Part shown: in pieces, positions 1 through 64,000 of the stretch | Numbering within the stretch: the stretch's first letter is position 1 | How the letters are laid out: the number at the start of each line of letters is the position of its first letter | NCBI GenBank assembly: GCA_963921795.1 | Contig: OY997647.1 | Span: 60,786,357 to 60,850,356, forward strand | Direction of reading: 5' to 3' | From: Nannobrachium achirus | Taxonomy: Eukaryota > Chordata > Actinopteri > Myctophiformes > Myctophidae | DNA length: 64,000 bases | Program-made: the position numbers and the translations under genes | The notes under the pieces: generated by a model | What the model was told of the DNA's origin: nothing | Database searches by the model: none | What the model saw: only the letters and a program-made list of their open reading frames with translations

Positions 1-50
1 CCCACAAAATTAGCACAGGTCGGCTGCACATCATGATCATAGAACCCCCC

Positions 51-698
<648 letters not shown>

Positions 699-797
699 AG
701 TAGAATGAGATTGATAGGTCATATAATCACACCAACATCATCTCATCAACTGCTGATTCAAACTCTTTCCAATAGTTATCTATTTCTGATTACTGTA

Positions 798-800
<3 letters not shown>

Positions 801-878
<78 letters not shown>
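801..878. repeat. (TG)n microsatellite
   Basis: Perfect TG tract of about 78 bp, of opposite strand sense to the preceding CA tract. Confidence 0.99.
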
Positions 879-879
<1 letters not shown>

Positions 880-1320
880 TCAAAAGGCCCATTCGAAATA
901 TATGATATAATGACATCACAATATCATCCCCTCCCCTTTTTACCATTCAACAACACTGTGGGTGTGGCTAACTTCATCTGGGTCACCACCCACCTGACAA
1001 CCAGGCATACTTAATGAGTAGATGGGTGAGGCCACATACTGTAAAAAACATAATTTTAACACTTTCTGTACACTTTTTTGAAAGAATCTTCCTCAAAAAT
1101 CATAATACCTGATGATTATGTTGTAAAGGGAGGGGAATCATGGCACCCCATCTTTAACACAACTAGGTCCAACTAAGATTAAAGTTATACCATGTAACTT
1201 TTTTTGTAAAACAAATCTTAAAATGGTCCTAACTGTTAAATCGCTAAAGTTTTAGAACCCCCACTCCATTATTTTCAGCTTCTGAAGCCTTCTCTTTATA
1301 TGTTTTCTTCTTAGCAGTGA
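879..1320. other. Unassigned intronic sequence
   Basis: No gene, tandem repeat or transposon end was recognised. Confidence 0.5.
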
Positions 1321-1339
1321 CAGGGGCGGGTTTTCGCGG

Positions 1340-1480
1340 CAAAATGACGTCATCATACTACCGGCCAATCACAGCGAGGGTTATACACTGCCGGCCAATC
1401 ACAGCGCATCTTGGAGTGGGGTCGCTAGGGCTGCCATATTTGTAGTCTCCCGTGTGTTTCTATACTCGGGTGCACGGTAA
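1340..1480 (+). promoter_or_regulatory. Promoter-like patch: CRE plus two CCAAT boxes, then a splice-donor-like site
   Basis: A perfect CRE palindrome TGACGTCA lies at 1345-1352. A 16-bp block CCGGCCAATCACAGCG occurs at 1361-1376 and again at 1391-1406, exactly 30 bp apart, so two NF-Y (CCAAT) sites are phased by about three helical turns. A GCCATATT motif (YY1-like) follows near 1433, and a GTAAGC donor consensus is at 1477. The patch is GC-rich in an AT-rich setting. The order CRE, CCAAT x2, initiator-like motif and donor resembles a small TATA-less promoter with a noncoding first exon. Whether it is active, and whether it belongs to a host gene or an old transposon, cannot be told. Confidence 0.45.
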
Positions 1481-1507
1481 GCATGGGTGAAGGAGTGTAT
1501 CTCCGGA

Positions 1508-1630
1508 ATGGCTGAACGCACAGCAACCAGGGACCCCTCAAAAGATAGATCTCGGCGAGGTGGAGGCAGACGCGGGGGTGTGAAAACCGAAAAACGGCCG
1601 AAAGACGCGGACGCGACCGAGGTTTGCTAT
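1508..1630 (+). CDS. Possible short basic coding exon, unidentified
   Basis: From ATG 1508 an open frame encodes MAERTATRDPSKDRSRRGGG and continues with Arg/Gly- and Lys-rich sequence. It is CpG-rich, unlike its surroundings, and lies just after the promoter-like patch. I do not recognise the protein. The frame stays open to 1690, but the last part looks noncoding. An arginine/glycine-rich N-terminus would suit a nuclear RNA-binding protein, but that is only a compositional impression. It could equally be a chance frame in a GC-rich 5' region. Confidence 0.25.
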
Positions 1631-1881
1631 AGAGCTACTGACCACAAGTTGAGCAACTTACACAGTATAGCTTTAAGGTTCCTTTACTGATAAATACTAT
1701 GTATGATTTAAATGATTTGTTCTAACTCCTCAGACATTGTAGCAGCAATAATAATAATTATAAACTAAATTCAAGTCAGATGGTCATAGAGTTTGAATTA
1801 CCTTAACCTTTGTCTTGATAAAAAAAACCTGTTTATACATATTTAACAACTTTATAAAATACAAAAAACGAATGGTGGAAA

Positions 1882-1953
1882 TAGCCAGTCTACAAGCTCA
1901 CCATGCATTGTGACGCCTAGTGAGCTTGTAGATCTGCTATTTCCACTATTTTT
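1882..1953. repeat. Stand-alone copy of the roughly 73-bp hairpin module
   Basis: Left arm GTCTACAAGCTCAC pairs with right arm GTGAGCTTGTAGATC; the outer bases GGAAATAG and CTATTTCC also pair. The loop region is diverged. No hAT ends are visible around it. The same module is well preserved at 7596-7668, 7862-7932 and 60853-60925. Confidence 0.75.
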
Positions 1954-2127
1954 GACACAATTATGACAATTATGCAAAACAATTGCGATTATCTCAAATA
2001 ATTGCGATTAGGGGATTATGTAATAGAATCTAATTGTGGCAGGCCTAGATGTGACAATAAAGTTGAGGACAGAATGGAAGATTTAGTCTATTAATTATAA
2101 AACACCTGAGTGACAACTGTACAATAA

Positions 2128-2205
2128 TAGTAGATCGACAAGCTCAGAACGTGTCACAGCACTATACGTTGTGATATTGCAGATCCACTATTTTTGGTGC
2201 GAGAC
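2128..2205. repeat. Degenerate hairpin module
   Basis: TAGATCGACAAGCTCAG on the left and GCAGATCCACTATTTTT on the right correspond to the module arms, but pairing is poor. This looks like an old copy. Confidence 0.5.
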
Positions 2206-2726
2206 ACAATGTGCAACTATGCACAACTAAGATCACATGTTGTGTAATATTGTGTACATGAATCAACAGCAATAAATGGCTTCAATTCAATTACATTTAA
2301 TATAATATTTCTGGGGTAGGCTATACAGGTCATGTACATCCCAGCCAGGACCATGTTAAAGGTTAGTAAACATAAACATAATAGAATCTCATCATTAATT
2401 ATTAATACGTTCCTTATGATTGGATAGGATTACATCAATACGATGCATACTGTAACTGTACTCAAATTCTTCTAGATCTAGATCGGCAAAGAGGTTTGGT
2501 GTAGAGGGGAAAAAGAGCAGACTATAGGTGGTTGCACACTGCACTGCGTGTTTTCGTTGTGTTTTGGAAATCCGAAAGCCGTAGGCCAGGGAGAGAGAGA
2601 GGAAAGAGAGAGAGAGCAAGGGACTCTGTGCGACAGCTGCAAAAATCGGGAAAAATCTACCCTGGTCCGAAAATAAATACGAAGCGGGCGGCAGTGTGCA
2701 AACGTGATTGACATAAGGTGAGGTTG
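2206..2726. other. Unassigned intronic sequence with a short GA tract
   Basis: No gene was recognised. A (GA)n-like purine tract is at about 2590-2617. Long minus-strand open frames that run into the CA repeat downstream are artefacts of dinucleotide repeats. Confidence 0.5.
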
Positions 2727-2773
2727 ATTTTTGAGCGGTGGTCACAACGCTCCTATACGTGGCCGTGTGTGTG

Positions 2774-2826
2774 TGTGTGGGTCTGTCTGTCTGTCTGTCT
2801 CCGTGTCTCCGTGTCTGTCTGTCTGT
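2774..2826. repeat. (GT)n plus (TCTG)n tetranucleotide repeats
   Basis: A short GT tract is followed by two TCTG runs separated by CCGTGTCTCCGTG. It belongs to the repeat copy at 2727-3020. Confidence 0.9.
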
Positions 2827-2876
2827 AGCCTGCAGTAACCTTTTCTGACCACACATGTTAAGGGAGGGGCGCTGTT

Positions 2877-2991
<115 letters not shown>

Positions 2992-3020
2992 ACCGCTCAG
3001 TTCACACGAGTGTGATTTTT

Positions 3021-3460
3021 TATTCACGCGCTCCGAAATTCACTCTGATATTCGTCCCGAAAAACGCAGCAGTGTGCAAAGACCTTTAGTGGTCAAGTTT
3101 TTAAGTATTGACAGTTCAAGTGGTTAAATACCCATTTGAAAACACAAATTGACATGATTCCAAAAATACACTGATGCTGTCAAACGATGAAACTATATGG
3201 AATCTATGAAGAGGTTGTGGGGGTCCCTGCTTCATCACTCTCTCAACTAAGGGGTCCTTGGCCTGAAAATGTTGAAGACCCCTGGTGTAAACTGTTCAGA
3301 TTTTATCAGATTTCATTCAACCCAGAAGCCCATGATATAAAGTTGATTACAAAAGGCTTTTCATTTCAAAGAAAGAAGCTTATAATATACTGTACAGTAT
3401 TTGCCTTGTCCTGACTCCTATACAGACAAGAAATGTTACAGTGAGTGGAGTGTTGTCTTT
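3021..3460. other. Unassigned intronic sequence
   Basis: No gene seen. The 75-residue plus-strand frame at 3187-3414 shows no recognisable motif. Confidence 0.45.
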
Positions 3461-3654
3461 AACTAGACCAGTGGTTCTCAAACCTTTTTAATTCCCAGGT
3501 CCCAGGTTTACTACTGTATGCATTAGGCCTGTGGTTCTCAACCTTTTCAGGCCGCAACCACCAAAATAATCATATTTGAACTGGGGACCCCCCCACCCTG
3601 ACGAGCATTAAGAGTTGAGGCATAACATTTTGTATAACATGGTTCTATTATGAA

Positions 3655-3725
3655 AATAGCAGATCTACATGCTTGTGAAAATAGCGTATCTACATGGCTC
3701 ACAACGCCTCGTGGTAGATCGTGAC
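3655..3725. repeat. Degenerate hairpin module inside the middle hAT
   Basis: It reads AAAATAGCAGATCTACATGC, then a second AAAATAGC...ATCTACATGG, then GGTAGATCGTGAC. The left arm appears duplicated and the right arm is damaged. Confidence 0.55.
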
Positions 3726-3829
3726 AATTTGGCCAATGTTTAATTTGTCATTTTAGAGGTATTAAAATAGTACTTAAATTGTCACTTTAGAACACACTTA
3801 AACTTTGTTGGTTTGTTTACTGTTGAGAG

Positions 3830-4419
3830 TAGGGATGGAAATCGGAATCGGCCAATATCAAAAATCGGCAGGTATGATATCAAACCGGCCGAATCGACAG
3901 GTCACTGACATAAATACTGGTTTTATGCCAATTGTGTCTATGGCACTGCACAGCATGATGCTCTGGTCCTGTGACTAAAGTAAACATTAGCAAGTAGCAG
4001 CCAGTCTACTTAGTGGCAGCCTACAGAATACAGATGGTGCTGATTACCTTTGCAATGTAAGGATATATTCCATAATCCTGTGTCAATGTCGTCTCAAAAA
4101 AGAAGGGGAAAAAAAGCATGCGTCACCTGCTTTCCTCCTGCCTAGTCGAGACGGTCATATTAGACTGGATATTGTCTGTGATTTTGGATATTGTACTATT
4201 GTGATTGATTTGGCATTAGTGTTCTTCTAGCTTATTGGTACTCAAATTGAAGTATGTCTTGTAGGCCTACTTGGCCTGAATAAAAGGGTATTGGAGCAAC
4301 CCTATTTTCTAGTTCTTAGCTAAAGAAATCGCTATCGGAAAAATCGGTTTTGGCAGGTCAGACCTTCATAAAACCGGTGGATCGGTATCGACCAAGAATT
4401 TGCAATCGGTCCATCTCTA
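3830..4419. mobile_element. Nonautonomous hAT element, innermost nested copy
   Basis: It starts TAGGGATGGAAATCGG and ends CGGTCCATCTCTA, imperfect inverted ends. A perfect 8-bp duplication GTTGAGAG lies at 3822-3829 and 4420-4427. Multiple AATCGG/CCGAT motifs lie near both ends, as hAT transposases often bind subterminal repeats. No coding frame. It is the youngest of the three by insertion order. Confidence 0.9.
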
Positions 4420-4685
4420 GTTGAGAGAAAACAATGTTGCAAGTTAATCCCCTGGGGACCCCCCAAAATAATTTGGGGACCCCCCCGGGGGTCCCGACCC
4501 ACAGGTTGAGAACCACTGCATTAGGGTTAACCCTCATGACTCTCTACACTCTCAGAACTACAGACAAGTAAGGTCCATTTGGTCCACTCCAAACTATCAA
4601 TCATTTAGCTGGGAACACCGTGGACCCCAAGCCCGAGGACATCAGGTGGTCCCCGGAACCCTCTTTGAGAACGACTGAACTAGAC

Positions 4686-5440
4686 TATCTGTTTATTCTG
4701 GATATGAGCCAATCGCACTCGCCTCAGTCAATGAACAGAAAAGCCAGACTGTCACAAATAAGCACTTTGGGATTGAAAACAGGACTGCTTCCATCAAAAC
4801 AATAATAACAAATTGATATTTTATTTATACCTGTTGATAACTGCTCAGGCTGACAGATAACAGTAGTTAACACAACATGTGACACTGTGGAATCATTTTG
4901 TATATTCACTTGTTTTAAGAACGACCTTGCTGTCATACTAGACTGGATGCGGAGTCATCTCCATGATTGTTTTGCTCCTTATGAGTCCTAATAGTCTACA
5001 TCCCAAGACAATTGCAAATAAATATAGCATTTATTAAGTCCAGATTGGCTTTGTTGCACGGGCCTCTTTAACCACATGAAACCTAGCCTACCATTTAGCG
5101 AAAACAGCACATCTAAGTAAAAGCTCAGAATCCATTGCAACACAATGCATTGTGAGCTTGTAGATCTTCTATTTTGGGCAAGTACAAAAAAAAGATAATT
5201 CAAGCTTTTCTTTCTTACATGCCCATTCTACCAGCAGTGGGTTTCAAATTAAGTAAATAAATAAATCATGGCTGCTGCTTCTATGGCAACAATCCAAACC
5301 TATTAATTATGATCCAATTACTGTATGTATAGCCTACATATTGAACATAATTCACATAATTAAGTATGCAGTGTTATATGGAGGTGAGACAGCACACAGA
5401 AGACTACAGGAGGCCAGCAGGTCTTGTTGTCAATCACTCA
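4686..5440. other. Unassigned intronic sequence with a half hairpin module
   Basis: Near 5148-5176 the sequence GTGAGCTTGTAGATCTTC TATTTT matches the right arm of the hairpin module, with no left arm. Nothing else recognised. Confidence 0.5.
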
Positions 5441-6165
<725 letters not shown>

Positions 6166-6169
6166 ACTT

Positions 6170-6460
6170 GGAGCAAAATAAGATAATTTCAACAAGAAGA
6201 AAATGCAAAATATATGTGATGGAGAGATTTACACACAAACTCAGGATAGCCTGCCCTACACGAAGAACTGTTCCTTTGAGAAATGGACTGAATATGGAAC
6301 CCAACGAAATGACACCACGAGTCCACGAACATTTGACATTGACTGAAGTGTGATACTTAAACTGTTGTAACAGTGTCTGTTGACCCTGTGAATCTTTTGT
6401 ACATGTGACAAACTGTGAATAAAAATTAAGTTTAAAAAAGAAAAGAAAAGAAAAAATAGG
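6170..6460 (+). mobile_element. Possible poly(A)-ended retroelement 3' fragment
   Basis: A short plus-strand frame ending at 6353 is followed by a T-rich 3' region, the polyadenylation signal AATAAA at about 6418, and an A-rich tail AAGTTTAAAAAAGAAAAGAA. This looks like the 3' end of an inserted transcript or LINE. I cannot name the family, and no target duplication was identified. Confidence 0.35.
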
Positions 6461-6822
6461 ATAATGCAGTAGCCTATTAGTGCACTGTGCACTGCAAAAG
6501 CTTCAGGCGTACCAGTCAGAATAACATAACACATATCTATCCCAATGCCATTTAAACACTGGAGGATGATGTGTACTAGAAAGGGCCCACAATATTAAGT
6601 CGTGCAGCAAGCAGCCTAAGCAGCCTATGGATTGCCCTCTCCTCTCACACACAAGTCAGTGACGTGGTCAGAAGTGCAACGGGGACGAGGCAAATAACAA
6701 ACCTCGACGCATGCATCTCATCTCTGATCTTTCATGTGACCGGTATAGTCAGACCTATATGATGTACTCTCTGTGTGTACGTGGTGGTCGTTTTCTCGGC
6801 TCGTTCAGTGTACAGTGCTTAC

Positions 6823-7151
6823 CTGTTCTGCCAGCCTTGGATCAGATTGGTGTATTTGCTCAGCACTCCTTCCAGCTGACGCTTGTTGTGCGCTTGCTGC
6901 AGATTCATGCTGTTCCCCAACGCCGTCCCCCGGCTCCCTGCCACTACTCCTCCGCCGAGGGAAGCCGAACCGGGACTGTGAGAGCCGGGGGTCCGGCCGC
7001 TGCTGCTGCCGACCTTCCAGGCGGGATTGTTCCCCCGGTCCCGGTCTCGGTCCCTCTCCCCCGATGACAAGGACCCGGAGACGGGGTTGATGTTGTTGTT
7101 GGCGGTCCCCCTGTCGGGAATATGCGGACTGCAGAGCGCCTTGTTGTCCAT
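6823..7151 (-). CDS. osbpl10: Oxysterol-binding protein-related protein 10, coding exon 1
   Basis: The frame begins with ATG at 7151 (A at -3 and G at +4, a strong start context). It encodes a low-complexity Ser/Gly/Pro-rich N-terminus followed by [17 protein letters not shown], the start of the pleckstrin-homology domain (about residues 93-109). This matches vertebrate OSBPL10 ([22 protein letters not shown]) and is closer to it than to OSBPL11. Coding sequence stops at 6823, followed by a consensus donor GTAAGC; the exon ends after two bases of the Arg codon. ORP10 family proteins are known lipid-transfer proteins with a PH domain and a C-terminal ligand-binding domain, acting at ER contact sites with other membranes. 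The remaining exons lie beyond the left edge. Which teleost paralogue (a or b) is unknown. Confidence 0.92.
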
Positions 7152-7300
7152 TCTGGAGACGGGACAGGCAGGCGTGGATGGAGCAGCCAGGCACGAAGAT
7201 TTTTCACAAGCGCATAAGTGGTAAACAGGGCGGTGTGTGCGTGTGTCTGTGCTCTGTGTGTGTGCGTGGCGTGCGAGTTTGTGCGTCCGCTGGCTGACCT
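6870..7300. promoter_or_regulatory. CpG-rich island over osbpl10 exon 1
   Basis: By eye this segment is markedly richer in CG dinucleotides than its AT-rich surroundings, and it spans the start codon and 5' untranslated region. CpG-rich, TATA-less starts are usual for housekeeping-type vertebrate genes. The exact transcription start cannot be placed. Confidence 0.65.
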
Positions 7301-7513
7301 AAATCAGGAGCATAAAATATGTAGAATCCATGTTCCTACAGTGGTCTGAGGAGCGTCTCTCAATGCGTGACGGCGCTGGCATACTGTATTCCCCCCGTGT
7401 GTCTGTCAAGGACTTCTTCCTTCCCCACCGTTACTGCGGTCGTGTCATTTCAGCGTTTTTCCCTGAGAGGAGAGCAGAGCAGCACAGCACTGTACTGTGC
7501 TGCTCTGCACACA
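7152..7513 (-). promoter_or_regulatory. osbpl10: osbpl10 5' untranslated region and proximal promoter
   Basis: It lies between the start codon and a hAT insertion at 7514. GT-rich tracts (7228-7265) and a palindromic GCAGAGCAGCACAGCAC...GTGCTGCTCTGC stretch (7476-7508) are present. No convincing TATA box. This is the only unique-looking sequence left upstream of the gene before transposon DNA begins. Confidence 0.5.
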
Positions 7514-7595
7514 CAGGGGCGTCACAACTGGTAGGAAAGTGGGACTGAGTTTACCAGGGCCCAAGGTGGAGCGGCCCTAGTAACTTTAGCTATTG

Positions 7596-7668
7596 AAAAA
7601 TAGCAGATCGACAAGCTCACAGCGCGGCACCGAGTGCCGCGCTGCGAGCTTGTAGATCTGCTATTTTT
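7596..7668. repeat. Near-perfect hairpin, 35-bp arms with 3-nt loop
   Basis: Arms 7596-7630 and 7634-7668 differ at two positions around a CGA loop. Recognisable blocks are AAAAATAGCAGATC, ACAAGCTC, GCGCGGCAC and their complements. Transcribed, either strand would fold into a stem of miRNA-precursor-like length. Confidence 0.95.
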
Positions 7669-7861
7669 GTAAAGTCTGCTATTTTTGAAAAATCTTTGAA
7701 TATATATGTATTTTTTAAGTGAACATTTGTAACTCAAATTTTGCTTCTGGGGGGGTCCCTGGAACTAAATATTTTGAGATGGGGGGTCCTTCACATGAAA
7801 AGGTTTGAGCATCACTGACATGAAAACATAAGTTTCTTGGCACACATTTTCACGATTTTTC

Positions 7862-7932
7862 AAAAATAGCAGATCTACAAGCTCGCAGCGCGGCACTCGG
7901 TGCCGCGCTGTGAGCTTGTATATCTGCTATTT
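7862..7932. repeat. Second hairpin module of the same element
   Basis: Left arm 7862-7896, loop TCG, right arm 7900-7932 with about two mismatches. Same arm sequence as the first, with the loop complement swapped (CACTCGGTG versus CACCGAGTG), as expected if the module can invert. Confidence 0.93.
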
Positions 7933-8007
7933 CTCAATAGTTAACATTCATGGGGGGCCCGCAGTGAATCCTTGTACCCAGGGCCCAGAATTTGGTGTGA
8001 CGCCCCT

Positions 8008-8010
<3 letters not shown>

Positions 8011-8070
<60 letters not shown>
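8011..8070. repeat. (CA)n microsatellite abutting the hAT end
   Basis: The hAT right-hand target duplication ends inside the CA tract, so the element inserted into or beside it. Confidence 0.98.
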
Positions 8071-8071
<1 letters not shown>

Positions 8072-8197
8072 CTCAGGCACTCCCACTCGGCTCTTATGCC
8101 CGTCCCCCTGATATTAGAATACAAAATATGTATCATTATTTATTATTATTAGGCCTACACGTCACCACCAAAAAATAAAAATAAAAAATCCCCCAAA

Positions 8198-8575
8198 TAG
8201 TGGGGGAGCCAATCAAGTGATTCTGCTGGTTGTAATTTTGGAATGATAATTGTTGGAGACATGTATATCTTCATTCTTGGGGTTCTCACAATGCCAAAAA
8301 AACATGTCTTCAATTTTTCTTTTTGGGTTTAGCATGTGTAATTAGCATAATTAGCCAATTAATTGCCAAAAACGGGAAATGGCAATAACTTTGCTTCTAG
8401 GCAAAAATAAAGGTGCTGTTTGCTTATAAAGGTGATCTAAGAGTCTACGTCCATGTTTGTGAGGTCCAGAAATCCATATGTTACCATTGTGAAGTCATAC
8501 AACCTTTCATAATTAGCATAATCAGCTTAAATTATGCAAAAACGAGTTGAAAATCAGGAAATCGTTTCATTTTTC
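8198..8575 (+). repeat. Left terminal inverted repeat of the Academ-like element
   Basis: It matches the reverse complement of 11610-11947. Relative to the right copy it has a small insertion around 8398-8425 and a different outer 40 bp. Confidence 0.88.
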
Positions 8576-8602
8576 ACATCCTACTAATAAAGGAGCAAAC
8601 TC

Positions 8603-8645
8603 ACGCTCTAACGCTCTAACGCTCTAACGCTCTAACGCTCACGCT
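8603..8645. repeat. 9-bp tandem repeat (ACGCTCTA A)n
   Basis: About four and a half copies of a CGCTCTAA-type unit lie just inside the left inverted repeat. Confidence 0.9.
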
Positions 8646-8892
8646 TATCTACGTTTATCTATTCACTCGCTTCAGCAACTGATCCCAAAGTTCACATGGT
8701 ATTGGCCATTAGCATTATACCAACACTGACGGAGCCCGAATTTCATTTCTCCCAAATTAAAGCAGTTTTTGAGCGTTTTCTTAACCACTTCTGTTGAACT
8801 CTGCTGTCTGTTGCCAGGGTTACGGTCCGTTCCTCCAGGCCATGGGATCTGTAGCCCCACACACACACACCCCTTTCTCTCACAGTTAGGAA

Positions 8893-8896
<4 letters not shown>

Positions 8897-8926
<30 letters not shown>
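8897..8926. repeat. (TC)n microsatellite
   Basis: Fifteen TC units followed by a few CA units, inside the transposon's noncoding left part. Confidence 0.97.
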
Positions 8927-8933
<7 letters not shown>

Positions 8934-8999
8934 CTTTCACCGGGTGCGTTTGACATATTTTGGAGCACATATCTTCGAACGGGTAAGGTCTAGTTTAGC

Positions 9000-9165
9000 T
9001 GACTTTGGAGAGATAATCTGAGACTCTTATTGACTAATTGAGTATGTTTACAAGTCCAGAAATTCCTATCCTGATGTAAGTAAATGCAACCTTTTGTCAT
9101 TAGTATAATCTGCATACATGATTTATTAATTAGTCTGAAAGTAGGAAATTACCTGTTTCTTTTTC
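9000..9165 (+). repeat. Internal diverged third copy of the transposon end
   Basis: The order of words here (GAGACTCTTATTG, AAGTCCAGAAATTCCTAT, TGCAACCTTTTGTCATTAG, TCTGAAAGTAGGAAAT) parallels 8425-8575 of the left inverted repeat (AGAGTCTACG, GGTCCAGAAATCCATAT, ACAACCTTTCATAATTAG, AAAATCAGGAAAT) in the same orientation. It looks like an old duplication of the inner part of the end. Confidence 0.65.
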
Positions 9166-9299
9166 TGTTAGGATATCCATAGATTAATTCTTGTCATAAT
9201 TAGTCAAGCAACTGTGCTTCAGCTGTGAGGGATCACAGCTGATAAAGCTAATCATAGTTATTGAAAACACCTGAATGATGCTGCTTGGACACATCACAA

Positions 9300-9669
9300 T
9301 CGCATCATGAAGGTCACTGGAGGCTTTGTGGGCATTACTCAGAATGCTAGTGCTAGGGAAAGGTTGTTCTCTGGTCGCACCAGAGCTGAGTAGACTTGCT
9401 GAAGAAGCATGCCAGATGGCTGGCACACAAACAAAAGGAAACAAAAGGAAAACCATGACTTGTCCATTGCTGTCTGGACAAGGCAGGAAAAGAATGTACT
9501 TCGATTGAAGCATGTGATCAAGTCATCTTTGAATCCTCTAACATATGATGGCAAAGACCTACCCAATATCATCACAAAAGTTGTGATGCCACCCCACGTG
9601 GAGAAAGATGTATGCAGCCAAGACGAAATTGGCCAGCAGAACTATGTTGCTTTTGTGAAAGCAACATAG
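9300..9669 (+). pseudogene. N-terminal part of the transposon nuclease gene, broken
   Basis: Readable pieces are GGFVGITQNASARERLF (about 9322-9372), then SRLAEEACQMAGTQTKGNKR, then in another frame TRQEKNVLRLKHVIKSSLNP and the following residues to about 9655. Animal homologues that I remember as uncharacterised proteins share the order G..GIT.......R....GPE..RL....E, so the pieces belong to one N-terminal region. Frame changes near 9372, 9450 and 9670 separate them. A 13-bp word AGTGTCTGGGCCA is duplicated at about 9677 and 9701, at the junction with the next open part. Confidence 0.6.
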
Positions 9670-9715
9670 TGAAGTAAGTGTCTGGGCCAAAAATGAAGTC
9701 AGTGTCTGGGCCAGA

Positions 9716-10372
9716 ATGAAAAAGGTTCAACTGAAGATGTGGAAGAGTGCAGGAAAAGTTGTGAAACACAAGCTCGCTGACCAGGTGGTGGAATTGAAGG
9801 ATGACAGGTCATTGTTTGCTCGAATGCTGATTGTTGCTCAATCACGGTCAGAGATCAACCTCAAAGAAGCCATTGGCCAGCACGAGTTCACTGCCAAACC
9901 ACATGCTCTCTCCACAGTGACTGGTGAGCTTCGGCCCTACACAGACAAGAGCAAGCTCATGACCATTCTCAAGGAGCTGCAGAATGAGAAGAGGACTGGT
10001 GACATTGGTGTTGATCAGCAACCACAGAGTGCTGCCACTGACCGTTGTCCCCTGCCATCTAAGAGTGTAAGTGTCATAGATGGAATGGCATTGGTAGAGG
10101 CAATGGGCAAGCCATCATGGATCAAGATATGTTCCCAGTGGGCTGACCACTTCATAGCCATACTGGACAGGAAGACCAAAGAACATAGTGAGACCCATGT
10201 AGTATTTGACCGCTATATTGCATCTTCACTGAAGGAGGCCACGCGTATGCGACGCCAGGGTGGCAAGCCCCCTACCACTTATCATGTGGAAGACAACACA
10301 CCGATAGGGAAGGTGTCTGAAAAACAGTTCTTGTCAGGTATCCACACCAAAGATGAGCTGACTGTCTGCTAA
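9716..10372 (+). CDS. XPG/FEN1-like nuclease of the transposon, first half
   Basis: An open frame of 218 residues. The second half shows the N-terminal signature of a FEN1/XPG-type PIN nuclease: SVIDGMALVEAM with Asp122, then HVVFDRY with Asp165 followed by a basic stretch KEATRMRRQGG, as in FEN1 (VFDG followed by a basic stretch). The first 100 residues are a linker region typical of the element. The frame ends at a stop at 10370-10372, and the protein continues one base out of phase as LSAKKALQHFQV at 10362 onward, so a single-base frameshift separates it from the next entry. Function in transposition is inferred from the nuclease motifs, not demonstrated. Confidence 0.75.
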   Translation: MKKVQLKMWKSAGKVVKHKLADQVVELKDDRSLFARMLIVAQSRSEINLKEAIGQHEFTAKPHALSTVTGELRPYTDKSKLMTILKELQNEKRTGDIGVDQQPQSAATDRCPLPSKSVSVIDGMALVEAMGKPSWIKICSQWADHFIAILDRKTKEHSETHVVFDRYIASSLKEATRMRRQGGKPPTTYHVEDNTPIGKVSEKQFLSGIHTKDELTVC

Positions 10373-11345
10373 GAAAGCCCTCCAACACTTCCAGGTGAAA
10401 CCCAACGTTTTCATAATCACGTCAAGGCAAGATGTCCACTCAAACTATATCGATGTAAAACATCTCCACAGCTCACAGGAAGAGGCTGACACAAGGATAA
10501 TCCTGCACAGCCTGGATGCTGTCCGAAGAGGGGAAACACAGCTCTACATTGAGTCCCCGGACACTGATGTCTTTGTTCTTGCAATCCGACGGTACAATCA
10601 GCTGTGCAAGGACACCTATTTCATCACCGGTGTGGGAAACAAAAAACGTATCATCTCACTGGAGCCAGTAGTGCAGGCACTGGGTGAAACAAGGACTTCA
10701 GTCTTACCAGGGTTCCATGCCTTCACTGGAGCTGACCAGACAGGCCATTTTGCTGGAAAGGGAAAGTTAACCTGTTGGCAAGCCCTAAACCGGTGTCCTG
10801 TGGAGGTGGTATCTGCATTTGCTACTCTAAGTACTTCAAAAAAGATCAGTTCTGACACAGAAAAAAAGATTGAAGCATTTGTTTGCCAGCTGTACGAGCC
10901 CGGTACAAATCTTGTGGATGTTGGTGAACTCAGGTGGAGGTTATTCACAAAGAAACAATTATACGCAGAGAAGCTGCCACCTACACAAAGAGCATTACAT
11001 CAAGCCATTGCCCGTGCCCATTACCAGGCAATGGTATGGTATCAGGACCACGTACCTAACCCACAGATGCCACCAGCAACTGAATATGGATGGGAGGCTG
11101 AGGGAGATCATCTGGTGCCAGTCACAACACGGGATCCCCCAGCTCCAGCCACCATTACTCAACTGATCAAATGTGGCTGCAAGAAATCCCAGTGCATGTC
11201 ACATTGTTCTTGTCGATCTCAAAATTTGAACTGCTCCGAGATGTGCATGTGTGGGGAAGATGAAGAGGTGTGTTGTAATGTAAGCAAGGCACAACTGTTG
11301 GGGATTGACGATGACGACGACGAAGATGGAGACCCTTCTATTTAA
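10362..11345 (+). CDS. XPG/FEN1-like nuclease of the transposon, second half, with CXC domain
   Basis: It continues the PIN-type nuclease: QEEADTRIILHS (Glu and Asp equivalent to FEN1 EAEA), IESPDTDVFVLAI (two Asp, as in FEN1 EDMD) and HAFTGADQTGHF (Asp, as in FEN1 GSDY). With the two aspartates of the first half, all metal-binding positions expected of the family are present. Near the C-terminus a cysteine cluster with spacing C-x-C-x4-C-x3-C-x-C-x6-C-x3-C-x-C matches the first half of a CXC (tesmin/TSO1-like) zinc domain, probably DNA-binding. The protein ends in an acidic DDDDDEDGD tail. Only the start is damaged; the rest is open, suggesting recent activity of the family. Confidence 0.78.
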   Translation: MSAKKALQHFQVKPNVFIITSRQDVHSNYIDVKHLHSSQEEADTRIILHSLDAVRRGETQLYIESPDTDVFVLAIRRYNQLCKDTYFITGVGNKKRIISLEPVVQALGETRTSVLPGFHAFTGADQTGHFAGKGKLTCWQALNRCPVEVVSAFATLSTSKKISSDTEKKIEAFVCQLYEPGTNLVDVGELRWRLFTKKQLYAEKLPPTQRALHQAIARAHYQAMVWYQDHVPNPQMPPATEYGWEAEGDHLVPVTTRDPPAPATITQLIKCGCKKSQCMSHCSCRSQNLNCSEMCMCGEDEEVCCNVSKAQLLGIDDDDDEDGDPSI

Positions 11346-11609
11346 ATGTGTTTACAGAACTTTCTGTACATATTAGTATAAACAATCTGATAATTCTGTG
11401 ACCATTTCCCATATTGTTCTTTATTTTATATGAGGGATATATAAAGAAATATAGTTATTTCTGGTTTCGGTGTGATTATTACATAATTATTACTCAGACA
11501 AAAGGTTGCATGATTCATGTATAGGATAATAATAATTCCTGGACTTGTAAACATACATCTTAGAGTCTGTGAGAAGCTTTTAAAGTTGACTAAAACAAAG
11601 AAATGCAGC
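11346..11609. other. 3' noncoding part of the Academ-like element
   Basis: AT-rich sequence between the stop codon and the right inverted repeat. No AATAAA signal seen within the first 100 bp. Confidence 0.6.
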
Positions 11610-11947
11610 AATTTGCTTATTTTCACCTTGTTTTTGCATAATGTATGCTAATTATGCTAATTAGGAAAGGTTGTATGACTTCACAATGGTAACAGATGAG
11701 TTTCTGGACCTCACACACATGGACTTAGACTCTTAGGTCACCTTTATAAGTTACCCAGAAGCAAAGTTATTGCTATTTACTGTTTTTGGCAATTAATTGG
11801 CTAATTATGCTAATTACACATGCTAAACCCAAAAAGAAAAATTGAAGACATGTTTTTTTTGCATTGTGAGAACCCCAAGAATGAAGATATACATGTCTCC
11901 AACAATTATCATTCCAAAATTAAAAAAATTGATAGGCTCCTCTACTA
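11610..11947 (-). repeat. Right terminal inverted repeat of the Academ-like element
   Basis: Reverse-complement match to 8198-8575. The outermost bases read GGCTCCTCTACTA. Confidence 0.88.
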
Positions 11948-12500
11948 AAACTGCACCATCAAGCTGCACCAGGCTAATCAGCTGAGTCGCACGTGTTCAA
12001 ATAAGGCTATTTCCAACAATCAACAAACTAGACTGCACTCTGGTCTGATGAGGTGCCAACTTGCACTCGTGACGTCACGTGGCCATATATGGCCTACTTG
12101 TGCGCCAGCAGAGCGCACAAGCACTGCGATCGGTGCTGTTCAGTGCTCTGTTTGAGTGTCTGTATGTACGTACGTGTGTGGGCACGTTGGCACTCTGTCG
12201 AGGTGCCAACTTATGTCTTTTTATATCAGGTTGCACTTGTTGACATCACCCTGTGTTTTTTCAAGTGTTTTCTTATTGGATGGTGTAAACACACAGAGAC
12301 ACCGAACGCAGTACTTGTGCGCTCTGCAAGCGCAAGTAATAAATAAATGATCAGACTCTCTGAGTCTTCATTTTCACCAGACTTCCCCAAAAAGAATACA
12401 ATTAAAGGTAGGCACATGATGTGAATAAAGACGAAGAAAACTTTGTTATCCATTATATTTGACATAAAACTGACATTTCCCATTGGCACTCTGAAACAAC
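11948..12500. other. Unassigned sequence with short direct and inverted repeats
   Basis: GAGGTGCCAACTT occurs at about 12050 and 12200, each followed by a related GCACT(C/T)GT..GACATCA/GACGTCA phrase, so about 150 bp is loosely duplicated. A TGACGTCACGTGG site (CRE joined to an E-box) is at about 12069. ACTTGTGCGC with GCGCACAAG forms a short hairpin at 12099-12122. No gene identified. Confidence 0.5.
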
Positions 12501-12503
12501 AGA

Positions 12504-12765
12504 GACTGTCACAATATGTCCATATGTGGGCATTCCCAGATATGGGCTTAATATTGATGACATCAGGGATCTCCAAATATGGGCATGAAAGGGACAAGGA
12601 CAGATTTAATTTGCAGGTGTGACTCATCGCGACACTGTTATCATGAGACTGACATAATATGTCCATATGGGTATTCCCAGATATTAATGACATCAGAGAT
12701 CTCTTTATATGGGCATAAAAGGAACAAGGACAGAATTAATTTACAAGTGTGGTTGCCATGATGTG
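12504..12765. repeat. Two-copy tandem duplication, about 120-140 bp unit
   Basis: Both halves contain, in order, AATATGTCCATATG, TATTCCCAGATAT, GACATCAG.GATCTC, TATGGGCAT.AAAGG and ACAAGGACAGA.TTAATTT. Copy one is at about 12504-12643, copy two at about 12644-12765. Confidence 0.85.
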
Positions 12766-13260
12766 AGTCATTAATTCTGTCTTACCATTTATATTACTGC
12801 TTGGGCTTGAGCTGAATCGAAAGTCCATCTGAGAAGGGATGTGTACATTTCCTTGTGTACATAAATATATTACTTCACAATCTTTGTGCTAGAAATTCTT
12901 ATATACTTAAGACATCTTTAGACTACACAATATACAATATACATGATTACATTCATTATAATGAGTCTTTGGGGGAAATGAGCCCATTGCTCTAGAGTGG
13001 GTTGTCTTCTTCAATTTTGATTTGTGTACTCAGCTCAGACTAGCCTCAGAACCTTTCAGTCTCTGCTGAGCTCCAAGTTGTATTTCTTCTCTAACGACTC
13101 CAAGGATACCAGAGAATCTTTCTGGCACTTCTCAAATAAATCTTGCTTATACTTAATCATGGATAACGTTTCCACGATTAAGTATAATAATTGGTTTATG
13201 TTGATGATGTATGCACATGTTAAAATATGGCCATACTTTATTAAAAAAAAAGAAAAAACC
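12766..13260. other. Unassigned sequence upstream of a zinc-finger remnant
   Basis: Possibly the 3' untranslated region of the zinc-finger gene remnant on the minus strand, judged only by position. An AATAAATC phrase on the plus strand is at about 13134. Confidence 0.35.
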
Positions 13261-13267
13261 TCAAGCA

Positions 13268-13378
<111 letters not shown>

Positions 13379-13539
13379 CACTGAAACACTCTTCAACAGA
13401 AAGGTTTGGATATGCTGATGTTTCCTGCGGTTGCTTTTTTAAGGGTATAAGAGCCAAGATGGGGACCGCAAACGACAATGGAGGCATGGAGGTCTGAGGG
13501 GTCGTGCTTGGTCTCCCTCCTCTGACCCACCTTACCGAG

Positions 13540-14167
13540 CACCACCACGAAAGCGTGGGGTGGCTCAAAGTAGCTGACAGAGTACAGCATCTTGCAATGG
13601 GCCTGGTGTACAAGATACACTACACCTCCAAGATTCCCATGTACCTGACAAACTACTTCTTAAAGGTCAAGGATGTTCACGATCATAACACCAGAGGCAG
13701 CTCCACTAATCATCATCAGCGTAGATTTAACACTAAACAAGGCGCTAACTCGTTCTCCTGCTATACCATCAACATGTGGAACGCCCTTCCACAAGCCCTA
13801 AAGGAGAGCAAATCCCTAGCCTCCTTCAAAATTGGTATGAAAAGTCACCTCCAGACAGCAGCTACCCGTGACTTGTAAATAGACTAAGCCCCCATGCTCC
13901 CCCCCCCTTTTTCTTTGTATTCTGCCTTTTGTATTTGATGTTATGCTTTTGAAACTGATATTATCCTAGATAAAGTACTATGTTCTATCCGTCTGTCTTT
14001 CAATGTTATATGAGATACTTAAAGTGTGGTTCCTGTGGAAATAAGCCTCGGCTTTCTAGGATCTCCTTTTAGTTGACCTTGTACCAGTGATTTGTACCGT
14101 CATGAAACTGTACTTTTTTCTATTGCAAACTTCTAATAAATTCTTCAATCAATTCTTCAATCAATCA
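13540..14167 (+). mobile_element. LINE 3' end, CR1/L2/Rex1 group
   Basis: The open frame to 13878 encodes the C-terminal end of a non-LTR reverse-transcriptase protein: HLAMGLVYKIHYTSKIPMYL, then HDHNTRGSS, NMWNALPQALKESKSLASFK and a stop. The HNTRGSS ... WN.LP order is the usual C-terminal signature of the CR1/L2 group. The 3' untranslated region ends in AATAAATTCTTCAATCAATT repeats at 14135-14167, a short terminal tandem typical of these elements. It is strongly 5'-truncated. A sister copy is at 58713-59290. Confidence 0.85.
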
Positions 14168-14193
14168 AAAAAGGGCTCTGAATGGCATGGCCA
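14168..14193. other. Left junction between LINE tail and satellite array
   Basis: About 26 bp of unique sequence separate the LINE tail from the first spacer-derived base. Confidence 0.6.
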
Positions 14194-14830
14194 CCACGGC
14201 CATTCTGCTCACTAAGCCCATTTTCCACTGGCCCAACTCCACACCACTCCACACCACACCGCCCACTTGTGTCAGGTTTTCCACTAAGGACCTGGGTAGA
14301 GTGGAGTGAAAGTGGTACTAAACAGGGTACTAAAAAGTCACTATCCACTCTAGAGTAGGTCTGAGCTAGGCCAAACATGGCCAAACACTTCATAATGACT
14401 GATCACTCACTGACTAATATAGTTGTAATACATGATAATAGATTATATTGTGTTATAACCACTATTATAATCTATTAAAGTGTATTATAGTTATCATAGT
14501 AATACACTAATACTTTATAGGGTATTATAATCACAGTTATAATCCATTATAGTGTATTATAATTAATAGTTGTAATACAAATTTATATTGTATTATAACA
14601 GGGAATACACTTATAATACATTTATATTGTATTATAACAGGGAATAAACTCCCTGTCGCACTTAGAACAACGGACTCACTCGTTAGCTTTCGCCGTGGAC
14701 TGAGGACTCACCTTTTCAGACTCCACCTAAACCCTTAGCACTACAGAAAAAATCAATGAATACATGATAAACGTTTTCTTTTTCTTTATTTTTTTGCAGC
14801 TCCCTCACCACCCCACTTCCAACGCCCCTG
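14194..14830 (+). repeat. Satellite spacer, left-edge partial copy
   Basis: It starts at CCACGGCCATTCTG, so it lacks the first roughly 120 bp of a full spacer (compare 22975-23730). It contains a TTTTCCACT-type repeat segment, an AT-rich hairpin (arms AATAGATTATA 14437-14447 and TATAATCTATT 14466-14476), the captured L2 tail and the CT-rich tract. It differs slightly from all internal copies (CGTTAGC instead of CGCTAGC). Confidence 0.95.
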
Positions 14831-15757
14831 GTTAGTAACTACTAATACCATGGAACTGGACCTGAGGGCTAGGGCTAGGGATAGGGTTAATAACTACTAA
14901 TACCATGGAACTGGACCTGAGGGCTAGGGATAGGGCTAGGGTTAATAACTACTAATACCATGGAACTGGACCTGAGGGCTAGGGATAGGGTTAATAACTA
15001 CTAATACCATGGAACTGGACCTGAGGGCTAGGGCTAGGGATAGGGTTAATAACTACTAATACCATGGAACTGGACCTGAGGGCTAGGGATAGGGATATAG
15101 GGTTAATAACTACTAATACCATGGAACTGGACCTGAGGGCTAGGGCTAGGGATAGGGTTAATAACTACTAATACCATGGAACTGGACCCGAGGGCTAGGG
15201 CTAGGGTTAATAACTACTAATACCATGGAACTGGACCTGAGGGCTAGGGCTAGGGATAGGGTTAATAACTACTAATACCATGGAACTGGACCTGAGGGCT
15301 AGGGCTAGGGATAGGGATAATAACTACTAATACCATGGAAGTGGACCTGAGGGCTAGGGATAGGGCTAGGGATAGGGCTAGGGATAGGGCTAGGGATATA
15401 GGGCTAGGGTTAATAACTACTAATACCATGGAACTGGACCTGAGGGCTAGGGATAGGGATAGGGTTAATAACTACTACCATGGAACTGGACCTGAGGGCT
15501 AGGGATATAGGGCTAGGGCTAGGGATAATAACAACTAATACCATGGAACTGGACCTGAGGGCTAGGGATAGGGTTAGGGATAGGGATAGGCTAGGGCTAA
15601 TAACTATTAATACCATGGAACTGGACCTGAGGGATAGGGCTAGGGATAGGGCTAGGGCTAGGGATAGGGTTAATAACTACTAATACCATGGATCTGGACC
15701 TGAGGGCTAGGGATAGGGCTAGGGATAGGCTAATAACTACTAATACCATGGAACTGG
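14831..15757 (+). repeat. Monomer block 1
   Basis: Units are mostly 55 bp, with a long TAGGGN expansion at 15354-15412. Ends in the fused core CCATGGAACTGGAGTTGTAA. Confidence 0.95.
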
Positions 15758-16020
15758 AGTTGTAATACAAATTTATATTGTATTATAACAGGGAATAAAC
15801 TTATAATACATTTATATTGTATTATAACAGGGAATAAACTCCCTGTCGCACTTAGAACAACGGACTCACTCGTTAGCTTTCGCCGTGGACTGAGGACTCA
15901 CCTTTTCAGACTCCACCTAAACCCTTAGCACTACAGAAAAAATCAATGAATACATGATAAACGTTTTCTTTTTCTTTATTTTTTTGCAGCTCCCTCACCA
16001 CCCCACTTCCAACGCCCCTG
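15758..16020 (+). repeat. Short satellite spacer S1
   Basis: About 263 bp, beginning abruptly at AGTTGTAATACAAATTT inside what would be the AT-rich part of a full spacer. It keeps the L2 tail and CT tract. The L2 part still has CGTTAGC, as in the left-edge copy. Confidence 0.95.
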
Positions 16021-17265
16021 GTTAGTAACTACTAATACCATGGAACTGGACCTGAGGGCTAGGGCTAGGGATAGGGTTAATAACTACTAATACCATGGAA
16101 CTGGACCTGAGGGCTAGGGATAGGGCTAGGGTTAATAACTACTAATACCATGGAACTGGACCTGAGGGCTAGGGCTAGGGATAGGGTTAATAACTACTAA
16201 TACCATGGAACTGGACCTGAGGGCTAGGGATAGGGATATAGGGTTAATAACTACTAATACCATGGAACTGGACCTGAGGGCTAGGGCTAGGGATAGGGTT
16301 AATAACTACTAATACCATGGAACTGGACCCGAGGGCTAGGGCTAGGGTTAATAACTACTAATACCATGGAACTGGACCTGAGGGCTAGGGCTAGGGATAG
16401 GGTTAATAACTACTAATACCATGGAACTGGACCTGAGGGCTAGGGCTAGGGATAGGGATAATAACTACTAATACCATGGAACTGGACCTGAGGGCTAGGG
16501 CTAGGGATAGGGTTAATAACTACTAATACCATGGAACTGGACCTGAGGGCTAGGGATAGGGATAGGGTTAATAACTACTACCATGGAACTGGACCTGAGG
16601 GCTAGGGATATAGGGCTAGGGCTAGGGATAATAACAACTAATACCATGGAACTGGACCTGAGGGCTAGGGATAGGGCTAGGGTTAGGGGTAGGGGGGATA
16701 GGCTAGGGCTAATAACTATTAATACCATGGAACTGGACCTGAGGGATAGGGCTATGGATAGGGCTAGGGCTAGGGATAGGGTTAATAACCACTAATACCA
16801 TGGATCTGGACCTGAGGGCTAGGGATAGGGCTAGGGATAGGGATAATAACTACTAATACCATGGAACTGGACCTGAGTGCTAGGGATAGGCTAGGGATAG
16901 GGATAATAACGACTAATACCATGGAACTGGACCTGAGGGCTAGGGATAGGGATAGGGTTAGGGATAGGGCTAGGGATAGGGCTAGGGATAGGGTTAATAA
17001 CTACTAATACCATGGAACTGGACCTGAGGGCTAGGGATAGGGCTAGGGTTAATAACTACTAATACCATGGAACTGGACCTGAGGGCTAGGGATAGGGCTA
17101 GGGCTAGGGATAATAACTACTAATACCATGGAACTGGGCCTGAGGGCTAGGGATAGGGCTAGGGCTAGGGATAGGGTTAATAACTACTAATACCATGGAT
17201 CTGGACCTGAGGGCTAGGGATAGGGCTAGGGATAGGGATAATAACTACTAATGCCATGGAACTGG
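16021..17265 (+). repeat. Monomer block 2
   Basis: Shares its variant order (ACCACTAAT, GATCTGG, GAGTGCTAGG) with the next two blocks. Confidence 0.95.
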
Positions 17266-17530
17266 AGTTGTAATACAAATTTATATTGTATTATAACAGG
17301 GAATAAACTTATAATACATTTATATTGTATTATAACAGGGAATAAACTCCCTGTCGCACTTAGAACAATGGACTCACTCGCTAGCTTTCGCCGTGGACTG
17401 AAGACTCACCTTTTCAGACTCCACCTAAACCCTTAGCACTACAGAAAAAATCAATGAATACATGATAAACGTTTTCTTTTTCTTTCTTTTTTTTTGCAGC
17501 TCCCTCACCACCCCACTTCCAACGCCCCTG
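17266..17530 (+). repeat. Short satellite spacer S2
   Basis: Same junction as S1, but with CGCTAGC and the longer CT tract found in the internal full spacers. Confidence 0.95.
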
Positions 17531-18940
17531 GTTAGTAACTACTAATACCATGGAACTGGTCCTGAGGGCTAGGGCTAGGGATAGGGTTAATAACTACTAA
17601 TACCATGGAACTGGACCTGAGGGCTAGGGATAGGGCTAGGGTTAATAACTACTAATACCATGGAACTGGACCTGAGGGCTAGGGCTAGGGATAGGGTTAA
17701 TAACTACTAATACCATGGAACTGGACCTGAGGGCTAGGGCTAGGGATAGGGTTAATAACTACTAATACCATGGAACTGGACCTGAGGGCTAGGGATAGGG
17801 ATATAGGGTTAATAACTACTAATACCATGGAACTGGACCTGAGGGCTAGGGCTAGGGATAGGGTTAATAACTACTAATACCATGGAACTGGACCCGAGGG
17901 CTAGGGCTAGGGTTAATAACTACTAATACCATGGAACTGGACCTGAGGGCTAGGGCTAGGGATAGGGTTAATAACTACTAATACCATGGAACTGGACCTG
18001 AGGGCTAGGGCTAGGGATAGGGATAATAACTACTAATACCATGGAACTGGACCTGAGGGCTAGGGCTAGGGATAGGGTTAATAACTACTAATACCATGGA
18101 ACTGGACCTGAGGGCTAGGGATAGGGATAGGGATAATAACTACTAATACCATGGAACTGGACCTGAGGGCTAGGGCTAGGGATAGGGTTAATAACTACTA
18201 ATACCATGGAACTGGACCTGAGGGCTAGGGATAGGGATAGGGTTAATAACTACTACCATGGAACTGGACCTGAGGGCTAGGGATATAGGGCTAGGGCTAG
18301 GGATAATAACAACTAATACCATGGAACTGGACCTGAGGGCTAGGGATAGGGCTAGGGTTAGGGGTAGGGGGGATAGGCTAGGGCTAATAACTATTAATAC
18401 CATGGAACTGGACCTGAGGGATAGGGCTATGGATAGGGCTAGGGCTAGGGATAGGGTTAATAACCACTAATACCATGGATCTGGACCTGAGGGCTAGGGA
18501 TAGGGCTAGGGATAGGGATAATAACTACTAATACCATGGAACTGGACCTGAGTGCTAGGGATAGGCTAGGGATAGGGATAATAACGACTAATACCATGGA
18601 ACTGGACCTGAGGGCTAGGGATAGGGATAGGGTTAGGGATAGGGCTAGGGATAGGGCTAGGGATAGGGTTAATAACTACTAATACCATGGAACTGGACCT
18701 GAGGGCTAGGGATAGGGCTAGGGTTAATAACTACTAATACCATGGAACTGGACCTGAGGGCTAGGGATAGGGCTAGGGCTAGGGATAATAACTACTAATA
18801 CCATGGAACTGGACCTGAGGGCTAGGGATAGGGCTAGGGCTAGGGATAGGGTTAATAACTACTAATACCATGGATCTGGACCTGAGGGCTAGGGATAGGG
18901 CTAGGGATAGGGATAATAACTACTAATGCCATGGAACTGG
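17531..18940 (+). repeat. Monomer block 3
   Basis: Near-identical to block 2 over most of its length, with extra monomers in the first half. Confidence 0.95.
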
Positions 18941-19205
18941 AGTTGTAATACAAATTTATATTGTATTATAACAGGGAATAAACTTATAATACATTTATAT
19001 TGTATTATAACAGGGAATAAACTCCCTGTCGCACTTAGAACAATGGACTCACTCGCTAGCTTTCGCCGTGGACTGAAGACTCACCTTTTCAGACTCCACC
19101 TAAACCCTTAGCACTACAGAAAAAATCAATGAATACATGATAAACGTTTTCTTTTTCTTTCTTTTTTTTTGCAGCTCCCTCACCACCCCACTTCCAACGC
19201 CCCTG
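18941..19205 (+). repeat. Short satellite spacer S3
   Basis: Nearly identical to S2. Confidence 0.95.
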
Positions 19206-22200
19206 GTTAGTAACTACTAATACCATGGAACTGGTCCTGAGGGCTAGGGCTAGGGATAGGGTTAATAACTACTAATACCATGGAACTGGACCTGAGGGCT
19301 AGGGATAGGGCTAGGGTTAATAACTACTAATACCATGGAACTGGACCTGAGGGCTAGGGCTAGGGATAGGGTTAATAACTACTAATACCATGGAACTGGA
19401 CCTGAGGGCTAGGGCTAGGGATAGGGTTAATAACTACTAATACCATGGAACTGGACCTGAGGGCTAGGGATAGGGATATAGGGTTAATAACTACTAATAC
19501 CATGGAACTGGACCTGAGCGCTAGGGCTAGGGATAGGGTTAATAACTACTAATACCATGGAACTGGACCCGAGGGCTAGGGCTAGGGTTAATAACTACTA
19601 ATACCATGGAACTGGACCTGAGGGCTAGGGCTAGGGATAGGGTTAATAACTACTAATACCATGGAACTGGACCTGAGGGCTAGGGATAGGGATATAGGGT
19701 TAATAACTACTAATACCATGGAACTGGACCTGAGGGCTAGGGCTAGGGATAGGGATAATAACTACTAATACCATGGAACTGGACCTGAGGGCTAGGGCTA
19801 GGGATAGGGTTAATAACTACTAATACCATGGAACTGGACCTGAGGGCTAGGGATAGGGATAGGGTTAATAACTACTACCATGGAACTGGACCTGAGGGCT
19901 AGGGATATAGGGCTAGGGCTAGGGATAATAACAACTAATACCATGGAACTGGACCTGAGGGCTAGGGATAGGGATAGGGATAGGCTAGGGCTAATAACTA
20001 TTAATACCATGGAACTGGACCTGAGGGATAGGGCTATGGATAGGGCTAGGGCTAGGGATAGGGTTAATAACCACTAATACCATGGATCTGGACCTGAGGG
20101 CTAGGGATAGGGCTAGGGATAGGGATAATAACTACTAATACCATGGAACTGGACCTGAGTGCTAGGGATAGGCTAGGGATAGGGATAATAACGACTAATA
20201 CCATGGAACTGGACCTGAGGGCTAGGGATAGGGTTAGGGTTAGGGATAGGGCTAGGGATAGGGCTAGGGATAGGGTTAATAACTACTAATACCATGGAAC
20301 TGGACCTGAGGGCTAGGGATAGGGCTAGGGTTAATAACTACTAATACCATGGAACTGGACCTGAGGGCTAGGGATAGGGCTAGGGCTAGGGATAATAACT
20401 ACTAATACCATGGAACTGGACCTGAGGGCTAGGGATAGGGCTAGGGCTAGGGATAGGGCTAGGGCTAATAACTATTAATACCATGGAATTGGACCTGAGG
20501 GATAGGGCTAGGGATAGGGCTAGGGATAGGGTTAATAACTACTAATACCATGGATCTGGACCTGAGGGCTAGGGATAGGGCTAGGGATAGGGATAATAAC
20601 GACTAATACCATGGAACTGGTCCTGAGGGCTAGGGATAGGGATAGGGTTAGGGTTAGGGTTAGGGCTAGGGATAGGGCTAGGGTTAGGGTTAGGGATAGG
20701 GCTAGGGATAGGGCTAGGGCTAATAACTACTAATACCATGGAACTGGACCTGAGGGCTAGGGATAGGGCTAGGGCTAGGGTTAGGGCTAGGGCTAATAAC
20801 TACTAATACCATGGAACTGGACCTGAGGGCTAGGGATAGGGCTAGGGATAATAACTACTAATACCATGGAACTGGACCTGAGGGCTAGGGATAGGGCTAG
20901 GGATAATAACTACTAATACCATGGAACTGGACCTGAGGGCTAGGGATAGGGCTAGGGATAGGGATAATAACGACTAATACCATGGAACTGGACCTGAGGG
21001 CTAGGGATAGAGATAGGGTTAGGGATAGGGCTAGGGCTAGGGATAGGGTTAATAACTACTAATACCATGGAACTGGACCTGAGGGCTAGGGATAGGGATA
21101 GGGCTAGGGATATGGATAGGGATAGGGATAGGGCTAGGGTTAATAACTACTAATACCATGGAACTGGACCTGAGGGCTAGGGCTAGGGATAGGGTTAATA
21201 ACTACTAATACCATGGAACTGGACCTGAGGGCTAGGGCTAGGGATAGGGTTAATAACTACTAATACCATGGAACTGGACCTGAGGGCTAGGGCTAGGGAT
21301 AGGGATAATAACTACTAATACCATGGAACTGGACCTGAGGGCTAGGGATAGGGCTAGGGATAGGGATAATAACGACTAATACCATGGAACTGGACCTGAG
21401 GGCTAGGGATAGGGATAGGGTTAGGGTTAGGGCTAGGGATAGGGCTAGGGATAGGGTTAATAACTACTAATACCATGGAACTGGACCTGAGGGCTAGGGA
21501 TAGGGCTAGGGCTAGGGCTAGGGATAGGGCTAGGGATAGGGCTAGGGATAGGGATAATAACTACTAATACCATGGAACTGGACCTGAGGGCTAGGGATAG
21601 GGCTAGGGCTAATAACTACTAATACCATGGAACTGGACCTGAGGGCTAGGGATAGGGCTAGGGCTAGGGCTAGGGTTAGGGCTAGGGCTAATAACTACTA
21701 AGACCATGGAACTGGACCTGAGGGCTAGGGATAGGGCTAGGGATAATAACTACTAATACCATGGAACTGGACCTGAGGGCTAGGGATAGGGCTAGGGATA
21801 ATAACTACTAATACCATGGAACTGGACCTGAGGGCTAGGGATAGGGCTAGGGATAGGGATAATAACGACTAATACCATGGAACTGGACCTGAGGGCTAGG
21901 GATAGAGATAGGGTTAGGGATAGGGCTAGGGCTAGGGATAGGGTTAATAACTACTAATACCATGGAACTGGACCTGAGGGCTAGGGATAGAGATAGGGAT
22001 AGGGCTAGGGCTAGGGATAGGGCTAGGGATAAGGCTAGGGCTAATAACTACTAATACCATGGAACTGGACCTGAGGGCTAGGGATAGGGCTAGGGATAGG
22101 GCTAGGGATAGGGCTAGGGTTAATAACTACTAATACCATGGAACTGGACCTGAGGGCTAGGGATAGGGCTAGGGATAGGGCTAGGGCTAGGGATAGGGCT

Positions 22201-22974
22201 AGGGTTAATAACTACTAATACCATGGAACTGGACCTGAGGGCTAGGGATAGGGCTAGGGTTAATAACTACTAATACCATGGAACTGGACCTGAGGGCTAG
22301 GGATAGGGCTAGGGATAGGGCTAGGGATAGGGATAGGGATAGGGCTAGGGTTAATAACTACTAATACCATGGAACTGGACCTGAGGGCTAGGGCTAGGGA
22401 TAGGGTTAATAACTACTAATACCATGGAACTGGACCTGAGGGCTAGGGCTAGGGATAGGGTTAATAACTACTAATACCATGGAACTGGACCTGAGGGCTA
22501 GGGATAGGGATAATAACGACTAATACCATGGAACTGGACCTGAGGGCTAGGGATAGGGCTAGGGATAGGGATAATAACGACTAATACCATGGAACTGGAC
22601 CTGAGGGCTAGGGCTAGGGCTAGGGATAGGGTTAATAACTACTAATACCATGGAACTGGACCTGAGGGCTAGGGATAGGGTTAATAACTACTAATACCAT
22701 GGAACTGGACCTGAGGGCTAGGGCTAGGGATAGGGATAATAACTACTAATACCATGGAACTGGACCTGAGGGCTAGGGATAGGGCTAGGGATAGGGTTAA
22801 TAACTACTAATACCATGGAACTGGACCTGAGGGCTAGGGATAGGGCTAGGGATAGGGTTAATAACTACTAATATGGAACTTGACCTGAGGGCTAGGGCTA
22901 GGGCTAGGGATAGGGTTAATAACTACTAATACCATGGAACTTGACCTGAGGGCTAGGGATAGGGATAGGGTTAG
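19206..22974 (+). repeat. Monomer block 4
   Basis: Begins like block 3 and then changes into the long-hexamer-tract monomers typical of the central array. TTAGGG triplets occur around 20647-20668. Confidence 0.95.
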
Positions 22975-23730
22975 TGATGTTCCTGATTGGATGACCGCTC
23001 TAGGTTTAACCCCTTGAACCCCGACATCCATTATTCTGATGAACATTCACCATCAACTCTTCTGTTGAGTACAAAGGCCTTCCTAAATAGGCCTATCCAC
23101 GGCCATTCTGCTCACTAAGCCCATTTTCCACTGGCCCAACTCCACACCACTCCACACCACACCGCCCACTTGTGTCAGGTTTTCCACTAAGGACCTGGGT
23201 AGAGTGGAGTGAAAGTGGTACTAAACAGGGTACTAAAAAGTATCCACTCTAGAGTAGGTCTGAGCTAGGCCAAACATGGCCAAACACTTCATAATGACTG
23301 ATCACTCACTGACTAATATAGTTGTAATGCATGATAATAGATTATATTGTGTTATAACCACTATTATAATCTATTAAAGTGTATTATAGTTATCATAGTA
23401 ATACATTAATACTTTATAGGGTATTATAATCACAGTTATAATCCATTATAGTGTATTATAATTAATAGTTGTAATACAAATTTATATTGTATTATAACAG
23501 GGAATAAACTTATAATACATTTATATTGTATTATAACAGGGAATAAACTCCCTGTCGCACTTAGAACAATGGACTCACTCGCTAGCTTTCGCCGTGGACT
23601 GAAGACTCACCTTTTCAGACTCCACCTAAACCCTTAGCACTACAGAAAAAATCAATGAATACATGATAAACGTTTTCTTTTTCTTTCTTTTTTTTGCAGC
23701 TCCCTCACCACCCCACTTCCAACGCCCCTG
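22975..23730 (+). repeat. Full satellite spacer L1
   Basis: Order: a roughly 120-bp unique segment (TGATGTTCCTGATTGG onward), a segment with paired TTTTCCACT motifs resembling a common teleost interspersed repeat, the AT-rich hairpin, a 39-bp duplicated TATTGTATTATAACAGGG block, L2 coding tail (23541 to about 23640, reading NKLPVALRTMDSLASFRRGL and onward to a stop), L2 3' sequence, and a CT tract ending in TTTGCAG. Confidence 0.95.
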
Positions 23731-26700
23731 GTTAGTAACTACTAATACCATGGAACTGGACCTGAGGGCTAGGGCTAGGGATAGGGTTAATAACTACTAA
23801 TACCATGGAACTGGACCTGAGGGCTAGGGATAGGGCTAGGGTTAATAACTACTAATACCATGGAACTGGACCTGAGGGCTAGGGCTAGGGATAGGGTTAA
23901 TAACTACTAATACCATGGAACTGGACCTGAGGGCTAGGGCTAAGGATAGGGTTAATAACTACTAATACCATGGAACTGGACCTGAGGGCTAGGGCTAGGG
24001 ATAGGGTTAATAACTACTAATACCATGGAACTGGACCTGAGGGCTAGGGATAGGGCTAGAGATAGGGCTAGGGCTAGGGCTAGGGATAGGGTTAATAACT
24101 ACTAATACCATGGAACTGGACCTGAGGGCTAGGGATAGGGCTAGGGATAGGGCTAGGGCTAGGGATAGGGATAGGGATAGGGCTAGGGTTAATAACTACT
24201 AATACCATGGAACTGGACCTGAGGGCTAGGGATAGGGCTAGGGATAGGGCTAGGGCTAGGGATAGGGCTAGGGTTAATAACTACTAATACCATGGAACTG
24301 GACCTGAGGGCTAGGGTTAGGGCTAGGGTTAATAACTACTAATACCATGGAACTGGACCTGAGGGCTAGGGATAGGGCTAGGGATAGGGCTAGGGATAGG
24401 GATAGGGATAGGGATAGGGCTAGGGTTAATAACTACTAATACCATGGAACTGGACCTGAGGGCTAGGGCTAGGGATAGGGTTAATAACTACTAATACCAT
24501 GGAACTGGACCTGAGGGCTAGGGCTAGGGATAGGGTTAATAACTACTAATACCATGGAACTGGACCTGAGGGCTAGGGCTAGGGATAGGGATAATAACTA
24601 CTAATACCATGGAACTGGACCTGAGGGCTAGGGATAGGGCTAGGGATAGGGCTAGGGATAGGGCTAGGGATAGGGATAGGGATAGGGATAGGGATAGGGC
24701 TAGGGTTAATAACTACTAATACCATGGAACTGGACCTGAGGGCTAGGGCTAGGGATAGGGTTAATAACTACTAATACCATGGAACTGGACCTGAGGGCTA
24801 GGGCTAGGGATAGGGTTAATAACTACTAATACCATGGAACTGGACCTGAGGGCTAGGGCTAGGGATAGGGATAATAACTACTAATACCATAGAACTGGAC
24901 CTGAGGGCTAGGGATAGGGCTAGGGATAGGGATAATAACGACTAATACCATGGAACTGGACCTGAGGGCTAGGGATAGGGATAGGGTTAGGGTTAGGGCT
25001 AGGGATAGGGCTAGGGATAGGGTTAATAACTACTAATACCATGGAACTGGACCTGAGGGCTAGGGATAGGGCTAGGGCTAGGGCTAGGGATAGGGCTAGG
25101 GATAGGGCTAGGGATAGGGATAATAACTACTAATACCATGGAACTGGACCTGAGGGCTAGGGATAGGGCTAGGGCTAATAACTACTAATACCATGGAACT
25201 GGACCTGAGGGCTAGGGATAGGGCTAGGGCTAGGGTTAGGGCTAGGGCTAATAACTACTAATACCACGGAACTGGACCTGAGGGCTAGGGATAGGGCTAG
25301 GGATAATAACTACTAATACCATGGAACTGGACCTGAGGGCTAGGGATAGGGCTAGGGATAATAACTACTAATACCATGGAACTGGACCTGAGGGCTAGGG
25401 ATAGGGCTAGGGATAGGGATAATAACGACTAATACCATGGAACTGGACCTGAGGGCTAGGGATAGAGATAGGGTTAGGGATAGGGCTAGGGCTAGGGATA
25501 GGGTTAATAACTACTAATACCATGGAACTGGACCTGAGGGCTAGGGATAGGGCTAGGGCTAGGGATAGGGCTAGGGATAAGGCTAGGGCTAATAACTACT
25601 AATACCATGGAACTGGACCTGAGGGCTAGGGATAGGGCTAGGGATAGGTCTAGGGATAGGGCTAGGGTTAATAACTACTAATACCATGGAACTGGACCTG
25701 AGGGCTAGGGATAGGGCTAGGGATAGGGCTAGGGCTAGGGATAGGGCTAGGGTTAATAACTACTAATACCATGGAACTGGACCTGAGGGCTAGGGTTAGG
25801 GCTAGGGTTAATAACTACTAATACCATGGAACTGGACCTGAGGGCTAGGGATAGGGCTAGGGATAGGGCTAGGGATAGGGCTAGGGATAGGGCTAGGGAT
25901 AGGGATAATAACTACTAATACCATGGAACTGGACCTGAGGGCTAGGGATAGGGCTAGGGCTAATAACTACTAATACCATGGAACTGGACCTGAGGGCTAG
26001 GGATAGGGCTAGGGCTAGGGTTAGGGCTAGGGCTAATAACTACTAATACCACGGAACTGGACCTGAGGGCTAGGGATAGGGCTAGGGATAATAACTACTA
26101 ATACCATGGAACTGGACCTGAGGGCTAGGGATAGGGCTAGGGATAATAACTACTAATACCATGGAACTGGACCTGAGGGCTAGGGATAGGGCTAGGGATA
26201 GGGATAATAACGACTAATACCATGGAACTGGACCTGAGGGCTAGGGATAGAGATAGGGTTAGGGATAGGGCTAGGGCTAGGGATAGGGTTAATAACTACT
26301 AATACCATGGAACTGGACCTGAGGGCTAGGGATAGGGCTAGGGCTAGGGATAGGGCTAGGGATAAGGCTAGGGCTAATAACTACTAATACCATGGAACTG
26401 GACCTGAGGGCTAGGGATAGGGCTAGGGATAGGTCTAGGGATAGGGCTAGGGTTAATAACTACTAATACCATGGAACTGGACCTGAGGGCTAGGGATAGG
26501 GCTAGGGATAGGGCTAGGGCTAGGGATAGGGCTAGGGTTAATAACTACTAATACCATGGAACTGGACCTGAGGGCTAGGGTTAGGGCTAGGGTTAATAAC
26601 TACTAATACCATGGAACTGGACCTGAGGGCTAGGGATAGGGCTAGGGATAGGGCTAGGGATAGGGATAGGGATAGGGATAGGGCTAGGGTTAATAACTAC

Positions 26701-27524
26701 TAATACCATGGAACTGGACCTGAGGGCTAGGGCTAGGGATAGGGTTAATAACTACTAATACCATGGAACTGGACCTGAGGGCTAGGGCTAGGGATAGGGT
26801 TAATAACTACTAATACCATGGAACTGGACCTGAGGGCTAGGGCTAGGGATAGGGTTAATAACTACTAATACCATGGAACTGGACCTGAGGGCTAGGGCTA
26901 GGGATAGGGTTAATAACTACTAATACCATGGAACTGGACCTGAGGGCTAGGGCTAGGGATAGGGTTAATAACTACTAATACCATGGAACTGGACCTGAGG
27001 GCTAGGGCTAGGGATAGGGTTAATAACTACTAATACCATGGAACTGGACCTGAGGGCTAGGGCTAGGGATAGGGTTAATAACTACTAATACCATGGAACT
27101 GGACCTGAGGGCTAGGGCTAAGGATAGGGTTAATAACTACTAATACCATGGAACTGGACCTGAGGGCTAGGGCTAGGGATATGGTTAATAACTACTAATA
27201 CCATGGAACTGGACCTGAGGGCTAGGGATAGGGATAATAACGACTAATACCATGGAACTGGACCTGAGGGCTAGGGATAGGGCTAGGGATAGGGATAATA
27301 ACGACTAATACCATGGAACTGGACCTGAGGGCTAGGGCTAGGGCTAGGGATAGGGTTAATAACTACTAATACCATGGAACTGGACCTGAGGGCTAGGGAT
27401 AGGGTTAATAACGACTAATACCATGGAACTGGACCTGAGGGCTAGGGCTAGGGCTAGGGATAGGGTTAATAACTACTAATACCATGGAACTTGACCTGAG
27501 GGCTAGGGATAGGGATAGGGTTAG
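23731..27524 (+). repeat. Monomer block 5
   Basis: Long block. An internal duplication of about 790 bp is suggested by repeated variant order (ACCACGG at 25264 and 26049). Confidence 0.92.
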
Positions 27525-28280
27525 TGATGTTCCTGATTGGATGACCGCTCTAGGTTTAACCCCTTGAACCCCGACATCCATTATTCTGATGAACATTCAC
27601 CATCAACTCTTCTGTTGAGTACAAAGGCCTTCCTAAATAGGCCTATCCACGGCCATTCTGCTCACTAAGCCCATTTTCCACTGGCCCAACTCCACACCAC
27701 TCCACACCACACCGCCCACTTGTGTCAGGTTTTCCACTAAGGACCTGGGTAGAGTGGAGTGAAAGTGGTACTAAACAGGGTACTAAAAAGTATCCACTCT
27801 AGAGTAGGTCTGAGCTAGGCCAAACATGGCCAAACACTTCATAATGACTGATCACTCACTGACTAATATAGTTGTAATGCATGATAATAGATTATATTGT
27901 GTTATAACCACTATTATAATCTATTAAAGTGTATTATAGTTATCATAGTAATACATTAATACTTTATAGGGTATTATAATCACAGTTATAATCCATTATA
28001 GTGTATTATAATTAATAGTTGTAATACAAATTTATATTGTATTATAACAGGGAATAAACTTATAATACATTTATATTGTATTATAACAGGGAATAAACTC
28101 CCTGTCGCACTTAGAACAATGGACTCACTCGCTAGCTTTCGCCGTGGACTGAAGACTCACCTTTTCAGACTCCACCTAAACCCTTAGCACTACAGAAAAA
28201 ATCAATGAATACATGATAAACGTTTTCTTTTTCTTTCTTTTTTTTGCAGCTCCCTCACCACCCCACTTCCAACGCCCCTG
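27525..28280 (+). repeat. Full satellite spacer L2
   Basis: Apparently identical in order and length to L1. Confidence 0.95.
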
Positions 28281-31200
28281 GTTAGTAACTACTAATACCA
28301 TGGAACTGGACCTGAGGGCTAGGGCTAGGGATAGGGTTAATAACTACTAATACCATGGAACTGGACCTGAGGGCTAGGGATAGGGCTAGGGTTAATAACT
28401 ACTAATACCATGGAACTGGACCTGAGGGCTAGGGCTAGGGATAGGGTTAATAACTACTAATACCATGGAACTGGACCTGAGGGCTAGGGCTAAGGATAGG
28501 GTTAATAACTACTAATACCATGGAACTGGACCTGAGGGCTAGGGCTAGGGATAGGGTTAATAACTACTAATACCATGGAACTGGACCTGAGGGCTAGGGA
28601 TAGGGCTAGAGATAGGGCTAGGGCTAGGGCTAGGGATAGGGTTAATAACTACTAATACCATGGAACTGGACCTGAGGGCTAGGGATAGGGCTAGGGATAG
28701 GGCTAGGGCTAGGGATAGGGATAGGGATAGGGCTAGGGTTAATAACTACTAATACCATGGAACTGGACCTGAGGGCTAGGGATAGGGCTAGGGATAGGGC
28801 TAGGGCTAGGGATAGGGCTAGGGTTAATAACTACTAATACCATGGAACTGGACCTGAGGGCTAGGGTTAGGGCTAGGGTTAATAACTACTAATACCATGG
28901 AACTGGACCTGAGGGCTAGGGATAGGGCTAGGGATAGGGCTAGGGATAGGGATAGGGATAGGGATAGGGATAGGGTTAATAACTACTAATACCATGGAAC
29001 TGGACCTGAGGGCTAGGGCTAGGGATAGGGTTAATAACTACTAATACCATGGAACTAGACCTGAGGGCTAGGGCTAGGGATAGGGTTAATAACTACTAAT
29101 ACCATGGAACTGGACCTGAGGGCTAGGGCTAGGGATAGGGATAATAACTACTAATACCATGGAACTGGACCTGAGGGCTAGGGATAGGGCTAGGGATAGG
29201 GCTAGGGATAGGGATAGGGATAGGGATAGGGCTAGGGTTAATAACTACTAATACCATGGAACTGGACCTGAGGGCTAGGGCTAGGGATAGGGTTAATAAC
29301 TACTAATACCATGGAACTGGACCTGAGGGCTAGGGCTAGGGATAGGGTTAATAACTACTAATACCATGGAACTGGACCTGAGGGCTAGGGCTAGGGATAG
29401 GGATAATAACTACTAATACCATAGAACTGGACCTGAGGGCTAGGGATAGGGCTAGGGATAGGGATAATAACGACTAATACCATGGAACTGGACCTGAGGG
29501 CTAGGGATAGGGATAGGGTTAGGGTTAGGGCTAGGGATAGGGCTAGGGATAGGGTTAATAACTACTAATACCATGGAACTGGACCTGAGGGCTAGGGATA
29601 GGGCTAGGGCTAGGGCTAGGGATAGGGCTAGGGATAGGGCTAGGGATAGGGATAATAACTACTAATACCATGGAACTGGACCTGAGGGCTAGGGATAGGG
29701 CTAGGGCTAATAACTACTAATACCATGGAACTGGACCTGAGGGCTAGGGATAGGGCTAGGGCTAGGGTTAGGGCTAGGGCTAATAACTACTAATACCACG
29801 GAACTGGACCAGAGGGCTAGGGATAGGGCTAGGGATAATAACTACTAATACCATGGAACTGGACCTGAGGGCTAGGGATAGGGCTAGGGATAATAACTAC
29901 TAATACCATGGAACTGGACCTGAGGGCTAGGGATAGGGCTAGGGATAGGGATAATAACGACTAATACCATGGAACTGGACCTGAGGGCTAGGGATAGAGA
30001 TAGGGTTAGGGATAGGGCTAGGGCTAGGGATAGGGTTAATAACTACTAATACCATGGAACTGGACCTGAGGGCTAGGGATAGGGCTAGGGCTAGGGATAG
30101 GGCTAGGGATAAGGCTAGGGCTAATAACTACTAATACCATGGAACTGGACCTGAGGGCTAGGGATAGGGCTAGGGATAGGTCTAGGGATAGGGCTAGGGT
30201 TAATAACTACTAATACCATGGAACTGGACCTGAGGGCTAGGGATAGGGCTAGGGATAGGGCTAGGGCTAGGGATAGGGCTAGGGTTAATAACTACTAATA
30301 CCATGGAACTGGACCTGAGGGCTAGGGTTAGGGCTAGGGTTAATAACTACTAATACCATGGAACTGGACCTGAGGGCTAGGGATAGGGCTAGGGATAGGG
30401 CTAGGGATAGGGATAGGGATAGGGCTAGGGTTAATAACTACTAATACCATGGAACTGGACCTGAGGGCTAGGGCTAGGGATAGGGTTAATAACTACTAAT
30501 ACCATGGAACTGGACCTGAGGGCTAGGGCTAGGGATAGGGTTAATAACTACTAATACCATGGAACTGGACCTGAGGGCTAGGGCTAGGGATAGGGTTAAT
30601 AACTACTAATACCATGGAACTGGACCTGAGGGCTAGGGCTAGGGATAGGGTTAATAACTACTAATACCATGGAACTGGACCTGAGGGCTAGGGCTAGGGA
30701 TAGGGTTAATAACTACTAATACCATGGAACTGGACCTGAGGGCTAGGGCTAGGGATAGGGTTAATAACTACTAATACCATGGAACTGGACCTGAGGGCTA
30801 GGGCTAGGGATAGGGTTAATAACTACTAATACCATGGAACTGGACCTGAGGGCTAGGGCTAAGGATAGGGTTAATAACTACTAATACCATGGAACTGGAC
30901 CTGAGGGCTAGGGCTAGGGATATGGTTAATAACTACTAATACCATGGAACTGGACCTGAGGGCTAGGGATAGGGATAATAACGACTAATACCATGGAACT
31001 GGACCTGAGGGCTAGGGATAGGGCTAGGGATAGGGATAATAACGACTAATACCATGGAACTGGACCTGAGGGCTAGGGCTAGGGCTAGGGATAGGGTTAA
31101 TAACTACTAATACCATGGAACTGGACCTGAGGGCTAGGGATAGGGTTAATAACTACTAATACCATGGAACTGGACCTGAGGGCTAGGGCTAGGGATAGGG

Positions 31201-31427
31201 ATAATAACTACTAATACCATGGAACTGGACCTGAGGGCTAGGGATAGGGTTAATAACTACTAATACCATGGAACTGGACCTGAGGGCTAGGGATAGGGCT
31301 AGGGATAGGGTTAATAACTACTAATATGGAACTTGACCTGAGGGCTAGGGCTAGGGCTAGGGATAGGGTTAATAACTACTAATACCATGGAACTTGACCT
31401 GAGGGCTAGGGATAGGGATAGGGTTAG
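28281..31427 (+). repeat. Monomer block 6
   Basis: Starts with the same first seven monomers as block 5. It corresponds to block 8 in the duplicated superunit. Confidence 0.92.
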
Positions 31428-32184
31428 TGATGTTCCTGATTGGATGACCGCTCTAGGTTTAACCCCTTGAACCCCGACATCCATTATTCTGATGAACATT
31501 CACCATCAACTCTTCTGTTGAGTACAAAGGCCTTCCTAAATAGGCCTATCCACGGCCATTCTGCTCACTAAGCCCATTTTCCACTGGCCCAACTCCACAC
31601 CACTCCACACCACACCGCCCACTTGTGTCAGGTTTTCCACTAAGGACCTGGGTAGAGTGGAGTGAAAGTGGTACTAAACAGGGTACTAAAAAGTATCCAC
31701 TCTAGAGTAGGTCTGAGCTAGGCCAAACATGGCCAAACACTTCATAATGACTGATCACTCACTGACTAATATAGTTGTAATGCATGATAATAGATTATAT
31801 TGTGTTATAACCACTATTATAATCTATTAAAGTGTATTATAGTTATCATAGTAATACATTAATACTTTATAGGGTATTATAATCACAGTTATAATCCATT
31901 ATAGTGTATTATAATTAATAGTTGTAATACAAATTTATATTGTATTATAACAGGGAATAAACTTATAATACATTTATATTGTATTATAACAGGGAATAAA
32001 CTCCCTGTCGCACTTAGAACAATGGACTCACTCGCTAGCTTTCGCCGTGGACTGAAGACTCACCTTTTCAGACTCCACCTAAACCCTTAGCACTACAGAA
32101 AAAATCAATGAATACATGATAAACGTTTTCTTTTTCTTTCTTTTTTTTTGCAGCTCCCTCACCACCCCACTTCCAACGCCCCTG
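31428..32184 (+). repeat. Full satellite spacer L3
   Basis: As L1, with one more T in the CT tract. Confidence 0.95.
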
Positions 32185-33130
32185 GTTAGTAACTACTAAT
32201 ACCATGGAACTGGACCTGAGGGCTAGGGCTAGGGATAGGGTTAATAACTACTAATACCATGGAACTGGACCTGAGGGCTAGGGATAGGGCTAGGGTTAAT
32301 AACTACTAATACCATGGAACTGGACCTGAGGGCTAGGGCTAGGGATAGGGTTAATAACTACTAATACCATGGAACTGGACCTGAGGGCTAGGGCTAGGGA
32401 TAGGGTTAATAACTACTAATACCATGGAACTGGACCTGAGGGCTAGGGCTAAGGATAGGGTTAATAACTACTAATACCATGGAACTGGACCTGAGGGCTA
32501 GGGCTAGGGATAGGGTTAATAACTACTAATACCATGGAACTGGACCTGAGGGCTAGGGCTAGGGATAGGGTTAATAACTACTAATACCATGGAACTGGAC
32601 CTGAGGGCTAGGGCTAGGGATAGGGTTAATAACTACTAATACCATGGAACTGGACCTGAGGGCTAGGGCTAGGGATAGGGTTAATAACTACTAATACCAT
32701 GGAACTGGACCTGAGGGCTAGGGCTAAGGATAGGGTTAATAACTACTAATACCATGGAACTGGACCTGAGGGCTAGGGCTAGGGATATGGTTAATAACTA
32801 CTAATACCATGGAACTGGACCTGAGGGCTAGGGATAGGGATAATAACGACTAATACCATGGAACTGGACCTGAGGGCTAGGGATAGGGCTAGGGATAGGG
32901 ATAATAACGACTAATACCATGGAACTGGACCTGAGGGCTAGGGCTAGGGCTAGGGATAGGGTTAATAACTACTAATACCATGGAACTGGACCTGAGGGCT
33001 AGGGATAGGGTTAATAACGACTAATACCATGGAACTGGACCTGAGGGCTAGGGCTAGGGCTAGGGATAGGGTTAATAACTACTAATACCATGGAACTTGA
33101 CCTGAGGGCTAGGGATAGGGATAGGGTTAG
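32185..33130 (+). repeat. Monomer block 7 (short)
   Basis: Seventeen or so monomers of nearly uniform length, ending in the ACTTGACC variants next to the spacer. Confidence 0.92.
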
Positions 33131-33886
33131 TGATGTTCCTGATTGGATGACCGCTCTAGGTTTAACCCCTTGAACCCCGACATCCATTATTCTGATGAAC
33201 ATTCACCATCAACTCTTCTGTTGAGTACAAAGGCCTTCCTAAATAGGCCTATCCACGGCCATTCTGCTCACTAAGCCCATTTTCCACTGGCCCAACTCCA
33301 CACCACTCCACACCACACCGCCCACTTGTGTCAGGTTTTCCACTAAGGACCTGGGTAGAGTGGAGTGAAAGTGGTACTAAACAGGGTACTAAAAAGTATC
33401 CACTCTAGAGTAGGTCTGAGCTAGGCCAAACATGGCCAAACACTTCATAATGACTGATCACTCACTGACTAATATAGTTGTAATGCATGATAATAGATTA
33501 TATTGTGTTATAACCACTATTATAATCTATTAAAGTGTATTATAGTTATCATAGTAATACATTAATACTTTATAGGGTATTATAATCACAGTTATAATCC
33601 ATTATAGTGTATTATAATTAATAGTTGTAATACAAATTTATATTGTATTATAACAGGGAATAAACTTATAATACATTTATATTGTATTATAACAGGGAAT
33701 AAACTCCCTGTCGCACTTAGAACAATGGACTCACTCGCTAGCTTTCGCCGTGGACTGAAGACTCACCTTTTCAGACTCCACCTAAACCCTTAGCACTACA
33801 GAAAAAATCAATGAATACATGATAAACGTTTTCTTTTTCTTTCTTTTTTTTGCAGCTCCCTCACCACCCCACTTCCAACGCCCCTG
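33131..33886 (+). repeat. Full satellite spacer L4
   Basis: As L1. Confidence 0.95.
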
Positions 33887-36800
33887 GTTAGTAACTACTA
33901 ATACCATGGAACTGGACCTGAGGGCTAGGGCTAGGGATAGGGTTAATAACTACTAATACCATGGAACTGGACCTGAGGGCTAGGGATAGGGCTAGGGTTA
34001 ATAACTACTAATACCATGGAACTGGACCTGAGGGCTAGGGCTAGGGATAGGGTTAATAACTACTAATACCATGGAACTGGACCTGAGGGCTAGGGCTAAG
34101 GATAGGGTTAATAACTACTAATACCATGGAACTGGACCTGAGGGCTAGGGCTAGGGATAGGGTTAATAACTACTAATACCATGGAACTGGACCTGAGGGC
34201 TAGGGATAGGGCTAGAGATAGGGCTAGGGCTAGGGCTAGGGATAGGGTTAATAACTACTAATACCATGGAACTGGACCTGAGGGCTAGGGATAGGGCTAG
34301 GGATAGGGCTAGGGCTAGGGATAGGGATAGGGATAGGGATAGGGCTAGGGTTAATAACTACTAATACCATGGAACTGGACCTGAGGGCTAGGGATAGGGC
34401 TAGGGATAGGGCTAGGGCTAGGGATAGGGCTAGGGTTAATAACTACTAATACCATGGAACTGGACCTGAGGGCTAGGGTTAGGGCTAGGGTTAATAACTA
34501 CTAATACCATGGAACTGGACCTGAGGGCTAGGGATAGGGCTAGGGATAGGGCTAGGGATAGGGATAGGGATAGGGATAGGGCTAGGGTTAATAACTACTA
34601 ATACCATGGAACTGGACCTGAGGGCTAGGGCTAGGGATAGGGTTAATAACTACTAATACCATGGAACTGGACCTGAGGGCTAGGGCTAGGGATAGGGTTA
34701 ATAACTACTAATACCATGGAACTGGACCTGAGGGCTAGGGCTAGGGATAGGGATAATAACTACTAATACCATGGAACTGGACCTGAGGGCTAGGGATAGG
34801 GCTAGGGATAGGGCTAGGGATAGGGATAGGGATAGGGATAGGGCTAGGGTTAATAACTACTAATACCATGGAACTGGACCTGAGGGCTAGGGCTAGGGAT
34901 AGGGTTAATAACTACTAATACCATGGAACTGGACCTGAGGGCTAGGGCTAGGGATAGGGTTAATAACTACTAATACCATGGAACTGGACCTGAGGGCTAG
35001 GGCTAGGGATAGGGATAATAACTACTAATACCATAGAACTGGACCTGAGGGCTAGGGATAGGGCTAGGGATAGGGATAATAACGACTAATACCATGGAAC
35101 TGGACCTGAGGGCTAGGGATAGGGATAGGGTTAGGGTTAGGGCTAGGGATAGGGCTAGGGATAGGGTTAATAACTACTAATACCATGGAACTGGACCTGA
35201 GGGCTAGGGATAGGGCTAGGGCTAGGGCTAGGGATAGGGCTAGGGATAGGGCTAGGGATAGGGATAATAACTACTAATACCATGGAACTGGACCTGAGGG
35301 CTAGGGATAGGGCTAGGGCTAATAACTACTAATACCATGGAACTGGACCTGAGGGCTAGGGATAGGGCTAGGGCTAGGGTTAGGGCTAGGGCTAATAACT
35401 ACTAATACCACGGAACTGGACCAGAGGGCTAGGGATAGGGCTAGGGATAATAACTACTAATACCATGGAACTGGACCTGAGGGCTAGGGATAGGGCTAGG
35501 GATAATAACTACTAATACCATGGAACTGGACCTGAGGGCTAGGGATAGGGCTAGGGATAGGGATAATAACGACTAATACCATGGAACTGGACCTGAGGGC
35601 TAGGGATAGAGATAGGGTTAGGGATAGGGCTAGGGCTAGGGATAGGGTTAATAACTACTAATACCATGGAACTGGACCTGAGGGCTAGGGATAGGGCTAG
35701 GGCTAGGGATAGGGCTAGGGATAAGGCTAGGGCTAATAACTACTAATACCATGGAACTGGACCTGAGGGCTAGGGATAGGGCTAGGGATAGGTCTAGGGA
35801 TAGGGCTAGGGTTAATAACTACTAATACCATGGAACTGGACCTGAGGGCTAGGGATAGGGCTAGGGATAGGGCTAGGGCTAGGGATAGGGCTAGGGTTAA
35901 TAACTACTAATACCATGGAACTGGACCTGAGGGCTAGGGTTAGGGCTAGGGTTAATAACTACTAATACCATGGAACTGGACCTGAGGGCTAGGGATAGGG
36001 CTAGGGATAGGGCTAGGGATAGGGATAGGGATAGGGATAGGGCTAGGGTTAATAACTACTAATACCATGGAACTGGACCTGAGGGCTAGGGCTAGGGATA
36101 GGGTTAATAACTACTAATACCATGGAACTGGACCTGAGGGCTAGGGCTAGGGATAGGGTTAATAACTACTAATACCATGGAACTGGACCTGAGGGCTAGG
36201 GCTAGGGATAGGGTTAATAACTACTAATACCATGGAACTGGACCTGAGGGCTAGGGCTAGGGATAGGGTTAATAACTACTAATACCATGGAACTGGACCT
36301 GAGGGCTAGGGCTAGGGATAGGGTTAATAACTACTAATACCATGGAACTGGACCTGAGGGCTAGGGCTAGGGATAGGGTTAATAACTACTAATACCATGG
36401 AACTGGACCTGAGGGCTAGGGCTAGGGATAGGGTTAATAACTACTAATACCATGGAACTGGACCTGAGGGCTAGGGCTAAGGATAGGGTTAATAACTACT
36501 AATACCATGGAACTGGACCTGAGGGCTAGGGCTAGGGATATGGTTAATAACTACTAATACCATGGAACTGGACCTGAGGGCTAGGGATAGGGATAATAAC
36601 GACTAATACCATGGAACTGGACCTGAGGGCTAGGGATAGGGCTAGGGATAGGGATAATAACGACTAATACCATGGAACTGGACCTGAGGGCTAGGGCTAG
36701 GGCTAGGGATAGGGTTAATAACTACTAATACCATGGAACTGGACCTGAGGGCTAGGGATAGGGTTAATAACTACTAATACCATGGAACTGGACCTGAGGG

Positions 36801-37045
36801 CTAGGGCTAGGGATAGGGATAATAACTACTAATACCATGGAACTGGACCTGAGGGCTAGGGATAGGGTTAATAACTACTAATACCATGGAACTGGACCTG
36901 AGGGCTAGGGATAGGGCTAGGGATAGGGTTAATAACTACTAATATGGAACTTGACCTGAGGGCTAGGGCTAGGGCTAGGGATAGGGTTAATAACTACTAA
37001 TACCATGGAACTTGACCTGAGGGCTAGGGATAGGGATAGGGTTAG
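33887..37045 (+). repeat. Monomer block 8
   Basis: Matches block 6 monomer for monomer, including the rare CCATAGAACTGG core and the GGACCAGAGG variant. Confidence 0.92.
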
Positions 37046-37802
37046 TGATGTTCCTGATTGGATGACCGCTCTAGGTTTAACCCCTTGAACCCCGACATCC
37101 ATTATTCTGATGAACATTCACCATCAACTCTTCTGTTGAGTACAAAGGCCTTCCTAAATAGGCCTATCCACGGCCATTCTGCTCACTAAGCCCATTTTCC
37201 ACTGGCCCAACTCCACACCACTCCACACCACACCGCCCATTTGTGTCAGGTTTTCCACTAAGGACCTGGGTAGAGTGGAGTGAAAGTGGTACTAAACAGG
37301 GTACTAAAAAGTATCCACTCTAGAGTAGGTCTGAGCTAGGCCAAACATGGCCAAACACTTCATAATGACTGATCACTCACTGACTAATATAGTTGTAATG
37401 CATGATAATAGATTATATTGTGTTATAACCACTATTATAATCTATTAAAGTGTATTATAGTTATCATAGTAATACATTAATACTTTATAGGGTATTATAA
37501 TCACAGTTATAATCCATTATAGTGTATTATAATTAATAGTTGTAATACAAATTTATATTGTATTATAACAGGGAATAAACTTATAATACATTTATATTGT
37601 ATTATAACAGGGAATAAACTCCCTGTCGCACTTAGAACAATGGACTCACTCGCTAGCTTTCGCCGTGGACTGAAGACTCACCTTTTCAGACTCCACCTAA
37701 ACCCTTAGCACTACAGAAAAAATCAATGAATACATGATAAACGTTTTCTTTTTCTTTCTTTTTTTTTGCAGCTCCCTCACCACCCCACTTCCAACGCCCC
37801 TG
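37046..37802 (+). repeat. Full satellite spacer L5
   Basis: As L3, with a private change CCCATTTGTG at about 37236. Confidence 0.95.
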
Positions 37803-38889
37803 GTTAGTAACTACTAATACCATGGAACTGGACCTGAGGGCTAGGGCTAGGGATAGGGTTAATAACTACTAATACCATGGAACTGGACCTGAGGGCTAGG
37901 GATAGGGCTAGGGTTAATAACTACTAATACCATGGAACTGGACCTGAGGGCTAGGGCTAGGGATAGGGTTAATAACTACTAATACCATGGAACTGGACCT
38001 GAGGGCTAGGGCTAAGGATAGGGTTAATAACTACTAATACCATGGAACTGGACCTGAGGGCTAGGGCTAGGGATAGGGTTAATAACTACTAATACCATGG
38101 AACTGGACCTGAGGGCTAGGGATAGGGCTAGAGATAGGGCTAGGGCTAGGGCTAGGGATAGGGTTAATAACTACTAATACCATGGAACTGGACCTGAGGG
38201 CTAGGGATAGGGCTAGGGATAGGGCTAGGGCTAGGGATAGGGATAGGGATAGGGCTAGGGTTAATAACTACTAATACCATGGAACTGGACCTGAGGGCTA
38301 GGGATAGGGCTAGGGATAGGGCTAGGGCTAGGGATAGGGCTAGGGTTAATAACTACTAATACCATGGAACTGGACCTGAGGGCTAGGGATAGGGCTAGGG
38401 TTAATAACTACTAATACCATGGAACTGGACCTGAGGGCTAGGGATAGGGCTAGGGATAGGGCTAGGGATAGGGATAGGGCTAGGGTTAATAACTACTAAT
38501 ACCATGGAACTGGACCTGAGGGCTAGGGCTAGGGATAGGGTTAATAACTACTAATACCATGGAACTGGACCTGAGGGCTAGGGATAGGGTTAATAACTAC
38601 TAATACCATGGAACTGGACCTGAGGGCTAGGGCTAGGGATAGGGATAATAACTACTAATACCATGGAACTGGACCTGAGGGCTAGGGATAGGGCTAGGGA
38701 TAGGGTTAATAACTACTAATACCATGGAACTGGACCTGAGGGCTAGGGCTAGGGATAGGGATAGGGATAGGGTTAATAACTACTAATATGGAACTTGACC
38801 TGAGGGCTAGGGCTAGGGCTAGGGATAGGGTTAATAACTACTAATACCATGGAACTTGACCTGAGGGCTAGGGATAGGGATAGGGTTAG
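37803..38889 (+). repeat. Monomer block 9 (short)
   Basis: Starts like the long blocks but is shortened in its middle. Confidence 0.92.
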
Positions 38890-39646
38890 TGATGTTCCTG
38901 ATTGGATGACCGCTCTAGGTTTAACCCCTTGAACCCCGACATCCATTATTCTGATGAACATTCACCATCAACTCTTCTGTTGAGTACAAAGGCCTTCCTA
39001 AATAGGCCTATCCACGGCCATTCTGCTCACTAAGCCCATTTTCCACTGGCCCAACTCCACACCACTCCACACCACACCGCCCACTTGTGTCAGGTTTTCC
39101 ACTAAGGACCTGGGTAGAGTGGAGTGAAAGTGGTACTAAACAGGGTACTAAAAAGTATCCACTCTAGAGTAGGTCTGAGCTAGGCCAAACATGGCCAAAC
39201 ACTTCATAATGACTGATCACTCACTGACTAATATAGTTGTAATGCATGATAATAGATTATATTGTGTTATAACCACTATTATAATCTATTAAAGTGTATT
39301 ATAGTTATCATAGTAATACATTAATACTTTATAGGGTATTATAATCACAGTTATAATCCATTATAGTGTATTATAATTAATAGTTGTAATACAAATTTAT
39401 ATTGTATTATAACAGGGAATAAACTTATAATACATTTATATTGTATTATAAAAGGGAATAAACTCCCTGTCGCACTTAGAACAATGGACTCACTCGCTAG
39501 CTTTCGCCGTGGACTGAAGACTCACCTTTTCAGACTCCACCTAAACCCTTAGCACTACAGAAAAAATCAATGAATACATGATAAACGTTTTCTTTTTCTT
39601 TCTTTTTTTTTGCAGCTCCCTCACCACCCCACTTCCAACGCCCCTG
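38890..39646 (+). repeat. Full satellite spacer L6
   Basis: Carries a private change ATTATAAAAGGG, shared only with L8. Confidence 0.95.
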
Positions 39647-42170
39647 GTTAGTAACTACTAATACCATGGAACTGGACCTGAGGGCTAGGGCTAGGGATAG
39701 GGTTAATAACTACTAATACCATGGAACTGGACCTGAGGGCTAGGGATAGGGCTAGGGTTAATAACTACTAATACCATGGAACTGGACCTGAGGGCTAGGG
39801 CTAGGGATAGGGTTAATAACTACTAATACCATGGAACTGGACCTGAGGGCTAGGGCTAAGGATAGGGTTAATAACTACTAATACCATGGAACTGGACCTG
39901 AGGGCTAGGGCTAGGGATAGGGTTAATAACTACTAATACCATGGAACTGGACCTGAGGGCTAGGGATAGGGCTAGAGATAGGGCTAGGGCTAGGGCTAGG
40001 GATAGGGTTAATAACTACTAATACCATGGAACTGGACCTGAGGGCTAGGGATAGGGCTAGGGATAGGGCTAGGGCTAGGGCTAGGGATAGGGCTAGGGAT
40101 AGGGCTAGGGTTAATAACTACTAATACCATGGAACTGGACCTGAGGGCTAGGGATAGGGCTAGGGATAGGGCTAGGGCTAGGGTTAGAGCTAGGGTTAAT
40201 AACTACTAATACCATGGAACTGGACCTGAGGGCTAGGGTTAGGGCTAGGGTTAATAACTACTAATACCATGGAACTGGACCTGAGGGCTAGGGATAGGGC
40301 TAGGGATAGGGCTAGGGATAGGGCTAGGGATAGGGATAGGGATAGGGCTAGGATTAATAACTACTAATACCATGGAACTGGACCTGAGGGCTAGGGCTAG
40401 GGATAGGGTTAATAACTACTAATACCATGGAACTGGACCTGAGGGCTAGGGCTAGGGATAGGGTTAATAACTACTAATACCATGGAACTGGACCTGAGGG
40501 CTAGGGCTAGGGGTAGCGATAATAACTACTAATACCATGGAACTGGACCTGAGGGCTAGGGATAGGGCTAGGGATAGGGATAATAACGACTAATACCATG
40601 GAACTGGACCTGAGGGCTAGGGATAGGGATAGGGTTAGGGTTAGGGCTAGGGATAGGGCTAGGGATAGGGTTAATAACTACTAATACCATGGAACTGGAC
40701 CTGAGGGCTAGGGATAGGGCTAGGGCTAGGGCTAGGGCTAGGGATAGGGCTAGGGATAGGGCTAGGGATAGGGATAATAACTACTAATACCATGGAACTG
40801 GACCTGAGGGCTAGGGATAGGGCTAGGGCTAATAACTACTAATACCATGGAACTGGACCTGAGGGCTAGGGATAGGGCTAGGGCTAGGGCTAGGGTTAGG
40901 GCTAGGGCTAATAACTACTAATACCATGGAACTGGACCTGAGGGCTAGGGATAGGGCTAGGGATAATAACTACTAATACCATGGAACTGGACCTGAGGGC
41001 TAGGGATAGGGCTAGGGATAATAACTACTAATACCATGGAACTGGACCTGAGGGCTAGGGATAGGGCTAGGGATAGGGATAATAACGACTAATACCATGG
41101 AACTGGACCTGAGGGCTAGGGATAGAGATAGGGTTAGGGATAGGGCTAGGGCTAGGGATAGGGTTAATAACTACTAATACCATGGAACTGGACCTGAGGG
41201 CTAGGGATAGGGCTAGGGCTAGGGATAGGGCTAGGGATAAGGCTAGGGCTAATAACTACTAATACCATGGAACTGGACCTGAGGGCTAGGGATAGGGCTA
41301 GGGATAGGGCTAGGGATAGGGCTAGGGTTAATAACTACTAATACCATGGAACTGGACCTGAGGGCTAGGGTTAGGGCTAGGGATAGGGCTAGGGCTAGGG
41401 ATAGGGCTAGGGTTAATAACTACTAATACCATGGAACTGGACCTGAGGGCTAGGGATAGGGCTAGGGTTAATAACTACTAATACCATGGAACTGGACCTG
41501 AGGGCTAGGGATAGGGCTAGGGATAGGGATAGGGATAGGGATAGGGCTAGGGTTAATAACTACTAATACCATGGAACTGGACCTGAGGGCTAGGGCTAGG
41601 GATAGGGTTAATAACTACTAATACCATGGAACTGGACCTGAGGGCTAGGGCTAGGGATAGGGTTAATAACTACTAATACCATGGAACTGGACCTGAGGGC
41701 TAGGGCTAGGGATAGGGTTAATAACTACTAATACCATGGAACTGGACCTGAGGGCTAGGGCTAGGGATAGGGTTAATAACTACTAATACCATGGAACTGG
41801 ACCTGAGGGCTAGGGCTAGGGCTAGGGATAGGGTTAATAACTACTAATACCATGGAACTGGACCTGAGGGCTAGGGATAGGGTTAATAACTACTAATACC
41901 ATGGAACTGGACCTGAGGGCTAGGGCTAGGGATAGGGATAATAACTACTAATACCATGGAACTGGACCTGAGGGCTAGGGATAGGGCTAGGGATAGGGTT
42001 AATAACTACTAATACCATGGAACTGGACCTGAGGGCTAGGGATAGGGCTAGGGATAGGGTTAATAACTACTAATATGGAACTTGACCTGAGGGCTAGGGC
42101 TAGGGCTAGGGATAGGGTTAATAACTACTAATACCATGGAACTTGACCTGAGGGCTAGGGATAGGGATAG
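39647..42170 (+). repeat. Monomer block 10
   Basis: Related to blocks 5, 6 and 8 but with its own hexamer counts. Confidence 0.92.
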
Positions 42171-42859
42171 TGATGTTCCTGATTGGATGACCGCTCTAGG
42201 TTTAACCCCTTGAACCCCGACATCCATTATTCTGATGAACATTCACCATCAACTCTTCTGTTGAGTACAAAGGCCTTCCTAACACCACACCGCCCACTTG
42301 TGTCAGGTTTTCCACTAAGGACCTGGGTAGAGTGGAGTGAAAGTGGTACTAAACAGGGTACTAAAAAGTATCCACTCTAGAGTAGGTCTGAGCTAGGCCA
42401 AACATGGCCAAACACTTCATAATGACTGATCACTCACTGACTAATATAGTTGTAATGCATGATAATAGATTATATTGTGTTATAACCACTATTATAATCT
42501 ATTAAAGTGTATTATAGTTATCATAGTAATACATTAATACTTTATAGGGTATTATAATCACAGTTATAATCCATTATAGTGTATTATAATTAATAGTTGT
42601 AATACAAATTTATATTGTATTATAACAGGGAATAAACTTATAATACATTTATATTGTATTATAACAGGGAATAAACTCCCTGTCGCACTTAGAACAATGG
42701 ACTCACTCGCTAGCTTTCGCCGTGGACTGAAGACTCACCTTTTCAGACTCCACCTAAACCCTTAGCACTACAGAAAAAATCAATGAATACATGATAAACG
42801 TTTTCTTTTTCTTTCTTTTTTTTTGCAGCTCCCTCACCACCCCACTTCCAACGCCCCTG
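42171..42859 (+). repeat. Full-type spacer L7 with an internal deletion
   Basis: About 67 bp are missing between CTTCCTAA and CACCACACCGCCC. The ends of the gap lie in short CCACACCAC-type repeats, suggesting slippage. Confidence 0.95.
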
Positions 42860-43952
42860 GTTAGTAACTACTAATACCATGGAACTGGACCTGAGGGCTA
42901 GGGCTAGGGATAGGGTTAATAACTACTAATACCATGGAACTGGACCTGAGGGCTAGGGATAGGGCTAGGGTTAATAACTACTAATACCATGGAACTGGAC
43001 CTGAGGGCTAGGGCTAGGGATAGGGTTAATAACTACTAATACCATGGAACTGGACCTGAGGGCTAGGGCTAAGGATAGGGTTAATAACTACTAATACCAT
43101 GGAACTGGACCTGAGGGCTAGGGCTAGGGATAGGGTTAATAACTACTAATACCATGGAAATGGACCTGAGGGCTAGGGATAGGGCTAGAGTTAGGGCTAG
43201 GGCTAGGGCTAGGGATAGGGTTAATAACTACTAATACCATGGAACTGGACCTGAGGGCTAGGGATAGGGCTAGGGATAGGGCTAGGGCTAGGGATAGGGA
43301 TAGGGATAGGGCTAGGGTTAATAACTACTAATACCATGGAACTGGACCTGAGGGCTAGGGATAGGGCTAGGGATAGGGCTAGGGCTAGGGATAGGGCTAG
43401 GGTTAATAACTACTAATACCATGGAACTGGACCTGAGGGCTAGGGATAGGGCTAGGGTTAATAACTACTAATACCATGGAACTGGACCTGAGGGCTAGGG
43501 ATAGGGCTAGGGATAGGGCTAGGGATAGGGTTAGGGATAGGGATAGGGCTAGGGTTAATAACTACTAATACCATGGAACTGGACCTGAGGGCTAGGGCTA
43601 GGGATAGGGTTAATAACTACTAATACCATGGAACTGGACCTGAGGGCTAGGGATAGGGTTAATAACTACTAATACCATGGAACTGGACCTGAGGGCTAGG
43701 GCTAGGGATAGGGATAATAACTACTAATACCATGGAACTGGACCTGAGGGCTAGGGATAGGGCTAGGGATAGGGTTAATAACTACTAATACCATGGAACT
43801 GGACCTGAGGGCTAGGGATAGGGCTAGGGATAGGGTTAATAACTACTAATATGGAACTTGACCTGAGGGCTAGGGCTAGGGCTAGGGATAGGGTTAATAA
43901 CTACTAATACCATGGAACTTGACCTGAGGGCTAGGGATAGGGATAGGGTTAG
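42860..43952 (+). repeat. Monomer block 11 (short)
   Basis: Very close to block 9. Confidence 0.92.
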
Positions 43953-44709
43953 TGATGTTCCTGATTGGATGACCGCTCTAGGTTTAACCCCTTGAACCCC
44001 GACATCCATTATTCTGATGAACATTCACCATCAACTCTTCTGTTGAGTACAAAGGCCTTCCTAAATAGGCCTATCCACGGCCATTCTGCTCACTAAGCCC
44101 ATTTTCCACTGGCCCAACTCCACACCACTCCACACCACACCGCCCACTTGTGTCAGGTTTTCCACTAAGGACCTGGGTAGAGTGGAGTGAAAGTGGTACT
44201 AAACAGGGTACTAAAAAGTATCCACTCTAGAGTAGGTCTGAGCTAGGCCAAACATGGCCAAACACTTCATAATGACTGATCACTCACTGACTAATATAGT
44301 TGTAATGCATGATAATAGATTATATTGTGTTATAACCACTATTATAATCTATTAAAGTGTATTATAGTTATCATAGTAATACATTAATACTTTATAGGGT
44401 ATTATAATCACAGTTATAATCCATTATAGTGTATTATAATTAATAGTTGTAATACAAATTTATATTGTATTATAACAGGGAATAAACTTATAATACATTT
44501 ATATTGTATTATAAAAGGGAATAAACTCCCTGTCGCACTTAGAACAATGGACTCACTCGCTAGCTTTCGCCGTGGACTGAAGACTCACCTTTTCAGACTC
44601 CACCTAAACCCTTAGCACTACAGAAAAAATCAATGAATACATGATAAACGTTTTCTTTTTCTTTCTTTTTTTTTGCAGCTCCCTCACCACCCCACTTCCA
44701 ACGCCCCTG
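43953..44709 (+). repeat. Full satellite spacer L8
   Basis: Shares the ATTATAAAAGGG change with L6, so L6 and L8 are sister copies. Confidence 0.95.
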
Positions 44710-46438
44710 GTTAGTAACTACTAATACCATGGAACTGGACCTGAGGGCTAGGGATAGGGATAGGGTTAATAACTACTAATACCATGGAACTGGACCTGAG
44801 GGCTAGGGATAGGGCTAGGGTTAATAACTACTAATACCATGGAACTGGACCTGAGGGCTAGGGCTAGGGATAGGGTTAATAACTACTAATACCATGGAAC
44901 TGGACCTGAGGGCTAGGGCTAAGGATAGGGTTAATAACTACTAATACCATGGAACTGGACCTGAGGGCTAGGGCTAGGGATAGGGTTAATAACTACTAAT
45001 ACCATGGAACTGGACCTGAGGGCTAGGGATAGGGCTAGAGATAGGGCTAGGGCTAGGGCTAGGGATAGGGTTAATAACTACTAATACCATGGAACTGGAC
45101 CTGAGGGCTAGGGATAGGGCTAGGGATAGGGATAGGGCTAGGGCTAGGGATAGGGCTAGGGTTAATAACTACTAATACCATGGAACTGGACCTGAGGGCT
45201 AGGGATAGGGCTAGGGATAGGGATAGGGCTAGGGTTAATAACTACTAATACCATGGAACTGGACCTGAGGGCTAGGGTTAGGGCTAGGGTTAATAACTAC
45301 TAATACCATGGAACTGGACCTGAGGGCTAGGGATAGGGCTAGGGATAGGGCTAGGGATAGGGATAAGGATAGGGATAGGGCTAGGGTTAATAACTACTAA
45401 TACCATGGAACTGGACCTGAGGGCTAGGGCTAGGGATAGGGTTAATAACTACTAATACCATGGAACTGGACCTGAGGGCTAGGGCTAGGGATAGGGTTAA
45501 TAACTACTAATACCATGGAACTGGACCTGAGGGCTAGGGCTAGGGATAGGGTTAATAACTACTAATACCATGGAACTGGACCTGAGGGCTAGGGCTAGGG
45601 ATAGGGTTAATAACTACTAATACCATGGAACTGGACCTGAGGGCTAGGGCTAGGGATAGGGTTAATAACTACTAATACCATGGAACTGGACCTGAGGGCT
45701 AGGGCTAGGGATAGGGTTAATAACTACTAATACCATGGAACTGGACCTGAGGGCTAGGGCTAAGGATAGGGTTAATAACTACTAATACCATGGAACTGGA
45801 CCTGAGGGCTAGGGCTAGGGATATGGTTAATAACTACTAATACCATGCAACTGGACCTGAGGGCTAGGGATAGGGATAATAACGACTAATACCATGGAAC
45901 TGGACCTGAGGGCTAGGGATAGGGCTAGGGATAGGGATAATAACGACTAATACCATGGAACTGGACCTGAGGGCTAGGGCTAGGGCTAGGGATAGGGTTA
46001 ATAACTACTAATACCATGGAACTGGACCTGAGGGCTAGGGATAGGGTTAATAACTACTAATACCATGGAACTGGACCTGAGGGCTAGGGCTAGGGCTAGG
46101 GATAGGGTTAATAACTACTAATACCATGGAACTGGACCTGAGGGCTAGGGATAGGGTTAATAACTACTAATACCATGGAACTGGACCTGAGGGCTAGGGC
46201 TAGGGATAGGGATAATAACTACTAATACCATGGAACTGGACCTGAGGGCTAGGGATAGGGTTAATAACTACTAATACCATGGAACTGGACCTGAGGGCTA
46301 GGGATAGGGCTAGGGATAGGGTTAATAACTACTAATATGGAACTTGACCTGAGGGCTAGGGCTAGGGCTAGGGATAGGGTTAATAACTACTAATACCATG
46401 GAACTTGACCTGAGGGCTAGGGATAGGGATAGGGTTAG
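44710..46438 (+). repeat. Monomer block 12
   Basis: Contains a private GATAAGGATAGGG variant and a CCATGCAACTGG core in which the NcoI site is lost. Confidence 0.92.
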
Positions 46439-47195
46439 TGATGTTCCTGATTGGATGACCGCTCTAGGTTTAACCCCTTGAACCCCGACATCCATTATTC
46501 TGATGAACATTCACCATCAACTCTTCTGTTGAGTACAAAGGCCTTCCTAAATAGGCCTATCCACGGCCATTCTGCTCACTAAGCCCATTTTCCACTGGCC
46601 CAACTCCACACCACTCCACACCACACCGCCCACTTGTGTCAGGTTTTCCACTAAGGACCTGGGTAGAGTGGAGTGAAAGTGGTACTAAACAGGGTACTAA
46701 AAAGTATCCACTCTAGAGTAGGTCTGAGCTAGGCCAAACATGGCCAAACACTTCATAATGACTGATCACTCACTGACTAATATAGTTGTAATGCATGATA
46801 ATAGATTATATTGTGTTATAACCACTATTATAATCTATTAAAGTGTATTATAGTTATCATAGTAATACATTAATACTTTATAGGGTATTATAATCACAGT
46901 TATAATCCATTATAGTGTATTATAATTAATAGTTGTAATACAAATTTATATTGTATTATAACAGGGAATAAACTTATAATACATTTATATTGTATTATAA
47001 CAGGGAATAAACTCCCTGTCGCACTTAGAACAATGGACTCACTCGCTAGCTTTCGCCGTGGACTGAAGACTCACCTTTTCAGACTCCACCTAAACCCTTA
47101 GCACTACAGAAAAAATCAATGAATACATGATAAACGTTTTCTTTTTCTTTCTTTTTTTTTGCAGCTCCCTCACCACCCCACTTCCAACGCCCCTG
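46439..47195 (+). repeat. Full satellite spacer L9
   Basis: As L3. Confidence 0.95.
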
Positions 47196-49109
47196 GTTAG
47201 TAACTACTAATACCATGGAACTGGACCTGAGGGCTAGGGCTAGGGATAGGGTTAATAACTACTAATACCATGGAACTGGACCTGAGGGCTAGGGATAGGG
47301 CTAGGGTTAATAACTACTAATACCATGGAACTGGACCTGAGGGCTAGGGCTAGGGATAGGGTTAATAACTACTAATACCATGGAACTGGACCTGAGGGCT
47401 AGGGCTAGGGATATGGATAATAACTACGAATACCATGGAACTGGACCTGAGGGCTAGGGCTAGGGATAGGGCTAGGGCTAATAACTACTAATACCATGGA
47501 ACTGGACCTGAGGGCTAGGGATAGGGCTAGGGATAATAAGTACTAATACCATGGAACTGGACCTGAGGGCTAGGGATAGGGCTAGGGATAGGGTTAATAA
47601 CTACTAATACCATGGAACTGGACCTGAGGGCTAGGGATAGGGATAGGGCTAGGGCTAGGGATAGGGCTAGGGATAGGGCTAGGGTTAATAACTACTAATA
47701 CCACGGAACTGGACCTGAGGGCTAGGGTTAGGGATAGGGCTAGGGTTAGGGTTAGGGTTAGGGTTAGGGTTAATAACTACTAATACCATGGAACTGGACC
47801 TGAGGGCTAGGGATAGGGCTAGGGTTAATAACTACTAATACCATGGAACTGGACCTGAGGGCTAGGGATAGGGCTAGGGATAGGGATAATAACTACTAAT
47901 ACCATGGAACTGGACCTGAGGGCTAGGGATAGGGCTAGGGCTAGGGATAGGGCTAGGGCTAATAACTATTAATACCATGGAACTGGACCTGAGGGCTAGG
48001 GATAGGGCTAGGGCTAGGGATAATAACTACTAATACCATGGAACTGGACCTGAGGGCTAGGGTTAGGGCTAGGGATAGGGCTAGGGCTAATAACTATTAC
48101 TACCATGGAACTGGACCTGAGGGCTAGGGATAGGGATAATAACGACTAATACCATGGAACTGGACCTGAGGGCTAGGGATAGGGCTAGGGGTAGGGTTAA
48201 TAACTACTAATACCATGGAATTGGACCTGAGGGCTAGGGATAGGGCTAGGGATAGGGTTAATAACTACTAATACCATGGAACTGGACCTGAGGGCTAGGG
48301 ATAGGGTTAATAACTACTAATACCATGGAACTGGACCTGAGGGCTAGGGTTAGGGATAGGGCTAGGGTTAGGGTTAGGGTTAGGGTTAGGGTTAATAACT
48401 ACTAATACCATGGAACTGGACCTGAGGGCTAGGGATAGGGCTAGGGTTAATAACTACTAATACCATGGAACTGGACCTGAGGGCTAGGGATAGGGCTAGG
48501 GATAGGGATAATAACTACTAATACCATGGAACTGGACCTGAGGGCTAGGGATAGGGCTAGGGCTAGGGATAGGGCTAGGGCTAATAACTATTAATACCAT
48601 GGAACTGGACCTGAGGGCTAGGGATAGGGCTAGGGCTAGGGATAATAACTACTAATACCATGGAACTGGACCTGAGGGCTAGGGTTAGGGCTAGGGATAG
48701 GGCTAGGGCTAATAACTATTACTACCATGGAACTGGACCTGAGGGCTAGGGATAGGGATAATAACGACTAATACCATGGAACTGGACCTGAGGGCTAGGG
48801 ATAGGGCTAGGGGTAGGGTTAATAACTACTAATACCATGGAATTGGACCTGAGGGCTAGGGATAGGGCTAGGGATAGGGTTAATAACTACTAATACCATG
48901 GAACTGGACCTGAGGGCTAGGGATAGGGTTAATAACTACTAATACCATGGAACTGGACCTGAGGGCTAGGGCTAGGGCTAGGGATAGGGTTAATAACTAC
49001 TAATACCATGGAACTTGACCTGAGGGCTAGGGATAGGGATAGGGATAGGGTTAATAACTACTAATACCATGGAACTTGACCTGAGGGCTAGGGATAGGGA
49101 TAGGGTTAG
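47196..49109 (+). repeat. Monomer block 13, right-edge block
   Basis: More diverged from the central blocks. It contains a tandem duplication of 622 bp (about 47720-48341 and 48342-48963), each copy with a run of five pure GGGTTA hexamers (47743-47772 and 48364-48394). Confidence 0.92.
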
Positions 49110-49228
49110 TGATGATCCTGATTGGATGACTGCTCTAGGTTTAACCCCTTGAACCCCGACATCCATTATTCTGATGAACATTCACCATCAACTCTTCTGT
49201 CGAGTACAAAGGCCTTCCTAAATAGGCC
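49110..49228 (+). repeat. Right-edge partial satellite spacer
   Basis: Holds only the first roughly 120 bp of the full spacer and stops at AAATAGGCC, with private changes (TGATGATCC, GACTGCTC, CTGTCGAG). Confidence 0.95.
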
Positions 49229-49450
49229 GGCCAGTGTGTGGAAATTCCAACCTCCCACCACGACATATGAAGCTTAGCTTCTCCGCGATTTTAGAGTCCT
49301 TCTGAAGTCCTGCTAAATGGTTGTGAATGCTGCACCCTGAAACCTGCCCAGCAGAAGTGCTAGACCAGGATGTTACATGCAGTACTAAAAAATCAACCAG
49401 TATGAACATGTTACCAACAAGCATCTGTATGAGGGCAGTTGTGGATAAAG
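49229..49450. other. Unique right flank of the satellite
   Basis: No gene or repeat recognised. It includes TTCCAACCTCCCACCACG and nothing satellite-like. Confidence 0.6.
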
Positions 49451-49458
49451 TAGTCAAC

Positions 49459-49895
49459 CAGGGGCGTCAATTGGGTATGGCAGGGGTATGCAGCTGCCAT
49501 ACCCTAGGTCCAGGGGGGAGAATACAAGTTAAAATATAAATCCATGAATGTCTCGTTGTCTATCTGTGGTGGTTATGTTGTTAAATTACATTAAAATAAC
49601 TACAAATGCAAAATTTAACAAGGTATTATAATTATATTCTCCACACTTCTATTCTCCCCATCTTGGCAGAATAGTATATTCCCAGGTTCCGCAGGTCAGC
49701 TGCACAGGTGCAATGGTTAATTGTGGCGCGTTTACTATATTATGCCAAGTTTAGCCGCACTTGAACAACTGTTCCAGACTGCCATATCCAGCCCAAGAAA
49801 CCATAGACATGCCTGTTGCTAAAGTATGGCAACATGACTGGTGTCTTGCACACGCGTGAAGCCATACCTTACCTTTTTCTGAACTGACGCCACTG
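49459..49895. mobile_element. Nonautonomous hAT element with perfect 8-bp duplication
   Basis: Ends CAGGGGCGTCAATT and AACTGACGCCACTG are imperfect inverted repeats of the same type as the 7514 element. TAGTCAAC is present at 49451-49458 and 49896-49903. GGGTATGGC...GCCATACC blocks are mirrored inside. The interior is unrelated to the hairpin-bearing family. Confidence 0.93.
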
Positions 49896-49903
49896 TAGTC
49901 AAC

Positions 49904-50040
49904 CCCAGACACTTGAGTCAATTTGTGGAGTGGAATTTTTAAGCATAGCATACTCAAGTAAAGTATACAGATACTTAAAAACTACAGTACTCAAGTAAAT
50001 GTTCTTCTTTACTGTCCACCACATATGGGGGGTTACCAAG
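49904..50040 (-). repeat. Fragment of a common teleost repeat (ACTCAAGTAAAGTA type)
   Basis: The phrases TACTCAAGTAAAGTATACAG, ATACTTAAAAACTAC and AGTACTCAAGTAAATG, ending near GTCCACCAC, are those of a repeat very frequent in fish genomes. A second copy, split by insertions, surrounds 54182-55187. Confidence 0.65.
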
Positions 50041-50290
50041 GGCGAGTGAGAAGATAGCTGACAGGAGAATGAGGCTGGTCAATCACTGCCACAGACACCG
50101 GGTTGGCTCCCAGCCAACACGCTGTACTGTGGGAGCCAACACATGGATATCGATCACAAAGGCTTCCCACACCTGCCTACGACGCACGTGGACGGACTAA
50201 AGAAAGATGTAGGGGCGCGGAAAGAACTGGTGATGACTGGAAATGCGAGGGCGGCCTAGAGAGAGGACAGGACAGAATTATCAGCAATGT
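50041..50290. other. Unassigned sequence before a microsatellite
   Basis: Open frames cross into the CA tract, but no protein motif was recognised. Confidence 0.4.
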
Positions 50291-50925
<635 letters not shown>

Positions 50926-51468
50926 CAGTTTACAGTTTAGGCATTTAGCAGACACTTTTAATCCAAAGCGACTTACAATAAGCAGATAATACATCACTAT
51001 AATAAACAAGATAACATGTCAGAACATCATCAACAAAATAGCAAATGCATATAAATATCAATATAAAAAAACAATATAATCAGTAAAGAAAATGATTCTA
51101 AAAAACCTAAAAACAAATGCTAACTAGCTTCATGTATGGTCATTGAGTGTTTCAGTGGTGCTATGGGTTTAGGTGGAGTCTGAAAAGGTGAGTCTTCAGT
51201 CCACGGAGAAAGCTAGCAAGTGAGTCCGTTGTTCTAAGTGCGACAGGGAGTTTATTCCACAGCTTGGGGGCCAGGAGGGCAAACTGTCTTGGACGAGTGG
51301 ATTTTTGTCCCGGGGCTTTTAGCGAGGGTTCTGTCAGCATCCCTGTGTTGGCTGATCTAAGTGAACGGGTGGGGGTGTAGGGGTTGATCAGGTTTTGGAG
51401 GTATGGAGGAGCCATACCTTTGGCTGCTTTGAAGGTCAGCATCAGTGTTTTGTATTCTCGTTTCCCAA
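50926..51468 (-). mobile_element. L2-type LINE 3' end
   Basis: The minus-strand frame to the stop at 51161 reads LTFKAAKGMAPPYLQNLINP and, further on, KLWNKLPVALRTTDSLASF and LKTHLFRLHLNP. The 3' untranslated part (51160-50926) ends with the sequence GCATTTAGCAGACACTTTTA and CCAAAGCGACTTACAATAAG on the plus strand, a tail widespread in fish L2 elements. It is truncated at about 51468. Confidence 0.88.
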
Positions 51469-52290
51469 CAGGTTTTATGAAATATTGGTTCTTGAGCTAA
51501 TTTTTGTTAGACCATGCATGTCAGACCTTGTCTGACAATCAGACCTTAACCATGATTGTGACCGCGTTGTGAAATGTTGTGAGCTTGTAGATCGGCTATT
51601 TTCACAGAATGTTCCCAATATGTTTTGCCAAATATTCACCTACTGTATTATGACACAACCACAATTTCATTTCATTTCAACCTTAATTTAAAAACCTTAA
51701 TCTTTTTCAGCGGTGCTGAGATTAGGCCAACACAAACAAAACAATATGCAATGATATATACTGTATTTACAGAATACATAAGTGAATAAAATAAATGATC
51801 AAGAGAAAATTCTATTCCTTGGGAAGCTAGGGCACACGGGGCCACACTTTATTCCTCTTTTTATCACCCAGTCTGCTTCCAGTAGCTCCGTCTTGTGATT
51901 GCACTACCAAAACAACAGAAGCAGGTGTAGGCACATACAGTACATAGTTCTAACAGCAAGCACAGAAAAAGCTGTGTTTTGCCATTAACTCAGTCGGTGC
52001 CATATTTAAAGTGGGATGACCTCTTATATTGCCGGTACGCCAACAAAGGGTTAAAAAAATAGTGTGCACGCTGGTGCACACATTCGTGCACAGATCATGC
52101 ACTATGCATGTGCATGCTTTTCACAGCTTTCAAACAAAAAAATCCGCTTGGAAATCCGTTCAGGCATTCAGGAGAAAGGGGCCCTTATGTTTTCTTCAAA
52201 TGTAAACAAACATGGCTGCCATGTTTGAAAGATGGGGTTGGTATGGGGGTTAAACATGCAATTTCGCGATCATGCCTAGTACACTGTTGG
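51469..52290. other. Unassigned sequence with a half hairpin module
   Basis: GTTGTGAGCTTGTAGATCGG followed by CTATTTTCAC at 51578-51607 is a lone right arm of the hairpin module. A T-rich region and a (CA)-poor stretch follow. No gene. Confidence 0.5.
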
Positions 52291-52299
52291 AGGTCCAAA

Positions 52300-52460
52300 A
52301 AAAAAAATTTCAAAAAATCTTTTTTCAATTTTTTTTTTTTTTTTTTTAATTATTTTTTTAAAAAAGACGTTCAGAAGACGTCTGGCAGGGAGGTCCATAG
52401 TGAAAAAGACGTTTTAAAGACGTTTTTATCATAGAAACATATTTTTTGGCAGGGTATGAG
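52300..52460. repeat. Poly(T)/A-rich tract and AAGACGTTT direct repeats
   Basis: A long T run (52321-52347) is followed by four close variants of AAGACGT(T/C) within 60 bp, and GGCAGGG occurs on both sides. It looks like the edge of an unclassified repeat. Confidence 0.5.
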
Positions 52461-52924
52461 TTAACCTTGTAAAACATGCCAGCCACAAACGTTTGCACCA
52501 ATCCATACCATTGCTGCTTTGAGTCTGTTAGACTATTCAAACGGATCGTTGTACCATTGCCTGAAGCAGCATCCCTCTTCTGCCATCACAAACCATTTCT
52601 TACAGCCTGTTTAAACATTGACCAGTTTTAGTTTTCTACTGTAAACATTGACCAATGACAGACAAGAAGGAGATTATGTAATCGTTCAGCTACCCTGAGA
52701 TTCTCGTGGAAATATTGCTGGGATCACACCTCAGTCTGCAGGGCCTTGAAAAAAAGAAAAAGAAAGAACATTTTTATCTGTCTGTCAAGGTTGGTGATGA
52801 AGAACGGAGCCTGTAGAGAGGTACAAATCCGCTATTCTATGACCTGAAATCTCAGTAGCGGAAATGAATTAATAGGTGGTTGGAAATAAACAAATCTGCT
52901 GATTTTGTTAATGCAAAAGGTAAA
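52461..52924. other. Unassigned sequence
   Basis: Nothing recognised beyond A-rich tracts near 52750. Confidence 0.4.
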
Positions 52925-53600
52925 GAAAAATCACACCCGTGTGAACTGAGCAGTGGTTTACCCACCTCATAGATCATGTGTACCGATTTTTGTGACATTT
53001 GAAGAAAATATGTAGGAAAAGGAGCAAAAAGTGTGTTTTGGAGAAAATTCAAGATGGCGGAAAATCTATCCTGGCGCAAATGGGCGTGGCCTATATGGGG
53101 AGATGCGTCTTGACCCAAGGAATCCAGGGAAAAAATAATTTAAATTTTCCGATCTACGGTTCAAGAGTTACGGGGCAAAACGCAAAGTGGGCCGTTATAG
53201 CGCCACCATGAGGCCAAGTGATGTAATTATTTTTCGATTCATTCTTAAAATCATTATGAATCTCCTCTCCGAGGTTTGAAACTGTAGCTCCTATGGTTTA
53301 CAAGAGAAAAATACTTGAAAGTGATTTCTTGCATTGTCCCATTATAAGTCAATGGGGACAATTAAGCGTCGTTTTTTGCCGATTACGTCGGCATGGTAAG
53401 GCGGATCGGAACGAAAGGTAATAGCACACCATTCCCGGCCGAGCCGCACATTTTGATGTATATATTGCGTGAGTGGCGTAAATGGTGCGGCACTAGTTAC
53501 GCGCCGAAGTTTAGGCTACATACAGACAGACACGGACGGACGGACGGAGACCCACACACACGGCCACGTATAGGAGCGTTGTGACCACCGCTCAAAAACA
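52925..53600 (+). repeat. Unclassified interspersed repeat, longer copy
   Basis: It shares its left part (TGTGAACTGAGCAGTGGT) and right part (CACGGCCACGTATAGGAGCG to ACCACCGCTCA) with the reversed copy at 2727-3020. TGAGCAGTGGT and ACCACCGCTCA are inverted. The body includes GGCGCCAC/TAGCGCCACCATGAGGC phrases and an ACAGACAGACACGGACGGAC run. No coding frame. Confidence 0.7.
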
Positions 53601-54147
53601 AGATATGTCTGGGAAATAATTACACCCGAGTAATTTACATGTGTATGAGGTCCTCGTGCAATCAAATTAAACACACGTTAAAAGATCTTTGAATTCCATG
53701 ATCTTAGTCCATTCAAAATAATATTTTATCTTTTACAGCTGACAAGGGTAGCTTGTGCAATTGCGGCACTGCATCCTTTTGTTTTAGTGTCACATTCATG
53801 CCACAAGTCTGGGAAAACAAGTGCAACAAAAATGCGTGGGAATGTGAGAAAAACAAGTTTCTGTCTCAGAAGAGTTTGCATTTTGGGTTCCGATTGGCTG
53901 TCATTCAAAGGTAATTGGCTGTGAGGCTAAGGCTCGAAGTAAACAAACAAAGATATAGCTTCAAAAGAAACAGCCTCTTGGTCTGCAAGTCTTTCTTGAT
54001 CTATCTTATTACTGAGTCTGACATCCACAATTTCCATAATGTAGCATGTATCAATAACTGTCAGGAAGGCGTGGTCTGCGGAGTTGTTCCTCAGAATAAC
54101 CTGTCAAAACAAATCTGTCTCTCACTTAATCACAGGGTGTCTTGAAA
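53601..54147. other. Unassigned sequence
   Basis: No gene recognised. The 76-residue plus-strand frame at 53915 has no motif I know. Confidence 0.4.
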
Positions 54148-54590
54148 GGAGTGGTAGAAAATAACTAAGTACTGTACTTAACCCTACCAGTGCCAGCCCC
54201 TAGATGGCGCCAAAGAATGCCAGGCTTTCTCCCATAGGCGAGCGCATTAGCATCCGGGGACTCACGTTGCAGTGACACGCGTGCTCACGTTTGTGCACGT
54301 CATGGAAAGGTCCCGGATGATAATGCTAACAGAATAGCTATTCCCATTTTGTCATTTTAAAGATCATTTTTCGGCGATTTCGCCGTAAATAAACCTCACG
54401 CCACATCCCTAAAAACACAATCCAGAGATATGGGCCTCCAAAGATGTGGTTTTTCATTGGATTCGGCGGCGATTCGCGGCTACGTTCGCGGATCACGGCC
54501 GGCATGGCTTCCCCAGGATTTGGACCACTGGATTTTAAATTTAGGCTCAGGCTTCAGAAGGCCTCGGATCATTTTATTCATTTCATTAAA

Positions 54591-54612
54591 AATCCCGAAC
54601 ATGTTCGGGATA
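54591..54612. repeat. 20-bp perfect palindrome, copy 1
   Basis: ATCCCGAACATGTTCGGGAT followed by AGGCACA. The second copy is at about 54827-54846. Confidence 0.9.
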
Positions 54613-54826
54613 GGCACACTGGACTACGTTCCGGAAGCGGCGCTGAACATTCGGTGAACATTGGGGGTCTCAAAAATGTATTTTAAACCATTTTTAATGG
54701 AATATATCGTCGGACCATGTAAAATGGCTAGCTGGCTAGCGTAGGACGAGCCAGGACCACCCACGACTCTACAAGCAGCTCAGGGTAAGTCAATTAATAA
54801 AAAAAAAATTGTTTTGGATTGAACAT

Positions 54827-54846
54827 ATCCCGAACATGTTCGGGAT
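54827..54846. repeat. 20-bp perfect palindrome, copy 2 (subterminal)
   Basis: Same palindrome followed by AGGCACA and the element end, so the 27-bp block is duplicated within the element. Confidence 0.9.
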
Positions 54847-54860
54847 AGGCACAGAATGAG

Positions 54861-55076
54861 TTAAAGGAGTAGTTCACCCTCAAAATGACTTCTTTTCTAT
54901 TGATTACTCACCCCATGGAGACTTGAGTTCAATAACATTTTTAGTTGTTTTGTCGCATTCCTAAGACAATAATTTGATTACAATAAATGTACCCCCATTC
55001 CATCCGGAATCAATGGGGGTAAATTTACCATAATCAATATTTTGTCTAAGGAATGCGACAAATACAAAGATATAGG

Positions 55077-55114
<38 letters not shown>

Positions 55115-55187
55115 GAACTCAAGTCTCCATCGCGTGGCTAATCAATAGAAGAAAAAAAGTCATTTTGGGGGTGAAATACTCCTTTAA
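54861..55187. mobile_element. T2/Kolobok-type MITE with long inverted repeats
   Basis: It starts TTAAAGGAGTAGTTCACCCT and ends GGGTGAAATACTCCTTTAA, with inverted pairing over about 70 bp (AAAATGACTTCTTTTCTATT, GAGACTTGAGTTC and complements). TTAA ends with AAAGG are known for T2 elements first described in Xenopus. The centre has a second inverted pair (TTGTCGCATTCCTAAGACAA with TTGTCTAAGGAATGCGACAA) and a TA tract. Confidence 0.85.
55079..55110. repeat. (TA)n microsatellite inside the MITE
   Basis: About 15 TA units. Confidence 0.95.
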
Positions 55188-55310
55188 GTAAAATGTTGAT
55201 GTATTTTTCCTTTCTTCATTATTTACAATTGTCAATACTTTTTCTTCTACCCCACTACATCTCAGAGGAAAATATTGTAGATACTTTTAGTCCACTACAA
55301 TTATATTATA

Positions 55311-55430
55311 TAGCGCTGTGAGCTTGTATATCTGCTATTTCTCAATAGCTAAAGTATAAAATAATTAAGGCCCCTCCACCTTGGGCCCTAGTAACTCAGT
55401 CCCACTTTTCCCCCCCTTGTGACGCCCCTG
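55311..55430 (-). mobile_element. Truncated copy of the hairpin-bearing hAT family
   Basis: The right edge reads TTGTGACGCCCCTG, the complement of the 7514 element's start. GGGCCCTAGTAACTCAGTCC and AATAGCTAAAG follow the same order in reverse. It ends at the hairpin's arm (GCGCTGTGAGCTTG), so truncation occurred at the hairpin centre. Confidence 0.85.
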
Positions 55431-55671
55431 GGGATGATGAGCCATCCAAGGAGTGGGTTATGACAAGATCCTCCCACCCGCTGCTCGCCTGGTGTAATAT
55501 AGATTCTACGAGCAGACCCAATCAGGAGCACAACAGAAAGAGAAGAAGAAACGTCATGCTTCAAAAAGCTGCTTGAGACAGACAGAGTTGAGGGAACAGC
55601 TTGGCGATTCAGCTGCAGTTGTGAATGAGGAAGCAGTTCCAGCTAGATGACATCACACACAGTATAACCAG
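55431..55671. other. Unassigned sequence
   Basis: Nothing recognised. Confidence 0.4.
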
Positions 55672-56353
55672 TAAGACTCCCTAATTGGGAGATAAGCGAC
55701 CGTCAGGTCGTCAGGCATACACAAACTTTAGAAGGCAATCGTAGGCAATCAGGAGGGAATATGGGAAATGGGACAGATCCATGTTGATGACATGACTTTA
55801 GAGATACTGTGTACTGCTTTGCGTGATTTTAGGGCAAAATCTGTGTCCAAAAATTTGCTTTGCAAAAATCGGCCTGATGGTGGCGCTAGATGGGACAGAT
55901 GCATGTTGATGACATGATAAAATAGGCCTCGTGGTTACATGGTAGAGCCCTCGGCCAAAAATCTGTTATATTCAAGCAGGAGGAAGTTCTATAGGTAGGT
56001 CTAATAGTTACGGTCAATAGTTATTACTTTCCTCTTACTTCATTCATTCATACTTTCCATTTAGACTATTAGTAAAAAATCTCTTTAGTGTGAAACTGAT
56101 CTGGAACTGGAACTCAAAGAAGACAGCTTTATATCACATTATTGCCTCCTTACACTGATTTCCTATTGATTTAAAAAAAAAATAGTTTTGTTCCTATCTC
56201 CATCTCTGAACATGTACTGTGAACAGCGATGTTCAGGTAAGTCTAGGGCAGGCCTTTAACACTTGTCTTGGTGTCAGTCATTAGATGCACAGGGTTGTGG
56301 GTCACAGATGACCGTAATTGCAGTGTTATAACCAGACTATAATGCATTACAGG

Positions 56354-57859
56354 CAGGGGCGCAGGAGGCATTTTAAAAGTGAAGGGGACATATCTGGGAG
56401 GTATGTGCGCGCGCGCGCGAAAAATTTTGGGGTATCCCCCCCACTTTTGGTGATATCCCCCCCACTTTTGCCCCGAGGAGGGGGGGACATATCCCCTCCA
56501 CTTGAGCTGAATTACACAGTTGTTTTACGCAGATTTCAAGGCATTTTTAAAATGAAATACACATGAATTCATTAAGTCTATATTAGATCTTTTTATTGAA
56601 GGAGTAACAGGCCAACAGCTGCAGCACTTTATTTTTATACACAGTATATATTTTTTTTCCCCTAAAAATATACTGTAGGCCTATTACCAGAGATCACACT
56701 AGTATTTTAAACTGCCGGTCAGCGTGACATGGCACGATTAAAATCTACCAGACATCTAATAAAAAGACCTTTCATAGATATCTGTATGCATTAATGACAA
56801 CCAGGTCCATATAAAAGCAGCCTAACACAACCATAAGCATTATGTTTTGGATTGAACTGTTTGAACATAATGCATAGGCTATCCACAATTGTAGGGCCAA
56901 CTTGCACAAATACTGTACATTAATTACTGTACCCACATTACCATTTGCGCATTGGCGTGACATGTTAAGTAATAAATTAGGATACTCACAAGTTATATTG
57001 TGGATACAAGCAGTGGATGCTGTCCCAGCGTCTGGTTTAATAGGACAGGACAGCCTTTTGGGGACGTTGACAACATAATTGCTCCTCAGATATATATTCC
57101 ATTCAAGGTAACGTTTTAACGTGTCCAGCTGTCCACATGACATGATTAACACCGTGTTTCATCTGACTGGATACGACCATAGGATGCGACAGACAGACCA
57201 GTGTTACGCCCATGTTTGTTGTTGCCATCTTAAAATGAGCGTGCATTGTTGTTAATTAGTGGTTGAACAATCTTGCCAACTTTACTCACAAGTGCCCTCT
57301 CGTTTGAAAGGCTCTGTGATGTATTCTAAGTCTAACTAATAACAACTTGTTTTGATAGTCCATCCAACAACTAAACCGCGCGCCTAGCTCGTATTACAAA
57401 GTCAAGCCGATCGGTGTGCACTGCAGCGTCACAGGCACAGCGACAGCGTGATAGAGGGGGGCCCATTGAGGGGGGCTTCCGATGGAGGGTCATTCGCATT
57501 GAGCGTCATTTATTTGGACTGAGATTTACCGGCAGTCGGAGTCCCCCCTGGCAACAGGACATAGGCAGAACTAGCACGTTAAAGGGGGCCCAAATGTGAG
57601 AGGGGGTTTTCGATGGACGATCATTTGCATTGACCATCATTTGGACTTAGACTGACGGGCAGTCGGAGGCCCCCCTGACGGCCGAGGCCCGTTTCAATTG
57701 AAACCAATGAAACATAGTTAAGGCCGCCAATGTGTACAGTATAATCGATCATATTTGCGGCTTTTTCTTGGACCTGAACACTGGAGGGGATATCCCCCCC
57801 ACCCAAAAAAAGTGGAGGTGTTAATCCCCCCCCGTCCCCCCCTACCCCCTGCGCGCATG
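56354..57859. mobile_element. hAT element, about 1.5 kb, with perfect 8-bp duplication
   Basis: ATTACAGG lies at 56346-56353 and 57860-57867. Ends CAGGGGCGCAG and CTGCGCGCATG match at 9 of 11 positions when inverted. ATATCCCCCCCAC and related C-runs are mirrored near both ends. Inside is a two-copy 128-bp-period duplication. A minus-strand frame at 56990-57152 ends at a donor-like GTGAGT, but no transposase motif is visible, so it is probably nonautonomous. Confidence 0.82.
57456..57678. repeat. Two-copy tandem repeat inside the hAT
   Basis: GGGGGCCCA ... CGATGG...TCATT.GCATTGA.C.TCATTT ... GGCAGTCGGAG.CCCCCCTG occurs at 57456-57551 and 57583-57678, a period of about 128 bp. Confidence 0.85.
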
Positions 57860-58163
57860 ATTACAGGTATGTGTATAATGCATTGTGGACATGGGCTACA
57901 GTACAGTACATTGAAAGTGTTACCCAAGGATAAAATACATTACCATACTAAAAAACAAGAGAATAGCTTTTGTACTTCATTTACTATCAGGGTTTATGCT
58001 GGACGTGTTCATAGATAAATAATATAGACCTATGATTATAATAACCTCCGCCCCTGATTTCTCACATGCCCCTCTTCTAGCGCCACCATGAGGTTGCTTT
58101 TTGCAGACAGAGATAAGCCACCTGACGGTCACTTATGTCCTGATTAGGGAGACTTAAATATCA

Positions 58164-58616
58164 ATTACATTAAATTATAATATTTCACCCTGACTCTCTT
58201 CTTTCATATTAGTAAATGCCGGTTTCAGAGGACAGACAGACCGGTTGACCTGATGCTGCATTTAAAGAGAACAGCTGGATCAGATAGACTTGATCTAATA
58301 GTTCTTAGCAACATGAACAGAGATTACCTGGGGTGTTTTGTTTTTAGAACATTTTGATCTGCTTAGTATGCACTCGTCTGCAAACAAAATGGCTCCATAT
58401 AAGTTTTGCTCTGTCAGTCAGTACAACTCAACTTAAAGGTCAAATTAGGGAAAATTGTTGCAGAATGTTTTGCCCAGAGAAGATATGGCATCTGGTGAGG
58501 CTTTCTCTGCCAAAGCTGCAGGATGTTCGCACAAACTGCATTATGCACAACACACAAACCAATAAGTACCTAATGGACTGAACAGGGTTATTGACCCATC
58601 ATCCTGACAAGGTCAG

Positions 58617-58617
<1 letters not shown>
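58164..58617. other. Unassigned sequence
   Basis: No gene or repeat end recognised. Confidence 0.4.

Positions 58618-58712
<95 letters not shown>
58618..58712. repeat. (TG)n microsatellite
   Basis: About 47 TG units directly abutting a LINE fragment. Confidence 0.98.
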
Positions 58713-59290
58713 TAGAAGACAGCATCTTGCAATGGGCCTGGTGTACAAGATTCACTACACCTCCAAGATACCCATGACATGTACCTGACAAACTACTTCT
58801 TAAGGTCAAGGATGTTCACGATCACAACACCAGAGGCAGCTCCACTAATCATCATCAACGTAGATTTAACACTAAACAAGGCTCTAACTCGTTCTCCAGC
58901 TATACCATCAACATGTGGAACGCCCTTCCACAAGCCTTAAAGGAGAGCAAATCCCTAGCCTCCTTCAAAATTGGTATGAAAAGTCACCTTCAGACAGCTG
59001 CTACCCGTGACTTGTAAATAGACTAAGCCCCCATGCCCCCCCCCCCTTTTTCTGCCTTTGTATTTGATGTTGTGCTTTTGAAACTGATATTATCCTAGAT
59101 AAAGTACTATGTTCTATCCGTCTGTCTTTCAATGTTATATGAGATACTTAAAGTGTGGTTCCTGTGGAAATAAGCCTCGGCTTTCTAGGATCTCCTTTTA
59201 GTTGACCTTGTACCAGTGATTTGTACTGTCATGAAACTGTACTTTTTTCTATTGCAAACTTCTAATAAATTCTTCAATCAATCAAAACAA
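58713..59290 (+). mobile_element. LINE 3' end, sister copy of 13540-14167
   Basis: The sequence from ACAGCATCTTGCAATGGGCC to TTCTTCAATCAATCAAAACA matches the earlier copy closely. The reading frame is broken by a small TGACATG duplication near 58775 and by loss of one A near 58801. The C-run after the stop codon differs in length. The 5' edge coincides with the TG tract. Confidence 0.88.
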
Positions 59291-59880
59291 AATGATAGAA
59301 AAAGTGTAAGACAAACAAAGAGAAAGATGAAGAAAAGAGGGATGAAGTGCAACGGTGAGCAAGACAAAGAGGGATTCTTTAAACATGTCAGAATGTGTGT
59401 AAATGACTGAATATTGAATATTATCATGTTCACTCGTGCCCTACTCCTGCACGCACTACAGCACCTGAGATTCCCAACCTGTGGACCCAAGCCCACTGGC
59501 AGGCCGTGGGCCTGAGTGTGCACCAAGCCCCCAGAACCCTGGGGGCGCTTTGAAGCAAAAAGTACATGGTGGCCGTTTGAGGTACTGCAGTTGGGGCTAC
59601 TATTCAAACAGTTAGTTCAGTTGAGGCAGATAGCCCCCCGCTACACCCGCCTCCCCGTTTCTCGCTCCCCGACCGTCGCGATTGGCTCAGAAGCCAAATA
59701 GTCGCCCCACTACGTCACGTTTCAGAGGCGTTTCAAACGCGGAAGTACGCTTCATGCGCTGGGTGAGCAACTCAATGCAAGTGGACGGGCGGGGATATCA
59801 GTTGCCCTCTCTATTCTTATTATAACTCTATGGTGTGCACCCAATTAATTGATAAAACTATTTATCATTTTCTACCCCAC
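59291..59880. other. Unassigned, partly GC-rich sequence
   Basis: 59630-59770 is CpG-rich, with GCGATTGGCTC (reverse CCAAT) and CTACGTCACGTTT (CRE-like). This could be a promoter remnant or the body of an unclassified repeat. No coding frame supported. Confidence 0.35.
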
Positions 59881-59884
59881 ATGC

Positions 59885-60425
59885 CATGCTACATACTATA
59901 CCATACCATACCATACCACATGCTACATATGACATACCATACTATACCAAATGCCATGCTACATATGACATACCATACTATACCAAATGCCATGCTATAC
60001 GAGTCGACATACCATACTATACCACATGCCATGCTACATTTGATTTGACATATGTATATACCATATACCATGCTATACGAGTCGACATACCATACTATAC
60101 CAAGTGCCATGTTACATACCATACCACATGCCATGCTCCATACCACACTATACAATATGCCATGTTACATACCATACCATGCCACATGCCATGCTATATA
60201 CTATACCATATGCCATGCTACATATACCATGCTATACCACATGCCAATACCATACCAAACCATATCATACGTAAAAAAAATGCCATGTTACATACTTGCC
60301 AGTTGCCATGTTACATATACCATGCCATACGCCATGCTAATACCATACGCCACATACCATACTATACCATATGCCATGCTATACCGTACCATACCATTAT
60401 GCTGCCAGACCATACCTTACCATAT
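59885..60425. repeat. Degenerate TACCATAC/ATGCCATGC minisatellite
   Basis: About 540 bp built from short words TACCATAC, TATACCA and ATGCCATGCTACATA. A longer unit GACATACCATACTATACCA recurs at about 59931, 59967, 60006 and 60083; two of these follow CGAGTC. Long open frames across it in several phases come from the absence of stop words in the repeat. Confidence 0.9.
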
Positions 60426-60434
60426 AATTATATG

Positions 60435-60435
<1 letters not shown>

Positions 60436-60500
<65 letters not shown>
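60436..60500. repeat. (GT)n microsatellite
   Basis: Directly follows the minisatellite. Confidence 0.98.
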
Positions 60501-60503
<3 letters not shown>

Positions 60504-60525
60504 GAGTATATGGCGCTGACTATCA

Positions 60526-60612
60526 TCACCTGGATCTCCATATATGAAGATCACGACACTGACCTCATCAAACCCTGGATAGCCATACATGGAGACGACT
60601 GGATCATCATTT
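60526..60612. repeat. Imperfect two-copy repeat
   Basis: CTGGATCTCCATATATGAAG and CTGGATAGCCATACATGGAG, each followed by A.CACGAC or ACGACTGG; period about 51 bp. Confidence 0.55.
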
Positions 60613-60794
60613 AGATTTACTATGAAAACCTGCAGCTCCTGTGCGTCGGTCAGTCAGTCACACTCCATATATGGCCAAAACAGAAAGTTGGTACAACACA
60701 TGGATCACATGGATTTTTGCTTTTCATTGTGATACCGATATACAGTATAGGAACTTAAAGTATAGGCTACTTACGTAGGTTCCATTGATCCAAC

Positions 60795-61142
60795 CCTGAG
60801 TTACTAGGGCCCAAGGTGGAGTGGCCGTAATTATTGTATACTTTAGCTATTGAAAAATAGCAGATCTACAAGCTCACAACGTGGCACCGAGTGGTGCGCT
60901 GCGAGCTTGTAGATCTGCTATTTTTGAAGTCATGAAAATGTGTGCAAATCTTTGAATATATGTATTTTTAAGCGAACATTTCTAACAACAATTTTTCTTC
61001 TCGGGGGTCCCTGGAACTAAATATTTTGAGATGGGGGTCCGTGGCCAAATACATATCATTTTGGGGGTCCTTCACATGAATACTCAGTATTACTTCAGTG
61101 AATACTTGTACCCAGGGCCCAGAATTTGGTGCAACACCCCTT
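60795..61142 (+). mobile_element. Damaged copy of the hairpin-bearing hAT family
   Basis: It shares with 7514-8008 the phrases GAGTTACTAGGGCCCAAGGT, CTTTAGCTATTGAAAAATAG, GGAACTAAATATTTTGAGAT and GTACCCAGGGCCCAGAATTT. The left 25 bp of the end are lost, and the right end reads GGTGCAACACCCCTT. It has one hairpin rather than two. Confidence 0.88.
60853..60925. repeat. Hairpin module
   Basis: Arms AAAAATAGCAGATCTACAAG... and their complement around a CGA loop, with mismatches only near the loop. Confidence 0.93.
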
Positions 61143-61765
61143 CTGAAGACCAGTGAGTACAAGTACTAATGAGAGCAGATGGGGGCTGTCTTCATCTGGG
61201 AATACCATCTATGTGACCCTAATGACAAAAATATAATCCTGATATTGCGCTGTGTTTTGAGCCTCGGTCTGTAATTAAAAAGCTGTGAATGGTGTTCCAA
61301 GAGAGACACAGTAACTAAATGGCTATCATCCTTTGTAGGCTAGCACACAAACCATAGTTCTGTAACAATATATATATCGTAGTGATATAGAAAAACAAGA
61401 AGCATTTAGGAGTCAAGCGTTTTGCTCAAGGACACTTCAATGCCAAGCCAGGAAGAGCCATGATATCGAAGTTGGAACCTTCAGATTTCCAAGCTACACC
61501 TCTTGAGCCGCTGCTGTATTTATACTAACTAGCCCTTACCCGTTCAAAGATATGAGCTCCGAAATGATGTGCAGTGGGTGGGTTATGGGATGTGCACTGT
61601 GCACACAGTATATGAGGGATGGAAAGTAACTTTAACTGGTGCTTGCATGATAATATGTAGGAGCATCAATGTAAGAAATACCCGTTTCGTTTAATGGCTA
61701 CAGAGATACTGTGTACCGATCTGCATGATTTTTGGACAAAATCTGTAACAGGGCCAGACAACCGA
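61143..61765. other. Unassigned sequence with a fragment of the 55672 family
   Basis: 61703-61746 resembles 55801-55845 in the same orientation. The rest shows nothing recognised. Confidence 0.45.
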
Positions 61766-61810
61766 CCCCCCCCCCCCCCCCCGCCCGCCTGCACACACAC
61801 ACACACACAC
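61766..61810. repeat. Poly(C) run and (CA)n
   Basis: Sixteen or so C residues, then CCGCCCGCCTG, then a short CA tract abutting the L2 3' end. Confidence 0.95.
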
Positions 61811-62605
61811 AGTTTACAGTTTACAGTTTACAGTTTAGGCATTTAGCAGACGCTTTTAATCCAAAGCGACTTACAATAAGCAGATACAACATCGCAATAA
61901 TAAACAAGATAATAGGTCAGTACATTAACAGCAATATAACAATGTAAATGGATATCTATCTAGAGAAAAACACAATATAATCAAGTTCTAAAGAAACCTA
62001 ACAAACAATGTTAACTAGCTTCATGTATGGTCATTGATTTTACTGTAGTGCTAAGGGTTTAGGTGGAGTCTGAAAAGGTGAGTCTTCAGTCCACGGCGAA
62101 AGGTAGCGAGTGAGTCCGTTGTTCTAAGTGCGACAGGGAGTTTATTCCACAACTTGGGAGCCAAGAGGGCAAACTGTCTCGGACGAGTGGATTTTTGCCC
62201 TGGAGTTTTTAGCGAGGGTTCGGTCAGCATCCCTGTGTTGGCTGATCTAAGTGAACGAGTGGGGGTGTAGGGGTTGATCAGCTTTTGGAGGTATGGAGGA
62301 GCCATACCTTTGGCTGCTTTGAAGGTCAGCATCAGTGTTTTGTATTCCATGCGGGCCGCAACCGGGAGCCAGTGGAGGCTGCGGAGAAGGGGAGAGACAT
62401 GTGAGAACTTAGGCTGGTTGAAGACCAGTCGTGCCGCGGCATTTTGGATCAGTTGGAGAGGTTTGAGTGCACATGCCGGGAGACCAGTGAGGAGAGAGTT
62501 ACAATAGTCGAGTTTTGATATGACAGATGTCTGAATGAGGAGCTGCGCTGCCTCCTGGGTGAGGAACGGTCTGATTTTACGGATGTTATAGAGTGTGAAC
62601 CTACA

Positions 62606-62607
<2 letters not shown>
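61811..62607 (-). mobile_element. L2-type LINE, longest copy in the window
   Basis: On the minus strand the frame from about 62606 to the stop at 62051 encodes roughly 185 residues of the reverse-transcriptase C-terminus: LYNIRKIRPFLTQEAAQLLI, SKLDYCNSLLTGLP, LIQNAAARLVFNQPKFSHVS, LHWLPVAARMEYKTLML and KLWNKLPVALRTTDSLATF to LHLNP. This is open with no break. The 3' untranslated region runs to 61811 and ends in four AGTTTAC units (plus-strand sense), the short terminal tandem typical of L2. The 5' edge is replaced by a CA tract. Confidence 0.92.

Positions 62608-62650
<43 letters not shown>
62608..62650. repeat. (CA)n microsatellite at the L2 5' edge
   Basis: About 21 CA units. Confidence 0.98.
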
Positions 62651-62653
<3 letters not shown>

Positions 62654-63407
62654 CTGGTTAAACATGTTGCCTCATGCTAGATGCAGAATAGATATGCCTC
62701 AAGCTAGATGCAGAATAGATATAGGTACACCATAAAAAATGCTAATATACAGCATATGATTTGTGAAAGTGACAAACGGGCTTCACAGTTATGTCAGGTG
62801 TGTTCATATGCTTATGGTGATGCGATTGCAGATCAATTGCTCCAGCCACTGAGGAGAAACGCTGTGACAAGACACTCAGACACTCACTCAGACATTCCGA
62901 AAATTATATGTTTGATGAGCTAACTTTGAGAAGTGTCTTCACAAATGATCCCAGAGTCCGTGTAGGGAACTAATAACAAGGAGGAATGACAGAACTGGTT
63001 GACGCAGACAACAAATAGCTACAGTAGACTCCAGTAGTCTCCATTATCTTTCAATGAACATGAGATGGAGGACTAGTAGCCTACTCTGACTTGACACCTT
63101 TGTTAGTCAAAGCTGCTCAGGCTCATTACAGGCCCCTCAGGCTGCTCCATCTAAATGAGAATATAATGACTAATTAATCCTTTGGAATGCGACATTTGTC
63201 TTCCAGGAGACACTTTTGAAAAGCAACAGGTCAATAGGACAGATCAATATGACAATGACCACTCTTTTTTAAGGACTGTTTCAGAGTGACTACAGTGGAA
63301 CATAATTATGGATGTAGGATCCACACAGTAATGAGGAAATAGCTTTCTGACAGGCCTGAATACTATAGATATTAGGCTATACATGTTATATATTATTGAT
63401 TTGTTCT
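62651..63407. other. Unassigned sequence
   Basis: A GCCTCA(T/A)GCTAGATGCAGAATAGATAT unit is present twice (62671, 62696). Otherwise nothing recognised. Confidence 0.45.
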
Positions 63408-63548
63408 TTCCAAAGAGACTTACAATAAGCAAGGTAATACATCAACACATCAAATGCATAGAAGTATCAATCTAGACAAGATAACATAGGTAGACCAAGC
63501 AGCTAATCAGTAAAAAGCTTTATATCTAGCTTGGCTTTCATGTACACA
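63408..63548 (-). mobile_element. L2 3'-untranslated fragment
   Basis: CCAAAGAGACTTACAATAAG and then ACATCAA..., ATAACATAGG, CAGTAAAAAG and TAGCTTGGCTTTCATGTA follow the same order as 50965-51140 and 61860-62030. No coding part and no terminal AGTTTAC repeat. Confidence 0.7.
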
Positions 63549-64000
63549 GAACAGACCAGACCAGACCAGACCACTGGCTGTTAAGTAAAATCGGTGTTTC
63601 CGCTAAGAAATCACGTAGGTTTTGAGCATGGAGACTGAAGTCACGTGCTGAAAACAAATCAATCAGATCAGCACTCTATCGCCAAAATAAAAGTCTGGGT
63701 TTCCGAGGCTAGATCAGCACTGATATGAGACTCTGTTTATCTGCAGAACATCAGTGACATCTACTGGCCATGAAATGCCATGCAGGGCAGGGCACACATG
63801 TTCATGTTTGCACTGAGGTTGAAGTATAGGCTGATGAACACCATTTCTATACAGAAGTAGGCCTACTGACTGTGTGTTATTGTCTCCACCACGCCGAACG
63901 GCCAAAGGCCGGAGACTATAATAGAAAGGTAGTATTGGTTATCTAACCCAAGGTTTTAGGGTTCAAGGAATGTGGCTAAATCAGTGAAATTACCATCAGT
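63549..64000. other. Unassigned right end with a short CAGAC repeat
   Basis: An (AGACC)n tract at 63552-63572 is the only structure seen. No gene. Confidence 0.45.

What the first reader, a model, noticed from the sequence alone, without database searches (positions are those of the whole stretch)
14194..49228. A 35-kb satellite made of a unique core joined to variable telomere-like hexamers
Each monomer joins a non-telomeric core of about 31 bp to 3-10 or more hexamers of the form TAGGG(C/A/T). Length varies in 6-bp steps, so two mutation processes act at once: hexamer slippage and unequal exchange of monomers. All monomers face the same way, so about 27 kb of one strand carries GGG every 6 bases in clusters, ideal for G-quadruplexes. 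I do not know a described satellite of this composition. It could be a former subtelomere, a telomere-seeded array or a chromosome-specific satellite.
Basis: partly seen in the sequence, partly recalled or inferred. Interest (0 to 1): 0.85.

Follow-up and report, generated by a model that had tools for sequence, protein, structure and literature searches.

The report
Nested telomere-like satellite on several chromosomes
The 35-kb block is real: it is a repeat of repeats, in which a short telomere-like minisatellite and a fixed 0.8-kb spacer are copied together in tandem, and the same family recurs on other large contigs of the same genome.

Summary
Confirmed: 14194-49228 holds 423 same-facing monomers, a 31-bp core (311 exact) plus (C/A/T)TAGGG hexamers; 392 of 410 core-to-core links are multiples of 6 bp. 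Three corrections. (1) It is not a simple satellite: 13 monomer blocks alternate with a spacer (132-bp tail + 647-bp head). Eight full spacers differ pairwise at 0-3 positions and blocks share monomer order, so whole 1.7-4.5-kb units were duplicated. (2) TTAGGG is only 60 of 1,797 NTAGGG here. (3) It is not unique: the assembly (1.66 Gb) has 6,861 exact cores. All 64 exact copies of a tail piece lie on eight contigs, 6.3-9.3 Mb from a contig end, in mixed orientation. Other loci hold pure monomer arrays, and one joins the same monomers to an unrelated dispersed repeat. Best reading: a multi-chromosome nested satellite that changes by hexamer slippage, monomer-block gain and loss and unit duplication, is homogenised per contig, and has made higher-order units with two unrelated DNA segments. 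Former subtelomere, telomere seeding and mobile element with fixed ends are less supported. No function is shown or needed.

The parts
14194..49228 (+). whole tandem array of composite units
   Evidence: spacer homology begins at 14194 and ends at 49228; 423 cores between
14194..14842 (+). first head, 98.0% identical to internal heads
   Evidence: 7 substitutions and 6 gap columns
14834..22948 (+). left four monomer blocks (16, 21, 24 and 58 monomers), separated by three truncated heads
   Evidence: mean core edits 0.69, 0.71, 0.62, 0.47
15758..16032 (+). truncated head 1, joined directly to a cut monomer
17266..17542 (+). truncated head 2
18941..19217 (+). truncated head 3
22965..23742 (+). 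full spacer (tail+head) 1
   Evidence: 99.9%
23734..27498 (+). monomer block of 57; holds an 11-monomer stretch doubled at 785-bp offset (802-bp exact match 25079 / 25864)
27515..28292 (+). full spacer 2
   Evidence: 99.9%
28284..31401 (+). monomer block of 49
31418..32196 (+). full spacer 3
   Evidence: 100%
32188..33104 (+). monomer block of 17
33121..33898 (+). full spacer 4
   Evidence: 99.9%
33890..37019 (+). monomer block of 49, reference block for the order comparison
37036..37814 (+). full spacer 5
   Evidence: 99.9%
37806..38863 (+). monomer block of 17
38880..39658 (+). full spacer 6
   Evidence: 99.9%
39650..42150 (+). monomer block of 38
42161..42871 (+). spacer with 67 bp missing at the tail/head junction
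42863..43926 (+). monomer block of 17
43943..44721 (+). full spacer 7
   Evidence: 99.9%
44713..46412 (+). monomer block of 29
46429..47207 (+). full spacer 8 (query spacer; tail 46429-46560, head 46561-47207; a piece about 47004-47130 is shared with dispersed repeats at 51130 and 62021)
47199..49083 (+). last monomer block, 31 monomers, with a 10-monomer stretch doubled at 622-bp offset
49100..49228 (+). last tail, 97.7% identical to internal tails
   Evidence: 3 differences
14189..14193 (.). GGCCA abutting the left boundary
49229..49233 (.). GGCCA abutting the right boundary (5-bp direct repeat with 14189-14193)

Best explanation
This is one locus of a multi-chromosome nested satellite. The basic repeat is a 31-bp core plus a variable run of (C/A/T)TAGGG hexamers. 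It changes at three scales: one or two hexamers gained or lost; blocks of monomers gained or lost; and tandem duplication of a whole unit (spacer + monomer block). SHOWN: these three scales of difference, near identity of units inside the locus, more core changes at the array edges, clustering of heads by contig, the same monomers elsewhere as pure arrays and in a second composite with an unrelated dispersed repeat as spacer. INFERRED: monomer blocks supply the homology by which unequal exchange or break-induced copying duplicates what lies between two blocks, so that captured DNA becomes a higher-order unit; G-quadruplex-prone CTAGGG runs promote the hexamer changes; pieces of arrays now and then move between chromosomes, after which each locus is homogenised on its own. 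No selected function is needed.
For: Monomers and 6-bp links; units with near-identical spacers; shared monomer order against shuffles; two block pairs differ by 5 substitutions and 4 indels, all multiples of 6 bp; block gaps of 2 to 32 monomers; hexamer number varies in 7 of 13 long against 2 of 35 short columns here, 5 of 7 against 8 of 31 in C12, pooled 15 of 25 against 22 of 89; edge blocks less uniform; heads within contigs 0.15-0.77% apart, between 1.0-1.85%; pure array on C5 and the second composite on C1, whose spacer piece has 892 exact copies genome-wide, five of the 100 listed at 2.1-2.3-kb steps in the C1 array; CTAGGG variant reported as unstable in the male germline (passages of PMC3867476).
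Against: In C13 the long/short contrast is absent (3 of 5 against 12 of 23). Many expanded runs here are of ATAGGG, not CTAGGG, so a special role of CTAGGG is not shown. Columns and blocks are related by descent, so the Fisher values overstate independence. Order of events (pure first, spacer later) is not shown. One assembly; no reads, no second individual.
Confidence: 0.7

Rival explanations
1. The unit (head + minisatellite + tail) is a non-autonomous mobile element with internal tandem repeats, and the arrays are amplified insertions of it.
For: In the window both array edges coincide with unit ends and are abutted by the same 5 bp, GGCCA (about 1 in 1,000 by chance for fixed places, GGCC is common nearby). 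The left edge of C13 also falls near a unit start. The head holds pieces of dispersed repeats. Satellites born inside elements are known (passages of PMC9659126; abstract of PMC4079207).
Against: Edges at C7 (both), C4a left, C12 right and C13 right lie inside a monomer, and the C9 edge lies inside the head. All 64 exact tail copies are at loci that also bear monomers where I looked. No clear terminal inverted repeat was found. Pure arrays lack head and tail.
Confidence: 0.12
2. A former subtelomere or telomere-seeded array: true TTAGGG repeats, left inside by fusion or inversion or added by telomerase at a break, degenerated and spread.
For: All hexamers have telomere form. TTAGGG reaches 22-25% in C5, C7 and C11 stretches, and one run of 12 TTAGGG occurs in the C4 stretch. 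Telomere-like blocks in subtelomeres are known (passages of PMC6410037).
Against: TTAGGG is 3.3% here and 1.6-5.5% in C13, C12, C4 and C9 stretches. Longest TTAGGG run in the window array is 4. Orientation to the contig end is mixed, 4 against 4. TTAGGG occurs 7 and 8 times on the two strands of 28,965 bp of flank, near chance.
Confidence: 0.1
3. A pericentromeric satellite of chromosomes with one short arm, kept or tolerated there because of its place, possibly with a role in heterochromatin.
For: All 64 tail copies lie 6.3-9.3 Mb from the nearer contig end on eight contigs, and all 100 listed of 161 copies of a core variant lie 6.3-11.2 Mb in. Eight uniform loci would agree so well with chance about 2e-7 (formula) to 1e-6 (simulation) (post hoc, 35-Mb half length assumed).
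Against: No centromere was located and contig ends were not shown to be telomeres. A 306-bp satellite beside C13 and C12 arrays does not single out one place per contig: listed copies lie near contig starts and also deep inside (first 100 of 1,428). C1 also has monomers at 3.13 Mb. Only eight contigs carry the exact tail.
Confidence: 0.25
4. Assembly artefact: units multiplied or misjoined by the assembler.
For: Exact repeats up to 1,886 bp; a 200-N gap lies at one array end on C4.
Against: Blocks differ in length, in core variants and in hexamers; no N in the window; similar arrays on other contigs carry their own variants.
Confidence: 0.04

Closest known systems
Higher-order-repeat satellites (human alpha satellite; passages of PMC8336445)
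   Same: Tandem units that are near identical to each other, each made of smaller, differing monomers; local homogenisation.
   Different: Here each unit also holds a 0.8-kb non-repeat spacer, and the monomer itself contains a variable hexamer run.
Nested tandem repeats in the sense of one motif interspersed with variable runs of another (Matroud and colleagues; recalled, one search found no such paper held)
   Same: Core alternating with a variable number of hexamers.
   Different: Further nested inside larger units with a spacer, and on several chromosomes.
Composite elements of the human telomere-to-telomere repeat annotation (recalled; one search found no such paper held)
   Same: Unit of satellite, mobile-element pieces and other sequence in tandem.
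   Different: Same monomer found here with two different spacers and with none.
Elements with internal tandem repeats that seed satellites (Helentron-type CgHINE, passages of PMC9659126; Tetris, abstract of PMC4079207)
   Same: Tandem repeats beside mobile-element pieces; spread over the genome.
   Different: No fixed element ends here; in the second composite the dispersed repeat seems to have joined the satellite, not the reverse (inference).
Heterochromatic and subtelomeric interstitial telomeric sequences (passages of PMC6410037)
   Same: Telomere-form hexamers inside chromosomes.
   Different: Mostly CTAGGG and ATAGGG, broken every few hexamers by a non-telomeric core.
CTAGGG variant repeats of human telomeres (passages of PMC3867476)
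   Same: Same hexamer; reported G4 folding and instability.
   Different: Here internal, mixed with ATAGGG, and in a nested satellite; instability not measured.

Membership tests
Higher-order-repeat satellite | Tandem multi-monomer units, near identical to each other | tested here: met
   Spacers differ at 0-3 of 779 positions; shared monomer order
Higher-order-repeat satellite | Homogenised within a chromosome more than between | tested here: met
   Heads 0.15-0.77% within, 1.0-1.85% between contigs; 47 heads of five contigs
Higher-order-repeat satellite | Copy number differs between individuals | not testable with these tools
   one assembly only
Nested tandem repeat (recalled definition) | One motif separated by variable whole numbers of another | tested here: met
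   392 of 410 links multiples of 6 bp, 3 to 16 hexamer lengths
Interstitial telomeric sequence | Made chiefly of TTAGGG | tested here: not met
   60 of 1,797 NTAGGG; at most 25% at the nine loci compared
Former subtelomere | Consistent orientation towards the chromosome end | tested here: not met
   four contigs towards, four away
Mobile element with internal tandem repeats | Fixed ends at all insertions | tested here: not met
   edges inside monomer or head at C4a left, C7, C9, C12 right, C13 right; at unit ends in the window and at C13 left
Mobile element with internal tandem repeats | Target-site duplication | tested here: inconclusive
   GGCCA on both sides in the window; other loci not tested in this way
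Mobile element with internal tandem repeats | Solo copies away from arrays | tested here: inconclusive
   64 exact tail copies at array loci only; diverged solo copies not searched exhaustively
Pericentromeric satellite | Lies at the centromere | not testable with these tools
   common band 6.3-9.3 Mb from contig ends; no centromere data
G4-driven unstable repeat | Forms G4 and is unstable in vivo | not tested
   motif count only; more hexamer-number variation in long runs in two of three arrays

The most novel reading that the evidence does not exclude
The core+hexamer minisatellite is itself the engine: its G4-prone CTAGGG/ATAGGG runs make replication fail, and repair between neighbouring monomer blocks copies whatever lies between them, so that DNA which lands in an array (spacer A; the dispersed repeat of the C1 composite) becomes a higher-order satellite unit, and pieces spread within one subterminal band shared by many chromosomes. 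One genome would then show pure, first-spacer and second-spacer stages of satellite birth side by side.
Probability: 0.3. Interest if true: 0.7.

Novelty: new variant of a known kind. Interest (0 to 1): 0.55.

Why it matters
How complex satellites with non-repeat spacers arise is usually guessed from end products. Here the same monomer occurs as pure arrays, with one spacer on eight contigs, and with a different spacer that is also a dispersed repeat elsewhere in the genome; the ordered hexamer codes give a readable record of slippage, block loss and unit duplication. That makes the relative rates of the three processes, and transfer between chromosomes, measurable from sequence. CTAGGG is the hexamer reported as unstable in human telomeres, so the system is also a natural test of that claim away from chromosome ends.

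Tried and rejected
Rejected or left open: a single simple satellite (spacers); a contig-end telomere (the window is internal on a 67.7-Mb contig); coding function (no stop-to-stop frame of 120 aa or more lies within 14194-49228; 22 ATG frames of 60-78 aa overlap it); RNA genes (0 Rfam matches at gathering score and 0 tRNAs in the window). Exact core and hexamer patterns gave 0 in viral contigs and the core 0 in prokaryote contigs: uninformative for a eukaryote. The full-text search for core and hexamer strings listed 12 papers, none holding any of the three core strings (listing only); other listings without a described relative that I recognised. A first core parser missed imperfect cores and was replaced. 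The 306-bp satellite was tried as a centromere marker and did not serve. Before I took the flanks to share nothing but that satellite; one search had printed only 40 rows of one pair, and one search shows further, short matches. A survey of monomers on contigs after C13 did not complete.

Rows dropped: one search used 8 of 13 C10 blocks; one search left out 5 of 13 C10 blocks, 2 of 12 C12 blocks and 2 of 20 C13 blocks as edge or divergent blocks, and counted length states within 3 characters of the reference; one search used 47 heads longer than 600 bp, so truncated and split heads are out. The 2-of-36 figure counted a block-end token; 2 of 35 does not.
Full report
WHAT IS THERE. The array spans 14194-49228. 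It has 423 cores of about 31 bp, all on the + strand; 311 match the consensus exactly, 87 have one edit, 25 have two to four. Between cores lie runs of AGGG(C/A/T)T hexamers; 392 of 410 links are multiples of 6 bp. NTAGGG in the span: C 1,020, A 713, T 60, G 4; none of the four on the minus strand. So the repeat has telomere form, but in this window only 3% is the vertebrate telomere hexamer.

The monomers do not run through. Thirteen blocks (26,466 of 35,035 bp) are separated by 12 spacers: eight complete 779-bp tail+head spacers, one with 67 bp missing, and three truncated heads of 275-277 bp; a head opens the array and a tail closes it. The eight complete spacers differ pairwise at 0-3 positions. 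The head is patched from dispersed material: a 129-bp piece recurs near 51130 and 62021 in the window (92 and 95%), and another piece recurs alone at C12:57881203 (95.9%).

HOW IT CHANGES. Written as codes of core variant and hexamer letters, blocks share ordered series: 233 shared ordered triplets among the eight central blocks; 500 shuffles gave a mean of 8.6 and a maximum of 21. Hence whole units were duplicated. Below that, blocks of monomers are missing or doubled: gaps of 2 to 32 monomers against a reference block, an 11-monomer stretch doubled at 785-bp offset and a 10-monomer stretch doubled at 622-bp offset. Below that, hexamer number changes: blocks 28284 and 33890 differ by 2 substitutions and two 6-bp indels in 3.1 kb; blocks 37806 and 42863 by 3 substitutions and indels of 12 and 6 bp. 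In this array 7 of 13 columns with six or more hexamers vary in number against 2 of 35 shorter ones; the contrast holds in C12 (5 of 7 against 8 of 31) but not in C13 (3 of 5 against 12 of 23); pooled 15 of 25 against 22 of 89, Fisher p 0.0015. Some short-column variation in C13 may be misaligned look-alike monomers; I did not resolve that, and columns are not independent. Cores are less uniform at the edges: mean edits 0.69, 0.71, 0.62, 0.47 in the four left blocks, 0.19-0.41 in the eight central ones, 0.52 in the last, as expected if exchange homogenises the middle (inference).

WHERE ELSE. The window is C10:60786357-60850356 of an unnamed 1.6585-Gb assembly. The exact core with AGGG occurs 6,861 times (3,904 + and 2,957 -); the 100 places shown are all on C1, at 3.13-3.15 and 7.99-8.03 Mb. 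A 31-base piece of the tail occurs 64 times, all listed: C1 8.02-8.03 Mb, C4 6.54-6.66, C7 65.73, C9 7.43, C10 60.81-60.83, C11 7.69-7.71, C12 57.89-57.92, C13 7.44-7.48 and 9.21-9.26. With contig lengths, all 64 are 6.3-9.3 Mb from the nearer contig end. A rarer core variant occurs 161 times; the 100 places shown (the list stops within C12) add C5 at 7.52-7.54 and 11.21 Mb, C7 at 64.55 and 65.75, C9 up to 7.47 and C11 at 7.02, again 6.3-11.2 Mb from an end. The monomers on C1 at 3.13 Mb are an exception. For eight loci, such agreement in end distance has a chance of about 2e-7 (formula) to 1e-6 (simulation) under uniform placement, but the test was made after seeing the pattern, and contig ends were not shown to be telomeres.

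Orientation: the G-rich strand runs to the nearer contig end at C7, C9, C10 and C11 (3 of 4 copies) and away from it at C1, C4, C12 (11 of 12 copies) and C13. Flanks: 11 stretches from six arrays share a 306-bp satellite beside C13 and C12 and otherwise only matches of 66 to 575 bp, as dispersed repeats give; the longest between contigs is 506 bp (C13 right / C7 left) and the longest of all is between the two flanks of the window itself. One such repeat lies within 1 kb of the right edge both here and at C13. So the flanks are not the same place copied, as far as these short stretches tell. Array edges fall inside a monomer at C7 (both), C4a left, C12 right and C13 right, and inside the head at C9. 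In the window the edges coincide with unit ends and carry GGCCA on both sides, and the C13 left edge lies near a unit start, which is why the mobile-element rival stays alive.

Homogenisation: among 47 heads from five contigs, distances are 0.15-0.77% within and 1.0-1.85% between contigs; C12 and C13 have starred support, C4 is weaker, the first head of the window falls outside the other C10 heads, and the bootstrap had not settled.

OTHER FORMS. C5:7.519-7.529 Mb is pure: 165 monomers, no spacer, 164 of 164 links multiples of 6. The fetched C9 stretch has 178 monomers with one tail and part of a head at its edge; the C11 7.02-Mb stretch has 129 monomers with two interruptions of other sequence. 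C1:3.129-3.134 Mb has 33 of the same monomers but a different spacer of 927-942 bp with no match to head or tail; a 34-bp piece of it occurs 892 times in the genome on both strands, and in the C1 array at 2.1-2.3-kb steps (five of the 100 listed places). So two unrelated spacers form tandem units with the same monomer. CTAGGG makes 53-61% of hexamers at all nine loci compared, while TTAGGG ranges from 1.6 to 25% and ATAGGG from 19 to 44%.

MECHANISM. Shown are the three scales of difference, local homogenisation and joining to unrelated spacers. Inferred is the link: monomer blocks give homology on both sides of inserted DNA, so unequal exchange or break-induced copying duplicates it. [quoted passage not shown] the original paper asked for was not held. 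Against a special role of CTAGGG, several of the runs that changed here are of ATAGGG.

KNOWN OR NEW. In kind this is a higher-order satellite with a nested repeat as monomer and a spacer in the unit. A resemblance to the composite elements of the human telomere-to-telomere annotation, and the formal notion of nested tandem repeats of Matroud and colleagues, are recalled only (searches found no such paper held). No described satellite of this sequence turned up in the full-text search with core strings or among the titles and abstracts listed by topic searches, in an open-licence library without most subscription journals and without a repeat database. I rate it a new variant of a known kind.

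Noticed in passing
L028 (C13:7490001-7500000), L017 3092-5322 (C12): A 306-bp tandem repeat (32.6 copies, 95% matches in L028) lies about 2 kb beyond the C13 array, and a related 333-bp form beside the C12 array; a 37-base piece has 1,428 exact copies, the 100 listed being often near contig starts and sometimes deep inside.
   Followed up: partly
C1:3129001-3134000 (L035): Spacer of the second composite begins and ends with short palindromes and its end motif has 892 exact copies on both strands, so it looks like a dispersed mobile element.
   Followed up: partly
window 9659-10369 and 10362-11342, + strand: Two long adjoining open frames in different frames, possibly one frameshifted gene or element; no Pfam match.
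   Followed up: partly
window 13498-13878 (+), 62051-62671 (-), 51130-51258 (-): Frames and fragments that look to me like the 3' ends of LINE elements (recalled; no Pfam match); the 62021 and 51130 pieces share 129 bp with the head, and 13584-14153 recurs in the right flank and on C13.
   Followed up: partly
C12:57886600-57887100 (L017): A short + facing piece (two monomers, a tail, 112 bp of head) abuts the long - facing array: an inversion junction.
   Followed up: no
C4:6557849-6558048 (L031): A 200-N gap ends the monomer array there, so that array is not fully assembled.
   Followed up: no
C4:6535001-6565000 (L029-L031): One run of 12 TTAGGG, the longest at the nine loci compared.
   Followed up: no
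window 53-167, 588-696, 2878-2990, 5435-5619: Long perfect or nearly perfect CA repeats in the left flank.
   Followed up: no
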